Virus record (IMG/VR): IMGVR_UViG_3300015162_000002
Location: 1-37,830 of that record
Length of the DNA stretch: 37,830 bases
Direction: 5' to 3' (one strand)
Source of the DNA: a virus
The position numbers and the translations under genes were made by a program. Below the pieces are notes generated by a model. That model ran no database searches and was not told where the DNA came from. It was given only the letters and a program-made list of their open reading frames with translations. The first letter of the stretch is position 1. The number at the start of each line of letters is the position of its first letter. Below, piece by piece: positions 1-37,830 of this stretch.

Positions 1-78
1 ATGCTTCGGTGAACCGCAGTCGCAGATGTGTCCGTAGTCGGGATCGCCGGGACGTAGGAGGTAGCGCGGGTCAGCCAC
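1..78 (-). CDS. Start of an unknown small protein, cut by the window edge
   Basis: A GTG at 78 opens a frame of 26 codons that stays open to base 1. The visible start reads MADPRYLLRPGD and then contains a Cys-x-Cys pair (HICDCGSPK) that could bind zinc. It begins three bases after the stop of the Rpf-like gene, as expected in this tightly packed operon. No convincing ribosome binding site is visible. It could be the N-terminus of a zinc-finger or HNH protein, but too little is present to assign a function. If the window is circular, this frame does not join in frame to the HNH-like fragment at the right edge. Confidence 0.35.
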   Translation of the reverse strand, partial: MADPRYLLRPGDPDYGHICDCGSPKH

Positions 79-81
79 GCG

Positions 82-303
82 TCACCGGAGTCCGCACATG
101 CCGGCGGTCCCCCATTCGCGCCAGGAGCCGCCGTCCTGCCGGTACACGAGCCACGCCCGGTACAGCTGCTCGCGCGGCGATACAAGATGCGGATACGACG
201 GCCCGCCGACACGCTGCCACGTCGACAGGAGGAACTGCATCCCGCCGTAGTAGCCGTTCCCCGTGTTCGACACCCAACTGCCTTCGTGTTCGTGAACGCA
301 CAC
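82..303 (-). CDS. Short Rpf-like / transglycosylase-like domain protein
   Basis: This 73-aa protein is essentially one resuscitation-promoting-factor or transglycosylase-like fold. The hallmark stretch HEGSWVSNTGNGYYGG is followed by MQFLLSTWQRVGG and by REQLYRAW. The Glu in HEGSW matches the family catalytic Glu, and the domain cleaves the glycan strand of peptidoglycan. No signal peptide or cell-wall anchor is present, unlike host Rpf proteins. The start is uncertain: GTG at 303 gives MCVHEHEG, while a GTG near 349 would add about 15 residues and overlap the upstream HNH gene. It is the last complete gene of the early/integration block. It may act in lysis or in wall penetration, which is inference. 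Confidence 0.7.
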   Translation of the reverse strand: MCVHEHEGSWVSNTGNGYYGGMQFLLSTWQRVGGPSYPHLVSPREQLYRAWLVYRQDGGSWREWGTAGMCGLR

Positions 304-322
304 GGCCTGCGGTAGCCACCAT

Positions 323-814
323 CTAGGAGCCCGCCAACACTTCGGCACGCGTGGAACGATTGCGTGTCTCATCGGGCAGGATGTCGCGTCCGCGCTTGCG
401 CCAGAAGAGGTAGCAAGGTGAGCAGCGGCCTTGCCTGAGCGGCTTGTATTCGCGCTCGCAGTTGCAGCAACTCGTGCGCTTACGCGGACGAGTGCGAGCG
501 GACGCGACGAGCCTGGCGGTTGCAGCTTCCAGCCGTCCGTCGATCGCTTGATGGCAGCGCCGGCAGACGATGAGGATGTTCTCCGGCGTATTGTTTCCAG
601 GGTTTGCGTCGACGTGGTGGCGTTCGGTCTTACTAGTTGCACCGCAACGTTGGCATGGTCCTGTCGTCGGGTAGAGCCTTCGAGCGCGTTGGCGCTTCGT
701 GTGTTCGGACGCGGCATCGCCTTTCCAGGCGCCGTGTTCTTCACCCCAGGGGCCAGAACCGCGGCCAGAGCTGCGACGGATAGGTAGAGCGTGGTTAGGA
801 CGATCGCTAGGCAT
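323..814 (-). CDS. HNH endonuclease
   Basis: This 163-aa protein has an HNH nuclease core: Cys54-x2-Cys57, the HH pair at 66-67, a conserved Asn near 79, then CRRCH at 84-88. A second CxxC pair (CCNCE) and CSPC near residues 115-135 suggest another zinc ribbon. ATG at 814 overlaps the integrase stop by eight bases, so translation is probably coupled; no strong Shine-Dalgarno sequence is visible. Free-standing HNH genes of this type are common in phages as homing endonucleases or DNA-packaging partners. Which role this one has cannot be told. It lies far from the terminase within this window. Confidence 0.85.
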   Translation of the reverse strand: MPSDRPNHALPIRRSSGRGSGPWGEEHGAWKGDAASEHTKRQRARRLYPTTGPCQRCGATSKTERHHVDANPGNNTPENILIVCRRCHQAIDGRLEAATARLVASARTRPRKRTSCCNCEREYKPLRQGRCSPCYLFWRKRGRDILPDETRNRSTRAEVLAGS

Positions 815-1976
815 TTGATTTGTCTGCCCTCTCGGTAGTTGACGCGGCCTCGGGGGTCACGGCCCCCGGATTGCGAGCTGCGGCCTCGCGGAGAAGGTCA
901 ACGGCCAGGTCGCCCGAAGGGGTGCATTGCGGCTCCCCGAGCGGGTTCACTGGAATCGAGGGTTCGAATCCCTCCTTCTCCGTTACAGCCGAGGCTTCGA
1001 ACGATTCCGGCGGGTCCCAGTCGAGGTCGCGGACGGTCTCCATGCTCCGCTTCCTGTCGAGGCGGCGCAGGTAGATCATCGTCGTCTCGACGCGCTGGTG
1101 CCCCATCAGATCCTTCAGCGAGAAGAGCTGGTCGTCGCCTTTGGTTTCGAGGTAGTAGCAGGCGAACGCAGCCCGGAGCGCATGAACGTGGGAGGTGACG
1201 CCGGCCTGGGCGGCGACGCGTTTGACGGCTTTCCAGATGATCCGGTCGTCGCGGTCGCCGGGCCGGCGCTGGTCGGCTTCGGAGGGGACGAGGTAGTCGT
1301 CGTCGGAGGCGTAGACGCCTGCGAAGATCGCGGTGTCCAAAATTGCGGCGAGCTTGGCGGCGACGGGCTTCTCGATCGTCTTGCCGCCCTTCTCCTGGAA
1401 GCGGAGCGTCCCTGCGAACGGGTCGTAGTCGTGGCGGCGGATCGTCGCGAGCGCGTGTCGGCGGGCGCCGGTGTAGACCGCGAGCGGGACCGCGATCCTG
1501 TCGGTCCACCGCGTCGACGCGGCAGCGGTCAGCAGCAGCACACGGACGTCGTCGGTGGAGACGGTGATGACGTTGTCGTTCTCGTGCGCGGGTGCGATCT
1601 TCGGCCGTTTGATCCGTTCGGCGGGGTTCCGTCGGATGTACTCCTCTTCGTGGAGCCACTGGAAGAACGACCGGACGATCGACGCGATCTGCGCCTGCGT
1701 CGACGCCGCGTTCGCTGTCCGGCCCGGCTTCTTCGCGTTGAACCGGAACGTGTCGAGGTAGCGCCTCACCATCGCCGAGGTGATGTCCTCGACGTCGATG
1801 TGGGGGTACATGTCGTCGAGCTTTCCGAGGTAGCGCTCGTAGCGGTCGAGTGTGCGAGGTGTGCGCCCCTGCCGGCCGAGCTCGCCGAGGTAGAGGCCCA
1901 TCGCGTAGCTGATCTGCATGAGCCGGACCTTCTCAGGCGCGCGGCCTGTCGGCTCGGTTAGCTTCCCGTCAGTCAT
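807..1976 (-). CDS. int: Tyrosine recombinase integrase
   Basis: This 389-aa tyrosine integrase has an N-terminal SAM-like/core-binding region (about 20-125) and a catalytic domain (about 140-310). Visible active-site residues are Arg172 (TGARRHA), His265 and Arg268 (HALR), His293 (MGHQ) and the nucleophile Tyr302 (IYLRR). It would catalyse recombination between attP and a host attB. The start at 1976 is supported by GGAGGT six bases upstream. It overlaps the preceding gene stop by eight bases and the HNH gene at its own end. The last ~80 residues lie beyond the catalytic fold, and residues 332-340 (TEKEGFEPS) are encoded by a tRNA 3'-end-like sequence. The C-terminus would therefore change on integration. 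Confidence 0.95.
   Translation of the reverse strand: MTDGKLTEPTGRAPEKVRLMQISYAMGLYLGELGRQGRTPRTLDRYERYLGKLDDMYPHIDVEDITSAMVRRYLDTFRFNAKKPGRTANAASTQAQIASIVRSFFQWLHEEEYIRRNPAERIKRPKIAPAHENDNVITVSTDDVRVLLLTAAASTRWTDRIAVPLAVYTGARRHALATIRRHDYDPFAGTLRFQEKGGKTIEKPVAAKLAAILDTAIFAGVYASDDDYLVPSEADQRRPGDRDDRIIWKAVKRVAAQAGVTSHVHALRAAFACYYLETKGDDQLFSLKDLMGHQRVETTMIYLRRLDRKRSMETVRDLDWDPPESFEASAVTEKEGFEPSIPVNPLGEPQCTPSGDLAVDLLREAAARNPGAVTPEAASTTERADKSNA
889..982 (+). other. attP: Probable attP core: tRNA 3'-end sequence inside int
   Basis: Positions 958-974 form a textbook tRNA T-arm: five-pair stem GAGGG/CCCTC and seven-base loop TTCGAAT. It is followed by the acceptor strand CTTCTCC (975-981) and discriminator G982, but no CCA. 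The complement GGAGAAG sits at 890-896, with a 9-bp inverted match overall (CGGAGAAGG/CCTTCTCCG). The 93-base span fits a class II (Ser/Leu) tRNA. I could not fold a convincing D-arm or anticodon arm, so a functional tRNA is not claimed. Phage integrases often target tRNA 3' ends, so the simplest reading is an attP identity core lying in the integrase gene. Confidence 0.55.
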
Positions 1977-2286
1977 GGCCTACCTCCAGGTACACGCGGA
2001 GGGCGTCGAGCGATTCGGCGGCTTGATCGAACGCATCATCTTCTTCGTCCGAGGTTGTCCAAATGCCGCGCAGGGCGTTCTCGATGTCATCGAGCCAACC
2101 AGTCACGTTCGGAACTCGCGCGACAAGGTCGCCGCTATCGGTGTCGAGCTTTATCTGGACGGGTTTGCTCCATCCCGCCGTCAACTGAGCGAGCATCGGC
2201 GGCGAAACAGGCACCAATACGGGCTCGGTGATCGCCCCGTCAGACACGGTCGGGTCGCACCGCTCGGTTACATCACGGTCAGGCAT
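1969..2286 (-). CDS. Hypothetical early phage protein (105 aa)
   Basis: This acidic 105-aa protein has no recognised domain. A GGAGG sequence nine bases upstream supports ATG at 2286, and the start overlaps the stop of the gene before it (ATGCCTGA). Its N-terminus, MPDRDVTERC, resembles that of the 96-aa protein at 2823-3113 (MTNRDVTEHG) because both starts are encoded by the same repeat family. The C-terminal half is predicted helical and rich in Asp and Glu. It immediately precedes the integrase, so it could be expressed with it. No function is assigned. Confidence 0.7.
   Translation of the reverse strand: MPDRDVTERCDPTVSDGAITEPVLVPVSPPMLAQLTAGWSKPVQIKLDTDSGDLVARVPNVTGWLDDIENALRGIWTTSDEEDDAFDQAAESLDALRVYLEVGHD
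2262..2278 (-). repeat. Early repeat, copy A (in the start of a coding region)
   Basis: On the minus strand this reads CCGTGATGTAACCGAGC and encodes RDVTE near the N-terminus of the 105-aa protein. It is the same orientation as copy C at 3063-3105 and opposite to copies B (2780-2822) and D (3854-3888). Confidence 0.7.
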
Positions 2287-2764
2287 CGACTTTCGCCTCC
2301 GTTTGCCAGCCGCGACGGGCGATCCGTTCGGCTAACTGAACCAGCTTCTTGAAGTCCCAGCGCGCTTCCCACGAGTCGTCGTAAACCATCGCAGGCGTCC
2401 ACAGCGTCTCAGCCTCGCGGTATGCCGAGAGCGGTTCTCCGTAGTCGTATGTCGAGCGGTCGCCGCTGTGCGCGTAATCCCACCCGTACCAGTAGGTCGA
2501 GCCGTCACCGTGGACGCTTTCCCCGGCATATGTCAGTCCACCGTGAGCAGTAATCGGGAGATTGTCGTAGTCCCACCCGGCGAGCGGATGGGCGACGGAG
2601 ATGCCGAGGTACGCACAGAGCGCGGAGGGGCCGCGCAGGATTGCGAAGCGGATGCCGTCCTCGAACTCATCTAGAAACGCGAAGCCAGTCTCGGCCTCTT
2701 TGACGTCCTTGAAGGTCTGCGGGAACCGCTCCAGGGTGCGGGGAGACGCAGTAACGGTCGTCAT
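2279..2764 (-). CDS. Hypothetical phage protein (161 aa)
   Basis: The chosen start is ATG at 2764 (MTTVTASPRT), with CGGAG six bases upstream. The longer open frame to 2914 runs through the upstream gene and has no ribosome binding site. The protein has a distinctive aromatic-rich central stretch (GPSALCAYLGI, then HGGLTYAG and WYGWDYAHSGD). This general pattern occurs in uncharacterised proteins of many phages. No catalytic motif, signal peptide or membrane segment is seen. It lies in the early region between an operator-like repeat and the gene before the integrase. Function unknown. Confidence 0.8.
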   Translation of the reverse strand: MTTVTASPRTLERFPQTFKDVKEAETGFAFLDEFEDGIRFAILRGPSALCAYLGISVAHPLAGWDYDNLPITAHGGLTYAGESVHGDGSTYWYGWDYAHSGDRSTYDYGEPLSAYREAETLWTPAMVYDDSWEARWDFKKLVQLAERIARRGWQTEAKVDA

Positions 2765-2779
2765 TTTGATCTCCGATAG

Positions 2780-2822
2780 CCGTGATGTAACAGCGTCGCG
2801 CCGTGCTCGGTGAGATGCCCGC
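2780..2822 (-). repeat. Early repeat, copy B (upstream of the 161-aa gene)
   Basis: The plus strand reads CCGTGATGTA, then a 22-bp core (2790-2811), then GAGATGCCCGC. The same core occurs at 3073-3095 in the same orientation, but there both flanks are swapped and inverted. The element lies in the gap before ATG 2764, next to the ribosome binding site, and could be regulatory. Confidence 0.7.
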
Positions 2823-3113
2823 TCACGGGAGCACCCGATCCCATCCGACCCCATCAAGCCGCCCATATCGCTGGGCGATGTAGCGCAGTGCGGAGCGCGC
2901 ATCGTCCCGCTCACGGAGTAGGTCTAGCACGTCCCTGTGGTGGCAAAGCTCGTCCCACGATTCGTCATCCCCACGCCCCGGAGCCACGATTCCGTCCTTG
3001 CCCGCACCGATCAGTTCATATCTGATCGCGTCGCGAGAACGCTTACGGAGGCGAGCATCGCGGCGGGCATCGAACAGCGTCGCGCCGTGCTCGGTTACAT
3101 CACGGTTGGTCAT
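2823..3113 (-). CDS. Hypothetical early phage protein (96 aa)
   Basis: This 96-aa charged protein starts at ATG 3113, overlapping the stop of the nuclease-like gene by an ATGA junction, with GGAG about ten bases upstream. It ends KGILP-less and basic/hydrophobic near RVLP. It is rich in Arg and Asp and probably helical. The N-terminus (MTNRDVTEHG) is encoded by repeat copy C. No recognised family, signal or membrane segment is visible. It belongs to the early operon of small accessory genes. Function unknown. Confidence 0.65.
   Translation of the reverse strand: MTNRDVTEHGATLFDARRDARLRKRSRDAIRYELIGAGKDGIVAPGRGDDESWDELCHHRDVLDLLRERDDARSALRYIAQRYGRLDGVGWDRVLP
3063..3105 (-). repeat. Early repeat, copy C (in the start of the 96-aa gene)
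   Basis: The plus strand reads GCGGGCATCG, the core (3073-3095), then TACATCACGG. The flanks are the reverse complement of those at copy B while the core keeps its direction. The repeat codes for the N-terminal residues of the 96-aa protein. Confidence 0.7.
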
Positions 3114-3838
3114 GCCACAAGCTCCGTCACAAACTGCCGTTGCGAGCGCCGCGCTTCGTGCCGTGGATCGGGTCGCATCGAGATCCAGCGCACGAACTGG
3201 CCGAGTTCGGCCACCGAGAGCGCGGGAACGTCTGTGCGGCGCGGCGACTTCTTCACGATCCGCGTCCCTCGCCCATCGACCTCGACCAGGCCCACGTCGG
3301 CGGGAATCCAGAGAGTCGGCGCATCGCGCTCGACCCGCGACTTTGTTGTGGCGCCTCGGCCGTTACAGGTCGGGCAGGCGATGTGATCCCACTGACCCCC
3401 GTACCGCTCTGTGGTCGGGACGGGCACCCGGACGACATGCTTCTTCTGTCGCCAGCGGTGGGGCGCGCACTGCACTCCTGAGAGGCCGGGGCACCGCTCG
3501 CCGCGCCAGTCCTCCGGTGCCCACTCGGGCTCCTCGAAAGCAAGCTCCTCGGCGGTCAGTAGTCCTTTTGGGAGGGCGAAGTAGAAGCTGTTGCACCATT
3601 CGACGTTCGCCTGGCGCTTGCCAGGATTGAGAAGCTCGGAGCGCATATCGCTGCGGCTGACCTTGACCTCGTAGCCGACCCGCGCGTACTTCTCGACCGA
3701 CGACCACGCGCTGAACGCGAGGAAGTCGATGCCGCGCCACTCCTCGATGCACGTCCACGGCCCTGGCATCTGCCCGCCGCTGCCGGGATGGCGACCGTAG
3801 AGGCCGTGCTTGACCGCGCGAGCGTCTATCGCTGTCAC
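3110..3838 (-). CDS. MmcB-like / PD-(D/E)XK nuclease-fold protein
   Basis: The start is GTG at 3838 (MTAIDARAVK), placed by GAAGGAG five bases upstream; the open frame extends further without support. The 242-aa protein has RGIDFLAFSAW, then YEVKVSRSDM, then CNSFYFALPKG. This Asp ... Glu-x-Lys order with a downstream aromatic FA-P motif fits the PD-(D/E)XK fold and resembles MmcB/DUF1052-type DNA repair proteins. A zinc-knuckle-like CPTCNGRG lies in the C-terminal third. It may process phage DNA during replication or recombination. The family assignment is by motif only and moderately sure. Confidence 0.7.
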   Translation of the reverse strand: MTAIDARAVKHGLYGRHPGSGGQMPGPWTCIEEWRGIDFLAFSAWSSVEKYARVGYEVKVSRSDMRSELLNPGKRQANVEWCNSFYFALPKGLLTAEELAFEEPEWAPEDWRGERCPGLSGVQCAPHRWRQKKHVVRVPVPTTERYGGQWDHIACPTCNGRGATTKSRVERDAPTLWIPADVGLVEVDGRGTRIVKKSPRRTDVPALSVAELGQFVRWISMRPDPRHEARRSQRQFVTELVA

Positions 3839-3853
3839 AAGGACTCCTTCGGG

Positions 3854-3888
3854 CCGTGATGTAACAGCGTTTCCGTCCCGGTCATGCC
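3854..3888 (-). repeat. Early repeat, copy D (upstream of the nuclease-like gene)
   Basis: The plus strand begins CCGTGATGTAACAGCGT, identical over 17 bases to copy B, then diverges and ends CCCGGTCATGCC. It lies just upstream of the GTG at 3838 and overlaps the end of the preceding gene. It has the same position relative to its gene as copy B. Confidence 0.6.
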
Positions 3889-4187
3889 GTATCCGTTTCG
3901 CGGTCGTACGGGCGAGACCGACCAACAACCCATTCGCGGGGGAAGGTGACCTGGCCCTCGATTCGACCCGTTCGCCCCACGCAAGAGGCTCGACTGCCAG
4001 ACCGAGGACCAGGCAAGTCGGCGCCAGGCACGTCGCTGTGGCCGGCCCCAAGAAGGCCACGCGAACTGTCGGCGCCGACATCTTCAGCGACCATCCGGTC
4101 GCAAAGCCGTGTGATGTCGTCCCAGATGAAGAAGCAGGCGCCGACGAACCAGCCGAGGATGCCGACCGCGATGACGAGGTCGATCAT
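3882..4187 (-). CDS. Small membrane-anchored protein (101 aa)
   Basis: ATG at 4187 overlaps the preceding stop (ATGA). The N-terminus is one hydrophobic segment (IDLVIAVGILGWFVGACFF, residues 2-20), followed by a charged soluble tail of about 80 residues rich in Arg, Gly and Ser. It is probably a single-pass inner-membrane protein with a cytoplasmic or external tail. It follows another small single-pass protein, so the two may work as a pair, for example in superinfection exclusion, but that is only inference. No family is recognised. Confidence 0.65.
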   Translation of the reverse strand: MIDLVIAVGILGWFVGACFFIWDDITRLCDRMVAEDVGADSSRGLLGAGHSDVPGADLPGPRSGSRASCVGRTGRIEGQVTFPREWVVGRSRPYDRETDTA

Positions 4188-4309
4188 CGGCGCGGCCTGC
4201 GTGTCGGGAGGTAGCCGGGCCGCCGGTCGGGCGGGTAGCGGCGGCCGTGCGCGACCCAGGCCATCGCGAGGCCGACCGTGACGACGAGTGCGGCGAGCAG
4301 ATAGATCAC
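4184..4309 (-). CDS. Very small single-pass membrane protein (41 aa)
   Basis: This gene is missed if only long frames are considered. GTG at 4309 overlaps the preceding stop (GTGA), and its own stop overlaps the next start (ATGA). The product MIYLLAALVVTVGLAMAWVA plus a basic, Pro/Arg-rich tail is a clear transmembrane segment with a positive tail, so the tail is predicted to be cytoplasmic. The two flanking overlaps argue that it is translated. Function unknown. Confidence 0.65.
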   Translation of the reverse strand: MIYLLAALVVTVGLAMAWVAHGRRYPPDRRPGYLPTRRPRR

Positions 4310-4566
4310 GACAGCCCCCGTAACTGCGCGAGACAGCCCGCATAACCCGCAATGTCGACGAGGGAGTCGCGCTGGAAACCATTCATCGCTCGCGCGACCT
4401 TCAACTGGATCATGCAGAGCGCAACTTGCTCTGCGGTGACGCGTGCGCCGATGACAGGTGACCACAGAGCGGCGATCGTCTCGAACGACGCTCGAACGTC
4501 GCCGTAATCGTCGCGGCGGTCATGGTTGATGATCCGCTCCGCTTCCTGCAAGACGGTCTCGCTCAC
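4306..4566 (-). CDS. DUF6378-like phage protein (86 aa)
   Basis: The start is GTG at 4566 (MSETVLQEAERII), overlapping the preceding stop as GTGA; the upstream extension of the frame is a shadow of the neighbouring gene. The pattern INHDRRDDYGDVRASFETIA, LWSPVIG, then CMIQLKVARAM and DIAGYAGC is typical of a widespread small phage family I recall as DUF6378. That family is uncharacterised but commonly lies among phage replication and nucleotide-metabolism genes. Length matches the family core. No role is assigned. Confidence 0.75.
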   Translation of the reverse strand: MSETVLQEAERIINHDRRDDYGDVRASFETIAALWSPVIGARVTAEQVALCMIQLKVARAMNGFQRDSLVDIAGYAGCLAQLRGLS

Positions 4567-4769
4567 GTTGCCCGCCTGCTGTCGATCGAGATGACCGAGC
4601 AGGACGACGAATCTCTGATCGCCGAGGTATCGGCCGGTGCCTTCGCACGTTCGCCCGACTCCTGTGGTTCCTGCTCGGCAAGATGTTCGGCGTGTTCGCG
4701 TGCGAGCTCGGCGGCCCGGACGAACCTCGCCCACTGCGCCGTCTGCCGGCGACGAAGATGACCGTTCAC
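4563..4769 (-). CDS. Hypothetical small protein (68 aa)
   Basis: This 68-aa frame is joined to its neighbours by GTGA overlaps at both ends (start GTG 4769, stop 4563). The first half is Arg/Ala/Glu-rich and probably helical (WARFVRAAELAREHAEHLAE); the second half is Ser-rich and likely disordered. No family is recognised. The evidence for being a gene is the double overlap within the operon rather than the sequence itself. Confidence 0.55.
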   Translation of the reverse strand: MNGHLRRRQTAQWARFVRAAELAREHAEHLAEQEPQESGERAKAPADTSAIRDSSSCSVISIDSRRAT

Positions 4770-4966
4770 GCCGCGTCCCTGAGCCGTTCCAGCCGCGCGA
4801 GATGGATCCGCGCGACCTTCAACTGCGCGCGCACCTTCGTGCCCTGCTGCTCATTCCAGGGGCGACGTGACGCGGCGGTGAACCGTGCGACATCTCTGCG
4901 GCAGGCTTCGATCTCGCGGTCGAGCTCGACATCGTCGAGGAAGTTGCTGTCGAGAGCGGCCATCAC
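4766..4966 (-). CDS. Hypothetical small helical protein (66 aa)
   Basis: This is a 65-66 aa, highly charged, probably coiled-coil protein (DDVELDREIEACRRDVARF, then VRAQLKVARIHLARLERL). The start is either GTG 4966 (GTGA overlap with the preceding stop) or ATG 4963 (TGATG overlap). Its stop overlaps the next GTG. No known family. It could be a small regulatory or DNA-associated protein, but nothing in the sequence shows this. Confidence 0.6.
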   Translation of the reverse strand: MMAALDSNFLDDVELDREIEACRRDVARFTAASRRPWNEQQGTKVRAQLKVARIHLARLERLRDAA

Positions 4967-5406
4967 GCAGCCACCCTCCGACGCCGTTTGTACTCGCGGT
5001 CATAGGCGCGCTGACGTTCCGGGTTAGCTAGCCGACGCGCCTGTCGTGCCGCCGAACCTGCAGCGCGACACTCGTCGCAACGGCAACCACGGCAGTAGCT
5101 CGTCTCCGTACCATGTGGGACGGCTGCGCTTCGCTTCGCACCGATACACCACACGCACAGCCCCGTCGTTGGCGCGTTACCCCGCCGCCGGATCCGCGCG
5201 CCGCATGTCGTACAGGACGTGTGGTAGTTCGCGCGGTTCCACTCGAGCGACGCCGCGTTAGCGCGCCGTAGATGCTCCGGGTCGATGATCTGCCAGATGC
5301 GTGTAGCCGACACGCCGAACCGTTCCGCGAGTTGGCGCTGCGTCCATTCGCCCGTCGCGTACAACCGGCGCGCCTCGTCGTAGTCGAATGTCGGAGGCGG
5401 AGCCAT
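4963..5406 (-). CDS. HTH and zinc-finger protein (147 aa)
   Basis: ATG at 5406 overlaps the ATPase stop (TGATG); the frame further upstream is a shadow. Residues 1-45 hold a Sigma-70 region 4/homeodomain-like HTH (WTQRQLAERFGVSATRIWQI). Two Cys clusters follow: CTTCGA ... CVWC, and YCRGCRCDECR near residue 115. A basic tail (YDREYKRRRR) ends the protein. It probably binds DNA as an early phage regulator or a small nuclease-like zinc protein. HTH is clear; the exact role is not. Confidence 0.75.
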   Translation of the reverse strand: MAPPPTFDYDEARRLYATGEWTQRQLAERFGVSATRIWQIIDPEHLRRANAASLEWNRANYHTSCTTCGARIRRRGNAPTTGLCVWCIGAKRSAAVPHGTETSYCRGCRCDECRAAGSAARQARRLANPERQRAYDREYKRRRRVAA

Positions 5407-6443
5407 CAGGCAGCCACCTTCGAGTCCTGGAACTTCTGCAGGCGCTCGATCAGCGTGGACGCTTCGTCCTTCGAGAGCGAATCCCGCAACGGCGACCAAT
5501 GCGGTTCCTCATCGTCGGCAAGCCACGGATACGACTCGCGGCCAACCGCGATGTAAAGCTGGGCTGTCGTGATATGCCCGGCCTCGCGCAACGTCCCGAC
5601 GAGCACGTTCAGCTTCTTCGCCTGGGCTGAAGTAACGGGCGGCTCCCCCGACTCGACGGGGGGAGAATCTGGAACCAGAGGAGCCGCCCCAACAGGCACG
5701 GACGTAGCCGCGCCACCGGCCGCCCAAGCGGCCAGAGCCTTACCCGTGTCCTCGCTCAACGGCGAGTCGAGCGGAACAAACGCCCTGTGCTGCTCCTGCA
5801 ACTTCACCGGGCGAGGAACACCAGGAGCACCAGGAAGAACAAGAAACGAGATCGTCAACTCGAACGGCAGCCGACGTTCACAGATCGGGATCCAACCGTC
5901 GATGCTCGTAAGCGACTGCTTCGCGCGAACCTCGGTCTTGTCGCCGACCTTCACCATTTCCACCTTGTCCTCGGCGCGCATGAGGAGCAGAACGTGCGCC
6001 TTCACCTGGAGCAGCGCCCGCACGAAGTCCTTGTGCGCGGACTTCGGGGCGATCCACGACGCCATCCGCGCGCCCTCACGCTTACCCATCCGCTCGAACT
6101 CGGCCTCCTGCATCTTCAACACGCCGCCGTCGCCTTCCCACTCGTGCGAAACCGAGTCGATCACGATCACCGGGTATCCGGCCGCGTCAGCGGCTAGCAA
6201 CGCTTCCGTGTACGCGGCAGGGCTAAACGGTGCGCGCAGGTGGGCGTGCTGCATTTCGGGGAAGTAGTCGGCGTAGTGGAGCGCGCGCCCGTTCTCGGTG
6301 TCGATCATCGCGAACGGTTCACCGTTGGCGAGGCCACGCGCGACACGGAGGGCGGAGTAAGTTTTGCCACCGCCGGACGGTCCCGCGATGCCCACGAGCA
6401 CAGGTGCGGCTTCGCGTTTCGCGGGTCGGAACTCGATGCTCAC
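5406..6443 (-). CDS. Sak4-like RecA-fold ATPase
   Basis: The start is GTG at 6443 (MSIEFRPAKR), overlapping the nuclease stop as GTGA. The 345-aa protein has a Walker A at residues 21-28 (GPSGGGKT), then FAMIDTENGRA, and a Walker B with VIVIDSVSHEW. This matches the AAA_24/Sak4 type of phage RecA-like single-strand annealing or recombination ATPases. The C-terminal third is Pro/Ala-rich followed by a helical domain. It is directly downstream of a RecE-like nuclease gene, a normal arrangement of a phage recombination pair. It would act on single-stranded DNA ends during replication. Confidence 0.85.
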   Translation of the reverse strand: MSIEFRPAKREAAPVLVGIAGPSGGGKTYSALRVARGLANGEPFAMIDTENGRALHYADYFPEMQHAHLRAPFSPAAYTEALLAADAAGYPVIVIDSVSHEWEGDGGVLKMQEAEFERMGKREGARMASWIAPKSAHKDFVRALLQVKAHVLLLMRAEDKVEMVKVGDKTEVRAKQSLTSIDGWIPICERRLPFELTISFLVLPGAPGVPRPVKLQEQHRAFVPLDSPLSEDTGKALAAWAAGGAATSVPVGAAPLVPDSPPVESGEPPVTSAQAKKLNVLVGTLREAGHITTAQLYIAVGRESYPWLADDEEPHWSPLRDSLSKDEASTLIERLQKFQDSKVAA

Positions 6444-7297
6444 GCCGCCACCCCTTCGCGAGCGTCCCGCTCCATCCAACTGAACTCGAGATAGCCGGGC
6501 ATGTCGACGTAATGGATCCGGCGGTCGTAGCCCGGCCAGGTGTCGGTCGCCAAGCAGCGTTTCCAGATCGCGACGGCTTTGTCCATCCGGTCGTTCGCGA
6601 GCGCCAACGCCTGCGGAGACAACGACACCAGCGACATCTCATACGGCGGCGCAACCTCGACCACGACAAACCGGAACTCAGGGTCGACCCCGGTCGCGGC
6701 CTTCACCGCGCGCTTGTTGAACGCGACCTGGACGTCGGCGTTCATCCCGTACATCGTCCGCGTCCACGCCTCCGGCTCCGCAGACGCCTTCGTCGTCTTT
6801 AGGTCGTCGACCGCGGTGTAGTCGTCGTGCAACCAGTCGATCAACGTCCGACAGGTGACACCGTCCTCGTTCCAGACGATCGTCTGCTCGGGCTTGCCGT
6901 CCGTGAGGATCGGCGGGTCAGCCTGGAACGACGGAAGCTGCTCGCGGACCGCGGCGACCATCGCTTCGACCTCGACCCAATGCTTCGACAGCAACGGGAT
7001 ACGGCCGGCCGCACGAACCGCGTCGCGTTCCGCCTTCGCGTCCTTCGTCCGCCAGTCATCGGCTTCGACGACGGTCACGATGTCGCGGCCCTCGAGCAGT
7101 ACGGCGTGGCAGACGGTACCGACGGAGAACTTGTCGTCCTCGACGCGCTGATAGTCGGGGTTGAGTCTCGGGTGTTGCTGCCAGGCGTGTCGCGGGCTTG
7201 ACGACAGGAGAACCTTCGCTATGGACGCGGAGAGAGTCGGCTGGGCAGCGACCGCGTCGTCGTGGTACGTCGCTGCGTCGACAGAGAGAATGCTCAT
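6440..7297 (-). CDS. RecE-like PD-(D/E)XK exonuclease
   Basis: This 285-aa protein has the order of the exonuclease VIII/DUF3799 nuclease domain: SASIAKVLL near the start, GTVCHAVLLEG (about 60-70), PEQTIVW, CRTLIDWL, and the metal-binding core AVDDLKTTKAS. It would resect double-stranded DNA ends to give 3' single strands for the Sak4-like ATPase encoded next. ATG at 7297 has GGGAG five bases upstream and overlaps the previous stop (ATGA). Length fits a stand-alone phage nuclease rather than the long E. coli RecE. Confidence 0.85.
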   Translation of the reverse strand: MSILSVDAATYHDDAVAAQPTLSASIAKVLLSSSPRHAWQQHPRLNPDYQRVEDDKFSVGTVCHAVLLEGRDIVTVVEADDWRTKDAKAERDAVRAAGRIPLLSKHWVEVEAMVAAVREQLPSFQADPPILTDGKPEQTIVWNEDGVTCRTLIDWLHDDYTAVDDLKTTKASAEPEAWTRTMYGMNADVQVAFNKRAVKAATGVDPEFRFVVVEVAPPYEMSLVSLSPQALALANDRMDKAVAIWKRCLATDTWPGYDRRIHYVDMPGYLEFSWMERDAREGVAA

Positions 7298-7512
7298 CGC
7301 TTCTCCCGCAGATACGCGCGTGTCTTTTCGCCCATAAGGAACCCGATGGACTCGATACGACGCGCCGCCGCGATCGACAGGTTCACGTCGTCAGCCGCGA
7401 ACCCGAGAAGCAGATGTTCCTGGGCTTCGTCGAGGCGGACACTGAGGTCGGCTAGCTCGTCGAGTAGGACGGACGGGCGTGCATCACGGATCTCGGCAGC
7501 GTGCGAAGTCAC
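7294..7512 (-). CDS. Hypothetical helical protein (72 aa)
   Basis: The GTG at 7512 (MTSHAAEIRD) overlaps the preceding stop as GTGA, the usual junction in this operon; an alternative GTG at 7521 adds three residues. The product is helical, with LDELADLSVRLDEAQEHLLL and a C-terminal basic end (EKTRAYLREKR). No family is recognised. It lies directly upstream of the RecE-like gene and overlaps it, so it is probably co-translated with the recombination genes. Confidence 0.65.
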   Translation of the reverse strand: MTSHAAEIRDARPSVLLDELADLSVRLDEAQEHLLLGFAADDVNLSIAAARRIESIGFLMGEKTRAYLREKR

Positions 7513-7874
7513 AGCGCACACGGCCCGAAATACTCGTCGGCGTCCTCTTGCGACAACCAGATTGTGTCTTCCGCGCCGATCTTGAGCGTCGCGAGCATCC
7601 GCCGCAGGTTGCAGAGCGTGCGCCCTTCTCTCGGCTTCGCGGGGCGCCCAGGAAATTTCACTTCCGGAGACCCGTAGCGACTCGTCGGGATCTTGCCGCG
7701 CTTCGCGTTGACTAGCGCTTTCTCAAGGTGCGCGATGCAGGACTTTTCCCATGCTTCGACTTTGCCGGGATACCCCGCGACGGCGCGCTTGTGCTCGTTC
7801 TCGGCCTTGCGCGTGCGGCCTTCCACGATCTTGATAACGGCTGCGCGCTTCACTTTTACCCGCGTCGTCGTCAT
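7509..7874 (-). CDS. Hypothetical basic protein (121 aa)
   Basis: This 121-aa protein is Lys/Arg-rich in the first half (MTTTRVKVKRAAVIKIVEG) and ends in an acidic segment (WLSQEDADEYFG). The ATG at 7874 overlaps the preceding stop (ATGA). Its length and its DNA-metabolism neighbours suggest a small nucleic-acid-binding protein, but no motif proves it. No recognised family. Confidence 0.7.
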   Translation of the reverse strand: MTTTRVKVKRAAVIKIVEGRTRKAENEHKRAVAGYPGKVEAWEKSCIAHLEKALVNAKRGKIPTSRYGSPEVKFPGRPAKPREGRTLCNLRRMLATLKIGAEDTIWLSQEDADEYFGPCAL

Positions 7875-8080
7875 GGCTTCACCGCGACCGCGCGAGGCTG
7901 CACCTTGAACGCGGCAGGCTTCCAGCTACGCAACGGGACAGCCGCGTACGTTCCCTCGCCGATGTCGAGTGCGGCCTGCGACTGCGCCGAACCGGAACTC
8001 GCGGCGTTGAAGACGGCGACGCGTTCCCACTGGTCGTCTTTGTCGGTGAGCCGGAAGACGAGATAGCTAGTGGCTGCCAT
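7871..8080 (-). CDS. Hypothetical small protein (69 aa)
   Basis: The start is ATG 8080 (MAATSYLVFRLTD), overlapping the stop of the secreted-protein gene as TAATG; the longer upstream frame is a shadow of that gene. The protein looks like a small beta-rich domain (DDQWERVAVFNAASSG, then EGTYAAVPLRSW). Similar short proteins occur in actinophage early regions, but I know no function. No signal or membrane segment is visible. Confidence 0.7.
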   Translation of the reverse strand: MAATSYLVFRLTDKDDQWERVAVFNAASSGSAQSQAALDIGEGTYAAVPLRSWKPAAFKVQPRAVAVKP

Positions 8081-8622
8081 TACGACGCCGCCGTGTACAG
8101 CGCGAAGTGGTTGACGTGGAGCGGCCCGTACTCGGCCAGCGTGACCTTCCACGCCGCCACGTCTTGCACGTCCGCTGCGTCGCCGCCGGAACCGTTCAGG
8201 CCCGTACCCGTCGCGTGCAACCCGTCGGTGTTGCAGATCAGGTGGTAGCCGCCGACGTTGTCCCACGCGTCGTTGTTTCCGAGCGTCGCGGACGGGACGA
8301 ACCAGCCGACACTGAGCTCATGCGGGACGTCTGCCCACTCGAACGCCACCGGCACCCCGCCGAAATGGCTCATGCAAAGGAACGTGTGGCCCGGCTCATC
8401 CACGATCACGGGCGGGGATACATCGGGGCAGCGGCCGGCGGTCGCGTCCGGGAACTGCTCGAGCGCGGCAGCCTGATCGGCGACGTAGTAGCTCGTCCCG
8501 TTATCGCTACAAATGAAGCCGGGGCTGCCTTCCTCCCACGACGACGCCTGAGCGGCCGACGCCCCGACCGCGGCCATCACCACGACATTCAGGACGGCGA
8601 GACAAATGCTGATCCGTTTCAT
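8080..8622 (-). CDS. Secreted protein of the early operon (180 aa)
   Basis: It has a clear signal peptide: MKR, a hydrophobic core to about residue 20, and a likely signal peptidase I site after ASAAQA (residue 26). The mature part has four cysteines (38, 65, 83, 130), consistent with disulfides outside the membrane. It is acidic and aromatic-rich with no known motif. AAGGGAG six bases upstream supports ATG 8622. A secreted product at the head of the early leftward operon is unusual. It could alter the cell surface or block other phages, which is inference only. Confidence 0.8.
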   Translation of the reverse strand: MKRISICLAVLNVVVMAAVGASAAQASSWEEGSPGFICSDNGTSYYVADQAAALEQFPDATAGRCPDVSPPVIVDEPGHTFLCMSHFGGVPVAFEWADVPHELSVGWFVPSATLGNNDAWDNVGGYHLICNTDGLHATGTGLNGSGGDAADVQDVAAWKVTLAEYGPLHVNHFALYTAAS

Positions 8623-8738
8623 TTAGACTCCCTTCTTCTGGAGCCCCGTTGCCTTGCGTCTAGCGGCGAATGGCGGCGGGGCTTCGGTTTGCGTGCTTGA
8701 ACCTTTGGAGCGCGTCAATCAGAGCGTCAGCGAGTTCG
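8623..8738 (-). other. Gap between HTH gene and secreted-protein gene
   Basis: This 116-base stretch holds the ribosome binding site of the secreted-protein gene. It also holds a short frame without its own start that reads SDELADALIDAL onward to a stop near 8660. That frame looks protein-like and is in the -1 frame of the HTH gene just upstream. No convincing promoter or terminator is visible. Confidence 0.4.
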
Positions 8739-9047
8739 TCACTCGAGGCCGCCGTCCGGAAAGGGGCTCGGATCCACCTCTGGATCCAGAAACCAGTCGA
8801 CCGGGCGACCTGTTGCCTCCGAGATCCGTAGAAGGAGACTGGCGCCGGGCCGGTGCTTCGCCTTCTCGAGCTTGATGAGGTGCTGGCGGCCGGTGCCGAC
8901 GAGAGCGCCGAACTTGTCATGGGACAGCCCAGGCGGGCCGCCGTTGAGGTGCTGCCGCGCCCGCTTGATTCTGGTCGCGATCAGCTGGCCGGGTGCAAGC
9001 CGGATCCGTTCCTGGAGTGCTTCGAGTTCGTCGGGGATGATCGCCAC
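8739..9047 (-). CDS. Cro/excisionase-side HTH regulator (102 aa)
   Basis: The likely start is GTG 9047 (MAIIPDELEAL): it lies 7-8 bases after the -10 box of a strong promoter, so the mRNA would be leaderless. A TTG at 9083 would lie in the -35 box and is rejected. Residues about 20-85 are an XRE-type HTH (HDKFGALVGTGRQHLIKLEK, then LLLRISEATGRPVDWFL). It is the first gene of the leftward early block and diverges from another HTH gene. By position it is the Cro-like partner, but either gene could be the lysogeny repressor. Confidence 0.8.
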   Translation of the reverse strand: MAIIPDELEALQERIRLAPGQLIATRIKRARQHLNGGPPGLSHDKFGALVGTGRQHLIKLEKAKHRPGASLLLRISEATGRPVDWFLDPEVDPSPFPDGGLE

Positions 9048-9083
9048 AGGCGCATATATACGCGACGTGGCGCGACGTGTCAA
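9048..9083 (-). promoter_or_regulatory. Early leftward promoter, leaderless
   Basis: On the minus strand, TTGACA (9083-9078) is followed by a 17-base spacer and TATATA (9060-9055). Both boxes are at or near sigma-70 consensus. The predicted transcription start falls at about 9048-9047, directly on the GTG of the HTH gene. Confidence 0.85.
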
Positions 9084-9131
9084 GGGTACGCGCCTAGATT
9101 ATTTCAGGGCACGTCCGTACGCTACGTCGCG
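9061..9131. promoter_or_regulatory. Operator cluster between divergent HTH genes
   Basis: The 8-mer CGCGACGT occurs at 9061-9068 and 9071-9078, exactly ten bases (one helical turn) apart and within the promoter spacer. Its inverted form ACGTCGCG is at 9124-9131, just before the plus-strand gene start. This arrangement fits repressor binding sites for autoregulation and for a lysis-lysogeny switch. The protein that binds is not shown by the sequence. Confidence 0.65.
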
Positions 9132-9133
9132 CG

Positions 9134-9499
9134 ATGGAGCGTGGGTGGGACGCCAAAGGACTTCTAGCGCCCGTGTGGGCGCGCGTAGGAGGCCGTGACG
9201 CCCTCGCAGCCCTCGCCGGGGTACAACCGGGGACGCTGTCCGGCTACAACACAGGGAGGCTCAGGCTCGGCATGGAGAACGCGCGGAAGATCGCTGTCGC
9301 GCTCGGGGTCAGCGTTCTGGAGTTGGGAGCACCCGAAGAAGAGGCCGACGCCGCGGGCCAGAGTCTCGTCGACCGCCAGGCAGCACTAGAAGCCGAGGTC
9401 TTGCGGCTGACGAAGCAGCTTGCCCGTCTAGCTCGTCGAGTTGCCGTTCTAGAGCGTCAAGCTCCGCCCGGATCAAAGCCAGCACGGGCTGCGCATTGA
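9134..9499 (+). CDS. Candidate lysogeny repressor (HTH plus coiled coil, 121 aa)
   Basis: This is the first of two rightward genes. Residues 20-65 form an XRE/lambda-like HTH (DALAALAGVQPGTLSGYN, then ENARKIAVALGVSVLEL). The C-terminal half is a heptad-rich helix (LEAEVLRLTKQLARLARR), probably for dimerisation. It starts at ATG 9134 with no Shine-Dalgarno sequence; a weak -10 (TACGCT, 9118-9123) would place the mRNA start a few bases upstream. Being divergent from the early promoter and having a dimerisation helix makes it the better repressor candidate. No peptidase domain is present, so SOS self-cleavage is not expected. Confidence 0.8.
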   Translation: MERGWDAKGLLAPVWARVGGRDALAALAGVQPGTLSGYNTGRLRLGMENARKIAVALGVSVLELGAPEEEADAAGQSLVDRQAALEAEVLRLTKQLARLARRVAVLERQAPPGSKPARAAH

Positions 9500-9592
9500 G
9501 TTTCATGGAGGAGTCCACGCCTGGCCGGCCGCAGCAGCCGGACGCGGAGTCTTTCAAGGCCGCCGGACGGAACCCGCGCTACTCTCCAAGCT

Positions 9593-9952
9593 GTGAATAG
9601 AGCCGTGTCTTCGTCTGCTGCGGGCGCACGCTGGATCGGGCGAGGCTTCCTGGCTTTCGTCGTGCTCGTGGTCGGCGTGTGGCTTCTCACCAGCTACCCG
9701 TTCCTGACCGTCGTGGCGGCGCTCTTCTGGGTGTTGCCGGTGTTCGTCGGCTACCGGCTCACCGTGTCGAAGGGCCGGAGCTCGCCGTTGCTGCTCGCGT
9801 TCTTCCTGGGCTGGATTGGAGTGCTCTTCGCATTGGTGTTACGGCCTGCGGGGCGGCGGTGCCCGTCGTGTGATGAGACGATCCGCCGGGACGCGACTGT
9901 CTGCCGGTTCTGCGGACGGGAGTCGTCTCCGGCCGCGAACGTCAGCAGGTAG
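9593..9952 (+). CDS. Membrane protein with C-terminal zinc ribbon (119 aa)
   Basis: It starts at GTG 9593 and has about three hydrophobic segments (FLAFVVLVVGVWLL; FLTVVAALFWVLPVFVGY; LLLAFFLGWIGVLFALVL). The end is a double-CxxC zinc ribbon (CPSCDETIRRDATVCRFCG). This topology resembles small superinfection-immunity-type membrane proteins, but the assignment is by shape only. It is co-directional with the repressor candidate, so it could be expressed in the lysogen. Its stop directly abuts the stop of the last leftward late gene. The 93 bases before it show no clear gene or terminator. Confidence 0.75.
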   Translation: MNRAVSSSAAGARWIGRGFLAFVVLVVGVWLLTSYPFLTVVAALFWVLPVFVGYRLTVSKGRSSPLLLAFFLGWIGVLFALVLRPAGRRCPSCDETIRRDATVCRFCGRESSPAANVSR

Positions 9953-10117
9953 TTACTCGACGCCCGAGGTGGCGCCCCGTCCGACCGCGTACTCGACGCT
10001 GGTGTCGGTCTCGTTCCAGTCGGCGCTGCCGCACATGTCGGGAGGGAACGGCTCTTCGAACTGGTCGATGTCGGTCGACTCGAGCGACGGGCCGAACCAG
10101 CCTGGGCGGCGCGTCAT
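9953..10117 (-). CDS. Hypothetical acidic protein (54 aa), last late gene
   Basis: The start is ATG 10117 (MTRRPGWFGPSLES), overlapping the nuclease stop (ATGA); the longer frame is a shadow of the nuclease. The protein is acidic and Pro/Asp-rich (DIDQFEEPFPPDMC) and probably mostly disordered. It is the final gene of the leftward late block and ends head-on against the rightward membrane protein gene with no spacer. No family is recognised. Confidence 0.6.
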   Translation of the reverse strand: MTRRPGWFGPSLESTDIDQFEEPFPPDMCGSADWNETDTSVEYAVGRGATSGVE

Positions 10118-10479
10118 GGCTGCTGCACCGGGACGGGTTTGGCGCCTGTCCCGTCCCAGACGACCGCGTGCCCCGCGGCGATCATCGCGCCGGCGAAGTC
10201 GAGGCCGCCGTAGACGATGTCGCCCTCGATCCGGCCCCCGTACTTGTCCCACCCGTGTGAGACCACCGTCACCGCGTCTCCGGGATGTAGCAGCGTGCGT
10301 GCGTAGTCGCGCGCCGTTTTTCCGGCGTCGGTCGCGAGCTCGGGCGCGTTGATGCCCGCGACACGGACGCGCGCGTACACCGTCAGGTCGAAGCCGACGT
10401 CGAGTCGGACGTTGACGGTGTCGCCGTCGTGGACGAGATCGACGACGCCCTTGTACGGGCCGAACGTCTTGCCGATCAC
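10114..10479 (-). CDS. Staphylococcal-type thermonuclease (SNase)
   Basis: The start is GTG 10479 (MIGKTFGPYKG), overlapping the previous stop as GTGA. The 121-aa protein is an SNase OB-fold domain. Expected active-site residues are present: Asp20 (HDGDTV), Arg39 and Glu47 (RVAGINAPEL), and Arg83 (YGGRIEGD). The family cuts DNA and RNA using calcium. It lies downstream of the endolysin-holin genes, so it is a late protein. No signal peptide is visible, so it probably acts in the cytoplasm at lysis or is packaged; this is inference. Confidence 0.85.
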   Translation of the reverse strand: MIGKTFGPYKGVVDLVHDGDTVNVRLDVGFDLTVYARVRVAGINAPELATDAGKTARDYARTLLHPGDAVTVVSHGWDKYGGRIEGDIVYGGLDFAGAMIAAGHAVVWDGTGAKPVPVQQP

Positions 10480-10667
10480 CGGAGCGCCTTCCGGCGTGCC
10501 GCGATCACCCGGAGCCGACGAACCAGCCTCGCCCACGCCCACGGCTCGACCTCGTCATACGTGAACAACCCCTCATGCCTCGTCGACTCGAGGTACTCGC
10601 CCCACGCGTCGGACTCGTCGATAGCGAGCAGCTCGCGCGCTTCAGGCTGGGGGATCGTGGTGGGCAT
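10476..10667 (-). CDS. Hypothetical small protein (63 aa)
   Basis: ATG 10667 begins MPTTIPQPEARELLAIDESD and the stop overlaps the nuclease GTG (GTGA). The product has an acidic, aromatic middle (LFTYDEVEPWAWARL) and a basic end (RRLRVIAARRKALR). It follows the holin-like gene after a 48-base gap with no good Shine-Dalgarno sequence. No family is recognised. Confidence 0.6.
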   Translation of the reverse strand: MPTTIPQPEARELLAIDESDAWGEYLESTRHEGLFTYDEVEPWAWARLVRRLRVIAARRKALR

Positions 10668-10715
10668 GAGCGTTGCTGGGGGGGTCGCCTGTCCTGGGGA
10701 TACCGCTCCAGGGAG

Positions 10716-10976
10716 CTAGCCCCCAGCCTTTGGCGGCCTTTCGGACGCGAGCGTTGTCGGTGCGGCGGGGTCGCTGCCGTTCCAGATGTCGGAGAGGGTG
10801 CGCCGGATGCCGCGCCGGCCGATGTAGAGGCGTAGCGACGCGAGCCCGGTCGCGATCCCGGCACCAGCGGCCGGGGTGAGATGGGTCCCGGCGTACTTGT
10901 TGAGGAGGTAGACGGCGAGGGTGCCGAGCCCGCCAAAGATGAGGGCGGCAGCAGTATTCGGATGGCCGGATGTCAT
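10716..10976 (-). CDS. Holin-like membrane protein (86 aa)
   Basis: It starts at ATG 10976, overlapping the endolysin stop (ATGA), with GGAGG eight bases upstream. Two hydrophobic segments are visible (AALIFGGLGTLAVYLL and PAAGAGIATGLASLRLYI), followed by a charged tail ending in Lys/Ala/Gly. Small size, two membrane segments and its position directly after a CHAP endolysin fit a class II holin. No specific holin family signature is recognised, so the assignment rests on shape and context. Confidence 0.7.
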   Translation of the reverse strand: MTSGHPNTAAALIFGGLGTLAVYLLNKYAGTHLTPAAGAGIATGLASLRLYIGRRGIRRTLSDIWNGSDPAAPTTLASERPPKAGG

Positions 10977-11584
10977 TGCTTCTTCCTCCGTTTGATGGTG
11001 AGGCCGCCGAAGCGGTTGAGGAGCTGCGGGATCTTTTTGCCGACGCCTTTCGCGCCGGACGCGAACACGAGCTTCTTGTGGCCGGACGCGCTGGTGACGA
11101 CTTCGTAGACGGGCTTCTTCGCGGCCGGCACTGTCCCGGCTTCGACGGGGTCGACGCAGCCGCGCACGAGGTTCGCGGGGTGCGTGACACGGGTGACGGC
11201 GTCGCCCCAGTTCCCGTCGATCGTGTGGACGACCGGGCCGCCGTCGTAGCGTTTCTCGAGGACGCCGACGTGGCCGGCCCCGATGTTGAAGATGATCGCG
11301 GCGCCGGGTTTGGCTTTCGCGAGCGGGACCACCCAGTTCGGGAGATGCTGCCGGTACCAGTCGAGCATCGCGTACGCGCCCGCGCCCTTATAGGGCAGCT
11401 TGAACCCGGCTTCTGTCCACGCCTTGCAAACCGTCGCCGCGCACCACGGCCACCGTGTACCCGCGAGCCATGTCGCTCTCTGGCATTCCTGGACGAAGGG
11501 GCCGGTGTTTGATCCCATCGGCTGTTCGTGCTGGCCGACGTTTTGTTGCATCCAGTGGACGGCCCGTTCGTGCTTGGTAGCCAC
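10973..11584 (-). CDS. CHAP-domain endolysin
   Basis: This 203-aa protein has an N-terminal CHAP domain (about 15-145) that cleaves peptidoglycan peptides. The catalytic Cys48 sits in WPWCAATVC, His105 in GHVGV, and IDGNWG (122-127) carries the third residue. A basic C-terminus (GLTIKRRKKQ) may bind the wall. There is no signal peptide, so export relies on a holin, a candidate for which follows immediately. The GTG start at 11584 is set by the start-associated motif five bases upstream. Reading is leftward with the late block. Confidence 0.9.
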   Translation of the reverse strand: MATKHERAVHWMQQNVGQHEQPMGSNTGPFVQECQRATWLAGTRWPWCAATVCKAWTEAGFKLPYKGAGAYAMLDWYRQHLPNWVVPLAKAKPGAAIIFNIGAGHVGVLEKRYDGGPVVHTIDGNWGDAVTRVTHPANLVRGCVDPVEAGTVPAAKKPVYEVVTSASGHKKLVFASGAKGVGKKIPQLLNRFGGLTIKRRKKQ

Positions 11585-11589
11585 GGGCT

Positions 11590-11599
11590 GCCTATCGTC
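11590..11599 (-). promoter_or_regulatory. Start-associated motif 1 (endolysin)
   Basis: Minus-strand GACGATAGGC followed by AGCCC and the GTG at 11584 (5-base spacing). This copy most closely matches the cluster K start-associated consensus GGGATAGGAGCCC that I recall. Confidence 0.8.
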
Positions 11600-11622
11600 T
11601 TAGGGGGCCGCGCGGAGCAGCC

Positions 11623-12270
11623 TCACGGCGTCGTCACCGTCACGACCTGCAGCCCGCTCGGCACGCTATGGAAAATCTGGTAGGCGAGGAGGAGCAGCGC
11701 TAGCACACCGACGAACGCGGCGAGCACGGCTCGCGAGTCGACGCCGCCTTGCTTGTTGCCTTCGCTCCGGTTCACGCGCTCCTTCAAATCATCTAGCTGG
11801 GTGACAAGACCCGCGATCGCCGTCGTGAACGTCGCCGACAGCTGCTTCAACTGCTCAGACGTCGACGCCTCGCTCTTCGCGATCGACAAGCCGGACGCGG
11901 TCGTCTGCTCCTTCACCGCCTCCTTCGCAGCGGCGAGCGCCGCGTCGACGGCGTCCTTGGTGTCTTTCTTCTGCTCGACCCTTTGCCGTTCGACGAGGTC
12001 GAACTGGGTGCCGACGGAGTCGAACCGCTCGTCCACCAGCTCCTTCACCTGGCCGACCTTCTCGTCGATCAGGTGTGGAACTTCCTCGACGCTGCGGAGC
12101 CGCAACGCGGTCGCCGTGTCGATCCCGTTTAGCCGCTCCGCGATCACCTTGATTTCGCCGTCGACGTAGTCGCGCTCCGACTTCATCGCGCGCTCGACCG
12201 CGTCGTTAGTCGCGACAGTCGGGTCGGGGTTCGGCTTCGTCCCCGGCGCGCTATCCATTGGCTCGGCCAT
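11623..12270 (-). CDS. Coiled-coil protein with C-terminal membrane anchor (215 aa)
   Basis: ATG 12270 follows the previous stop by a few bases. After a Pro-rich N-terminus, residues about 25-180 are heptad-rich (VERAMKSERDYVDGEIKV through LVTQLDDLKERVN). Near residues 185-205 is one membrane span (AVLAAFVGVLALLLLAYQIF). This layout is common next to actinophage lysis genes and may be a tail-anchored membrane protein, possibly a lysis accessory or a structural protein. No enzyme motif is visible. Confidence 0.75.
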   Translation of the reverse strand: MAEPMDSAPGTKPNPDPTVATNDAVERAMKSERDYVDGEIKVIAERLNGIDTATALRLRSVEEVPHLIDEKVGQVKELVDERFDSVGTQFDLVERQRVEQKKDTKDAVDAALAAAKEAVKEQTTASGLSIAKSEASTSEQLKQLSATFTTAIAGLVTQLDDLKERVNRSEGNKQGGVDSRAVLAAFVGVLALLLLAYQIFHSVPSGLQVVTVTTP

Positions 12271-12273
12271 CGG

Positions 12274-12387
12274 TTAGCGCCGGACGATCCAGATCAGCAA
12301 CGCGACAGCCGCAAGAACCGCCAACACAACCCAGAGCAGATCAGGAATAGCACCTGCGAACATGAACCCCTCCTCGTCGACGATCAC
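12274..12387 (-). CDS. Small single-pass membrane protein (37 aa)
   Basis: The open frame extends upstream to 12678, but the start-associated motif at 12394-12403 points to GTG 12387. The product MIVDEEGFMFAGAIPDLLWV continues with a hydrophobic span (VVLAVLAAVALLIWIV) and ends in RR. It is a single-pass protein with a short acidic N-terminus. It lies between a coiled-coil small protein and the 215-aa membrane protein, close to the lysis genes, and could be a second holin or antiholin; that is inference. Confidence 0.7.
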   Translation of the reverse strand: MIVDEEGFMFAGAIPDLLWVVLAVLAAVALLIWIVRR

Positions 12388-12393
12388 TGCGTT

Positions 12394-12403
12394 GCCTATC
12401 GTC
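12394..12403 (-). promoter_or_regulatory. Start-associated motif 2 (37-aa membrane protein)
   Basis: Minus-strand GACGATAGGC, then AACGCA and GTG 12387 (6-base spacing). It resolves the start inside a longer misleading frame. Confidence 0.8.
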
Positions 12404-12404
12404 C

Positions 12405-12641
12405 TCAGACGAGCGTCCAGGCTGTACCGTCGCCCTTCCAGAGCACATGCGTCGCAGCCAGCATCACGACCGCACCCTCCGGCGCCGACGCAGGCAGAAC
12501 ATCGACGAGCGGGACGCGTCCGGTCGCGCTCCCCTGCAGCTGCCGCTCCAACTGGCCGACACGACGCTCGAGGTCGGCGATCTTCTGCGCCATCCTCGCA
12601 CCAGGCGTACCAGGCGGCGGCGCAGCAGGATTCAAACTCAT
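12405..12641 (-). CDS. Small coiled-coil protein (78 aa)
   Basis: ATG 12641 overlaps the stop of the tail-hub gene (ATGA), with GAGG eight bases upstream. After a Pro/Gly/Ala N-terminus there is a short coiled coil (MAQKIADLERRVGQLERQLQ) and then a beta-rich end (VVMLAATHVLWKGDGTAW). It resembles small tail-tip accessory proteins encoded after actinophage minor tail genes. No specific family is recognised. Confidence 0.65.
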   Translation of the reverse strand: MSLNPAAPPPGTPGARMAQKIADLERRVGQLERQLQGSATGRVPLVDVLPASAPEGAVVMLAATHVLWKGDGTAWTLV

Positions 12642-14122
12642 GGGACCAGCCTCGGCGACTCGACAGCCTCACCAGCATCGTTGATGCTGACCGTCACACC
12701 CCAGACGCGGACGCTGCCGTTCAACCGGACGAGCCCTGTCTCGCCGACGATCCGGCACGTCACCCGGTCACCGACGACATAATCGCGGCCGTACACCGGT
12801 GCCAGCGACGGGAACGGCGTCAACGCATACACCCTCTTCGCGGCCGACCGGATCCGGACGTGCGCGATCGCCAACGAATCAAGGAGCGTGTCGACCGTGA
12901 TGTCCGAAAACGTCAACACGTCCTCGTACCGGCTCCGCAACCCCGCCGCCGCGACCTCGTCGGACGCCGCAGCGACGATCGTGGAACCGCCGGAGAGCGC
13001 CCACACATGCGTCGCCAGCTGCGACCGGTCACGGATCCTCGAGTAGCCCGAGCAGTTCCGCTTCCCTGTCCCGTACTCGAAGAACACCGTCGCCGACTTG
13101 TCGGTCCCCGTCGTCGCGGCGAGATCGAGCTGGACGGCGGGCGGCTGCCCGTCGGTGTACCGGAGCGCCCATTCGTAGGAGCCGTCGATCGACCCGAGCT
13201 CCGCGATCGCGTCCAACGCTTTCTTCCACAGGTAGGTGACGTCCTGGCCGACGAATGTGCCGGTGGTGCCGGGGGTGATCCCGGTCGGCATGTCAGCGTT
13301 GACGGCGGCGAGGACAGCGTTGGCGATCGCGCCGGAGTCGGTCGCGGTCTCGACCATCCCGACCCCGGCCGGGTCTTTCCCGACGTACCGGTACCCGAGC
13401 CGCCACATCAGATCGGCCGAGTTCACCTTCACCGACCCGCCCTGCCCCGACCCCGTCTCCTCATCCGACACGATCGGGCCGTAGTGGCGGAGCTTGGTGG
13501 TGGCGTCGTACACCTTCAGCATCGCCTCCGAGTCAGCGATCGCGGCCCACATCGGGTCGTCGGTGCGGATCCGGAACGACGCCGTCGACGGTGACGAGAT
13601 CGCCAGGTCGATCTGCCGGTCGAACGCGTGCGGCTCCCCGAGCGGTGCCCCGTCGAGGTCGGTGATCACGAACCGCCACCGGCCAGAAACGACAGCGACC
13701 GCGACGACTGGAACGTCGGACCATTCGGTGACGAAGTCTTCCTGGTACACCCAGCGGCCGGCGAACGGGCCGACGGCGGTACCGACGGGGCCGACGACGT
13801 TCGAGTAGGCGGCGGCGCTGTTACCGGACGCGTTGGCCGCGACGACGCGGCAGCGGAGAAACTTGGTGCGTTCTCCTGCCCCGATCAGGTAGGCGAGCGC
13901 GTTGGCTGCGCTGACGTCGGTCCAGCCAGTCGTCCCGTCGATCGAGTCTTGCCACTGGTTGACGTACGACGTCGGGCTATTCGAAAACGTCCCTTGCGTG
14001 CTGGTGAGGACTTTCCCGACGGCTGTCGTCCCGGTGGCGGCGGGCGCGACGGTGTTCGCTGGTACCGCTCCACCGGCGAGCGCCTGGAGGGCGGTTAGTT
14101 CAAGGAGCGGCGGTGCGGGCAT
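12638..14122 (-). CDS. Minor tail protein, Gp37-like tail hub with N-terminal Ig-like domain
   Basis: This 494-aa protein has an N-terminal Ig/FN3-like module (about 28-115: GKVLTSTQGTFSNSPTSYVN, then FLRCRVVAANASG) joined to a domain of the ReqiPepy6 Gp37-like siphovirus tail family (RWRFVITDLDGAPLGEP, IDLAISSPSTASFRIRTDD, then DYVVGDRVTCRI near the end). The family forms the ring or hub at the tail tip that holds receptor-binding parts. The Ig module may bind carbohydrate weakly. ATG 14122 immediately follows the stop of a 14-codon mini-ORF. Domain names are by pattern recall. Confidence 0.75.
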   Translation of the reverse strand: MPAPPLLELTALQALAGGAVPANTVAPAATGTTAVGKVLTSTQGTFSNSPTSYVNQWQDSIDGTTGWTDVSAANALAYLIGAGERTKFLRCRVVAANASGNSAAAYSNVVGPVGTAVGPFAGRWVYQEDFVTEWSDVPVVAVAVVSGRWRFVITDLDGAPLGEPHAFDRQIDLAISSPSTASFRIRTDDPMWAAIADSEAMLKVYDATTKLRHYGPIVSDEETGSGQGGSVKVNSADLMWRLGYRYVGKDPAGVGMVETATDSGAIANAVLAAVNADMPTGITPGTTGTFVGQDVTYLWKKALDAIAELGSIDGSYEWALRYTDGQPPAVQLDLAATTGTDKSATVFFEYGTGKRNCSGYSRIRDRSQLATHVWALSGGSTIVAAASDEVAAAGLRSRYEDVLTFSDITVDTLLDSLAIAHVRIRSAAKRVYALTPFPSLAPVYGRDYVVGDRVTCRIVGETGLVRLNGSVRVWGVTVSINDAGEAVESPRLVP

Positions 14123-14167
14123 CTACGCCGCCCAACGCTGCCCTGCGAGATCCAGTAAAGCCGTCAT
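14123..14167 (-). CDS. 14-codon mini-ORF bridging two tail genes
   Basis: ATG 14167 overlaps the stop of the 300-aa gene (TGATG). The frame MTALLDLAGQRWAA ends in a TAG that directly abuts the ATG of the tail-hub gene. It fills the gap exactly, and no separate ribosome binding site is evident for the next gene. It may simply relay ribosomes. Whether the peptide is stable or functional is unknown. Confidence 0.4.
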   Translation of the reverse strand: MTALLDLAGQRWAA

Positions 14168-15069
14168 CAGCAAGACCAGATCTCGTACGCGAGGCCGCCC
14201 CAAGCGTCGTTGGTGGTCGTATTGTCAGGGCCGCCGTACCTAATCCCTGCGGCGGAGGTAACAACCTGGACGGCGTAGGCGGCGTCGTAGGTGTAGCTGG
14301 TGCTGGGTGTGAGGCCGCTGATGATCCCTGACGCTTCTACAGACTGCGCTGAGTTGGCTTGCACGACACCTGGCGCGATCCCCGTGATCGGCGCCTGACG
14401 TGCCTTGACAGTTGCGCCATCCAGGATGCCGAGCAGAACCGATCCTTGCGATGTCGAGAGGCCGATCTGCCCACGGATTCGCCAGAGCACCCTCCCCGAG
14501 GCGGGGGCGGTGAATGTGTGACGCAGGTTCGTCGTGTCCATCGCGGTCATCGCCAGCAGCGCGCTACAGACCTTCGAACTGACTGTAGAAGGGTCGTAGA
14601 CCTTGCCTGCGAGGAGGTTGGCTGTCTCCCACACCTCGAACACGAACGCCCCGTACGCGTCAGCGCCGGCGGTGTCGTTGGGGCCACCGTAGACGAGGTT
14701 CGTGGACGCGATGACGACCTCGACGCCGTAGGCGGCGTCCCAAGTGTACGAGTTGCCGGGGGTGAGGCCGGTGACGACACCGACGATCTCCTGGGCGACC
14801 TGCGTGGTAGCGACGCCGGTGAGGATCTGCCCCATCGGCGTCATCCGCAGCTTGACCGTCGCCCCGTCGAGGACTCCGAGCAGGATGCGCGGGCCGGGGT
14901 CGGCGCCGGTGACAGCGCCGCGCATCCGGACGAGCACGATCCCGTTCGCGGGCGCGGTGAACGTGACGCGCAGGTTGGTTGTGTCGAGCGCGGTCATCGC
15001 GAGCAACGCCGACGTGGCTTTGCTGACCGCCGCCGCGGGGTCGTAGGTTGCGTGTGCTAGTAGCGCCAT
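14167..15069 (-). CDS. Tail protein with two tandem beta domains (300 aa)
   Basis: The protein is an internal duplication of about 145-150 residues. Both halves contain ALLAMTA-DTTNLR-TFTAPA near the start, LLG-LDGATVK in the middle, GLTP-S/N-SYT-DAAY later, and a final YGGP motif with AYGAFVFEVW or AWGGLAYEIW. AAAGGA-like AAAGGAC five bases upstream supports ATG 15069. The repeats look like beta-sandwich adhesion modules of a tail fibre or receptor-binding protein. It lies between the 963-aa depolymerase-like gene and the tail hub. Family not named. Confidence 0.75.
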   Translation of the reverse strand: MALLAHATYDPAAAVSKATSALLAMTALDTTNLRVTFTAPANGIVLVRMRGAVTGADPGPRILLGVLDGATVKLRMTPMGQILTGVATTQVAQEIVGVVTGLTPGNSYTWDAAYGVEVVIASTNLVYGGPNDTAGADAYGAFVFEVWETANLLAGKVYDPSTVSSKVCSALLAMTAMDTTNLRHTFTAPASGRVLWRIRGQIGLSTSQGSVLLGILDGATVKARQAPITGIAPGVVQANSAQSVEASGIISGLTPSTSYTYDAAYAVQVVTSAAGIRYGGPDNTTTNDAWGGLAYEIWSC

Positions 15070-15090
15070 CAGTGTCCTTTCGTCGCCATG

Positions 15091-17982
15091 TCAGGGGCCG
15101 CCGTAGGCGACGAAGAAGTCCAGCGCCTCCTGGTTCGAGTTGAAGCCGCCGATGAGGTTCAGGTTGCTGTACGAGTGGCCGCCTCCGTCCACCTTGATCG
15201 TCTCCGTCGCCCGGTACGAGACAGTGCAGCCCGTATAGATCTTCTTGTGAAGAGGCAGCGGCGGCCCAGTCCCGTAGTCGAGGACAGTCGATGGTGTCCC
15301 GGAGCAGCCGATCCTCCGGCCGAACCCGACAGCCGAACCCGCCGACGTCGAAGGGGACGGCGGATTCGAATCGCCCGCGAGTTGCGGATCACCAAAATGC
15401 CAGCGCGCAGGCGACCCGGTGTCCTGGTAGCCAACGTCGAGGCAAGCCTGCGAGAACCCGGCCGGGCAGACGCCGCTGTCGTTGGTGCCGTACTCCCACT
15501 GGATCGACACGTTCGTGTTCGCGGCGAGCCCTGCCGCGCCACCAGCGACGTCGGTGAACCCGTTCGCGGTACCGAGGATCGCCGGACAGTTCGCGGGCGA
15601 GCTCTGGCTGCCTCCGAGCGGCCCGATCATCTGCGCGCTTGTCGCGTTGATCGCGGTGAAGTACGACGTGGTGCGCGTGTCGCAGATCAGGTCTTGGGTG
15701 AACGCGCCGCCCTTCGACCCGCCCGCGGCGTAGACGCGTGACGCGTCAATGTTTTCGCAAGGGGCGGCACCCGAGCAGATCGTCGCGTCGAGTACGGCCT
15801 TCACCCACGGTATGTCGTCGCAAAGCTTGTCGACGGTCGATCCGCACGTGTATTGCGGGCCGGGATTGTTGAGCAGCTTCGAGAGTGTGGTCGGGGTCGC
15901 GTACTGGCCGCTGTGGATCGGCGGGATGATGATCTCGACGTACTTGCCCGCGACCGTGCCGTTCCGGAACCCGGCGGTGTCGGGGTCGCCGGTCGAGTCC
16001 GCGAAGACGACGAGGAGCGGCGCGGCCCCGGTGAGGTTGTTCGGCCGATTCACCCAGTAGTTCCGGGTCACCGAGGTAGCGGGGGCGCCGTTCCAATCGG
16101 TGACGGTGATCGACTTGGTGACGATCGTCCCGGCAGTACACGGAGACGGCGAGCAGGTAGCTGTCGAAGCGCCGCCGGTGCCTGCCGCTGTCGCGCGCTG
16201 GTCCGCGCCCGCTTCCGCTATCGCGGCGAGCACGTCGCCGTCGAAGTCCGTCAGCGGGCACCCGAGCCCGATCGTCAGGTTCGCGCAGACGACATAGTTG
16301 TCCGCGGCACCGAGCGCCCCGGTCTTGTGCATGTCGAGACCCGTCGCCGGCGCAGCCGAAGGGTTCACCCATTCCGTGCTACCGGTCGCTGACCGTGCAC
16401 CGCACGGGCCAGTCGGGGTGGCCGTCGGGAAGACGTTGTAGTCGTAGTTGAAGGTGACGTTGGAGACGCCCGGAGCCCCGGACGCCGTGCACCCGATCGT
16501 TGCGAACGTCGTCTGGTTCTCCATCAGCATCGGCATGTCGTTCCCGTAAATGTTGAAGACGGTGCCGGGCTTGGCTCCGCTCCAGCCGATCATCAGCATC
16601 TGCGCGGGGCTTTCGTTGAATCCGACGTTCCAGGTGCCCGAGATCGTGTTCGTGCCGTGCCCGTCGATCGACAGGAACCCGTTGCACTGGCCGGCGATGT
16701 TCGTGCTCGTGTTGCCGACGATGTTGAAGTCGCCGTTGAACTCGTTCGCGAGCCCGGACGGCTGGATCTCGATGTCGGTGCACGCGTTCCCGTAGAACCG
16801 GTTCCGGAGAATGTCGATGTACTGCGCACCGAAAATCTGAATCGCGTCGGCGTGGCAGGCCGCGGCGTTGCAGATCGCTTCGGGTGCGGCACCGAACAGC
16901 GAGACCGGCCACTGTGCCGGGTCACGGAGGTCTGCGTACTGGAACAGGTTGTCGATGATCGAGTCGTGGCAAGCCTGGGTGCTGCATGAAGCGGTCGCGG
17001 TGGTCGGCTTCCCGATGCTCACAGCGACGGGGCTACCAGGGATCGAAAGGCCGCAGCAGGAGCCGCCGAAGATGTTGTTAGGCCCGATCTGCCAGTACTG
17101 CGCCTCGTGCAGGTTGATGAGCCTCGAGCCGCCGTCGAGTTTCCCGACGTCGATCTGGTTGTTCGTGAGCGTGACGTGCTGAGACTGAGCGGTTGAGATA
17201 CCGGCGCCGACGTCGTCGATGACGACGTAGTTGCCGCCACCGATGGTCTGGTAGCTGTTGAGCACGAACCCGTCCCAGGTGACCCACGACTGGCCGCGCA
17301 TGTCGATCGTGAACGTCGGCGTCGTCGCCTGGATCGTCGCGCACCCGTACGTTGCTGCCCGGAACGTCGTCATCCCGATCTTTGCTGCCGCGGAGAGCGT
17401 CTGCGCGTCATAGGTGCCGCACTTGAAGCGTACGAGGTCGCCGGCGGTAGCAGCAGCCTGGAAGGCCACGTTCGCGCTCGAGCAGGCCGCCGCGTCAACA
17501 TAGGCAGCACCAGCGCCACCAGTTCTCGTGCAGGTGCCGCCATTCTGGTCGACCCACAAGTTCGCGAGCCCAGGTGTGCTCCCGACGTTCGAGACAGCCA
17601 CCGACTTAGCCCTGGACGCTTTCGCGTTACCGGCGGCGTCCCTGCCGACCGCGGTCACGACATGGGTCGCGTTCGACACCGTCGTGGAATCCCAAACGAT
17701 CGAGAACGGGGCCGTCGTGTCCTCCGCACCAACCGGGGCACCGTCGACGAGGAACTGGACGCCGACACAGCCGACGTTGTCGCCGCACGTCGCAGCGAAC
17801 GTCACCCCGCCACCCGACACCGACGCCAGATCGTTCGGGGACGTCAGGAACAGCGACGGCGGCGAAAGGTCCGGCGTGTTCCCCGACCCGACGATCGCGA
17901 TCCCCGCCCCCGCAACGATCACGGCGGCGACAGACGCGATGATCGTCCCGTGCCTGCGCCTGATGACGCGACGGCGGGGCAC
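15091..17982 (-). CDS. Ig plus beta-helix plus esterase protein (963 aa)
   Basis: Order of parts: basic N-terminus and a hydrophobic segment (IIASVAAVIVAGAGIAIV, 14-31); an Ig-like domain (about 40-130, ending TAVGRDAAGNA); a right-handed beta-helix/pectate-lyase-like region (about 140-560, with many N/G turns); and a C-terminal alpha/beta hydrolase resembling feruloyl esterase or PHB depolymerase. In the last, the nucleophile elbow is AAGGSKGG, a likely acid region is EYGTNDSG, and a His is in GGGHSY. Many Cys pairs suggest an extracellular state. The start is GTG 17982, one base past the previous stop. It probably cleaves or deacetylates a surface polysaccharide. A membrane anchor is odd for a virion protein. 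Confidence 0.8.
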   Translation of the reverse strand: MPRRRVIRRRHGTIIASVAAVIVAGAGIAIVGSGNTPDLSPPSLFLTSPNDLASVSGGGVTFAATCGDNVGCVGVQFLVDGAPVGAEDTTAPFSIVWDSTTVSNATHVVTAVGRDAAGNAKASRAKSVAVSNVGSTPGLANLWVDQNGGTCTRTGGAGAAYVDAAACSSANVAFQAAATAGDLVRFKCGTYDAQTLSAAAKIGMTTFRAATYGCATIQATTPTFTIDMRGQSWVTWDGFVLNSYQTIGGGNYVVIDDVGAGISTAQSQHVTLTNNQIDVGKLDGGSRLINLHEAQYWQIGPNNIFGGSCCGLSIPGSPVAVSIGKPTTATASCSTQACHDSIIDNLFQYADLRDPAQWPVSLFGAAPEAICNAAACHADAIQIFGAQYIDILRNRFYGNACTDIEIQPSGLANEFNGDFNIVGNTSTNIAGQCNGFLSIDGHGTNTISGTWNVGFNESPAQMLMIGWSGAKPGTVFNIYGNDMPMLMENQTTFATIGCTASGAPGVSNVTFNYDYNVFPTATPTGPCGARSATGSTEWVNPSAAPATGLDMHKTGALGAADNYVVCANLTIGLGCPLTDFDGDVLAAIAEAGADQRATAAGTGGASTATCSPSPCTAGTIVTKSITVTDWNGAPATSVTRNYWVNRPNNLTGAAPLLVVFADSTGDPDTAGFRNGTVAGKYVEIIIPPIHSGQYATPTTLSKLLNNPGPQYTCGSTVDKLCDDIPWVKAVLDATICSGAAPCENIDASRVYAAGGSKGGAFTQDLICDTRTTSYFTAINATSAQMIGPLGGSQSSPANCPAILGTANGFTDVAGGAAGLAANTNVSIQWEYGTNDSGVCPAGFSQACLDVGYQDTGSPARWHFGDPQLAGDSNPPSPSTSAGSAVGFGRRIGCSGTPSTVLDYGTGPPLPLHKKIYTGCTVSYRATETIKVDGGGHSYSNLNLIGGFNSNQEALDFFVAYGGP

Positions 17983-17984
17983 CG

Positions 17985-18392
17985 CTACAGCTCGCCTTCG
18001 TATGCGATCTTGATGGTGAACCCGTCGACCGTCAGCGGACCGTTCGAGACCGCGTCATAGGCGACGCCTCCGCCGACGATGTCCTGGATCGCGACCAGCT
18101 TCGCGCCGCCGACCGCGGGGTCGTCCGTGGAGACGATGATCGCCACCGCGGTCGTGTCGGCCAGGCCGGGGAAGCTCATCGCGCCGCAGTCGATGGTGCG
18201 CGCCACACACGTCCGCCCCGTCGCGCTCAACGCCACCGTACCCGCCGTCTTCGTCAGCATCAACAACGTCATCGACGGGTCGACGTCGGCTTCGCCCTGG
18301 TCGCACTTCCAGAACCACAGCTTGTTCGCGGTCGGGAGACCGGCGAGACCCGAGTTGGTGATGAGGTCGACGCCCTCGTTGAAGTTCCGCAC
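17985..18392 (-). CDS. Hypothetical tail-region protein (135 aa)
   Basis: The chosen start is GTG 18392 (MRNFNEGVDLITNSG), nine bases after the previous stop; the longer frame overlaps the upstream gene. The protein is beta-rich with Ala, Val and Thr (LLMLTKTAGTVALSATGR, then AVAIIVSTDDPAVGGA) and ends FTIKIAYEGEL. It has several Cys. It is probably a small tail-tip or fibre-associated subunit by position between two tail genes. No family is recognised. Confidence 0.7.
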   Translation of the reverse strand: MRNFNEGVDLITNSGLAGLPTANKLWFWKCDQGEADVDPSMTLLMLTKTAGTVALSATGRTCVARTIDCGAMSFPGLADTTAVAIIVSTDDPAVGGAKLVAIQDIVGGGVAYDAVSNGPLTVDGFTIKIAYEGEL

Positions 18393-18400
18393 CCCAGCGC

Positions 18401-19342
18401 CTACGCCTTCGTGATCTTGATGTAGCCGGGTAAGTACGCCCCAACACCGCCGGTGCCTGCGATGATCGTGCCGTCTGCAACGCCACGCCACGCCCGCACC
18501 GAATACGTGTGTGCAGCAGCCGACGGAGTAAGCCGCCGCGACAGGCTGGCCGGGCTTACAGACCCCGCCGCAGCCGAGTTGATGAGGTCGCCAATCAACC
18601 CAATCGACGCGGCCCCGTCGTAGAGCGCGAACACGACCTCCGCCCCAACCGACGTCGCGAGGATGACCTTCGGCGTGAAGAACTCCACATTCACCGCGGT
18701 CGCCCCGTCGAAGGTGACAGCGGGCGCGGTCACGATCGTGTTCGCGGTCGCCTCCGTCGTCGCGGAGATCGTCACCGGAGCGGTAAACTCGGTGTAGGCG
18801 AGTTCGGTGCCAGGCGCCGGCGAAGCCAGTGTTAGCTTCGGCCGCACCGTCGTGTCGATGTTCGCGGTTGTGATCGACGCCGAAGCCGCCGGGATCAGAA
18901 TGTTCGCGAGGAGCAGCTGGCTGTTGCCGACCGCCGCGGCACCGGTCAGGTTCGCGAGCGTCGCCCCCGACGTCGCCGTGCCGGTGAGGATGATGAAGGC
19001 TTCGTCGTTGGCCGCGTCACCGTGGAACGCGTCCCTGACCCGCAACACGACCCGGTCTACCCTCGGCAGCGTCGCGTGCGACGCCGTGAACCCCGTCAGG
19101 TTCACCGTCGCGTCGTTGTAGGCCAGATACATGCCCTGGAACGCGACGCTGTCGCCCTGCACCAACGCCTTACCAGCCGCGATGTCGGTCGACATGTTCG
19201 CCCCCGCACCCCGCTGGGTCACGGCCATGTCGCCGGATCCCTGAACGCCTTCGGAAGTCAAGAGCGCCGAAACGAAACGGCGAAGGTCGAGAGAGGGCAT
19301 GTTCACCTGCTCCCAAGGGGCAGATGTCACGCTCAGCGCCAT
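18401..19342 (-). CDS. Minor tail / baseplate-like protein (313 aa)
   Basis: ATG 19342 has GGAG five bases upstream and overlaps the HNH gene stop. Residues about 35-170 match a common phage tail module: MAVTQRGAGANMSTDIAAGK, YLAYNDA, then PRVDRVVLRVRD and GNSQLLLANILIPA. The C-terminal half is a jelly-roll-like beta domain (FTAPVTISATTEATANTIV through YLPGYIKITKA). Such proteins form the lower tail tip of siphoviruses that infect actinobacteria. No enzyme motif is visible. Confidence 0.75.
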   Translation of the reverse strand: MALSVTSAPWEQVNMPSLDLRRFVSALLTSEGVQGSGDMAVTQRGAGANMSTDIAAGKALVQGDSVAFQGMYLAYNDATVNLTGFTASHATLPRVDRVVLRVRDAFHGDAANDEAFIILTGTATSGATLANLTGAAAVGNSQLLLANILIPAASASITTANIDTTVRPKLTLASPAPGTELAYTEFTAPVTISATTEATANTIVTAPAVTFDGATAVNVEFFTPKVILATSVGAEVVFALYDGAASIGLIGDLINSAAAGSVSPASLSRRLTPSAAAHTYSVRAWRGVADGTIIAGTGGVGAYLPGYIKITKA

Positions 19343-19896
19343 GCGAGCTCCTCAACCAGCCGAGTTCCCTTGCTCAGGTTGCAGAAGCCATGAGCGACAG
19401 CGATGTTGTCCTCGCTGTGAGCGCCGCCACGCGAGAGAGGCACGACGTGGTCGAAATGCAAGTCCGCGGGTTCCACCGGATCGCCGCAGAGATGGCACAA
19501 CATCTCGTCGCGCTCGCGGATGCGCTGATAGTCGACTCGGTCAACCGTGGCCGCGACCAGCCGCGCACGCCTTCGAGCACACTTCTCGCGGTGCTTCTCG
19601 GGATTCGCCTTGACCCACCGCGCACCCCGCGCCTTCGCAATTTCAGGATGCCGTCCAGCCCACGCCTTCCGGATCGCATCAACCTTGGAACGATTCCGCT
19701 CGTAGTAACGGCGGTTGGCATCAAGGACAGCAGTCTTGTTCGTGGCGTACCGCGTGCGCGCGTACTCCCTTGCATGGGCGTTGGCGCAGTCGCGACACCG
19801 CGAGCGCACTCCCAGCGACTTCCTCGCGTCCTTGTGGAAGGCCACCAGGGGCTTCGTCTCACCGCATTCGGGGCACGACTTGGCAGGGAGCGTCAT
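19333..19896 (-). CDS. HNH endonuclease inside the tail gene cluster
   Basis: This 187-aa protein has an N-terminal zinc ribbon (CPECGETKPLVAF ... CRDCAN), a long basic helical linker, and a C-terminal HNH core: CHLCGD, FDHVVPLSRGG, then SEDNIAV and FCNLSKG. The catalytic His is in DHVVPL. It is a free-standing homing-type endonuclease, probably mobile, inserted between the distal tail protein and a minor tail gene. The start ATG 19896 carries start-associated motif 3. Its stop overlaps the next gene by ten bases. Confidence 0.9.
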   Translation of the reverse strand: MTLPAKSCPECGETKPLVAFHKDARKSLGVRSRCRDCANAHAREYARTRYATNKTAVLDANRRYYERNRSKVDAIRKAWAGRHPEIAKARGARWVKANPEKHREKCARRRARLVAATVDRVDYQRIRERDEMLCHLCGDPVEPADLHFDHVVPLSRGGAHSEDNIAVAHGFCNLSKGTRLVEELAWR

Positions 19897-19901
19897 GCCC
19901 T

Positions 19902-19911
19902 GCCTATCGTC
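19902..19911 (-). promoter_or_regulatory. Start-associated motif 3 (HNH gene)
   Basis: Minus-strand GACGATAGGC, then AGGGC and ATG 19896 (5-base spacing). A possibly mobile HNH gene carries the motif, so it was either fitted into the phage expression scheme or brought the motif along. Confidence 0.8.
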
Positions 19912-19931
19912 CTAAGCCAGCGGCCCCGGCC

Positions 19932-20801
19932 TCACACCCAGGCGTCTTGCCAGAACACCGTGACCGACGCCCCCGCGCCAGTCACCGACGCCCGCAACTC
20001 GAGATCGTTCGAGCCAGGCTGCAACTGCCACCACACCGAATCCGGGAACCTCACCGACCCGTACAGGTTCGTGCCGTCTGACTTGACGGCCGTCCTCGCT
20101 GCCGTGTCAAGCTCCACATATTCGCCGATCAGGAGTGTGGTATCGACGAAGATGGACTGGCCGACCGTGAGGTTCCGCGCCTCGGGGGTAGTCACCGGCC
20201 CGTAGATCCGGATCACAGGTGGAGTACCCATATTCCCCTCGTTGGTCAAGGTCGCCGACGCCGCAGCCCCCGACCCACCGCCGAACACGACCGGGAACAC
20301 GAGCGGGAACGGGGCACCCATCGACGCGCCCGCAGACGTCGACGACGACGATACGTGCTCCTCCTGCGAAAACATGCGCGGATTCGCGGCCACGCAGGCG
20401 AGCTGGAAACTCTTGTAGAAGCCGTTGTCGATCTTCGAGTAGCGGAGGTTGTCGAGGCGGCCGGCCACCTGCAAGGGCGGGAACCCGGACGGGGTCGCCC
20501 GGAACGTCGCGTCCGCGCGGAGGCCGCGGACGGCCTGCTGCAGCTGCGCCATCGCCTGGTTCCGGTCGGCGGCGGTCTGCGCGTTGATCCAGCCCGTCAT
20601 CGTGAACGGCCTCGACCCGAGCAGCGACTGTGACGCGACAGCGCCGTCGTCCTCCGGCAGGTCAGCGATGTTCTGCCGGATGTTCGGGCTGTCGAACCCG
20701 GAGACGTCGGTGAGCCAGTAGAGGCCGCCGTCGTTGAACGTCACGGTGGTCCCGTCGGGAGCTTCGATCTGCCACGGGCACCCGTACTCGTTCCCGATCA
20801 C
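19932..20801 (-). CDS. Distal tail protein (Dit-like, 289 aa)
   Basis: GTG 20801 overlaps the tape-measure stop (GTGA). The N-terminal half fits the siphovirus Dit/TIGR-type tail component: WQIEAPDGTTVTFND, then GFDSPNIRQNIADLPEDDG and SRPFTMTGWI. A C-terminal beta-sandwich ends PDSVWWQLQPGSNDLELR. Dit forms a hexameric ring joining the tail tube to the tip. Its position directly after the tape measure is the canonical place. No catalytic motif is visible. Confidence 0.85.
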   Translation of the reverse strand: MIGNEYGCPWQIEAPDGTTVTFNDGGLYWLTDVSGFDSPNIRQNIADLPEDDGAVASQSLLGSRPFTMTGWINAQTAADRNQAMAQLQQAVRGLRADATFRATPSGFPPLQVAGRLDNLRYSKIDNGFYKSFQLACVAANPRMFSQEEHVSSSSTSAGASMGAPFPLVFPVVFGGGSGAAASATLTNEGNMGTPPVIRIYGPVTTPEARNLTVGQSIFVDTTLLIGEYVELDTAARTAVKSDGTNLYGSVRFPDSVWWQLQPGSNDLELRASVTGAGASVTVFWQDAWV

Positions 20802-23782
20802 GCCGTCAACGCCCCGAGCTCGAACTGCAACGCCGCCGACCAGGAGTGCGGATCCTCGGGCTGGGTCAGGTAGCTGTTGTTCACGATGACCGTGCCGCCC
20901 GTCATGCCGGCGTTCCGCTGGTACACGTTCGACTCGAAGTCACGGATCGCGCGCTGCGCCGCCAGGTACCCGATGATGTTCTGGTTCAGCAGCCTGGTCT
21001 GCTCCTCCGCGTTCGTCTTCTGCGTGGTCAGGAGCCCCGCGATCTGGTCGCCTTCGCTGTTGATCGCGTCCTGCAACGCCACCTGGGTTTCGAGGTTCGT
21101 CGTCATCTGCTGCCGGCCGACGAGGAGGTTCTTCATCGACGTGAGGATCGACGTCTCCGCCGGGATGTCGCCGGCGCCGACAGCTTTCGAGAACGCGAGC
21201 CGCAGCGACGCGGGGATCTCGAGGAGGCTGGACTCGAAGTCGGAGGCGGCTTTGGCCGCTGCGTCGGCGGAGTCCTGCGCGGCCTGCGCCGCCTGCGACG
21301 CCTGGTCGTCGAGGAGCTGCTTGATCGCGGCCTTGACGCTGTTCAGGTTGTCGATCGTCGTCGCCGTATCCTCCTGCGACAGCAAGGGCGGCCCGTTAGT
21401 GACGAACCGGCCCAGGCCGAAGTCGGACGGCTGCTGCTTCGCGTCGAGGAGCCTCTGCAGCCGGTCGGCTTCTAACTGGAGCGCAGCGACCTGGGCGTCG
21501 ACGTTGCCGCCGCTCTGCGACTGCGCGATCGCGATCCGTGTCGCGTCCGGCGTAGACAGGTTGTACGCGACCGGGTCATGGCCCGGCGTCGTCTGCAGCT
21601 GCAGGTTGATCGACGCGATCTGATCCCTCGTCGTCTTCAACTGCTGCTGCAACTGGAGGAGAAGCGCGCTGTTCTTCTTCGCCTTCGCGATCCGCTTCAC
21701 CAGGTAGTCCTCGACCGCCTGCAACGCGTGGAGGTCGTCGTTCAGGTTCTTCGTAAGCGCCGCGCGGGCGACAGCGTTCTCGAGCGCGAGCGGGACGAGA
21801 TCGCCAGTCTTCTTCGGCCCAGCCTTCTTGAGCGCCTTCAACTGGTCGTAGAACGAGTTCCGTTCTTTCGTGAGCTCAACGGCCTTCTTCGTCCCGGCCT
21901 TCGTCGACGCGATCTGCTTGTCGAGGTTCTGGATGATCGCGTTCAACGCTGCGACCTCGGCGTGCTTGGAGCCGCCTGGCCCTTGCGCGTCCGCCAGCGA
22001 CTGCTGAAGCCCGTACGGGACGTCCGGCTGCTTCGACGCGTTGCCACCAGTCGGCGGCGGCTTCACGTCATGCTTCAGCTTGCCCTGCTTGATCGCGTGG
22101 TCGAGTTTCGCGAAGTCTGCGGCGCTACCGGTGAACGCGACATGGATGTGGTCGGTGTGGTCGCTGAACTTTCCGGGGATGCCCCAGAAGTAGCCAGCAC
22201 CGGAGCCGGGCGCCATCGCTTGCACGTTCGCGGGCGGGTCCCAGATCAGCTCAGCGAAGTTTTGTCGGAACGGGTACAGGTAGTTCCAGTCGCTGATAAG
22301 CGCGGCGGGGTTGCCGCCGTCGCCAATATCGAGTGCTTCGCCGCTGTAGTGGTAGCTCTTGGCGGCGTGGCCGGGATAGCTGATCGCGTTGCTGCCCTTC
22401 GACCCTGGCAGCGACCCCTGCAACGCTGTGATCCCGGCGGTCTGCTGCTTGACGCGATTAGCGTAAGAGGTGGGTGGAGCACCCGACTTGGTTACGATCC
22501 CCGACGACTGCTGGCCCTCGAGCGGCTTACCCGTGCCGCCGCTACGTTTGAACTGGCGGTTCCAGTACGCCTGATCCTGGACGGCCTCACCTGTGACCGG
22601 GTTCACCCACATGCCGCCCCTGTAGACAGGCACCAGGTCGGAGTTCGACGTGTCGTTCGACAAGTCAGCGTTCGACCCCGTGATCCCCTTGATGATCTCG
22701 TACGCGATCAGAATCTTGAACGGCGTCGACGCGAGCCCCCGCAGAATCCCCAGCCGCCTATTCAGCAGCCCCGTCGCGCCAGCCGCACCGGACACACAGT
22801 CGCCGCAGGCCTCCGACCCGGTGAAGAGCCCGAGCGCCGCCGTCCACCCGTTCAGAATCGACACGACCTTCAACCCCAGCAGCAACTCGAGCGTGTTCTT
22901 GAAGCCGCCAGTCACCCCGTCAACGGCTTCGATCACGTCCTTCGCGGCATGGAACGCGCCAACCGACGCGTCCACGACAGCCTTCACGTCGCGCTGGACA
23001 GTCGCCTGGTTCTTCGACGACGACAGCCAGTTAGCCATCGACCCCAGAAGATCGTTGATCGTCGGCATCAACTGGCGGCCGATCACCGCCTCCTCATCCA
23101 CCAACTGAGCATGAAACTTCGCAGCCTCCGTCGTATTCGCCCTGGCCTGCCCCGCGAGCTTCTCCTGCGCGATCCGGATCGCGTCCGTCACCGTCGTCCC
23201 ACGCTGGATCGCGATCCCGTACCGGTTCAGAGCCGACACGTTCCCGTCCCACACCTTCCCGACCAGGACGGCGGCCTGCTCGAGCGTGATGTGCTTCGCC
23301 GCCGCCAAGTCCGCCGCGAGCGTCATCAGCTGCGTCGCCTTCACCACCGACCCGGTCGCCCGTGTGAGCGCAGACAGCGCGAGCTCGGTCTCGGTGCTCG
23401 TATGGCCCAGCTTCGCCATCCGGTCGTCGAGCCGCTGAATGTACGGGGCCGCCGCCTTCGACGACTCGCCGCCGGCAGTGATCTGCGCGTTCAACGTCTT
23501 CGACGCGCCCTCCAGATCGTTCGACGCCGTGATCGACGACCGGACCAGCTGCGTGAAGCCTGCCGCGCCGATGAACGCCGTCGACGCGAACGCGATCGAC
23601 CGGCCCAAACCACGGAACGCGCCCGACCCCGCGATCGCGCCCCGCTCGAGCCTGGACACCTCGCCCTGCATCCTCGACGCCGACCCACGCAACCCCATCT
23701 CCGCCCGCGACAACTCCCCGTAATACCCGGAAGTGTCAACGCCGAGAAAGACCGTCGCGCCGCCGGCGCCGCGCAACGCCAC
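20798..23782 (-). CDS. Tape measure protein with embedded M15-like peptidase
   Basis: This 994-aa protein begins GTG 23782, directly after the upstream TAG. The N-terminal ~300 residues are Ala-rich helical tape-measure sequence (LGRSIAFASTAFIGAAGF). At about 470-550 lies a VanY/M15-type zinc peptidase: SYHYSGEALDI (His478, Asp485) and DHTDHIHVAF (His545/547). Coiled coils and hydrophobic helices follow to the C-terminus. The length of this protein sets tail length. The peptidase probably cuts wall peptide crosslinks as the tail passes the cell wall. Its stop overlaps the Dit start. Confidence 0.9.
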   Translation of the reverse strand: MALRGAGGATVFLGVDTSGYYGELSRAEMGLRGSASRMQGEVSRLERGAIAGSGAFRGLGRSIAFASTAFIGAAGFTQLVRSSITASNDLEGASKTLNAQITAGGESSKAAAPYIQRLDDRMAKLGHTSTETELALSALTRATGSVVKATQLMTLAADLAAAKHITLEQAAVLVGKVWDGNVSALNRYGIAIQRGTTVTDAIRIAQEKLAGQARANTTEAAKFHAQLVDEEAVIGRQLMPTINDLLGSMANWLSSSKNQATVQRDVKAVVDASVGAFHAAKDVIEAVDGVTGGFKNTLELLLGLKVVSILNGWTAALGLFTGSEACGDCVSGAAGATGLLNRRLGILRGLASTPFKILIAYEIIKGITGSNADLSNDTSNSDLVPVYRGGMWVNPVTGEAVQDQAYWNRQFKRSGGTGKPLEGQQSSGIVTKSGAPPTSYANRVKQQTAGITALQGSLPGSKGSNAISYPGHAAKSYHYSGEALDIGDGGNPAALISDWNYLYPFRQNFAELIWDPPANVQAMAPGSGAGYFWGIPGKFSDHTDHIHVAFTGSAADFAKLDHAIKQGKLKHDVKPPPTGGNASKQPDVPYGLQQSLADAQGPGGSKHAEVAALNAIIQNLDKQIASTKAGTKKAVELTKERNSFYDQLKALKKAGPKKTGDLVPLALENAVARAALTKNLNDDLHALQAVEDYLVKRIAKAKKNSALLLQLQQQLKTTRDQIASINLQLQTTPGHDPVAYNLSTPDATRIAIAQSQSGGNVDAQVAALQLEADRLQRLLDAKQQPSDFGLGRFVTNGPPLLSQEDTATTIDNLNSVKAAIKQLLDDQASQAAQAAQDSADAAAKAASDFESSLLEIPASLRLAFSKAVGAGDIPAETSILTSMKNLLVGRQQMTTNLETQVALQDAINSEGDQIAGLLTTQKTNAEEQTRLLNQNIIGYLAAQRAIRDFESNVYQRNAGMTGGTVIVNNSYLTQPEDPHSWSAALQFELGALTA

Positions 23783-24022
23783 CTAGACCGCCCCGCCAGG
23801 GATCAGCTCGGCCATCTTCTGCGCGTGCCGCTCAACCGGCGACAACGACGGACCAGGCGGGGCCGCGTTCAGCATCGCCTGCTCATGCCGCCCCTGCAAC
23901 AGCAGGAACGCCTCCTCGATACAAAACTGGGCGACATCGTCTTCGCCCTCGAAGCCGCAGCCGCACTCACACCGCACCCACGTGAACGGTGGAAAGCTCC
24001 CGCCGCATTGCTTCGCACGCAT
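23783..24022 (-). CDS. Second tail-assembly-chaperone-like frame (79 aa)
   Basis: Independent translation could begin at ATG 24022 (MRAKQCGGSF), with GAGGA upstream inside the previous gene. Otherwise the open frame back to 24082 allows fusion with the upstream protein by a +1 or -2 frameshift. A Cys-rich patch (RCECGCGFEGEDD) is followed by helices (FCIEEAFLLLQGRHEQAML). It directly precedes the tape measure, the normal place of the T part of a G/GT chaperone pair. No classic slippery heptamer was found. Confidence 0.65.
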   Translation of the reverse strand: MRAKQCGGSFPPFTWVRCECGCGFEGEDDVAQFCIEEAFLLLQGRHEQAMLNAAPPGPSLSPVERHAQKMAELIPGGAV

Positions 24023-24551
24023 CGCAGTCCTCAGCGCACTCGTGGTGCCGCCGAAACGTCTCCCAGCGGGAAAGCGGCTCAACTCCGATCGTCACCCCCG
24101 CCGCGTCCGTGTTCCGCTCACGCTGCGCGATCGACACCAACATGTCGTAGTCCTCGCGCGGTATCCCCTCCGCCGGGTCGAGATCCTCGAGAGACAGCGA
24201 CGGCTCGACGACCATCTCCAAGACGAGGAGGTCGAAGAGCTCGAACATCTGCTTCAGATCGTCAGCCTGGAAACCGGAGGTCTCGCCGGTCTCCGGGTCG
24301 GGCTGGCTGATCGACGCTGACCCTTCGATCGCGACCCGCATCGCGACGTTCCGGAGACGGTCCGGGACGAGGTCGCGGCGGATCAGCATCCCGACGTCGG
24401 GGAGACGGATCGTCGCGACCATCCCCGACGGGAGCGTGATCTCGTGGAGGGACCGGCGCTTCCAGCCTGCCGCGCCGTTCTCCGATACGTCGGCGGTGCT
24501 GGTCTTACGCCCTGGTGACGGTGCGGTGCTCGTGCTCGTGCTTGAACCCAT
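23967..24551 (-). CDS. Tail assembly chaperone (G-like, 194 aa)
   Basis: It starts at ATG 24551 with a Ser/Thr-rich N-terminus. The core shows LHEITLPSGMVATIRLPDVG, then LRNVAMRVAI, DDLKQMFELFDLLVLEMV and IPREDYDMLVSIAQRE, typical of actinophage tail assembly chaperones. It should hold the tape measure during tail assembly. The last 39 codons overlap the next frame. It also overlaps the small upstream ORF by 47 bases. The C-terminus has an extra Cys-rich tip (HHECAEDCDACEA), unusual for this family. Confidence 0.8.
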   Translation of the reverse strand: MGSSTSTSTAPSPGRKTSTADVSENGAAGWKRRSLHEITLPSGMVATIRLPDVGMLIRRDLVPDRLRNVAMRVAIEGSASISQPDPETGETSGFQADDLKQMFELFDLLVLEMVVEPSLSLEDLDPAEGIPREDYDMLVSIAQRERNTDAAGVTIGVEPLSRWETFRRHHECAEDCDACEAMRRELSTVHVGAV

Positions 24552-24699
24552 TTTCGCTATGCCTCTCTTCCGGCTCTGCGTTCTCGATGGCGTCCTCGAG
24601 TGTCGCCAGCACCTGTAGGCAGCCGCGCATCGTGCGCTGCGTAGCCTTCAACACGGAACGTGCCGCGTTCAGTGTCTGCTGGAGGTCGGGGTCGCCCAT
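24505..24699 (-). CDS. Small helical protein (64 aa)
   Basis: ATG 24699 follows start-associated motif 4 at 9-base spacing. The product (MGDPDLQQTLNAARSVLKAT, then LQVLATLEDAIENAEPEERH) is helical with a His-rich end and overlaps the chaperone start by 47 bases. No family is recognised. The motif and operon position support expression. Confidence 0.7.
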   Translation of the reverse strand: MGDPDLQQTLNAARSVLKATQRTMRGCLQVLATLEDAIENAEPEERHSENGFKHEHEHRTVTRA

Positions 24700-24708
24700 C
24701 CTTGGGCT

Positions 24709-24718
24709 GCCTATCGTC
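24709..24718 (-). promoter_or_regulatory. Start-associated motif 4 (64-aa protein)
   Basis: Minus-strand GACGATAGGC, then AGCCCAAGG and ATG 24699 (9-base spacing). The AGCCC following the core repeats that of motif 1. Confidence 0.75.
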
Positions 24719-24753
24719 CCGAGCTACGCGCCGCTAATCGTCACGAAGAACGA

Positions 24754-25725
24754 TCAGGGTGTAGCAATTGCATTTTTCGTCGTCACGGTCAACACGTTCG
24801 CGAGTGTGGTGCCGCGCATCGACTGGAACGCGAGCCCGACACGGATCGGCGCACCCGACGTGTCAAACGGCGGGTCGTACGCGGTCGACGTGATGTTCGT
24901 GATCGTGAACTGGACGAGGTTCGTCGACGTCACCAGGGCGGTGATGTCGAGCGCCTCCGTGAAGATCGTCGTCCCCGGTGTCGTCCCGGCGGTGGTGCCG
25001 GTCTTGAACGCCCTGTAGTCCTGGTCGTTCTCGAAGAGGATGCTGAGGCTGCCGGTGACGGCGTACTGGCCCGGCGCGATATCCGCAGCCTGGTAGCCCG
25101 AGTCGCCCTGGATCAGCGTCCGGTTCTGCGTCGCCGCGATCGAGAACGAGTCCACGATACCGACCGCCGTCCCGCCCTTCGTCACCGTCACGTTCGGATA
25201 CACCAGCGGCGTCTCCGTTGACACCGCGAGCACCGGATCCGTCGCACCCTCCGCGAACGAGAGGCCGAGCCACGCAAGCGACATCGTCAACGCCTGATCC
25301 GCGCCACCCGTCACCGTGAGGCCGCCGATCTGGCAGTCGATCATCTGCTCCACCAACGTCGACACGTTCAACGCGCGGTACAGCGTCGCGTAGCCCGCGC
25401 TCCCCGAAGGCGTCGACGCAGCGGTGTGCACGTATGGGCCAGCGCCGGTCGTGGTGGTCTGACCCATGAAAAGGTCAGCGATGATGTGGAACTCGGACGG
25501 CCGCAAATAGTGGTCGCTTGTGCCGGCGACGCTGATCCCGACGATGACCGGATCCCCGGCCTGCCGAATCGCGTCGGTTTCCGCGAGCTGCAGCACTGTC
25601 CGCTGACCGGTCGGGCCGAACCCGCCGGTGTACTTCAGTTTCGCCGTCGGCGTCACCTGCGGCGTACCCTTCGCGGATTGTTTCCCGATCGCGAGGGTGA
25701 GCGCGTTACCGGCTACACCGGTCAC
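24754..25725 (-). CDS. Major tail tube protein
   Basis: This 323-aa protein fits siphovirus major tail proteins of actinophages: GNALTLAIGKQSAKGTPQVT at the start, then GTSDHYLRPSEFHIIADLFM, a beta-rich middle and ITGSL-like VTGSLSILFENDQDYRAF. It would polymerise into the tail tube around the tape measure. GTG 25725 overlaps the preceding stop (GTGA). Position between connector genes and the chaperone is canonical. Confidence 0.85.
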   Translation of the reverse strand: MTGVAGNALTLAIGKQSAKGTPQVTPTAKLKYTGGFGPTGQRTVLQLAETDAIRQAGDPVIVGISVAGTSDHYLRPSEFHIIADLFMGQTTTTGAGPYVHTAASTPSGSAGYATLYRALNVSTLVEQMIDCQIGGLTVTGGADQALTMSLAWLGLSFAEGATDPVLAVSTETPLVYPNVTVTKGGTAVGIVDSFSIAATQNRTLIQGDSGYQAADIAPGQYAVTGSLSILFENDQDYRAFKTGTTAGTTPGTTIFTEALDITALVTSTNLVQFTITNITSTAYDPPFDTSGAPIRVGLAFQSMRGTTLANVLTVTTKNAIATP

Positions 25726-25907
25726 TTGTCATCCTTCGCGGGCTTCTCGGCGACCTTGACGGCGTCCCATTCGCGCATGTGGCGCTCCTCTTCCGGGTCG
25801 GATGTCGCGAACGTGTCGCCGGGCACCAGCTTCAGAGATTTCCCGTTCGGGAGCGTCGTGACAGCGTGGCTGACGTGCGCTTTCAGATCGAATGTTGTCT
25901 TGCCCAC
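25722..25907 (-). CDS. Small structural-region protein (61 aa)
   Basis: GTG 25907 follows motif 5 at 5-base spacing. The product has a short beta segment (MGKTTFDLKAHVSHAVTTLP, then GDTFATSDPEEERHMREWDA) and ends in a basic, disordered tail. It overlaps the tail tube start. Similar 60-aa proteins with this pattern occur near actinophage tail genes but are not characterised. Confidence 0.7.
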   Translation of the reverse strand: MGKTTFDLKAHVSHAVTTLPNGKSLKLVPGDTFATSDPEEERHMREWDAVKVAEKPAKDDK

Positions 25908-25912
25908 GCTTC

Positions 25913-25922
25913 GCCTATCGTC
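25913..25922 (-). promoter_or_regulatory. Start-associated motif 5 (61-aa protein)
   Basis: Minus-strand TAAGACGATAGGC, then GAAGC and GTG 25907 (5-base spacing). Confidence 0.8.
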
Positions 25923-25946
25923 TTAGAGTTCGCGCACTCGCGCGGG

Positions 25947-26357
25947 TCACGGGAGACGCCTCTTCAGTTCGATCAGAAGCTGCCGGCGGCCGATGGTGCG
26001 GCCCGCTTCCATGAACTTCAACGGCTCGATACCGGAGTCAGGCGGCGCCGCTCGACGGCGCCGGCCGGGCTGCTTCAGCGGCTTCGTCCGGTTCCCGAGC
26101 GTCCCCTCATCCTGGAACCACGCCCACGGTGCAGGCGACCGGAATCCGCCGACCAAGCCTTTGCGGTCGTACCCGATCGGGAGAACCTCGATGTTGCCCA
26201 TCTCGCCTGTCCGTCGGCGTGGTGACGCGACATCGCGTGCGGCCTGCGCGCCGAGCGCGGACGCGGCCATGATCGCCTCCGCGATCTCGAATCCCGTATC
26301 TCGAGCGAGCCTGGGGAAACCGTCCTCGAGCTGAACATGGGAGCGGATCGCGACCAT
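25947..26357 (-). CDS. HK97 gp10-like neck/tail-completion protein (136 aa)
   Basis: The pattern of a long N-terminal helix (ARDTGFEIAEAIMAASALGA) followed by GFRSPAPWAWFQDEGT and a basic C-terminus is characteristic of HK97-gp10-like proteins at the head-tail joint. ATG 26357 abuts the preceding TAG, so translation is likely coupled. It lies between the candidate tail terminator and the tail tube, as expected. No enzyme motif is visible. Confidence 0.8.
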   Translation of the reverse strand: MVAIRSHVQLEDGFPRLARDTGFEIAEAIMAASALGAQAARDVASPRRRTGEMGNIEVLPIGYDRKGLVGGFRSPAPWAWFQDEGTLGNRTKPLKQPGRRRRAAPPDSGIEPLKFMEAGRTIGRRQLLIELKRRLP

Positions 26358-26756
26358 CTACATGAGGCTCGCGTTCGACTGGTACCCGACGATGGTGGCG
26401 GTGACGTGCATGTTCTCGTAGTCGGGGACGCACTCGGAGACGTGGCACATCCAGGGGCCGAGCGTCGTCTGTTTGTCGCGGAGGCTGGCCTGGATGGCGT
26501 AGATCAGGTCTTCGATCGCTGTGACGTCGCGGTGGGTGCCCTGCTGCTGCTTCCACTGCAGGAAGATGCGGGCGCCGAGGGTGATGATTTCGTCGAGGAC
26601 TACGGGGGCGTCGCCGACGCGTGCGACCCAGACGTAGCCGATGCTGCGGTCTTCGGAGCGGCCTTCGCGGATGCCGCCGACAACGTCGATTCCGAGGTCC
26701 GCGGCGAGTTCTGTCTGGACGGCTTGCCGGAACGTCGTCGCGGTCGTGACGGTCAC
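26358..26756 (-). CDS. Candidate tail terminator (132 aa)
   Basis: GTG 26756 overlaps the connector stop (GTGA). The layout FRQAVQTELAADLG at the start, a central beta sheet (IGYVWVARVGDAPVVLD), a helix (VTAIEDLIYAIQASL) and a final strand (HVTATIVGYQSN) fits the small alpha/beta terminator fold. Tail terminators cap the tail tube and contact the neck. Identification is from position and shape, not from a specific motif. Confidence 0.65.
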   Translation of the reverse strand: MTVTTATTFRQAVQTELAADLGIDVVGGIREGRSEDRSIGYVWVARVGDAPVVLDEIITLGARIFLQWKQQQGTHRDVTAIEDLIYAIQASLRDKQTTLGPWMCHVSECVPDYENMHVTATIVGYQSNASLM

Positions 26757-27772
26757 GCTACGACGACCTGGGAGCCGCGCTTGTATGGGGTCAGCAGCGC
26801 CCGCGCCTCGATAGGCAGATTCCTCGCTCGAGCCTCCGGGCCGGTGGACACGTCGACCTCTTCCGCGAACGTAAGTCCGCCTTCGATACCTGCGGCGTAC
26901 CCCGTCGGGTTCTCGTAGGCGTCCTTCACCGCGATCAGCACCGCGAGCTCGACGTCGGCGGGCACCGTGCCGATACCCCAGTCGCCGAGCACCGACACCT
27001 CGAAATCGAGCGGCGCGGTACGGCCGACGGGACCGTACGGGTAGGGGTTATTCCAGTAGGACGGGACGCCCTGAGCGGCGACACCGAAAGCGGCTTGCGG
27101 CAGCGTGATCCACTGCCACGTCCCCTCCGGCGACCGGTTCGGCGGGTGCAGACGGTACTCGCCCTGCACAGTCGAAGAGCCGCCCGAGAGCACCCGCTGG
27201 TTTGTGGTCGGGAGGTCGGAGTACATCGTGATCGACGTCAACGTCCGCAGCTCGTACGGCTCGAAACTGAGGAAGCCGCCGCCCGAATAGGTGAACTTCC
27301 GGGTGGCCGCGTTCGCCTGCGGCAACCATTCGCGGCGGGTGTACGCGTAGACGGCGGCGCTGTATGCGTTCCCGAGCCGGATCAGCATCGGATCCTGGCT
27401 GCCGTCGGTCGCGTCACGGAGGACGTATTCGCGCATCGCGCCGAGACTGGTCAGCGCGGTCGCTGCGAGCGCACCAGACGCCGCAACGTCGCGCCTGACC
27501 GAGAAGACAAACGGGACGGTCGCCGTGACAGCGCCGGTCCCGACGAAGTCGCCGAAGTAGTCGCCCACCTGCGTGCACGCGACGTCGAGATGGTAATTCC
27601 CGACCGAGTCCTTGACAATCTGGCCGGCCGTCACGGTGTAGCTCGCAATGGTGTTGTCTGGTGCGCGGACGGTCGCGGTGACCGCGGTCGGGTCAGCCAG
27701 CGTCTGCGCCGCGTCCTTGAAAACAGCGGCGATGGTTGCGATGTCGCCGGTGTCGTAGATGGTGACGGCCAC
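26753..27772 (-). CDS. Head-tail connector with N-terminal beta domain (339 aa)
   Basis: Residues about 1-95 are a small Ig-like beta domain (FKDAAQTLADPTAVTATVRA, then VSVRRD-like FVFSVRRDVAAS). From about 110 on is a gp6/gp15-like head-tail connector: LGAMREYVLRDA, RLGNAYSAAVYAYTRREW, then a beta sheet and DVELAVLIAVKDAYENPTG. It would bind below the portal. GTG 27772 follows motif 6 at 5-base spacing. The extra N-terminal domain is uncommon for this family. Confidence 0.8.
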   Translation of the reverse strand: MAVTIYDTGDIATIAAVFKDAAQTLADPTAVTATVRAPDNTIASYTVTAGQIVKDSVGNYHLDVACTQVGDYFGDFVGTGAVTATVPFVFSVRRDVAASGALAATALTSLGAMREYVLRDATDGSQDPMLIRLGNAYSAAVYAYTRREWLPQANAATRKFTYSGGGFLSFEPYELRTLTSITMYSDLPTTNQRVLSGGSSTVQGEYRLHPPNRSPEGTWQWITLPQAAFGVAAQGVPSYWNNPYPYGPVGRTAPLDFEVSVLGDWGIGTVPADVELAVLIAVKDAYENPTGYAAGIEGGLTFAEEVDVSTGPEARARNLPIEARALLTPYKRGSQVVVA

Positions 27773-27777
27773 GGTTC

Positions 27778-27787
27778 GCCTATCGTC
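27778..27787 (-). promoter_or_regulatory. Start-associated motif 6 (connector)
   Basis: Minus-strand AAAGGACGATAGGC, then GAACC and GTG 27772 (5-base spacing). It follows the stop of the 63-aa gene. Confidence 0.8.
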
Positions 27788-27789
27788 CT

Positions 27790-27981
27790 TTAGAGCAGGG
27801 TCACGGCGGCGGCATCGCGGACGTGGTCAGCGATCGAGGCCGACCCTTGCCCGTTCGATAGGGCAGCGGTGGCAGCGTCGCGGACGTGATCTGTGACGGT
27901 TGCGTAGCCGCGTGTCTGTGAGGAAGCTCCGGATGAGGCTTGGCCGAAGTACGCGCTGCCGTATGCGTTTGCGCCGAACAT
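27790..27981 (-). CDS. Small Gly/Ala-rich protein with internal repeat (63 aa)
   Basis: ATG 27981 overlaps the stop of the 14-codon mini-ORF (TGATG), with AAAGG upstream. It starts MFGANAYGSAYFGQASSG. Two near copies follow: TDHVRDAATAAL and ADHVRDAAAVTLL. The Tyr/Phe-Gly N-terminus is a pattern seen in small phage head or fibre accessory proteins. It sits directly after the 1244-aa fibre and may be its chaperone or an attachment peptide; that is inference. Confidence 0.65.
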   Translation of the reverse strand: MFGANAYGSAYFGQASSGASSQTRGYATVTDHVRDAATAALSNGQGSASIADHVRDAAAVTLL

Positions 27982-28025
27982 CAGACGCCGACCTTTCGAC
28001 TCGCTATCGGGTGGACGTAGATCAC
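27981..28025 (-). CDS. 14-codon mini-ORF between fibre and 63-aa genes
   Basis: GTG 28025 overlaps the fibre stop (GTGA), and its own TGA overlaps ATG 27981 (TGATG). The predicted peptide is MIYVHPIASRKVGV. It bridges the gap exactly and has the same 45-base length as the mini-ORF at 14123-14167. It may serve only to carry ribosomes on. Confidence 0.4.
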   Translation of the reverse strand: MIYVHPIASRKVGV

Positions 28026-31000
28026 GACACGCCCTCCCAGACCGCTATAGGCGATCCCGAGAAAATGATCGTGGCGTTCGTGGGAAGGTCGGTCTGGCCG
28101 GTCTGGACGCCATAAGCCCCCATACCAGATCCGATCGCTCCACTCGCAGCGGCCAACTTCGTCGCCGACGCGACAAACGGAAGTGTTGACGCCTTCGAGA
28201 TAACGGCGACGTAGTAGCCGTCGTCTGTCGGCACGGTGTACGGGGAGATCATGGCGGGATTCTTGATCCCGGTGGTCTGCCACGCTGTCCCCTGGTCAGC
28301 CGAGACAGCGAGTCGCGATCCGGCTTTGCTGTAAAGGCCGACCTTCGACAGCGTCACCGTCGCGCCTAGCGTGGCGACGACGACCGCGAGGTTGGCGACC
28401 ACTTCCCCGGCCAGCAGCGTGACCTTCATAAAGTACGCCGTCCCGTCGATCATGATCGTGGAGCCGTTAATCAGTTCGCGCGGGTACGTCTCCGTGATGA
28501 GTCCTTCGGCTACAAGTCCGACGTCGTATCTCGACTTCGGCCGTGACCACGCACCCGTCCCGTCCATGTAGTGGACTGCGTTGTTGTCGAGCTTCTTCAG
28601 CAGCCCGTGAAGGGCCGTGGTTGCGTTCAGCGTTGTGACGTCGGTCGGTGCGGCGAGCTCGTCGAGCTTGATCGCGTCCGAACCACCAGATTTGTGCTGG
28701 GTCGCGTGCGTCTGCGCTGCGACATCGGTGCCGATCACAGTCCCGGCCGCAGTCCGCATCGCGGGCGCGTCCGCGAGCGCCAGTAGTGAACGACCGAACG
28801 ACGTGGTGGAGAGCGCCGCGATCGCCGTCAGATCCGAGTCGACAGGCTGGGATGCCGCCTGCGCAGCAGCAGCCGCGCCCGCAGCGTCGAAGTCGCCGGT
28901 GTTGTTGACCGCCGCCGTCCCAAGTCCGGCCGCCGTACGCAACGCGGCGGCGTTCGCGAGTGCGAGCAGCGACTGGCCGAACGACGTCGTAGAGAGAGCG
29001 GCGATCGCGGTGAGATCGGAGTCGAGCGGTTGCGATGCAGCCTGGGCCGCGGCGGCCGCGCCTGCCGTGTCGAAGGCCGTTGCTGCGCTCGTCGCTGCGG
29101 TACCGAGACCGGCCGCCGTACGCATCGCAGCAGCATCGGCGAGCGCTAAAAGAGCGCGCCCGAACGACGTCGTTGTGAGAGCCGCGATCGCCGTCAGGTC
29201 GGAGTCGAGCGGCTGGAGGGTCGCGTCCGCCGCCGCCCGTGTCACGGCCTCCGCGGTAAGTGCGGCCTGCGTCGCGGTAGCTATCGAGTGGTCGGTGATG
29301 GTGCCCGTTCCGCCGGTGCCGGCCACGCCGTTGTAGAGCGTGTTGACGCCGAACAGTTCCACCGTCACCCCTGTACCGGCGAAGACGCCGTAGGTCTGGG
29401 TGGGGATCCCGACGAGCTCCTGCAACGCGAGATTCGTGAACGTCATCGTCCACCCGTTCGTCAAAGTCTGTCCGACGGTGTTGGAGAAGAACTTGACGAT
29501 GGCCGTAACGAACGCGGCGTCGGACGGGGCGGTAAACGCGAACGCGACATGGGTCGTCCCGGTCGTAACGGGTGCTGGCGTCGACCCGTTCTGGATGCCG
29601 TTCGTGGCAGCCGACCCGTCGGACTTGTAGAACCACAGCGATGCCACGGCGTTCGCGCCGGAAGGCGCGGTACCCAGAGCCGCATCTGCGACCATCTGGT
29701 AGAAGTGGCCCGGAGTGACCGCGACCCCGGAAACCCCTGTGGCGGTTCGTCCGACTGCGCCGGTCGAAGTACCGTTCGCTGTGACCGTGAGGACTGCGGC
29801 GGCCCCGGATACACCTGATGCGCCAGCAGCAGCCGACCAGCCAGCCAGCGTGCCTGTGTACGCGTTCGAGGGGAGCTTCTGCGCGTTCGACGGTGTCGCG
29901 TACGCGGGGACGTCGCCGAGGTTGCCGCCAACGATGAGGACGCGTTCGGGGAACCGGAACTCGGAGCCAGGCCCCACATTCGAGGTGGCCTCCGGATTGA
30001 TAAGGGTTATCAGTGATCCGACTGCGACGCCGGCGGTCATGAAGATGTCGTAGAAGCCGCGGCCCGCGCAGAGCACCGCCCGCGGGTTGACCAGGGTCAT
30101 GCCTGCCGCCACCTGATAACCGACCCCTGGGTTCGATCCGACGACACTGTGAAGCGACGTAAGGGACGCACCCGACACGTAAGCGTCACGGATGATGCAG
30201 CCGGGGAACGCGAAGTCGTTTCCGCCGATGCGTGTCCCTGAGCCGCCGCCGGTGACTCGCATCCGGTTGATCGTGACGCCGGACACCGATCCGGTCCCGA
30301 TGTTGTAGTTCGGAACCCACCCGTCGGCGCCGCCCTCGGCTTGCACCGAGTCGACGAGGATGTTCCGGATGGTGTTGTCGTGCGCGACGGTGTAGAACGC
30401 TGCGCAGGGAAAGCCTGAGTCGCCGTTCGCGTACGCCTCCAAGCAGTGGACGTCCTCGCTCGTTCCCGGCTGGGCGTCCATCTCGATCCGCAAAGCAACC
30501 CCGCCGTCGCAGGAGACACGCTCATACACGCATTGGCTGCCGGCGGTGTGCTGCACGCACGACGATCCGATACCGCGCACGTTCGAGTTGAAGATCGGGC
30601 CGACCGTGAACCGGCGGGCCTGTGCGCCGAGGCTATTCGCCCCGACCTGGAGCACGTTTCCTGTGGCGCCCGGCAGCCCGACACCTTTGAGCGACTCGAT
30701 CGACCAGTCCTGGCAGTTCAGCGCCATCACGCCGCGCGGCACAGTGTTCGTCGCTGGGATCGTCAACTCCGTCATGTCGATCGTGAGCAAACCGTGGAAG
30801 TGGATGTCCTCCAGGTACGACGTCGACGGTGACGCAGTCATCAGCCGGAACGGCGCCACGTTCGTCGTCTTGTAGTACGGCATCTTGAAGACCGCGCCGG
30901 GGCCGAAATACACGTTGGTGTGCGATTGGATGTACCAGTCCGCCAAGAAATAGGTGCGGACGCCGGGGAAGAAGAAGTCGCCCGCGCCGAGCGCGAGCAT

Positions 31001-31756
31001 GGCGGCGGTGTCGTCGGTCCCGTACACGCATGTCGCGCCCGTGACGGTCGTGGAAGCGTTTGTGTCCAAGGTCGCTACCCCACCCGACACCGACGAGATC
31101 GCCGCGATCAGCGTCATCGAGTTCGCCGGGTTGAGCGACCAGCCCTCCACGGCGAAAACCGCTTTGGCGGAGATAGCTCCGGCAGCAACATAGGTGACGC
31201 CGTTGTAGGTGACGAGGTCGTAGGCGGCATACGTGGCGGCGGGATCCCAGGCACCACGATTGTTGTACGCGGCGCCCGCACCGACGACCTGCACCCGCAT
31301 CCCGACATGCGCCTGCGTGAACGGTGTACCCGGCGACGACAATGCAGCGGCGCCAGAAGCGATTGCCGCGTCAGTGATCGTCACGACGTCGCCCTTCACA
31401 CCCCGGTCGAGAACATTCACCACGAGAGCTGCAAGACCGTCTTCGACGTCGGTCAGCGTCTTCGCGGTGATCGTCGCCGCGATCTGATCCCCGACACCGA
31501 TCGCACGCGCGCTCGAACCCTCCTGCGCCCGCACGATCGTAAACACGTCACCCCCAGGCGGACCCGCCGTCACCCGGACAACCTCAGCGTTCGACGCTAA
31601 AGGCGCCACACCCCTAGGCCACACCGTCGCGTTGAACGGGACAGCCGGAAACAGCGCACCACCACCCGCCTGCACCGTGAGCGACACACCCGACGACGCC
31701 GGTGAAGGCGCGGCCGCGACAGTCGAGTACGAGAAGTTTTTGTGCGCGTCAGGCAT
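28022..31756 (-). CDS. Large beta-helix fibre protein in the head module (1244 aa)
   Basis: The N-terminal ~130 residues (VSLTVQAGGGALFPAVPFNA) look like a virion anchor. A CBM5/12-like insert (AWDPAATYAAYDLVTYNG) and a right-handed beta-helix (about 240-620) follow, then a beta sandwich (about 640-780), then 2.8 copies of a 61-residue stalk repeat (about 846-1006, LDSDLTAIAALxTTSFG). The tail-fibre motif HKSGGSDAIKLDELAAPTDV and a beta C-terminal domain end it. ATG 31756 abuts the preceding TAG. It lies between capsid and connector genes, unusual for a tail fibre, so it may be a head fibre. No catalytic residues are claimed. Confidence 0.8.
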   Translation of the reverse strand: MPDAHKNFSYSTVAAAPSPASSGVSLTVQAGGGALFPAVPFNATVWPRGVAPLASNAEVVRVTAGPPGGDVFTIVRAQEGSSARAIGVGDQIAATITAKTLTDVEDGLAALVVNVLDRGVKGDVVTITDAAIASGAAALSSPGTPFTQAHVGMRVQVVGAGAAYNNRGAWDPAATYAAYDLVTYNGVTYVAAGAISAKAVFAVEGWSLNPANSMTLIAAISSVSGGVATLDTNASTTVTGATCVYGTDDTAAMLALGAGDFFFPGVRTYFLADWYIQSHTNVYFGPGAVFKMPYYKTTNVAPFRLMTASPSTSYLEDIHFHGLLTIDMTELTIPATNTVPRGVMALNCQDWSIESLKGVGLPGATGNVLQVGANSLGAQARRFTVGPIFNSNVRGIGSSCVQHTAGSQCVYERVSCDGGVALRIEMDAQPGTSEDVHCLEAYANGDSGFPCAAFYTVAHDNTIRNILVDSVQAEGGADGWVPNYNIGTGSVSGVTINRMRVTGGGSGTRIGGNDFAFPGCIIRDAYVSGASLTSLHSVVGSNPGVGYQVAAGMTLVNPRAVLCAGRGFYDIFMTAGVAVGSLITLINPEATSNVGPGSEFRFPERVLIVGGNLGDVPAYATPSNAQKLPSNAYTGTLAGWSAAAGASGVSGAAAVLTVTANGTSTGAVGRTATGVSGVAVTPGHFYQMVADAALGTAPSGANAVASLWFYKSDGSAATNGIQNGSTPAPVTTGTTHVAFAFTAPSDAAFVTAIVKFFSNTVGQTLTNGWTMTFTNLALQELVGIPTQTYGVFAGTGVTVELFGVNTLYNGVAGTGGTGTITDHSIATATQAALTAEAVTRAAADATLQPLDSDLTAIAALTTTSFGRALLALADAAAMRTAAGLGTAATSAATAFDTAGAAAAAQAASQPLDSDLTAIAALSTTSFGQSLLALANAAALRTAAGLGTAAVNNTGDFDAAGAAAAAQAASQPVDSDLTAIAALSTTSFGRSLLALADAPAMRTAAGTVIGTDVAAQTHATQHKSGGSDAIKLDELAAPTDVTTLNATTALHGLLKKLDNNAVHYMDGTGAWSRPKSRYDVGLVAEGLITETYPRELINGSTIMIDGTAYFMKVTLLAGEVVANLAVVVATLGATVTLSKVGLYSKAGSRLAVSADQGTAWQTTGIKNPAMISPYTVPTDDGYYVAVISKASTLPFVASATKLAAASGAIGSGMGAYGVQTGQTDLPTNATIIFSGSPIAVWEGVS
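28740..29220 (-). repeat. 183-bp coding repeat of the fibre stalk
   Basis: About 2.8 tandem copies of a 61-codon unit, each with LDSDLTAIAALSTTSFG-type and MRTAAGLGTAA-type segments. Period 183 bp with some divergence between copies. Such repeats form trimeric stalks and can change copy number by slippage. Confidence 0.8.
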
Positions 31757-31942
31757 CTAGCCGCCCGGCGCAACAGCCGCCCGCGTCTCACGCTTCTCGG
31801 CCTGCTTCTGCGCGACCGGTTCCGCGCTCCCCGCCTCAATCAGACGGGCACCTTCGGCAGCGTCGACATCGACGACTTCGCCGGCCTGCTGCGCGAACGC
31901 GTCACCATCGACGTAGCGTCCCTCAAGGAGTCTGACCTTCAC
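31757..31942 (-). CDS. Small head-region protein (61 aa)
   Basis: The motif at 31948-31957 sets the start at GTG 31942 (MKVRLLEGRYVDGDAFAQQA); the longer frame upstream has no support. The first ~45 residues look like a small beta domain (GEVVDVDAAEGARLIEAG), similar to small proteins near phage connectors, followed by a Lys/Glu/Ala tail. It lies between the 108-aa protein and the large fibre. Function unknown. Confidence 0.75.
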   Translation of the reverse strand: MKVRLLEGRYVDGDAFAQQAGEVVDVDAAEGARLIEAGSAEPVAQKQAEKRETRAAVAPGG

Positions 31943-31947
31943 ACGCC

Positions 31948-31957
31948 GCCTATCGTC
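31948..31957 (-). promoter_or_regulatory. Start-associated motif 7 (61-aa head-region protein)
   Basis: Minus-strand TTAGACGATAGGC, then GGCGT and GTG 31942 (5-base spacing). A GC hairpin-like CCCGT/ACGGG lies upstream near the previous stop, without a clear T-run. Confidence 0.8.
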
Positions 31958-32013
31958 TAAGAGCGACGGACGGGAGCGACGCAGTGACACGCCGCCCCCG
32001 TCTTCGGTACGGG

Positions 32014-32340
32014 CTAGGACTTCCTCGCCTTGCCGTACCGCTCGTCGAGCTCGTCCTCGCTGAGGAAGCCGTGGCTCGCCGCACGCGCGTCCTGCACGTC
32101 GGCGTACCAGCGGCCGTCCGCACCGAAATGCGGGTCCGTCATCGGCATGTGCTGGCCCGCACCGACGGCGAGAGCCCCCACCAGCGGCGTCTGCGGGCTG
32201 CCGCTCCTCAGCGGCGGATCCTCGTGCTCGGCGTCGAAGATGTCCGGACCGGACGTCTTGTCGGCCTCCTTCAGGCTCGACTCCGCAGGCTGCTTCGCCT
32301 CAGCGTGAGCCGGAACCGTTGCTGTCTTCGCTTCTGCCAT
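32014..32340 (-). CDS. Hypothetical head-region protein (108 aa)
   Basis: ATG 32340 has GAGAGGAGA upstream at good spacing. The first ~60 residues are Ala/Lys/Glu/Pro-rich and likely disordered. The rest holds PHFGADGRWYADVQDARAAS and ends LSEDELDERYGKARKS. It follows the major capsid gene directly, a place where capsid decoration or neck proteins are often found, but no family is recognised. It lacks the motif found before the next gene. Confidence 0.7.
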   Translation of the reverse strand: MAEAKTATVPAHAEAKQPAESSLKEADKTSGPDIFDAEHEDPPLRSGSPQTPLVGALAVGAGQHMPMTDPHFGADGRWYADVQDARAASHGFLSEDELDERYGKARKS

Positions 32341-32361
32341 ATCGTCAGTCTCCTCTCCGGC

Positions 32362-33636
32362 TTACGCCTGGGTCAGCTTTTTGACAGCTGCCGTGTTCAT
32401 CAGCTTCCCGTCCGTCCTGTGGTAGGCGCGGAAGCCGACCTGCCCGTTCGCGGCGTACAACTCGTTCAACCGCTGGAACGCGATGCCGTTGGCGTCACGG
32501 ATCCAGAAGTACGAGAAGTCGCCGAACAGACCCGAGATGGTGGCAGTCGTGAGCGCCGACGCCGACGCCATGTCGGGGTCGACGTAGACGGCCTTCCCGA
32601 GCAGCGTGTCCGGGGCGCCGGCGGTCAGGGCGGGCTGCCAGAGCGGCTGCCCCACCGACCCCGTGATGCCACGGATCCCCTTCACTGCCGCATCTCCGAA
32701 CACGAACACCGCGTTCCGCCGGTACGGCACGGACAGCGAGTGGAAGAGGCCCAGCAGGTCCGCGTACGTGATCGCGGTCGCGCCAGCCGTCGTCACACCC
32801 GCCGACGCCGACACGGTCACACCGAGCGGCTTCGACGAACCGTCACCGACCATGTACGCCGTGTTCTCGATGATCCCGATCCGGGACCCGAACTCGGTCT
32901 TGATGTACCCCTCGAGATCGAACCCGGAGTCCTGCAGCAGCTCCTCCGAGACGAGCATGATCGTCGCGGCCTTCCACGCGTTCAGCGTGGCCTGCCCGAA
33001 CACCTCGTCCCCGACCGTGAACGCCGCATTCTCCGCCGTCCACGCTGCCGCACCGTGCGACGTAATCGCCGGCACCTGCAACGCTGCGCCGGTGTCGGTC
33101 GAGATGACCTTCGAGATGTCGCGCATCACTCCGAAGAACCGGAGGATGTTGACGAGCTCCTTCTCGAACAGCGTCGGGACGAGGTTGAGGCCCGCACCCG
33201 CTGACGCCTTCGACAGGACACGATGCTCGTCCCCTGAGAGGGCGTGATCGTCCGACGAGGAGAGCCACTTGAAGAACGTCTTCCGGTACTCCGGCTCGTC
33301 CTGCGGCCTGAGACCGGCCGCGCGTGCCCGCTGCTCGCGGTACTCCGCGTACGTCTCCGGCTCGCCGCCGCCGCCATCACCGTCGCCGCCGGGCGGCTCC
33401 GGGGTCTCGGCGCCGATCTTCCGCGCCTCCGGCACCGGCTTGACGCCGATCAGCTTCTCCATCCGGCGTGCCCGCGTCTCGAACTCGTCGGCGGCCTTCT
33501 CCTTGCGGTCGAACTCCTGCGCCTCCTCGGCGGTCAGGTCGCGCTCCTCCGACTCCGCTTTCACGGTGAGGTCGCGCATCTCCTGGTACAGCTTCGCGCG
33601 CTCTTCGAGCAGCGCGTTCACATCTGTGACGTCCAT
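32362..33636 (-). CDS. Major capsid protein, HK97 fold
   Basis: The start is ATG 33636 (MDVTDVNALLEERAKL), with AGGAGA upstream and one base after the protease stop. The N-terminal ~75 residues are a charged coiled coil, the delta (scaffolding) domain removed by the protease. The rest matches HK97-type capsids: LVPTLFEKELVNILR, DTGAALQVPAIT, the GDEVFGQATLNAWK segment, SEELLQDSGFDLEGYI and YLYADPDM-like AVYVDPDMAS. 424 aa is normal for this family. A Gly-rich linker (PPGGDGDGGGGEP) lies near residue 90, probably close to the cleavage site. Confidence 0.95.
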   Translation of the reverse strand: MDVTDVNALLEERAKLYQEMRDLTVKAESEERDLTAEEAQEFDRKEKAADEFETRARRMEKLIGVKPVPEARKIGAETPEPPGGDGDGGGGEPETYAEYREQRARAAGLRPQDEPEYRKTFFKWLSSSDDHALSGDEHRVLSKASAGAGLNLVPTLFEKELVNILRFFGVMRDISKVISTDTGAALQVPAITSHGAAAWTAENAAFTVGDEVFGQATLNAWKAATIMLVSEELLQDSGFDLEGYIKTEFGSRIGIIENTAYMVGDGSSKPLGVTVSASAGVTTAGATAITYADLLGLFHSLSVPYRRNAVFVFGDAAVKGIRGITGSVGQPLWQPALTAGAPDTLLGKAVYVDPDMASASALTTATISGLFGDFSYFWIRDANGIAFQRLNELYAANGQVGFRAYHRTDGKLMNTAAVKKLTQA

Positions 33637-33637
33637 T

Positions 33638-34522
33638 TTAGGTCTCCTGTGCGTTGGGTTGACCAAGCGCACGAAGGCGACGCTGCCTAGCTGCGAGCCG
33701 GAACGGCACGCCCGAGACGTCGTCCTCCAAGGTGACCGTCACACGCTTCCCAGGGACAGCGGCCTGCAGCTCCGGCTCTTGGGAAGCAGCCCGGAACGCT
33801 CGCTCCGCGATCCACGGTGAGACGGTGCCCGTTCGTGCAAACGCGGCGTCGATCGACGCGCGCTCCTCCGCCGAAGCATGAAGATCGCCCCGGTGAATCT
33901 TCCAAGCGAGGTCGCGCAGAACACCCTCCTGCACCTCGCCTGCTACGACGAACTCGATGCCGCACACACTCGAGCGCATCGACACGTCCGTCTGCGCGTA
34001 CGCCGGGAACGTCACCGGCGACACGTCGTACAAGCCTCCGAACGACACGATCGTCCGCTCGACCGTCCCGTCCTCGTTCTCCGTCCACGTCTCGGTGCCG
34101 CCACGCATCGTGAACCCGAAGCTCATCTGCGACACGACGCCGGTCTTTACGAGCGTCCGCAGATCCGTCGCGACCGAGGTCGGTGCGAGCTCGGCGTAGC
34201 AGCGCAAACCCTTCGGGTCCTCGCGCAACTCGAGCGCGCCCGGCCCGTTCTTCACCGTCGACCTCGCGAGGATCAGGTCGGGGTTGTGGTTGAACAGGAA
34301 CCGGACGTCGGGGTCCTGCTCGAGCACTTTCCGGAACGCGCCCCGCTGGATCCGTTCACGGAAACCTCCCAAGTCCTCCGACCACCGGTCGAACACGGCG
34401 GCGTGACCGACGAACTGCATCTTCCCGCCCTCGTCGCGCACCTCGACCGCGTCGAACGCAGCCTCGCGACGCTCGACAGCCCCTTCCGGGACGAGCGGCT
34501 TCACAGCTTCGACGGCACTCAC
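33638..34522 (-). CDS. Prohead protease (S78 family)
   Basis: This 294-aa HK97-type prohead protease has the core MQFVGHAAVFDRWSEDLGGF, then FLFNHNPDLILA with catalytic His79, and SQMSFGFTMRGG with the Ser nucleophile at 131 or 134. It removes the delta domain of the capsid protein encoded next. The C-terminal ~100 residues extend beyond the protease fold and are acidic then basic. The start is GTG 34522, five bases after start-associated motif 8. An ATG two bases upstream is out of frame. The stop is one base from the capsid start. Confidence 0.95.
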   Translation of the reverse strand: MSAVEAVKPLVPEGAVERREAAFDAVEVRDEGGKMQFVGHAAVFDRWSEDLGGFRERIQRGAFRKVLEQDPDVRFLFNHNPDLILARSTVKNGPGALELREDPKGLRCYAELAPTSVATDLRTLVKTGVVSQMSFGFTMRGGTETWTENEDGTVERTIVSFGGLYDVSPVTFPAYAQTDVSMRSSVCGIEFVVAGEVQEGVLRDLAWKIHRGDLHASAEERASIDAAFARTGTVSPWIAERAFRAASQEPELQAAVPGKRVTVTLEDDVSGVPFRLAARQRRLRALGQPNAQET

Positions 34523-34527
34523 ATGCC

Positions 34528-34537
34528 GCCTATCGTC
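34528..34537 (-). promoter_or_regulatory. Start-associated motif 8 (prohead protease)
   Basis: Minus-strand TAAGACGATAGGC, then GGCAT and GTG 34522 (5-base spacing). It lies between the portal stop and protease start and decides the GTG over an out-of-frame ATG. Confidence 0.8.
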
Positions 34538-34541
34538 TTAG

Positions 34542-35849
34542 CTAGACGCGGGACAGCCCGTCTGCGGCGTCGACGTGGCCGTTCGCGCGCGCTGACGGAT
34601 CGTCTCCCGGCGCAGGCCCGTCCGCGGGAGCTGCCGTGTCGGCTGGTGCTGCTGGTGCGCCCGCCGGCATCGGCTCGTCATCGCCCCACGGGACAGGCGG
34701 CAGATTCTCCTTCTCACGGATCTCGTTCGTCGTCATCGCCTTCACCGCCTGCATCCCCTGGTAGTACGCCACACGCGAATTCGAATCGCCGCGCAACAAA
34801 CCCTCCGACAGAAACTCCGGCCACAGATCCGAGCCCGCCGGGAACAGGTCGTCGTCGGCCCGCAACGTGTTCTCGATCCTGACCAGCCAATGGTTCAGCG
34901 AGTACACCTTGAAGTGGATCGACATCGACTCCACGTTCGCGTACGTGATGCTCTTGTTCCGCTCACCACCCAGCATCTCCGGCGGGATCTGGAAGATCCG
35001 GGCGCACTCGTTGACGTCATGCACCTTCTGCGCGATGTACTGCTGATCCTGGAGCGACATCCCCGTCGTCTGCCACGTCACACCGTCCTCGAGCACCGCC
35101 ACACGGCCCGCGTTCTGCGAGCCCCGGTGCGCAGCCTCCCACGACGCTTTCAGCTTCTGCGCCGCCTCATCCGACAACGTCCCCGCGACCTGCAGCACTC
35201 CGCCCGGTGACGCACCATTCGCGTAAAACCGGGCCAGATACTCGTCGCGGCCGAGGATCGCGCCCAACGTCTGCCGGTGAACCTGGATCGGCGACAACCC
35301 CTTCAAACCGTCATACCCGAACGCCTGCCCATGCACGATCGTCGACGCATCGAACCGGCCATTCACGTCCGCGATCTCGAACACCTTCGCCCCCGACGCC
35401 TTATCACGGCACACCGTCACCCGCGACGGCGAAATCGGCCACAACGCGTGAATGCGCCGACCCGACGGCACACGCGGATCCGCGACGAACTGCTTCTCCA
35501 AATAGAAGTTCCCCCACAGATTCAGGTGCCCCATCAACGTCTCGTAGAACAAGTCCGCAGGCATCTCCGGGTTCGGCTTCCGCTTCAGCAGCTCCCACTG
35601 CCACGCATCCGTCGCCCGCTCACGCGCCTGCGTGTCGCCGCGGTACACCACCATCGGCAGACCACCGACCTGCGTCGACAACAAACTCACCGCCGCATAC
35701 ACACCGGTGATCCCAACACTGATCTGCGGCGACACCGGCTTCGCCGACCACGTCGGCTGACCCGCCCAGCTATCCCACAACCAGTCCGGCGGCTCCGAGA
35801 ACGTGGAACGCTGCTCGAGCCCCTCCACCAGCCGCGTCAACAGACTCAC
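34542..35849 (-). CDS. Portal protein, HK97 type
   Basis: This 435-aa portal shows VYAAVSLLSTQVGGLPMVVY near the start, FYETLMGHLNLWGNFYLEK, GLKGLSPIQVHR, ARFYANGASPGGVLQVAGTL and QDQQYIAQKVHDVNECARIF followed by IPPEML. These are classic phage_portal family segments. It would form the dodecameric ring at one capsid vertex. GTG 35849 overlaps the stop of the small membrane protein (GTGA). The C-terminal ~50 residues are Pro/Ala/Asp-rich and probably disordered. Confidence 0.95.
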   Translation of the reverse strand: MSLLTRLVEGLEQRSTFSEPPDWLWDSWAGQPTWSAKPVSPQISVGITGVYAAVSLLSTQVGGLPMVVYRGDTQARERATDAWQWELLKRKPNPEMPADLFYETLMGHLNLWGNFYLEKQFVADPRVPSGRRIHALWPISPSRVTVCRDKASGAKVFEIADVNGRFDASTIVHGQAFGYDGLKGLSPIQVHRQTLGAILGRDEYLARFYANGASPGGVLQVAGTLSDEAAQKLKASWEAAHRGSQNAGRVAVLEDGVTWQTTGMSLQDQQYIAQKVHDVNECARIFQIPPEMLGGERNKSITYANVESMSIHFKVYSLNHWLVRIENTLRADDDLFPAGSDLWPEFLSEGLLRGDSNSRVAYYQGMQAVKAMTTNEIREKENLPPVPWGDDEPMPAGAPAAPADTAAPADGPAPGDDPSARANGHVDAADGLSRV

Positions 35850-36016
35850 GGACCCCGCCTAACCGGGCGCGCCACGAAATACGCGCACACCGACGCGAGA
35901 ACGCCCGCAAGCATGACCCCGGCCGGGAGATAGACCAGGCCGGCACCCACCGCGACAGCGGCGAGCCCGGCGAGGAACACGGCAGTGGTGAGCAGCGATT
36001 CCAGCCATGAAGGCAT
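35846..36016 (-). CDS. Small membrane protein between terminase and portal (56 aa)
   Basis: This gene is easy to miss. ATG 36016 follows motif 9, and the stop overlaps the portal start (GTGA). The product MPSWLESLLTTAVFLAGLAA continues through two hydrophobic spans (to GLVYL, then PAGVMLAGVLASVCAYFVA) and ends RPVRRGP. A membrane protein here is unusual in the packaging module, though similar small hydrophobic proteins are encoded between TerL and portal in some actinophages. Function unknown. Confidence 0.75.
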   Translation of the reverse strand: MPSWLESLLTTAVFLAGLAAVAVGAGLVYLPAGVMLAGVLASVCAYFVARPVRRGP

Positions 36017-36024
36017 CTACCGTC

Positions 36025-36034
36025 GCCTATCGTC
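36025..36034 (-). promoter_or_regulatory. Start-associated motif 9 (56-aa membrane protein)
   Basis: Minus-strand GACGATAGGC, then GACGGTAG and ATG 36016 (8-base spacing), in the short gap after the terminase stop. It identifies an unannotated small gene. Confidence 0.75.
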
Positions 36035-36043
36035 CCCGCAAGG

Positions 36044-37549
36044 TCAGCCGCCGAGCACGAGCATCTCGCGCTTCTCGTACGTCGACCCAGGATTGTCGGC
36101 CACCGCAGCGTTCACCATCGCCGCCGCCGTCAACGCGTCAATCACCCGGAGATCCTGGTCGCCGCCCTGCCGTGACGACGACGGCCGATCAAACCGGGCG
36201 TCACCGTACGGCAGGATCCGCGCCACCGCGTTCAACGCGTGCCGCGTCAACTCCGGGTCGCCCGCGTGACGCAGCCACCCCGACCTGAGCGCCTCCATGA
36301 ACTTCTCGTAGTCCGACGCCGCGAACTTGTTCGACTGGCCGCGCTCCACCACCCGCGCGCCGAGCTCGGTCGAGATCCATTCCGCGAGCTGCTCCGCCTT
36401 CGACGTGTCCATCACCACCGTATGCAACGGATTCACCTGGTGGAGCTCGATCAGCGCCCGCTCGACAGCGTTCGGATCCAACGACGCCCCCGTGCGCGGC
36501 GGCACCAGCACCCTGGCCGGCCCAAGCAGCCGCCGCTCGAGCGACTCGCACCACAACGGCACCAGCGCCGTCGTATCCCACTTCCACGCCACATCGAGAC
36601 CCGCCCAAACCGGGACACCCGGCGGGATCGTCTCCGACGACACCGCAGCGAACCACTCCGCCTCCTCGATCGCCGCATGATCGCCCCTGGTCGGCAGATT
36701 GCACGTCAACCTGCGCCAATGCGTCATGTTGAACGTCGGCGAGTCCCGCTTCGCCCGCAACGACTCCACCGTGATCCGCGAAAACGGGTTCGCGGCCTTC
36801 ACCAACTCGAGATCATCGACGTCGCCGCCCTCCGGCACCGCCCACTCATGCAAAACCAGCCGGTCACCCGACACCACCCGCGTATGACAACCATCCCTGA
36901 CCCCGTCACCCGACTGCCGGATCAACTCGCGCGCACCCTCAAACTCCGCGCCAGGCTCACCCGCCGTCGAAATCGTCAACAACTGGCCGCCACGCTTATC
37001 CAGCTTCCCCGCCCACGTCCGATACAGCCCAAGATTCTTGTGACGGTGGAGCTCGTCGATGATCGCCAACGACGGAATCACACCATCACCCGTCGACGCA
37101 TCAGCCGCAAACACCTGGATCCGCGAACCATTCGCCAAACACTTGATCCGCCGATACCCCTCCTGACACTTGAAAATCGACCGCAAACGCGGCGTCCTAA
37201 GCACAAACCCCTCGCCCTGCCGATACCCGATCTCAGCCTGATCCCGCGACGACGCCGCCCACGGCACCCACGCCGAAGCCGTGAACTCCGAGTGATACAA
37301 CGCCAACCCAGCCAGCCCCGTCGTCTTCGAGTTCCCCTCCGGCACAATCAGCCAGCCCTCGCTGAAACCGGCGAAAACGTCCTCGACGAACAGGCAGAAG
37401 AAGTCCTCCACGACCCACCGATCACCCGTATCAAGCACCAGCCCGTGCGCCCACCGGCGGAAGTGATCCAACGTGAACGGCTTCGCGCGACTCGTCACAA
37501 CCAGCACTTTCTCTCGCGGCGAGCGCACGGGGCATACCGGTGGGGCCAT
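36044..37549 (-). CDS. terL: Terminase large subunit
   Basis: This 501-aa protein packages DNA into the prohead. The ATPase part has a deviant Walker A at about 69-77 (VPEGNSKTT) and Walker B at 161-166 (AIIDEL), followed by coupling motif LLTISTAG (190-197). The nuclease part has Asp319 (GLDVAWKWDTTAL), Asp381 (VVMDTSKAEQL) and Asp471 (IDALTAAAMV). The pattern is the Terminase_1 type found with HK97 portals. The likely start 37549 is GTG or ATG MAPPVCP without a strong ribosome binding site. No small terminase gene is visible; it may lie outside the window or be the partial gene upstream. Confidence 0.95.
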   Translation of the reverse strand: MAPPVCPVRSPREKVLVVTSRAKPFTLDHFRRWAHGLVLDTGDRWVVEDFFCLFVEDVFAGFSEGWLIVPEGNSKTTGLAGLALYHSEFTASAWVPWAASSRDQAEIGYRQGEGFVLRTPRLRSIFKCQEGYRRIKCLANGSRIQVFAADASTGDGVIPSLAIIDELHRHKNLGLYRTWAGKLDKRGGQLLTISTAGEPGAEFEGARELIRQSGDGVRDGCHTRVVSGDRLVLHEWAVPEGGDVDDLELVKAANPFSRITVESLRAKRDSPTFNMTHWRRLTCNLPTRGDHAAIEEAEWFAAVSSETIPPGVPVWAGLDVAWKWDTTALVPLWCESLERRLLGPARVLVPPRTGASLDPNAVERALIELHQVNPLHTVVMDTSKAEQLAEWISTELGARVVERGQSNKFAASDYEKFMEALRSGWLRHAGDPELTRHALNAVARILPYGDARFDRPSSSRQGGDQDLRVIDALTAAAMVNAAVADNPGSTYEKREMLVLGG

Positions 37550-37571
37550 CTCAAAAAGCGGGGGCGGGGGG

Positions 37572-37830
37572 TCATGCGACTGTCGGTGTGCGTGTCGTTG
37601 GCGTGGGTGTGGCGCCCTGGCCGCCGTTCGAGAGTGCGCCGCCTCTGCTCGAGTTGCAGGATTGGCAGGCTATGACGGCGTTGCTTGAGTGCATTTTGCC
37701 GCCGGCGATGAGCGGCAGCTTCGGCAACCGCCGGGCGGCTTCGGCCACGGCGGCGCGGACCGCGGCATGCGCAAGCTTCGGCGGATCCGGCCGTTTGCTG
37801 CCGCGCTCCATGTAGGGGAACTGGTATCGC
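37572..37830 (-). CDS. HNH-like protein, partial at the window edge
   Basis: The frame is open from the right edge to a TGA at 37572-37574. An ATG at 37811 ([12 protein letters not shown]) is possible, but codons for RYQFPY precede it without a stop, so the gene may continue outside. The end carries [20 protein letters not shown], the typical C-terminal part of an HNH nuclease (Asn, CxxCN, Arg-Gly). The expected catalytic His pair is not in the visible part. HNH genes next to the terminase help DNA cutting in many HK97-type phages. It lies 22 bases before the terminase start. Confidence 0.55.

Follow-up and report, generated by a model that had tools for sequence, protein, structure and literature searches.

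The window analyzed here, i.e., the whole 37,830-nucleotide stretch of a viral genome (IMG/VR record IMGVR_UViG_3300015162_000002), carries nine copies of a ten-base word, GACGATAGGC, each a few nucleotides ahead of a start codon. The copies and the genes they precede are given below along with one stable hairpin, with gene starts set by simple open reading frame (ORF) and GC3 rules or by hand.

36025-36034, minus strand: motif copy 9, 8 nt before the ATG of a 56-aa membrane-protein gene (35846-36016; phrog_502)
34528-34537, minus strand: motif copy 8, 5 nt before the GTG of a head maturation protease gene (33638-34522; phrog_80)
31969-32002, minus strand: stable hairpin just upstream of motif copy 7 (z -3.2)
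31948-31957, minus strand: motif copy 7, 5 nt before the GTG of a 61-aa head-tail connector-like gene (31757-31942; weak connector matches)
27778-27787, minus strand: motif copy 6, 5 nt before the GTG of a head-tail adaptor-like gene (26753-27772; phrog_442)
25913-25922, minus strand: motif copy 5, 5 nt before the GTG of a 61-aa gene (25722-25907)
24709-24718, minus strand: motif copy 4, 9 nt before the ATG of a 64-aa gene (24505-24699)
19902-19911, minus strand: motif copy 3, 5 nt before the ATG of an HNH endonuclease gene (19333-19896; PF01844)
12394-12403, minus strand: motif copy 2, 6 nt before the GTG of a 37-aa ORF (12274-12387)
11590-11599, minus strand: motif copy 1, 5 nt before the GTG of a gene with weak lysozyme/endolysin matches (10973-11584)

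The membrane-protein gene stands ahead of the portal gene and the 61-aa gene at 25722-25907 ahead of a minor tail protein; the 37-aa ORF, one of the nine ORFs downstream of a motif, is short.

A scan of both strands at up to one mismatch bore out the sequence-only reading, which had reported nine exact minus-strand copies: nine matches were returned, all exact and all minus, with no one-mismatch copy on either strand across the window, while 100 dinucleotide shuffles gave a mean of 3.29 matches under the same rule, a largest count of 7, and none reaching 9. No other 10-mer occurs more than five times on the window minus strand. From 36025 down to 11590, the measured motif-to-start-codon distances are 8, 5, 5, 5, 5, 9, 5, 6, and 5 nt, and all nine copies lie in intergenic gaps, as had been claimed (5-9 nt, six at exactly 5). 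Upstream stop to start spans 17-71 nt for eight of them; at the copy at 27778, an upstream 63-aa ORF ends at 27790, and the gap is 249 nt when that ORF is skipped. The early half of the window is without copies, with none below position 11,590, in keeping with the earlier remark that the early operon lacks the motif.

The nearest relative found (G001), which was retrieved through its portal protein and not through the motif, has eight copies of GCCGATAG(G/A)C. All eight pair with window sites, the pairing being made by hand from protein matches (22 window proteins were used in relative matching, among them the 37-aa ORF, which was mis-framed). Across the pairs, the ten motif columns are 87.5% identical vs 31% for the 30 nt upstream, and the motif is kept ahead of the same genes in these diverged phages. 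Position 2 is the only column with no identity in any pair, with A in every window copy and C in every G001 copy, i.e., a concerted change across all eight pairs. Neither the window nor G001 holds a copy in the other orientation; reversed copies, or loss of position in related phages, had been named at the outset as grounds for abandoning the motif.

Eleven further viral loci, picked by the motif and retained for having at least two start-linked copies, hold 2-6 copies each, mostly in head/tail modules; others with two start-linked copies each (L410, L472, L343, L339, L273, L229, L218, L190, and L124) were left out as probable chance. Together with the window and G001, these loci form a 13-record set with 53 same-strand copies of [AC]CGATAG[GA]C, every one of which has a start codon 4-10 nt downstream (at 5-7 nt for 47/53, in a set where 11 records are motif-selected), and 51 of which open an ORF of at least 50 aa. 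The start codon is GTG at 33 copies, the reverse-strand pattern G[AC]CGATAG[GA]C is absent from all 13 records, and the start lies at most 40 nt past the upstream stop at 35 of the 51 copies for which an upstream gene was identified. Genes marked across the set are head, neck, tail, and endolysin-like, and all seven head-protease genes identified in it start at a motif. The family consensus is R-G-[CA]-C-G-A-T-A-G-[GA]-C-G, then usually 5-9 nt and ATG or GTG; AGG is part of most copies, with AGA instead in 6/53. The search pattern itself prescribed the core CGATAG.C, so outside the window and G001 the constancy of that core reflects how the loci were selected; free to vary were the gene context, the bases R, G, and G beside the core, and how many additional copies each locus holds. 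Multi-copy loci numbered 13 of 120 for the real word, seven with at least three copies, vs three of 120, one with three copies, for a shuffled control word; with exact words, the counts were 11 and four vs two and none (of 120). No conserved element or column was found in the 45 nt upstream over the 53 sites, and the spacer between motif and start codon is variable and GC-rich. A GC-rich spacer is unlike usual RBS spacers.

Searches of known phages returned no DNA match to window positions 12000-36500, and protein matches were all below 60% identity (best 48% among the matches listed). Terminase relatives (L233-L257; 43-67% identical, with some short contigs among them) lack CGATAGG on the coding strand, and repeats in L248 and L253 were set aside since they appear to be regularly spaced repeats inside coding sequence. 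For the host, a search of genome contigs based on the major capsid protein confirmed none of 52 candidate stretches, and one based on the large terminase subunit confirmed one of 27, on a Gemmatimonadaceae MAG contig that has no GATAGG or GATAGA on the coding strand. A motif-plus-start match occurs in 52 of the 298 genomes searched from the phylum of this MAG, with 58 places listed vs about 82 (hand count) for a reversed-pattern control, and thus there is no sign of host use in that phylum. None of the titles listed by literature searches, in coverage without most subscription journals, concerned the motif.

The motif shares its position with a Shine-Dalgarno sequence, and most copies contain AGG. 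It differs in that bases beyond the pairing part are kept and Shine-Dalgarno-like leaders coexist in the same phage. Against an assumed anti-Shine-Dalgarno tail, and with starts chosen by hand (two taken 2-3 nt off), scores for the nine motif genes of the window run from -4.6 to -7.3 kcal/mol, which upholds the earlier statement that they lack a normal Shine-Dalgarno, and their pairing with that assumed tail is not stronger than that of neighboring genes. Six gapped late genes have no motif; three or four of these have a good Shine-Dalgarno and four score -8.0 to -13.5 kcal/mol, while the terminase at 37549 (+2.0) and the gene at 14122 (-5.3) have, by the chosen starts, neither signal, and the scores of coupled and early genes range widely, from about -2 to -12.6 kcal/mol. 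The exchange between motif and Shine-Dalgarno in the window is therefore not clean. Pairing of the motif with 16S/23S rRNA was no better than in shuffles, using E. coli rRNA, which may not be that of the host; longer rRNA matches in L523-L528 were discounted, as flanks of about 1.5 kb are part of those loci. Motif unpairedness averaged 0.41 vs 0.39 in shuffles (33/53 sites above), and Rfam had no match in the window. A hairpin inside the motif (GCC-GATA-GGC) was rejected, being lost in the window version (GAC...GGC) and in GATAGAC copies.

The sequence-only reading had also likened the word to the start-associated sequence (SAS) of cluster K mycobacteriophages, a 13-bp consensus, GGGATAGGAGCCC, in TM4 and Adephagia according to PMC3203893. 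That likeness holds for position, orientation, exactness, and the GATAGG core, which lies in a similar register in the TM4 and Adephagia sequences, and it breaks down for consensus, gene class, gap length, and the extended element (ESAS). Like the motif, the cluster K SAS is asymmetric, nearly invariant, mostly in one orientation, and kept at homologous genes, and the motif's own spacing and single orientation fit the 3-9 nt given in the SAS papers. At up to two mismatches, GGGATAGGAGCCC has no copy in the window or G001 and one bare pattern match each in L391, L390, and L403 among the other 11 records; conversely, [GA][AC]CGATAG[GA]C has two reverse-strand matches each in the TM4 and Adephagia stretches scanned. 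The cluster K SAS has an AGGAG Shine-Dalgarno core and a CCC end, both missing from the motif, and is confined to one cluster, whereas the motif spans very diverged phages. As described in PMC3203893, it also belongs to the non-structural half of the genome, sits in gaps mostly above 50 bp, and precedes ATG in 80/93 cases, in contrast to a motif found mostly on structural genes, in mostly short gaps, and mostly before GTG. ESAS inverted repeats, which accompany about half of cluster K SAS, were not found in the 45 nt upstream of the 53 sites. AGCCC does follow the motif in copies 1 and 4, as had been pointed out, yet we take the resemblance to cluster K as chance because the spacer is variable and the cluster K AGCCC is one base closer. 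Microbacterium cluster EF phages have an SAS, GGGAAAGGACCCC, with ten unusually conserved copies at the RBS position (PMC7302621); by that description it is set apart by another consensus, ESAS linkage of all copies, and restriction to one phage cluster, and the core common to all three is GA(T/A)AGG. The motif is thus best read as resembling the cluster K and EF SAS while having its own consensus, no ESAS, and structural genes downstream. The role of SAS has been called unknown or ill-defined since 2011 (PMC3203893, and still so in PMC11373665 and PMC12699233).

We consider it somewhat more likely than not that the motif is an mRNA-level start signal, i.e., a start-associated sequence, for late genes with a trans-acting reader. 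It would occupy the Shine-Dalgarno place as an almost invariant word and let ribosomes start on late genes that are uncoupled from the preceding gene, the other late genes of the window mostly starting by overlap with or at the upstream stop, or by an ordinary Shine-Dalgarno. The reader would recognize the motif itself and could be a modified ribosome or a protein of either host or phage; we infer it from the concerted change of the copies within one phage and from an invariance greater than 16S-tail pairing requires. A translation signal, as first suggested, thus remains the best reading, with one live, putative rival that the sequence-only reading had left unnamed.

That rival, to which we grant a real if lesser chance, holds that the motif is a -10-like late promoter with transcription from at or near the start codon, yielding a leaderless mRNA per motif gene. 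Leaderless messages would remove the need for a Shine-Dalgarno, which the window motif genes lack in good form, and the short motif-start distance would suit a -10 element with transcription starting at the first codon base. The sigma-28 -10 box, GCCGATAA, resembles GCCGATAG, while the motif has no T at the usual last position of the sigma-70 -10 box. Leaderless-mRNA promoters of Actinobacteria have a conserved box, TANNNT, a few nt before the start codon and no Shine-Dalgarno; the motif is alike in both respects and differs from TANNNT. No -35 or other element is conserved in the 45 nt upstream of the 53 sites, so the -10 plus -35 arrangement of a leaderless sigma-70 promoter was not found, nor was a sigma-70-like site at any motif in window positions 17900-37830 (copies 1 and 2 lie outside this stretch). 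Strong terminator-like hairpins that end 11 nt (L391, 16194-16219) and 28 nt (L494, 2331-2358) before motif copies would favor new transcription there, as would the stable hairpins that precede copies in G001, in the window, and at another L494 gene; the gaps of at most 40 nt at most copies speak against it. A 147-aa HTH protein (4963-5406) has a weak Sigma70_r4 match that falls below the cut-off (E 0.0071) and matches phage transcriptional regulators (phrog_4779, E 0.00021) and a late-activator family (E 0.045). The best PHROG match of this protein is an HNH endonuclease. Separate putative promoters are described within the ESAS that precedes some cluster K SAS (PMC11373665), a point against the promoter reading. 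Among the window ORFs scanned, with some small ORFs outside the scan, there is no confident sigma factor or RNA polymerase.

It is improbable that the motif serves a regulator of phage or host origin (a stoperator-like repressor or a late activator) as a DNA site and stands at gene starts by happenstance. The stoperators of L5 and cluster A are likewise short, asymmetric gap repeats in one orientation, and the window encodes an HTH_3 protein that G001 matches at about 70% at the DNA level; the motif differs in its fixed short distance to start codons and, in the window, its confinement to late genes, the early half having no copies. A transcription roadblock needs no start codon 4-10 nt downstream, yet all 53 copies have one, and one would hardly expect phages with such low protein identity to have an operator word in common. 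The stoperator option of the sequence-only reading is disfavored by this fixed distance; PMC3203893 mentions L5 stoperators as a contrast to SAS. Slightly less likely again is an RNA processing site at which an endonuclease cuts late polycistronic RNA into short-leader or leaderless messages, which would suit an exact conserved word in short gaps and a tRNA-Ser gene in L494 that ends at 5222, with a motif beginning at 5227, so that processing there would yield a short leader; no nuclease candidate is tied to the motif, and there is no common upstream structure (z below -2 at 8/53 sites, mean z -0.49). Chance, a composition artefact, or functionless spread of a small repeat is negligible: short words do recur in GC-rich DNA, as the control word's multi-copy loci illustrate, yet all nine window copies are exact, the real word outnumbers the control, and the paired-site comparison with G001, with 8/8 positions kept amid near-random flanks, already contradicts it.

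Returning to the start-signal reading, we tentatively extend it to a shared late-gene start code, a possible though not favored account in which many phages that are otherwise unrelated but infect a single uncultured host group, probably actinobacterial, would mark late genes with one word read by dedicated non-Shine-Dalgarno initiation, the cluster K and EF SAS being dialects of a common GA(T/A)AGG code; that the window's own host is actinobacterial is likewise something we infer. With its minimal word of about 11 bases, its spacing rule, and a set of loci for comparison, the family makes translation signal vs leaderless promoter directly testable. The motif would represent a third, simpler SAS-like family, one that lacks an ESAS and persists among phages whose proteins have little identity. 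Should it prove to be a translation signal, it would offer phages a route to choose messages for ribosomes without Shine-Dalgarno pairing, and if the shared code is true, ribosomes would be steered to late messages by a factor either conserved in the host or widespread among phages.

The window, a record of an uncultured virus, carries a minus-strand head-tail module with genes for the large terminase, the portal, the protease, the major head protein, and connector-like and tail proteins, and because an integrase gene lies near the window's opposite end, the phage is probably temperate. The sequence-only reading had described a ten-base word in nine copies, all on the minus strand, within gaps, followed 5-9 nt on by a start codon, and absent from the early region, all of which was reproduced here, while a search of the full window found no near-copies elsewhere.

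Genes preceded by the motif in the window (all minus strand; copies at 11590-36034)
56-aa gene before the portal
Protease
Connector-like gene
Head-tail adaptor-like gene
61-aa gene ahead of the minor tail protein
64-aa gene
HNH gene
37-aa ORF
Endolysin-like gene

The nearest relative found, G001 (IMGVR_UViG_3300010371_000076; stretch L265), was retrieved via its portal protein, 70% identical to that of the window, and carries eight copies of AGCCGATAG on a single strand. Conservation in a relative, which the earlier reading had named as a check, was found at 8/8 G001 sites, as each has a positional partner among the window copies (paired by hand from protein matches), leaving the window copy at 11590 as a ninth without partner. 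Over these eight pairs, identity was 87.5% in the motif versus 31% in the 30 nt upstream, and the sole base never matching was position 2, A in all window copies and C in all G001 copies. By these pairings, the site is conserved and the word has changed in concert, as expected if a single reader serves every copy. Further, at one site where in G001 the motif is immediately followed by a given gene, the window has an HNH endonuclease gene (19333-19896) inserted between the two; the inserted gene seems to have acquired the start signal, which suggests that the mark is tied to the site and not to one gene. A 1244-aa tail-fibre-like gene (window 28022-31756) separates the connector-like from the head-tail adaptor-like gene, and in G001 only a short gap lies between the two. 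Separately, an HTH_3 protein (window 8742-9083), with a ~70% DNA match in G001, is a candidate repressor or regulator.

An IMG/VR scan with GCCGATAGGC-N4,5-CGTG gave 120 loci as the matches listed, among which at least two start-linked same-strand copies occurred in 13/120 and at least three in 7/120, versus 3/120 and 1/120, respectively, among the matches listed for a shuffled word scanned alike. One G001 stretch (L310) and one L391 stretch (L302) are among the 13 multi-copy loci. Eleven viral loci were retained beyond the window and G001 (L390, L391, L403, L414, L427, L442, L476, L490, L494, L495, and L499), of which L390 and L391 were first obtained from other scans. Where related to the window, these loci shared no protein pair >50% identical with it; L390 had no match to 22 late window proteins, nor L499 to window proteins in the protein comparison. 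Despite this low identity, motif copies precede the same kinds of genes (a tally that leaves out the marked genes of L499). Head protease genes carried the motif in 7/7 identified cases (window, G001, L391, L403, L442, L476, and L494), the 60-71-aa gene ahead of the minor tail protein in 4/4 (window, G001, L494, and L495), and the small pre-portal gene in five phages (window, G001, L403, L442, and L490), while L476 has the portal gene itself marked and L391 neither. Major head protein genes were marked in 1/7 (L494 only), and large terminase genes in 0/5 seen, some of them near contig ends.

Across 53 copies in 13 records, namely the window, G001, and the eleven retained loci (bases CGATAG.C being fixed beforehand by the search), the signal spans ~11-12 nt, R-G-[CA]-C-G-A-T-A-G-[GA]-C-G. 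A start codon (GTG 33, ATG 20) lies 4-10 nt downstream in all 53 and 5-7 nt in 47, opening an ORF of at least 50 aa after 51; the two shorter ORFs have 37 aa (window) and 10 aa (L442). Copies in the other orientation would have counted against the motif, and G[AC]CGATAG[GA]C has no reverse copy in the 13 records. Among the 51 copies with an upstream gene found, the upstream stop lies ≤40 nt from the start codon in 35, and the motif begins -3 to +12 nt relative to the end of that stop codon in 23. Within L494 5138-5227, a tRNA-Ser gene stands among the late genes and ends at 5222, with a motif copy from 5227 before a head-tail adaptor-like gene.

The host group is suggested to be Actinomycetota by a PF06737 transglycosylase-like domain at the contig end (window 85-744), by the GC of 64-70% across the 13 records, and by the hosts of known SAS (start-associated sequence) phages. 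PF06737 is linked to actinobacterial Rpf proteins, and G001 has a similar stretch (a 69-base DNA match at 80%). In genome_contigs, a single terminase relative was confirmed, L509, on a contig of a Gemmatimonadaceae MAG; this contig may come from a phage and have been misbinned. Genomes of that MAG's phylum gave no sign of motif use.

The cluster K SAS, GGGATAGGAGCCC, was sought at ≤2 mismatches, yielding 9 sites in TM4 (1-49999) and 17 in Adephagia (10001-59646), of which 8 and 16, respectively, are followed by a start codon at 2-8 nt, and no site in the window or G001. Both signals share GATAGG, whose cluster EF equivalent is GAAAGG (PMC7302621). The proposed SAS likeness thus stood in part: judged by sequence, the motif behaves like a SAS, but its consensus differs, as do the class of genes it marks and the length of the gaps, and it lacks the ESAS (inverted repeats upstream of some SAS).

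A leaderless late promoter, with the motif as a -10-like element, is the serious rival to an mRNA start signal. Its best evidence is strong intrinsic-terminator-like hairpins, one at L391 16194-16219, after the major head protein gene and 11 nt upstream of a motif copy, and one at L494 2331-2358, before the major head protein gene and 28 nt upstream of a copy; in both the window and G001, a stable hairpin also precedes the connector-like gene, as it does one further L494 gene. If the strong hairpins do stop transcription, a restart is required within a few tens of bases, a stretch in which nothing but the motif is conserved; antitermination would be the alternative to such a restart. A candidate that deserves attention here is a 147-aa HTH protein (window 4963-5406), which weakly matches both sigma region 4 and phage transcriptional regulators and whose C-terminal part is HNH-like. 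Against a promoter, the -35 is missing, no column being conserved in the 45 nt upstream over the 53 copies, and in the cluster K precedent the putative promoters lie upstream of the SAS, within the ESAS (PMC11373665).

Shine-Dalgarno scores (kcal/mol against an assumed anti-SD tail, starts set by hand) agreed with the earlier claim that the marked genes lack a normal Shine-Dalgarno, all nine scoring -4.6 to -7.3. The comparison group was the six gapped late genes of the window without motif; SD-like leaders (-8.0 to -13.5) precede those at 32340, 27981, 15069, and, less certainly, 17982, whereas neither signal precedes the terminase (37549) or 14122. Given its place, the way it partly alternates with Shine-Dalgarno, and the narrow gaps, we favor the motif as a putative mRNA start signal, one that, as far as can be judged from sequence, works like a SAS in these phages.

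Follow-up and report, generated by a model that had tools for sequence, protein, structure and literature searches.

Within a window of 37,830 nt, the whole of IMG/VR virus record IMGVR_UViG_3300015162_000002, we found a gene whose 963-aa product (P0001) joins a hydrophobic N-terminus, an Ig-like domain, a right-handed beta-helix and a C-terminal alpha/beta hydrolase. We give roughly an even chance to the reading that this protein is a Sec-exported, disulfide-bonded surface enzyme produced late in infection, and not an ordinary tailspike. Polysaccharide-degrading phage enzymes are usually treated as virion parts; a recurrent family with an export-type start, conserved cysteines and a place in structural-gene clusters would indicate a separate strategy, in which the host surface is remodelled from within, here in the context of a soil phage.

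Architecture of the three-part protein

The coding strand of P0001 is the minus strand, and the ends of the reading frame match 15091-17982 exactly. Its parts are given below, where A1 denotes a bacterial-only esterase alignment and A2 a phage alignment.

15091-17982, minus strand: full open reading frame of the three-part protein, 963 aa, GTG start, stop at 15091-15093
17881-17982, minus strand: residues 1-34, a basic n-region (MPRRRVIRRRHG) and then a hydrophobic segment of ~20 residues
17650-17859, minus strand: Big_7 Ig-like domain, residues 42-111 (Pfam PF17957, E 5.6e-13)
16195-17571, minus strand: right-handed beta-helix, residues 138-596, ending in ...AGADQR (fold match; 40% identity to the relative L071)
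16846-16854, minus strand: H377-x-D379 in the motif CHxDxI, with HxD/ExI/F in all four relatives as aligned by eye
16078-16194, minus strand: linker, residues 597-635, joining helix to esterase; from here on, L071, L072 and G004 have no counterpart
15094-16077, minus strand: CE1/LpqC-type alpha/beta hydrolase, residues 636-963 (NF050058, profile and fold match)
15715-15717, minus strand: Ser756, nucleophile of GGSKGG (754-759), invariant in A1 and A2
15478-15480, minus strand: Asp835 of WEYGTND, proposed acid, invariant in A2, with a predicted strand just before it
15175-15177, minus strand: His936, the proposed base in GGGHSY, with no variation in A1 or A2

A chance reading frame on either strand was rejected, and the plus-strand antisense frames opposite the gene, none of which is supported, are a by-product of a 66% GC reading frame. 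Chimeric assembly was likewise rejected, because GC3 is uniform (0.84-0.90 across all modules, the capsid and tape-measure genes being alike), the domain boundary lies in frame and the downstream cassette mate is intact.

The earlier note, made from the sequence alone, had described a hydrophobic N-terminal segment, an Ig-like module, a right-handed beta-helix, a C-terminal serine hydrolase with a GGSKGG elbow and a richness in cysteines, and these were recovered in our analysis. The mean Kyte-Doolittle value over 19 residues from residue 14 is 2.53, which none of 5000 composition shuffles reached. The Ig-like module is Pfam Big_7, matched along the full profile (1-70) at 49.8 bits against a curated cut-off of 24.1, and the relative L071 carries the same domain (E 6e-21). 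The helix was recovered by fold matching only, from a low-depth AlphaFold2 model of low confidence (pLDDT 38.6): a second-look alignment over residues 139-573 returned almost only right-handed parallel beta-helix proteins at Z 11-14.6. Pfam Beta_helix gave a hint only (E 0.19-3.3), Foldseek with this low-confidence model gave no match at E <= 0.001, the helix sequence profile matched no solved helix in the PDB, and the helix had no sequence match among PHROGs. The H377-x-D379 region is a candidate active-site face with a putative catalytic role.

P0001 contains 30 cysteines (3.1%); this phage's capsid, tape measure and Dit proteins have 0-2 each and also lack such an N-terminus. Between its helix and that of L071, 15 of 16 cysteines are kept at 42% identity, and the cysteine content of the family is compatible with disulfides, though not proof of them.

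The C-terminal domain is detected by NF050058 (type-1 short-chain PHA depolymerase) over residues 639-957 with E 3.4e-10, and many other alpha/beta hydrolases score near it; a profile built from eight bacterial relatives, with the query left out, still detects the domain. The low-depth AlphaFold2 model (pLDDT 44.9, pTM 0.52) matched the acetyl xylan esterase 9j08 best, and 9j07 likewise (Z 15.9, 221 aligned residues, rmsd 3.6 A; Foldseek E 2.4e-7), with other alpha/beta hydrolases trailing by about 1-2 Z; a viral structure library returned weak alpha/beta-hydrolase matches only. The hydrolase fold on which the earlier note had staked its reading was therefore found, while its narrower naming of a feruloyl esterase or PHB depolymerase holds for the CE1/LpqC neighbourhood and not beyond it, since the score falls below the family cut-off and the HG oxyanion motif is absent. 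The Ser, Asp and His positions fit the family by sequence, the Asp and His regions lying in low-confidence parts of the model (pLDDT about 23-54). Asp835 is the probable acid only, because A1 and the eight-relative profile alignment place LGTANG at that position.

Like the CE1/LpqC group (NF050058; AoAXEB 9j07/9j08; the Lihuaxuella PHB depolymerase 8daj), the domain has the same alpha/beta hydrolase order, a G-x-S-x-G elbow, the Asp/His motifs, some conserved cysteines and a C-terminal GGGH. Unlike that group, it scores 39.9 bits against the NF050058 cut-off of 150, carries long insertions around the acid strand, is fused to a beta-helix and is phage-encoded, and it reads VFADSTG where the relatives have VFHGxGG. 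With HG replaced in this way, esterase activity could be low or lacking. A binding protein without catalysis, exported as an adhesin or decoy after helix and hydrolase had both lost their activity, would agree with the missing oxyanion motif, with the candidate status of the helix catalytic residues and with the adhesin PfbA among the beta-helix fold matches; we consider such a non-catalytic binder very improbable, given that Ser, the probable Asp and His are all retained and that the HxD/ExI motif persists in four diverged helices.

Relatives of the helix and the surrounding cassette

A degenerate DNA pattern for the helix cap had no match in its tight form, while a looser form led to two viral contigs, those encoding L071 and L072. 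The protein L071 (G318, 47 kb) has the N-terminus, Big_7 and helix as in P0001, with 40% identity over 569 residues (E ~1e-111), and ends at AGADQR, the exact residue where P0001 enters the linker and esterase. L072 (G319) has the helix as well as a hydrophobic N-terminus and a Thr-rich linker. A fourth member, on a contig with a related terminase (G004), was detected by its N-terminal hydropathy and cysteine content. These homologous contigs are metagenomic. The esterase is missing from all three relatives, and the most parsimonious account is its gain, as an add-on module, in the lineage of the window; the sharp helix/esterase boundary is a direct case of module gain, and base composition shows no shift at the join. 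The helix domain seems to define a small family of cysteine-rich phage proteins, not named before, with an export-type start.

PHROGs do not include this helix family, and tblastn did not detect it in about 50,000 annotated phage records: searches with P0001, its esterase, L071, L072 and the 14167-15069 product against 50,697 phages returned nothing. Peptide patterns drawn from full-length P0001, its esterase or its helix found no close relative in viral contigs, nor did esterase patterns in genome contigs. A plasmid search gave only an Ig match, and none for L072, and P0001 is absent from three terminase-related phages (G006, G008 and G009). Among 298 genomes of Gemmatimonadota we found distant esterases and no helix relative, which says nothing about the true host.

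On the minus strand, the genes run in the order terminase, portal, protease, capsid, a 1244-aa spike-like protein, tape measure, Dit and P0001, followed by two structural-type genes, small membrane proteins, a probable endolysin, an integrase and a transglycosylase. The genes that bear on P0001 are as follows.

17985-18491, minus strand: small gene upstream of P0001, its TAG 2 nt before the P0001 GTG; its own start is uncertain
14167-15069, minus strand: downstream gene of 300 aa with two beta-rich repeats, a cassette member, 61% identical to G318 13659-14558
12638-14122, minus strand: second gene downstream, an N-terminal Ig-like module and a ReqiPepy6 Gp37-like tail protein (PF14594, E 1.3e-4)
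28022-31756, minus strand: spike-like protein of 1244 aa, with a CBM5/12 hint and weak pectate-lyase and tail-fibre matches

An HNH endonuclease (19333-19896, minus strand; PF01844, E 8e-12) also lies among the tail genes.

G318 also has the Ig-like module of the second downstream gene (51% identical across 94 aa). Although the two phages share genes in the P0001 region, no similarity is seen between their head and packaging genes; since the downstream gene and the Ig module are common to both, the group seems to travel as one unit. In G318 and G004 too, the helix-family genes lie among structural genes. In G004, the slot comparable to that of the spike-like gene, upstream of the tape measure, is occupied by the fourth export-type helix protein. 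Two minus-strand stretches of the same contig (L040, 9326-10183 and 12995-14416) encode proteins built from copies of 'YxKTGAGVxxLYATGAK', an unusual repeat that flanks the helix cassette.

The integrases of the window and G318 are 47% identical, which suggests related hosts for the two phages. The window also encodes an Rpf-type Transglycosylas domain (82-744, minus strand; PF06737, E 4e-13), from which an actinobacterial host (Actinomycetota) may be inferred. At ~920-985 on the minus strand, the integrase gene ends (3') in GGAGGGATTCGAACCCTCGATTCC, which is complementary to a tRNA-Ser-like 3' end, and this sequence is the probable attP.

Export, virion attachment or metabolic role

In the window, 2 nt separate the start codon from the stop of the small upstream gene, and the distance is -1 nt (a 1-nt overlap) in G318 and 2 nt in G004, a spacing of the translational-coupling kind. 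As it is kept in three phages, the N-terminus of P0001 is not mis-called; later in-frame starts, which would cut the hydrophobic segment or Big_7, were rejected as well. P0001 combines Sec-type traits, namely a positive n-region, a hydrophobic core and a supported start codon, and as a cleavage site it offers VGS-GN, acceptable at best, in place of a textbook AxA. Residues 1-34 are predicted to be a signal peptide or an uncleaved signal anchor, the export character of all N-termini here being judged by hydropathy and sequence pattern only. The hydrophobic segment is also present in L071, L072 and the G004 protein. An N-terminal mean hydropathy of at least 1.8 (over 19 residues) together with 3.1-3.3% cysteine is found in four of four family members and in one of 124 other proteins of at least 250 aa from ten annotated contigs (Fisher p 5e-7, which is indicative only, as the proteins are related, the G004 member was noticed by these features and the cut-offs were set once the data were known).

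P0001 might instead be a virion-associated depolymerase, a tail or neck appendage with its hydrophobic N-terminus packed in the virion, whose helix would cut and whose esterase would deacylate the capsule at adsorption. The gene does sit between Dit-proximal genes and the Gp37-like tail protein, its next two neighbours are shared with the structural region of G318, the helix matches include many tailspikes (Depo32 at Z 14.6), and esterases do occur in phage structural clusters (L069). We nevertheless find this reading less probable than export: neither the basic-hydrophobic N-terminus nor the conserved cysteines resemble what this phage has in its capsid, tape measure and Dit, and a separate spike-like gene exists, set between the capsid and head-tail connector genes, whose product has no export signal. 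A search for a virion-adaptor profile at the N-terminus of P0001 found none, although such absence is not proof; the basic-hydrophobic stretch is followed by Big_7.

P0001 was also compared with phage tailspike depolymerases (Klebsiella Depo32, 7vz3; Acinetobacter Fri1 gp49), which it resembles in its tail-gene neighbourhood and in a right-handed beta-helix of similar length. In contrast to them, it has an export-type N-terminus, ~3% cysteine that is mostly conserved and an esterase fusion, and its helix has no sequence match to theirs or to other solved helices or PHROGs. A beta-helix near tail genes does not warrant a tailspike annotation by default.

The earlier note had wavered between a virion enzyme with an odd start and a secreted enzyme. 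We lean to export because the N-termini and cysteines recur in four diverged relatives, the start is conserved and a conventional spike gene stands apart. On the other side, P0001 is encoded within the tail cluster, and the L069 esterase, in a structural cluster, has an annotated start with no export signal.

If P0001 is an exported surface enzyme, its basic/hydrophobic N-terminus would take it out through the host Sec route, and it would fold outside the cytoplasm with many disulfides, either membrane-bound or released. Its gene lies within the late structural cluster, which makes synthesis late in infection likely. The Ig domain may serve as a spacer or binding module, the beta-helix would bind and probably cleave polysaccharide, and the CE1/LpqC-type hydrolase may strip acetyl or feruloyl-like acyl groups from that polysaccharide. 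The one-step removal and deacetylation of polysaccharide proposed earlier is a reasonable supposition. Stripping the coat and matrix of the infected cell might free the progeny, keep them from sticking to debris and open neighbouring cells. We further entertain, tentatively, a wider possibility: a family of Sec-exported, disulfide-stabilised helix enzymes, borne on cassettes among the late operons of unrelated soil phages and in some cases extended by a catalytic module such as the esterase, that would remodel the coat of the infected cell in favour of progeny release and block re-adsorption.

The folds of the phiNIT1 enzymes are not known to be related to those of P0001, and acetyl-esterase tailspikes have other esterase folds. 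A precedent for free phage enzymes is given by the capsule-lytic soluble enzymes of phiNIT1, reported to be released at lysis (PMC9863714); P0001 shares with them the proposed role of a free enzyme stripping the coat of neighbouring cells and differs in its predicted export signal. Acetyl-esterase tailspikes (Vi01-type; the structural deacetylase of Acinetobacter phage Aristophanes) deacylate surface polysaccharide (reference in PMC9863714). Deacylation by a phage would be common to both, in P0001 as a prediction, but those tailspikes are virion proteins, whereas P0001 carries a CE1-type hydrolase.

An auxiliary metabolic gene would be another explanation, with a pectinase-like helix and a feruloyl/acetyl-xylan esterase secreted onto plant polymers and feeding the lysogen in soil. 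It would fit the integrase of this phage, the nearest solved hydrolase (an acetyl xylan esterase/feruloyl esterase) and the hydrophobic, secreted-type N-termini carried by bacterial relatives of the esterase. We regard it as unlikely, because the gene lies in the late structural cluster and not beside lysogeny genes, its cassette mates are phage-type and three relatives have no esterase.

Esterases and secreted proteins in other phages

The open-access literature yielded no description of a phage feruloyl esterase, and the open-access titles and abstracts returned hold no account of the P0001 architecture, subscription papers being outside the scope of both searches. Motif patterns in IMG/VR recovered a few CE1/esterase-like phage proteins. 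For example, the CE1-type esterase of an unrelated phage contig (L067) has a clear signal peptide, while the L069 esterase lies with a portal gene; exported-type and structural-cluster arrangements therefore both exist.

Other proteins of these kinds were also noted. On G320, a CE1 esterase with a signal peptide (L081, 8203-9653, minus strand) is immediately followed by a second, small signal-peptide protein (MKRLLAIAFLVFSFTTSVYA). Two large viral-contig proteins (L063 and L064, frames of 1539 and 1467 aa) combine esterase, cellulase-like and PTPTP-linker modules. In the window itself, a 180-aa protein (8080-8622, minus strand) with a textbook signal peptide (MKRISICLAVLNVVVMAAVGASAAQA), five cysteines and no Pfam or PHROG match is probably a second secreted phage protein.
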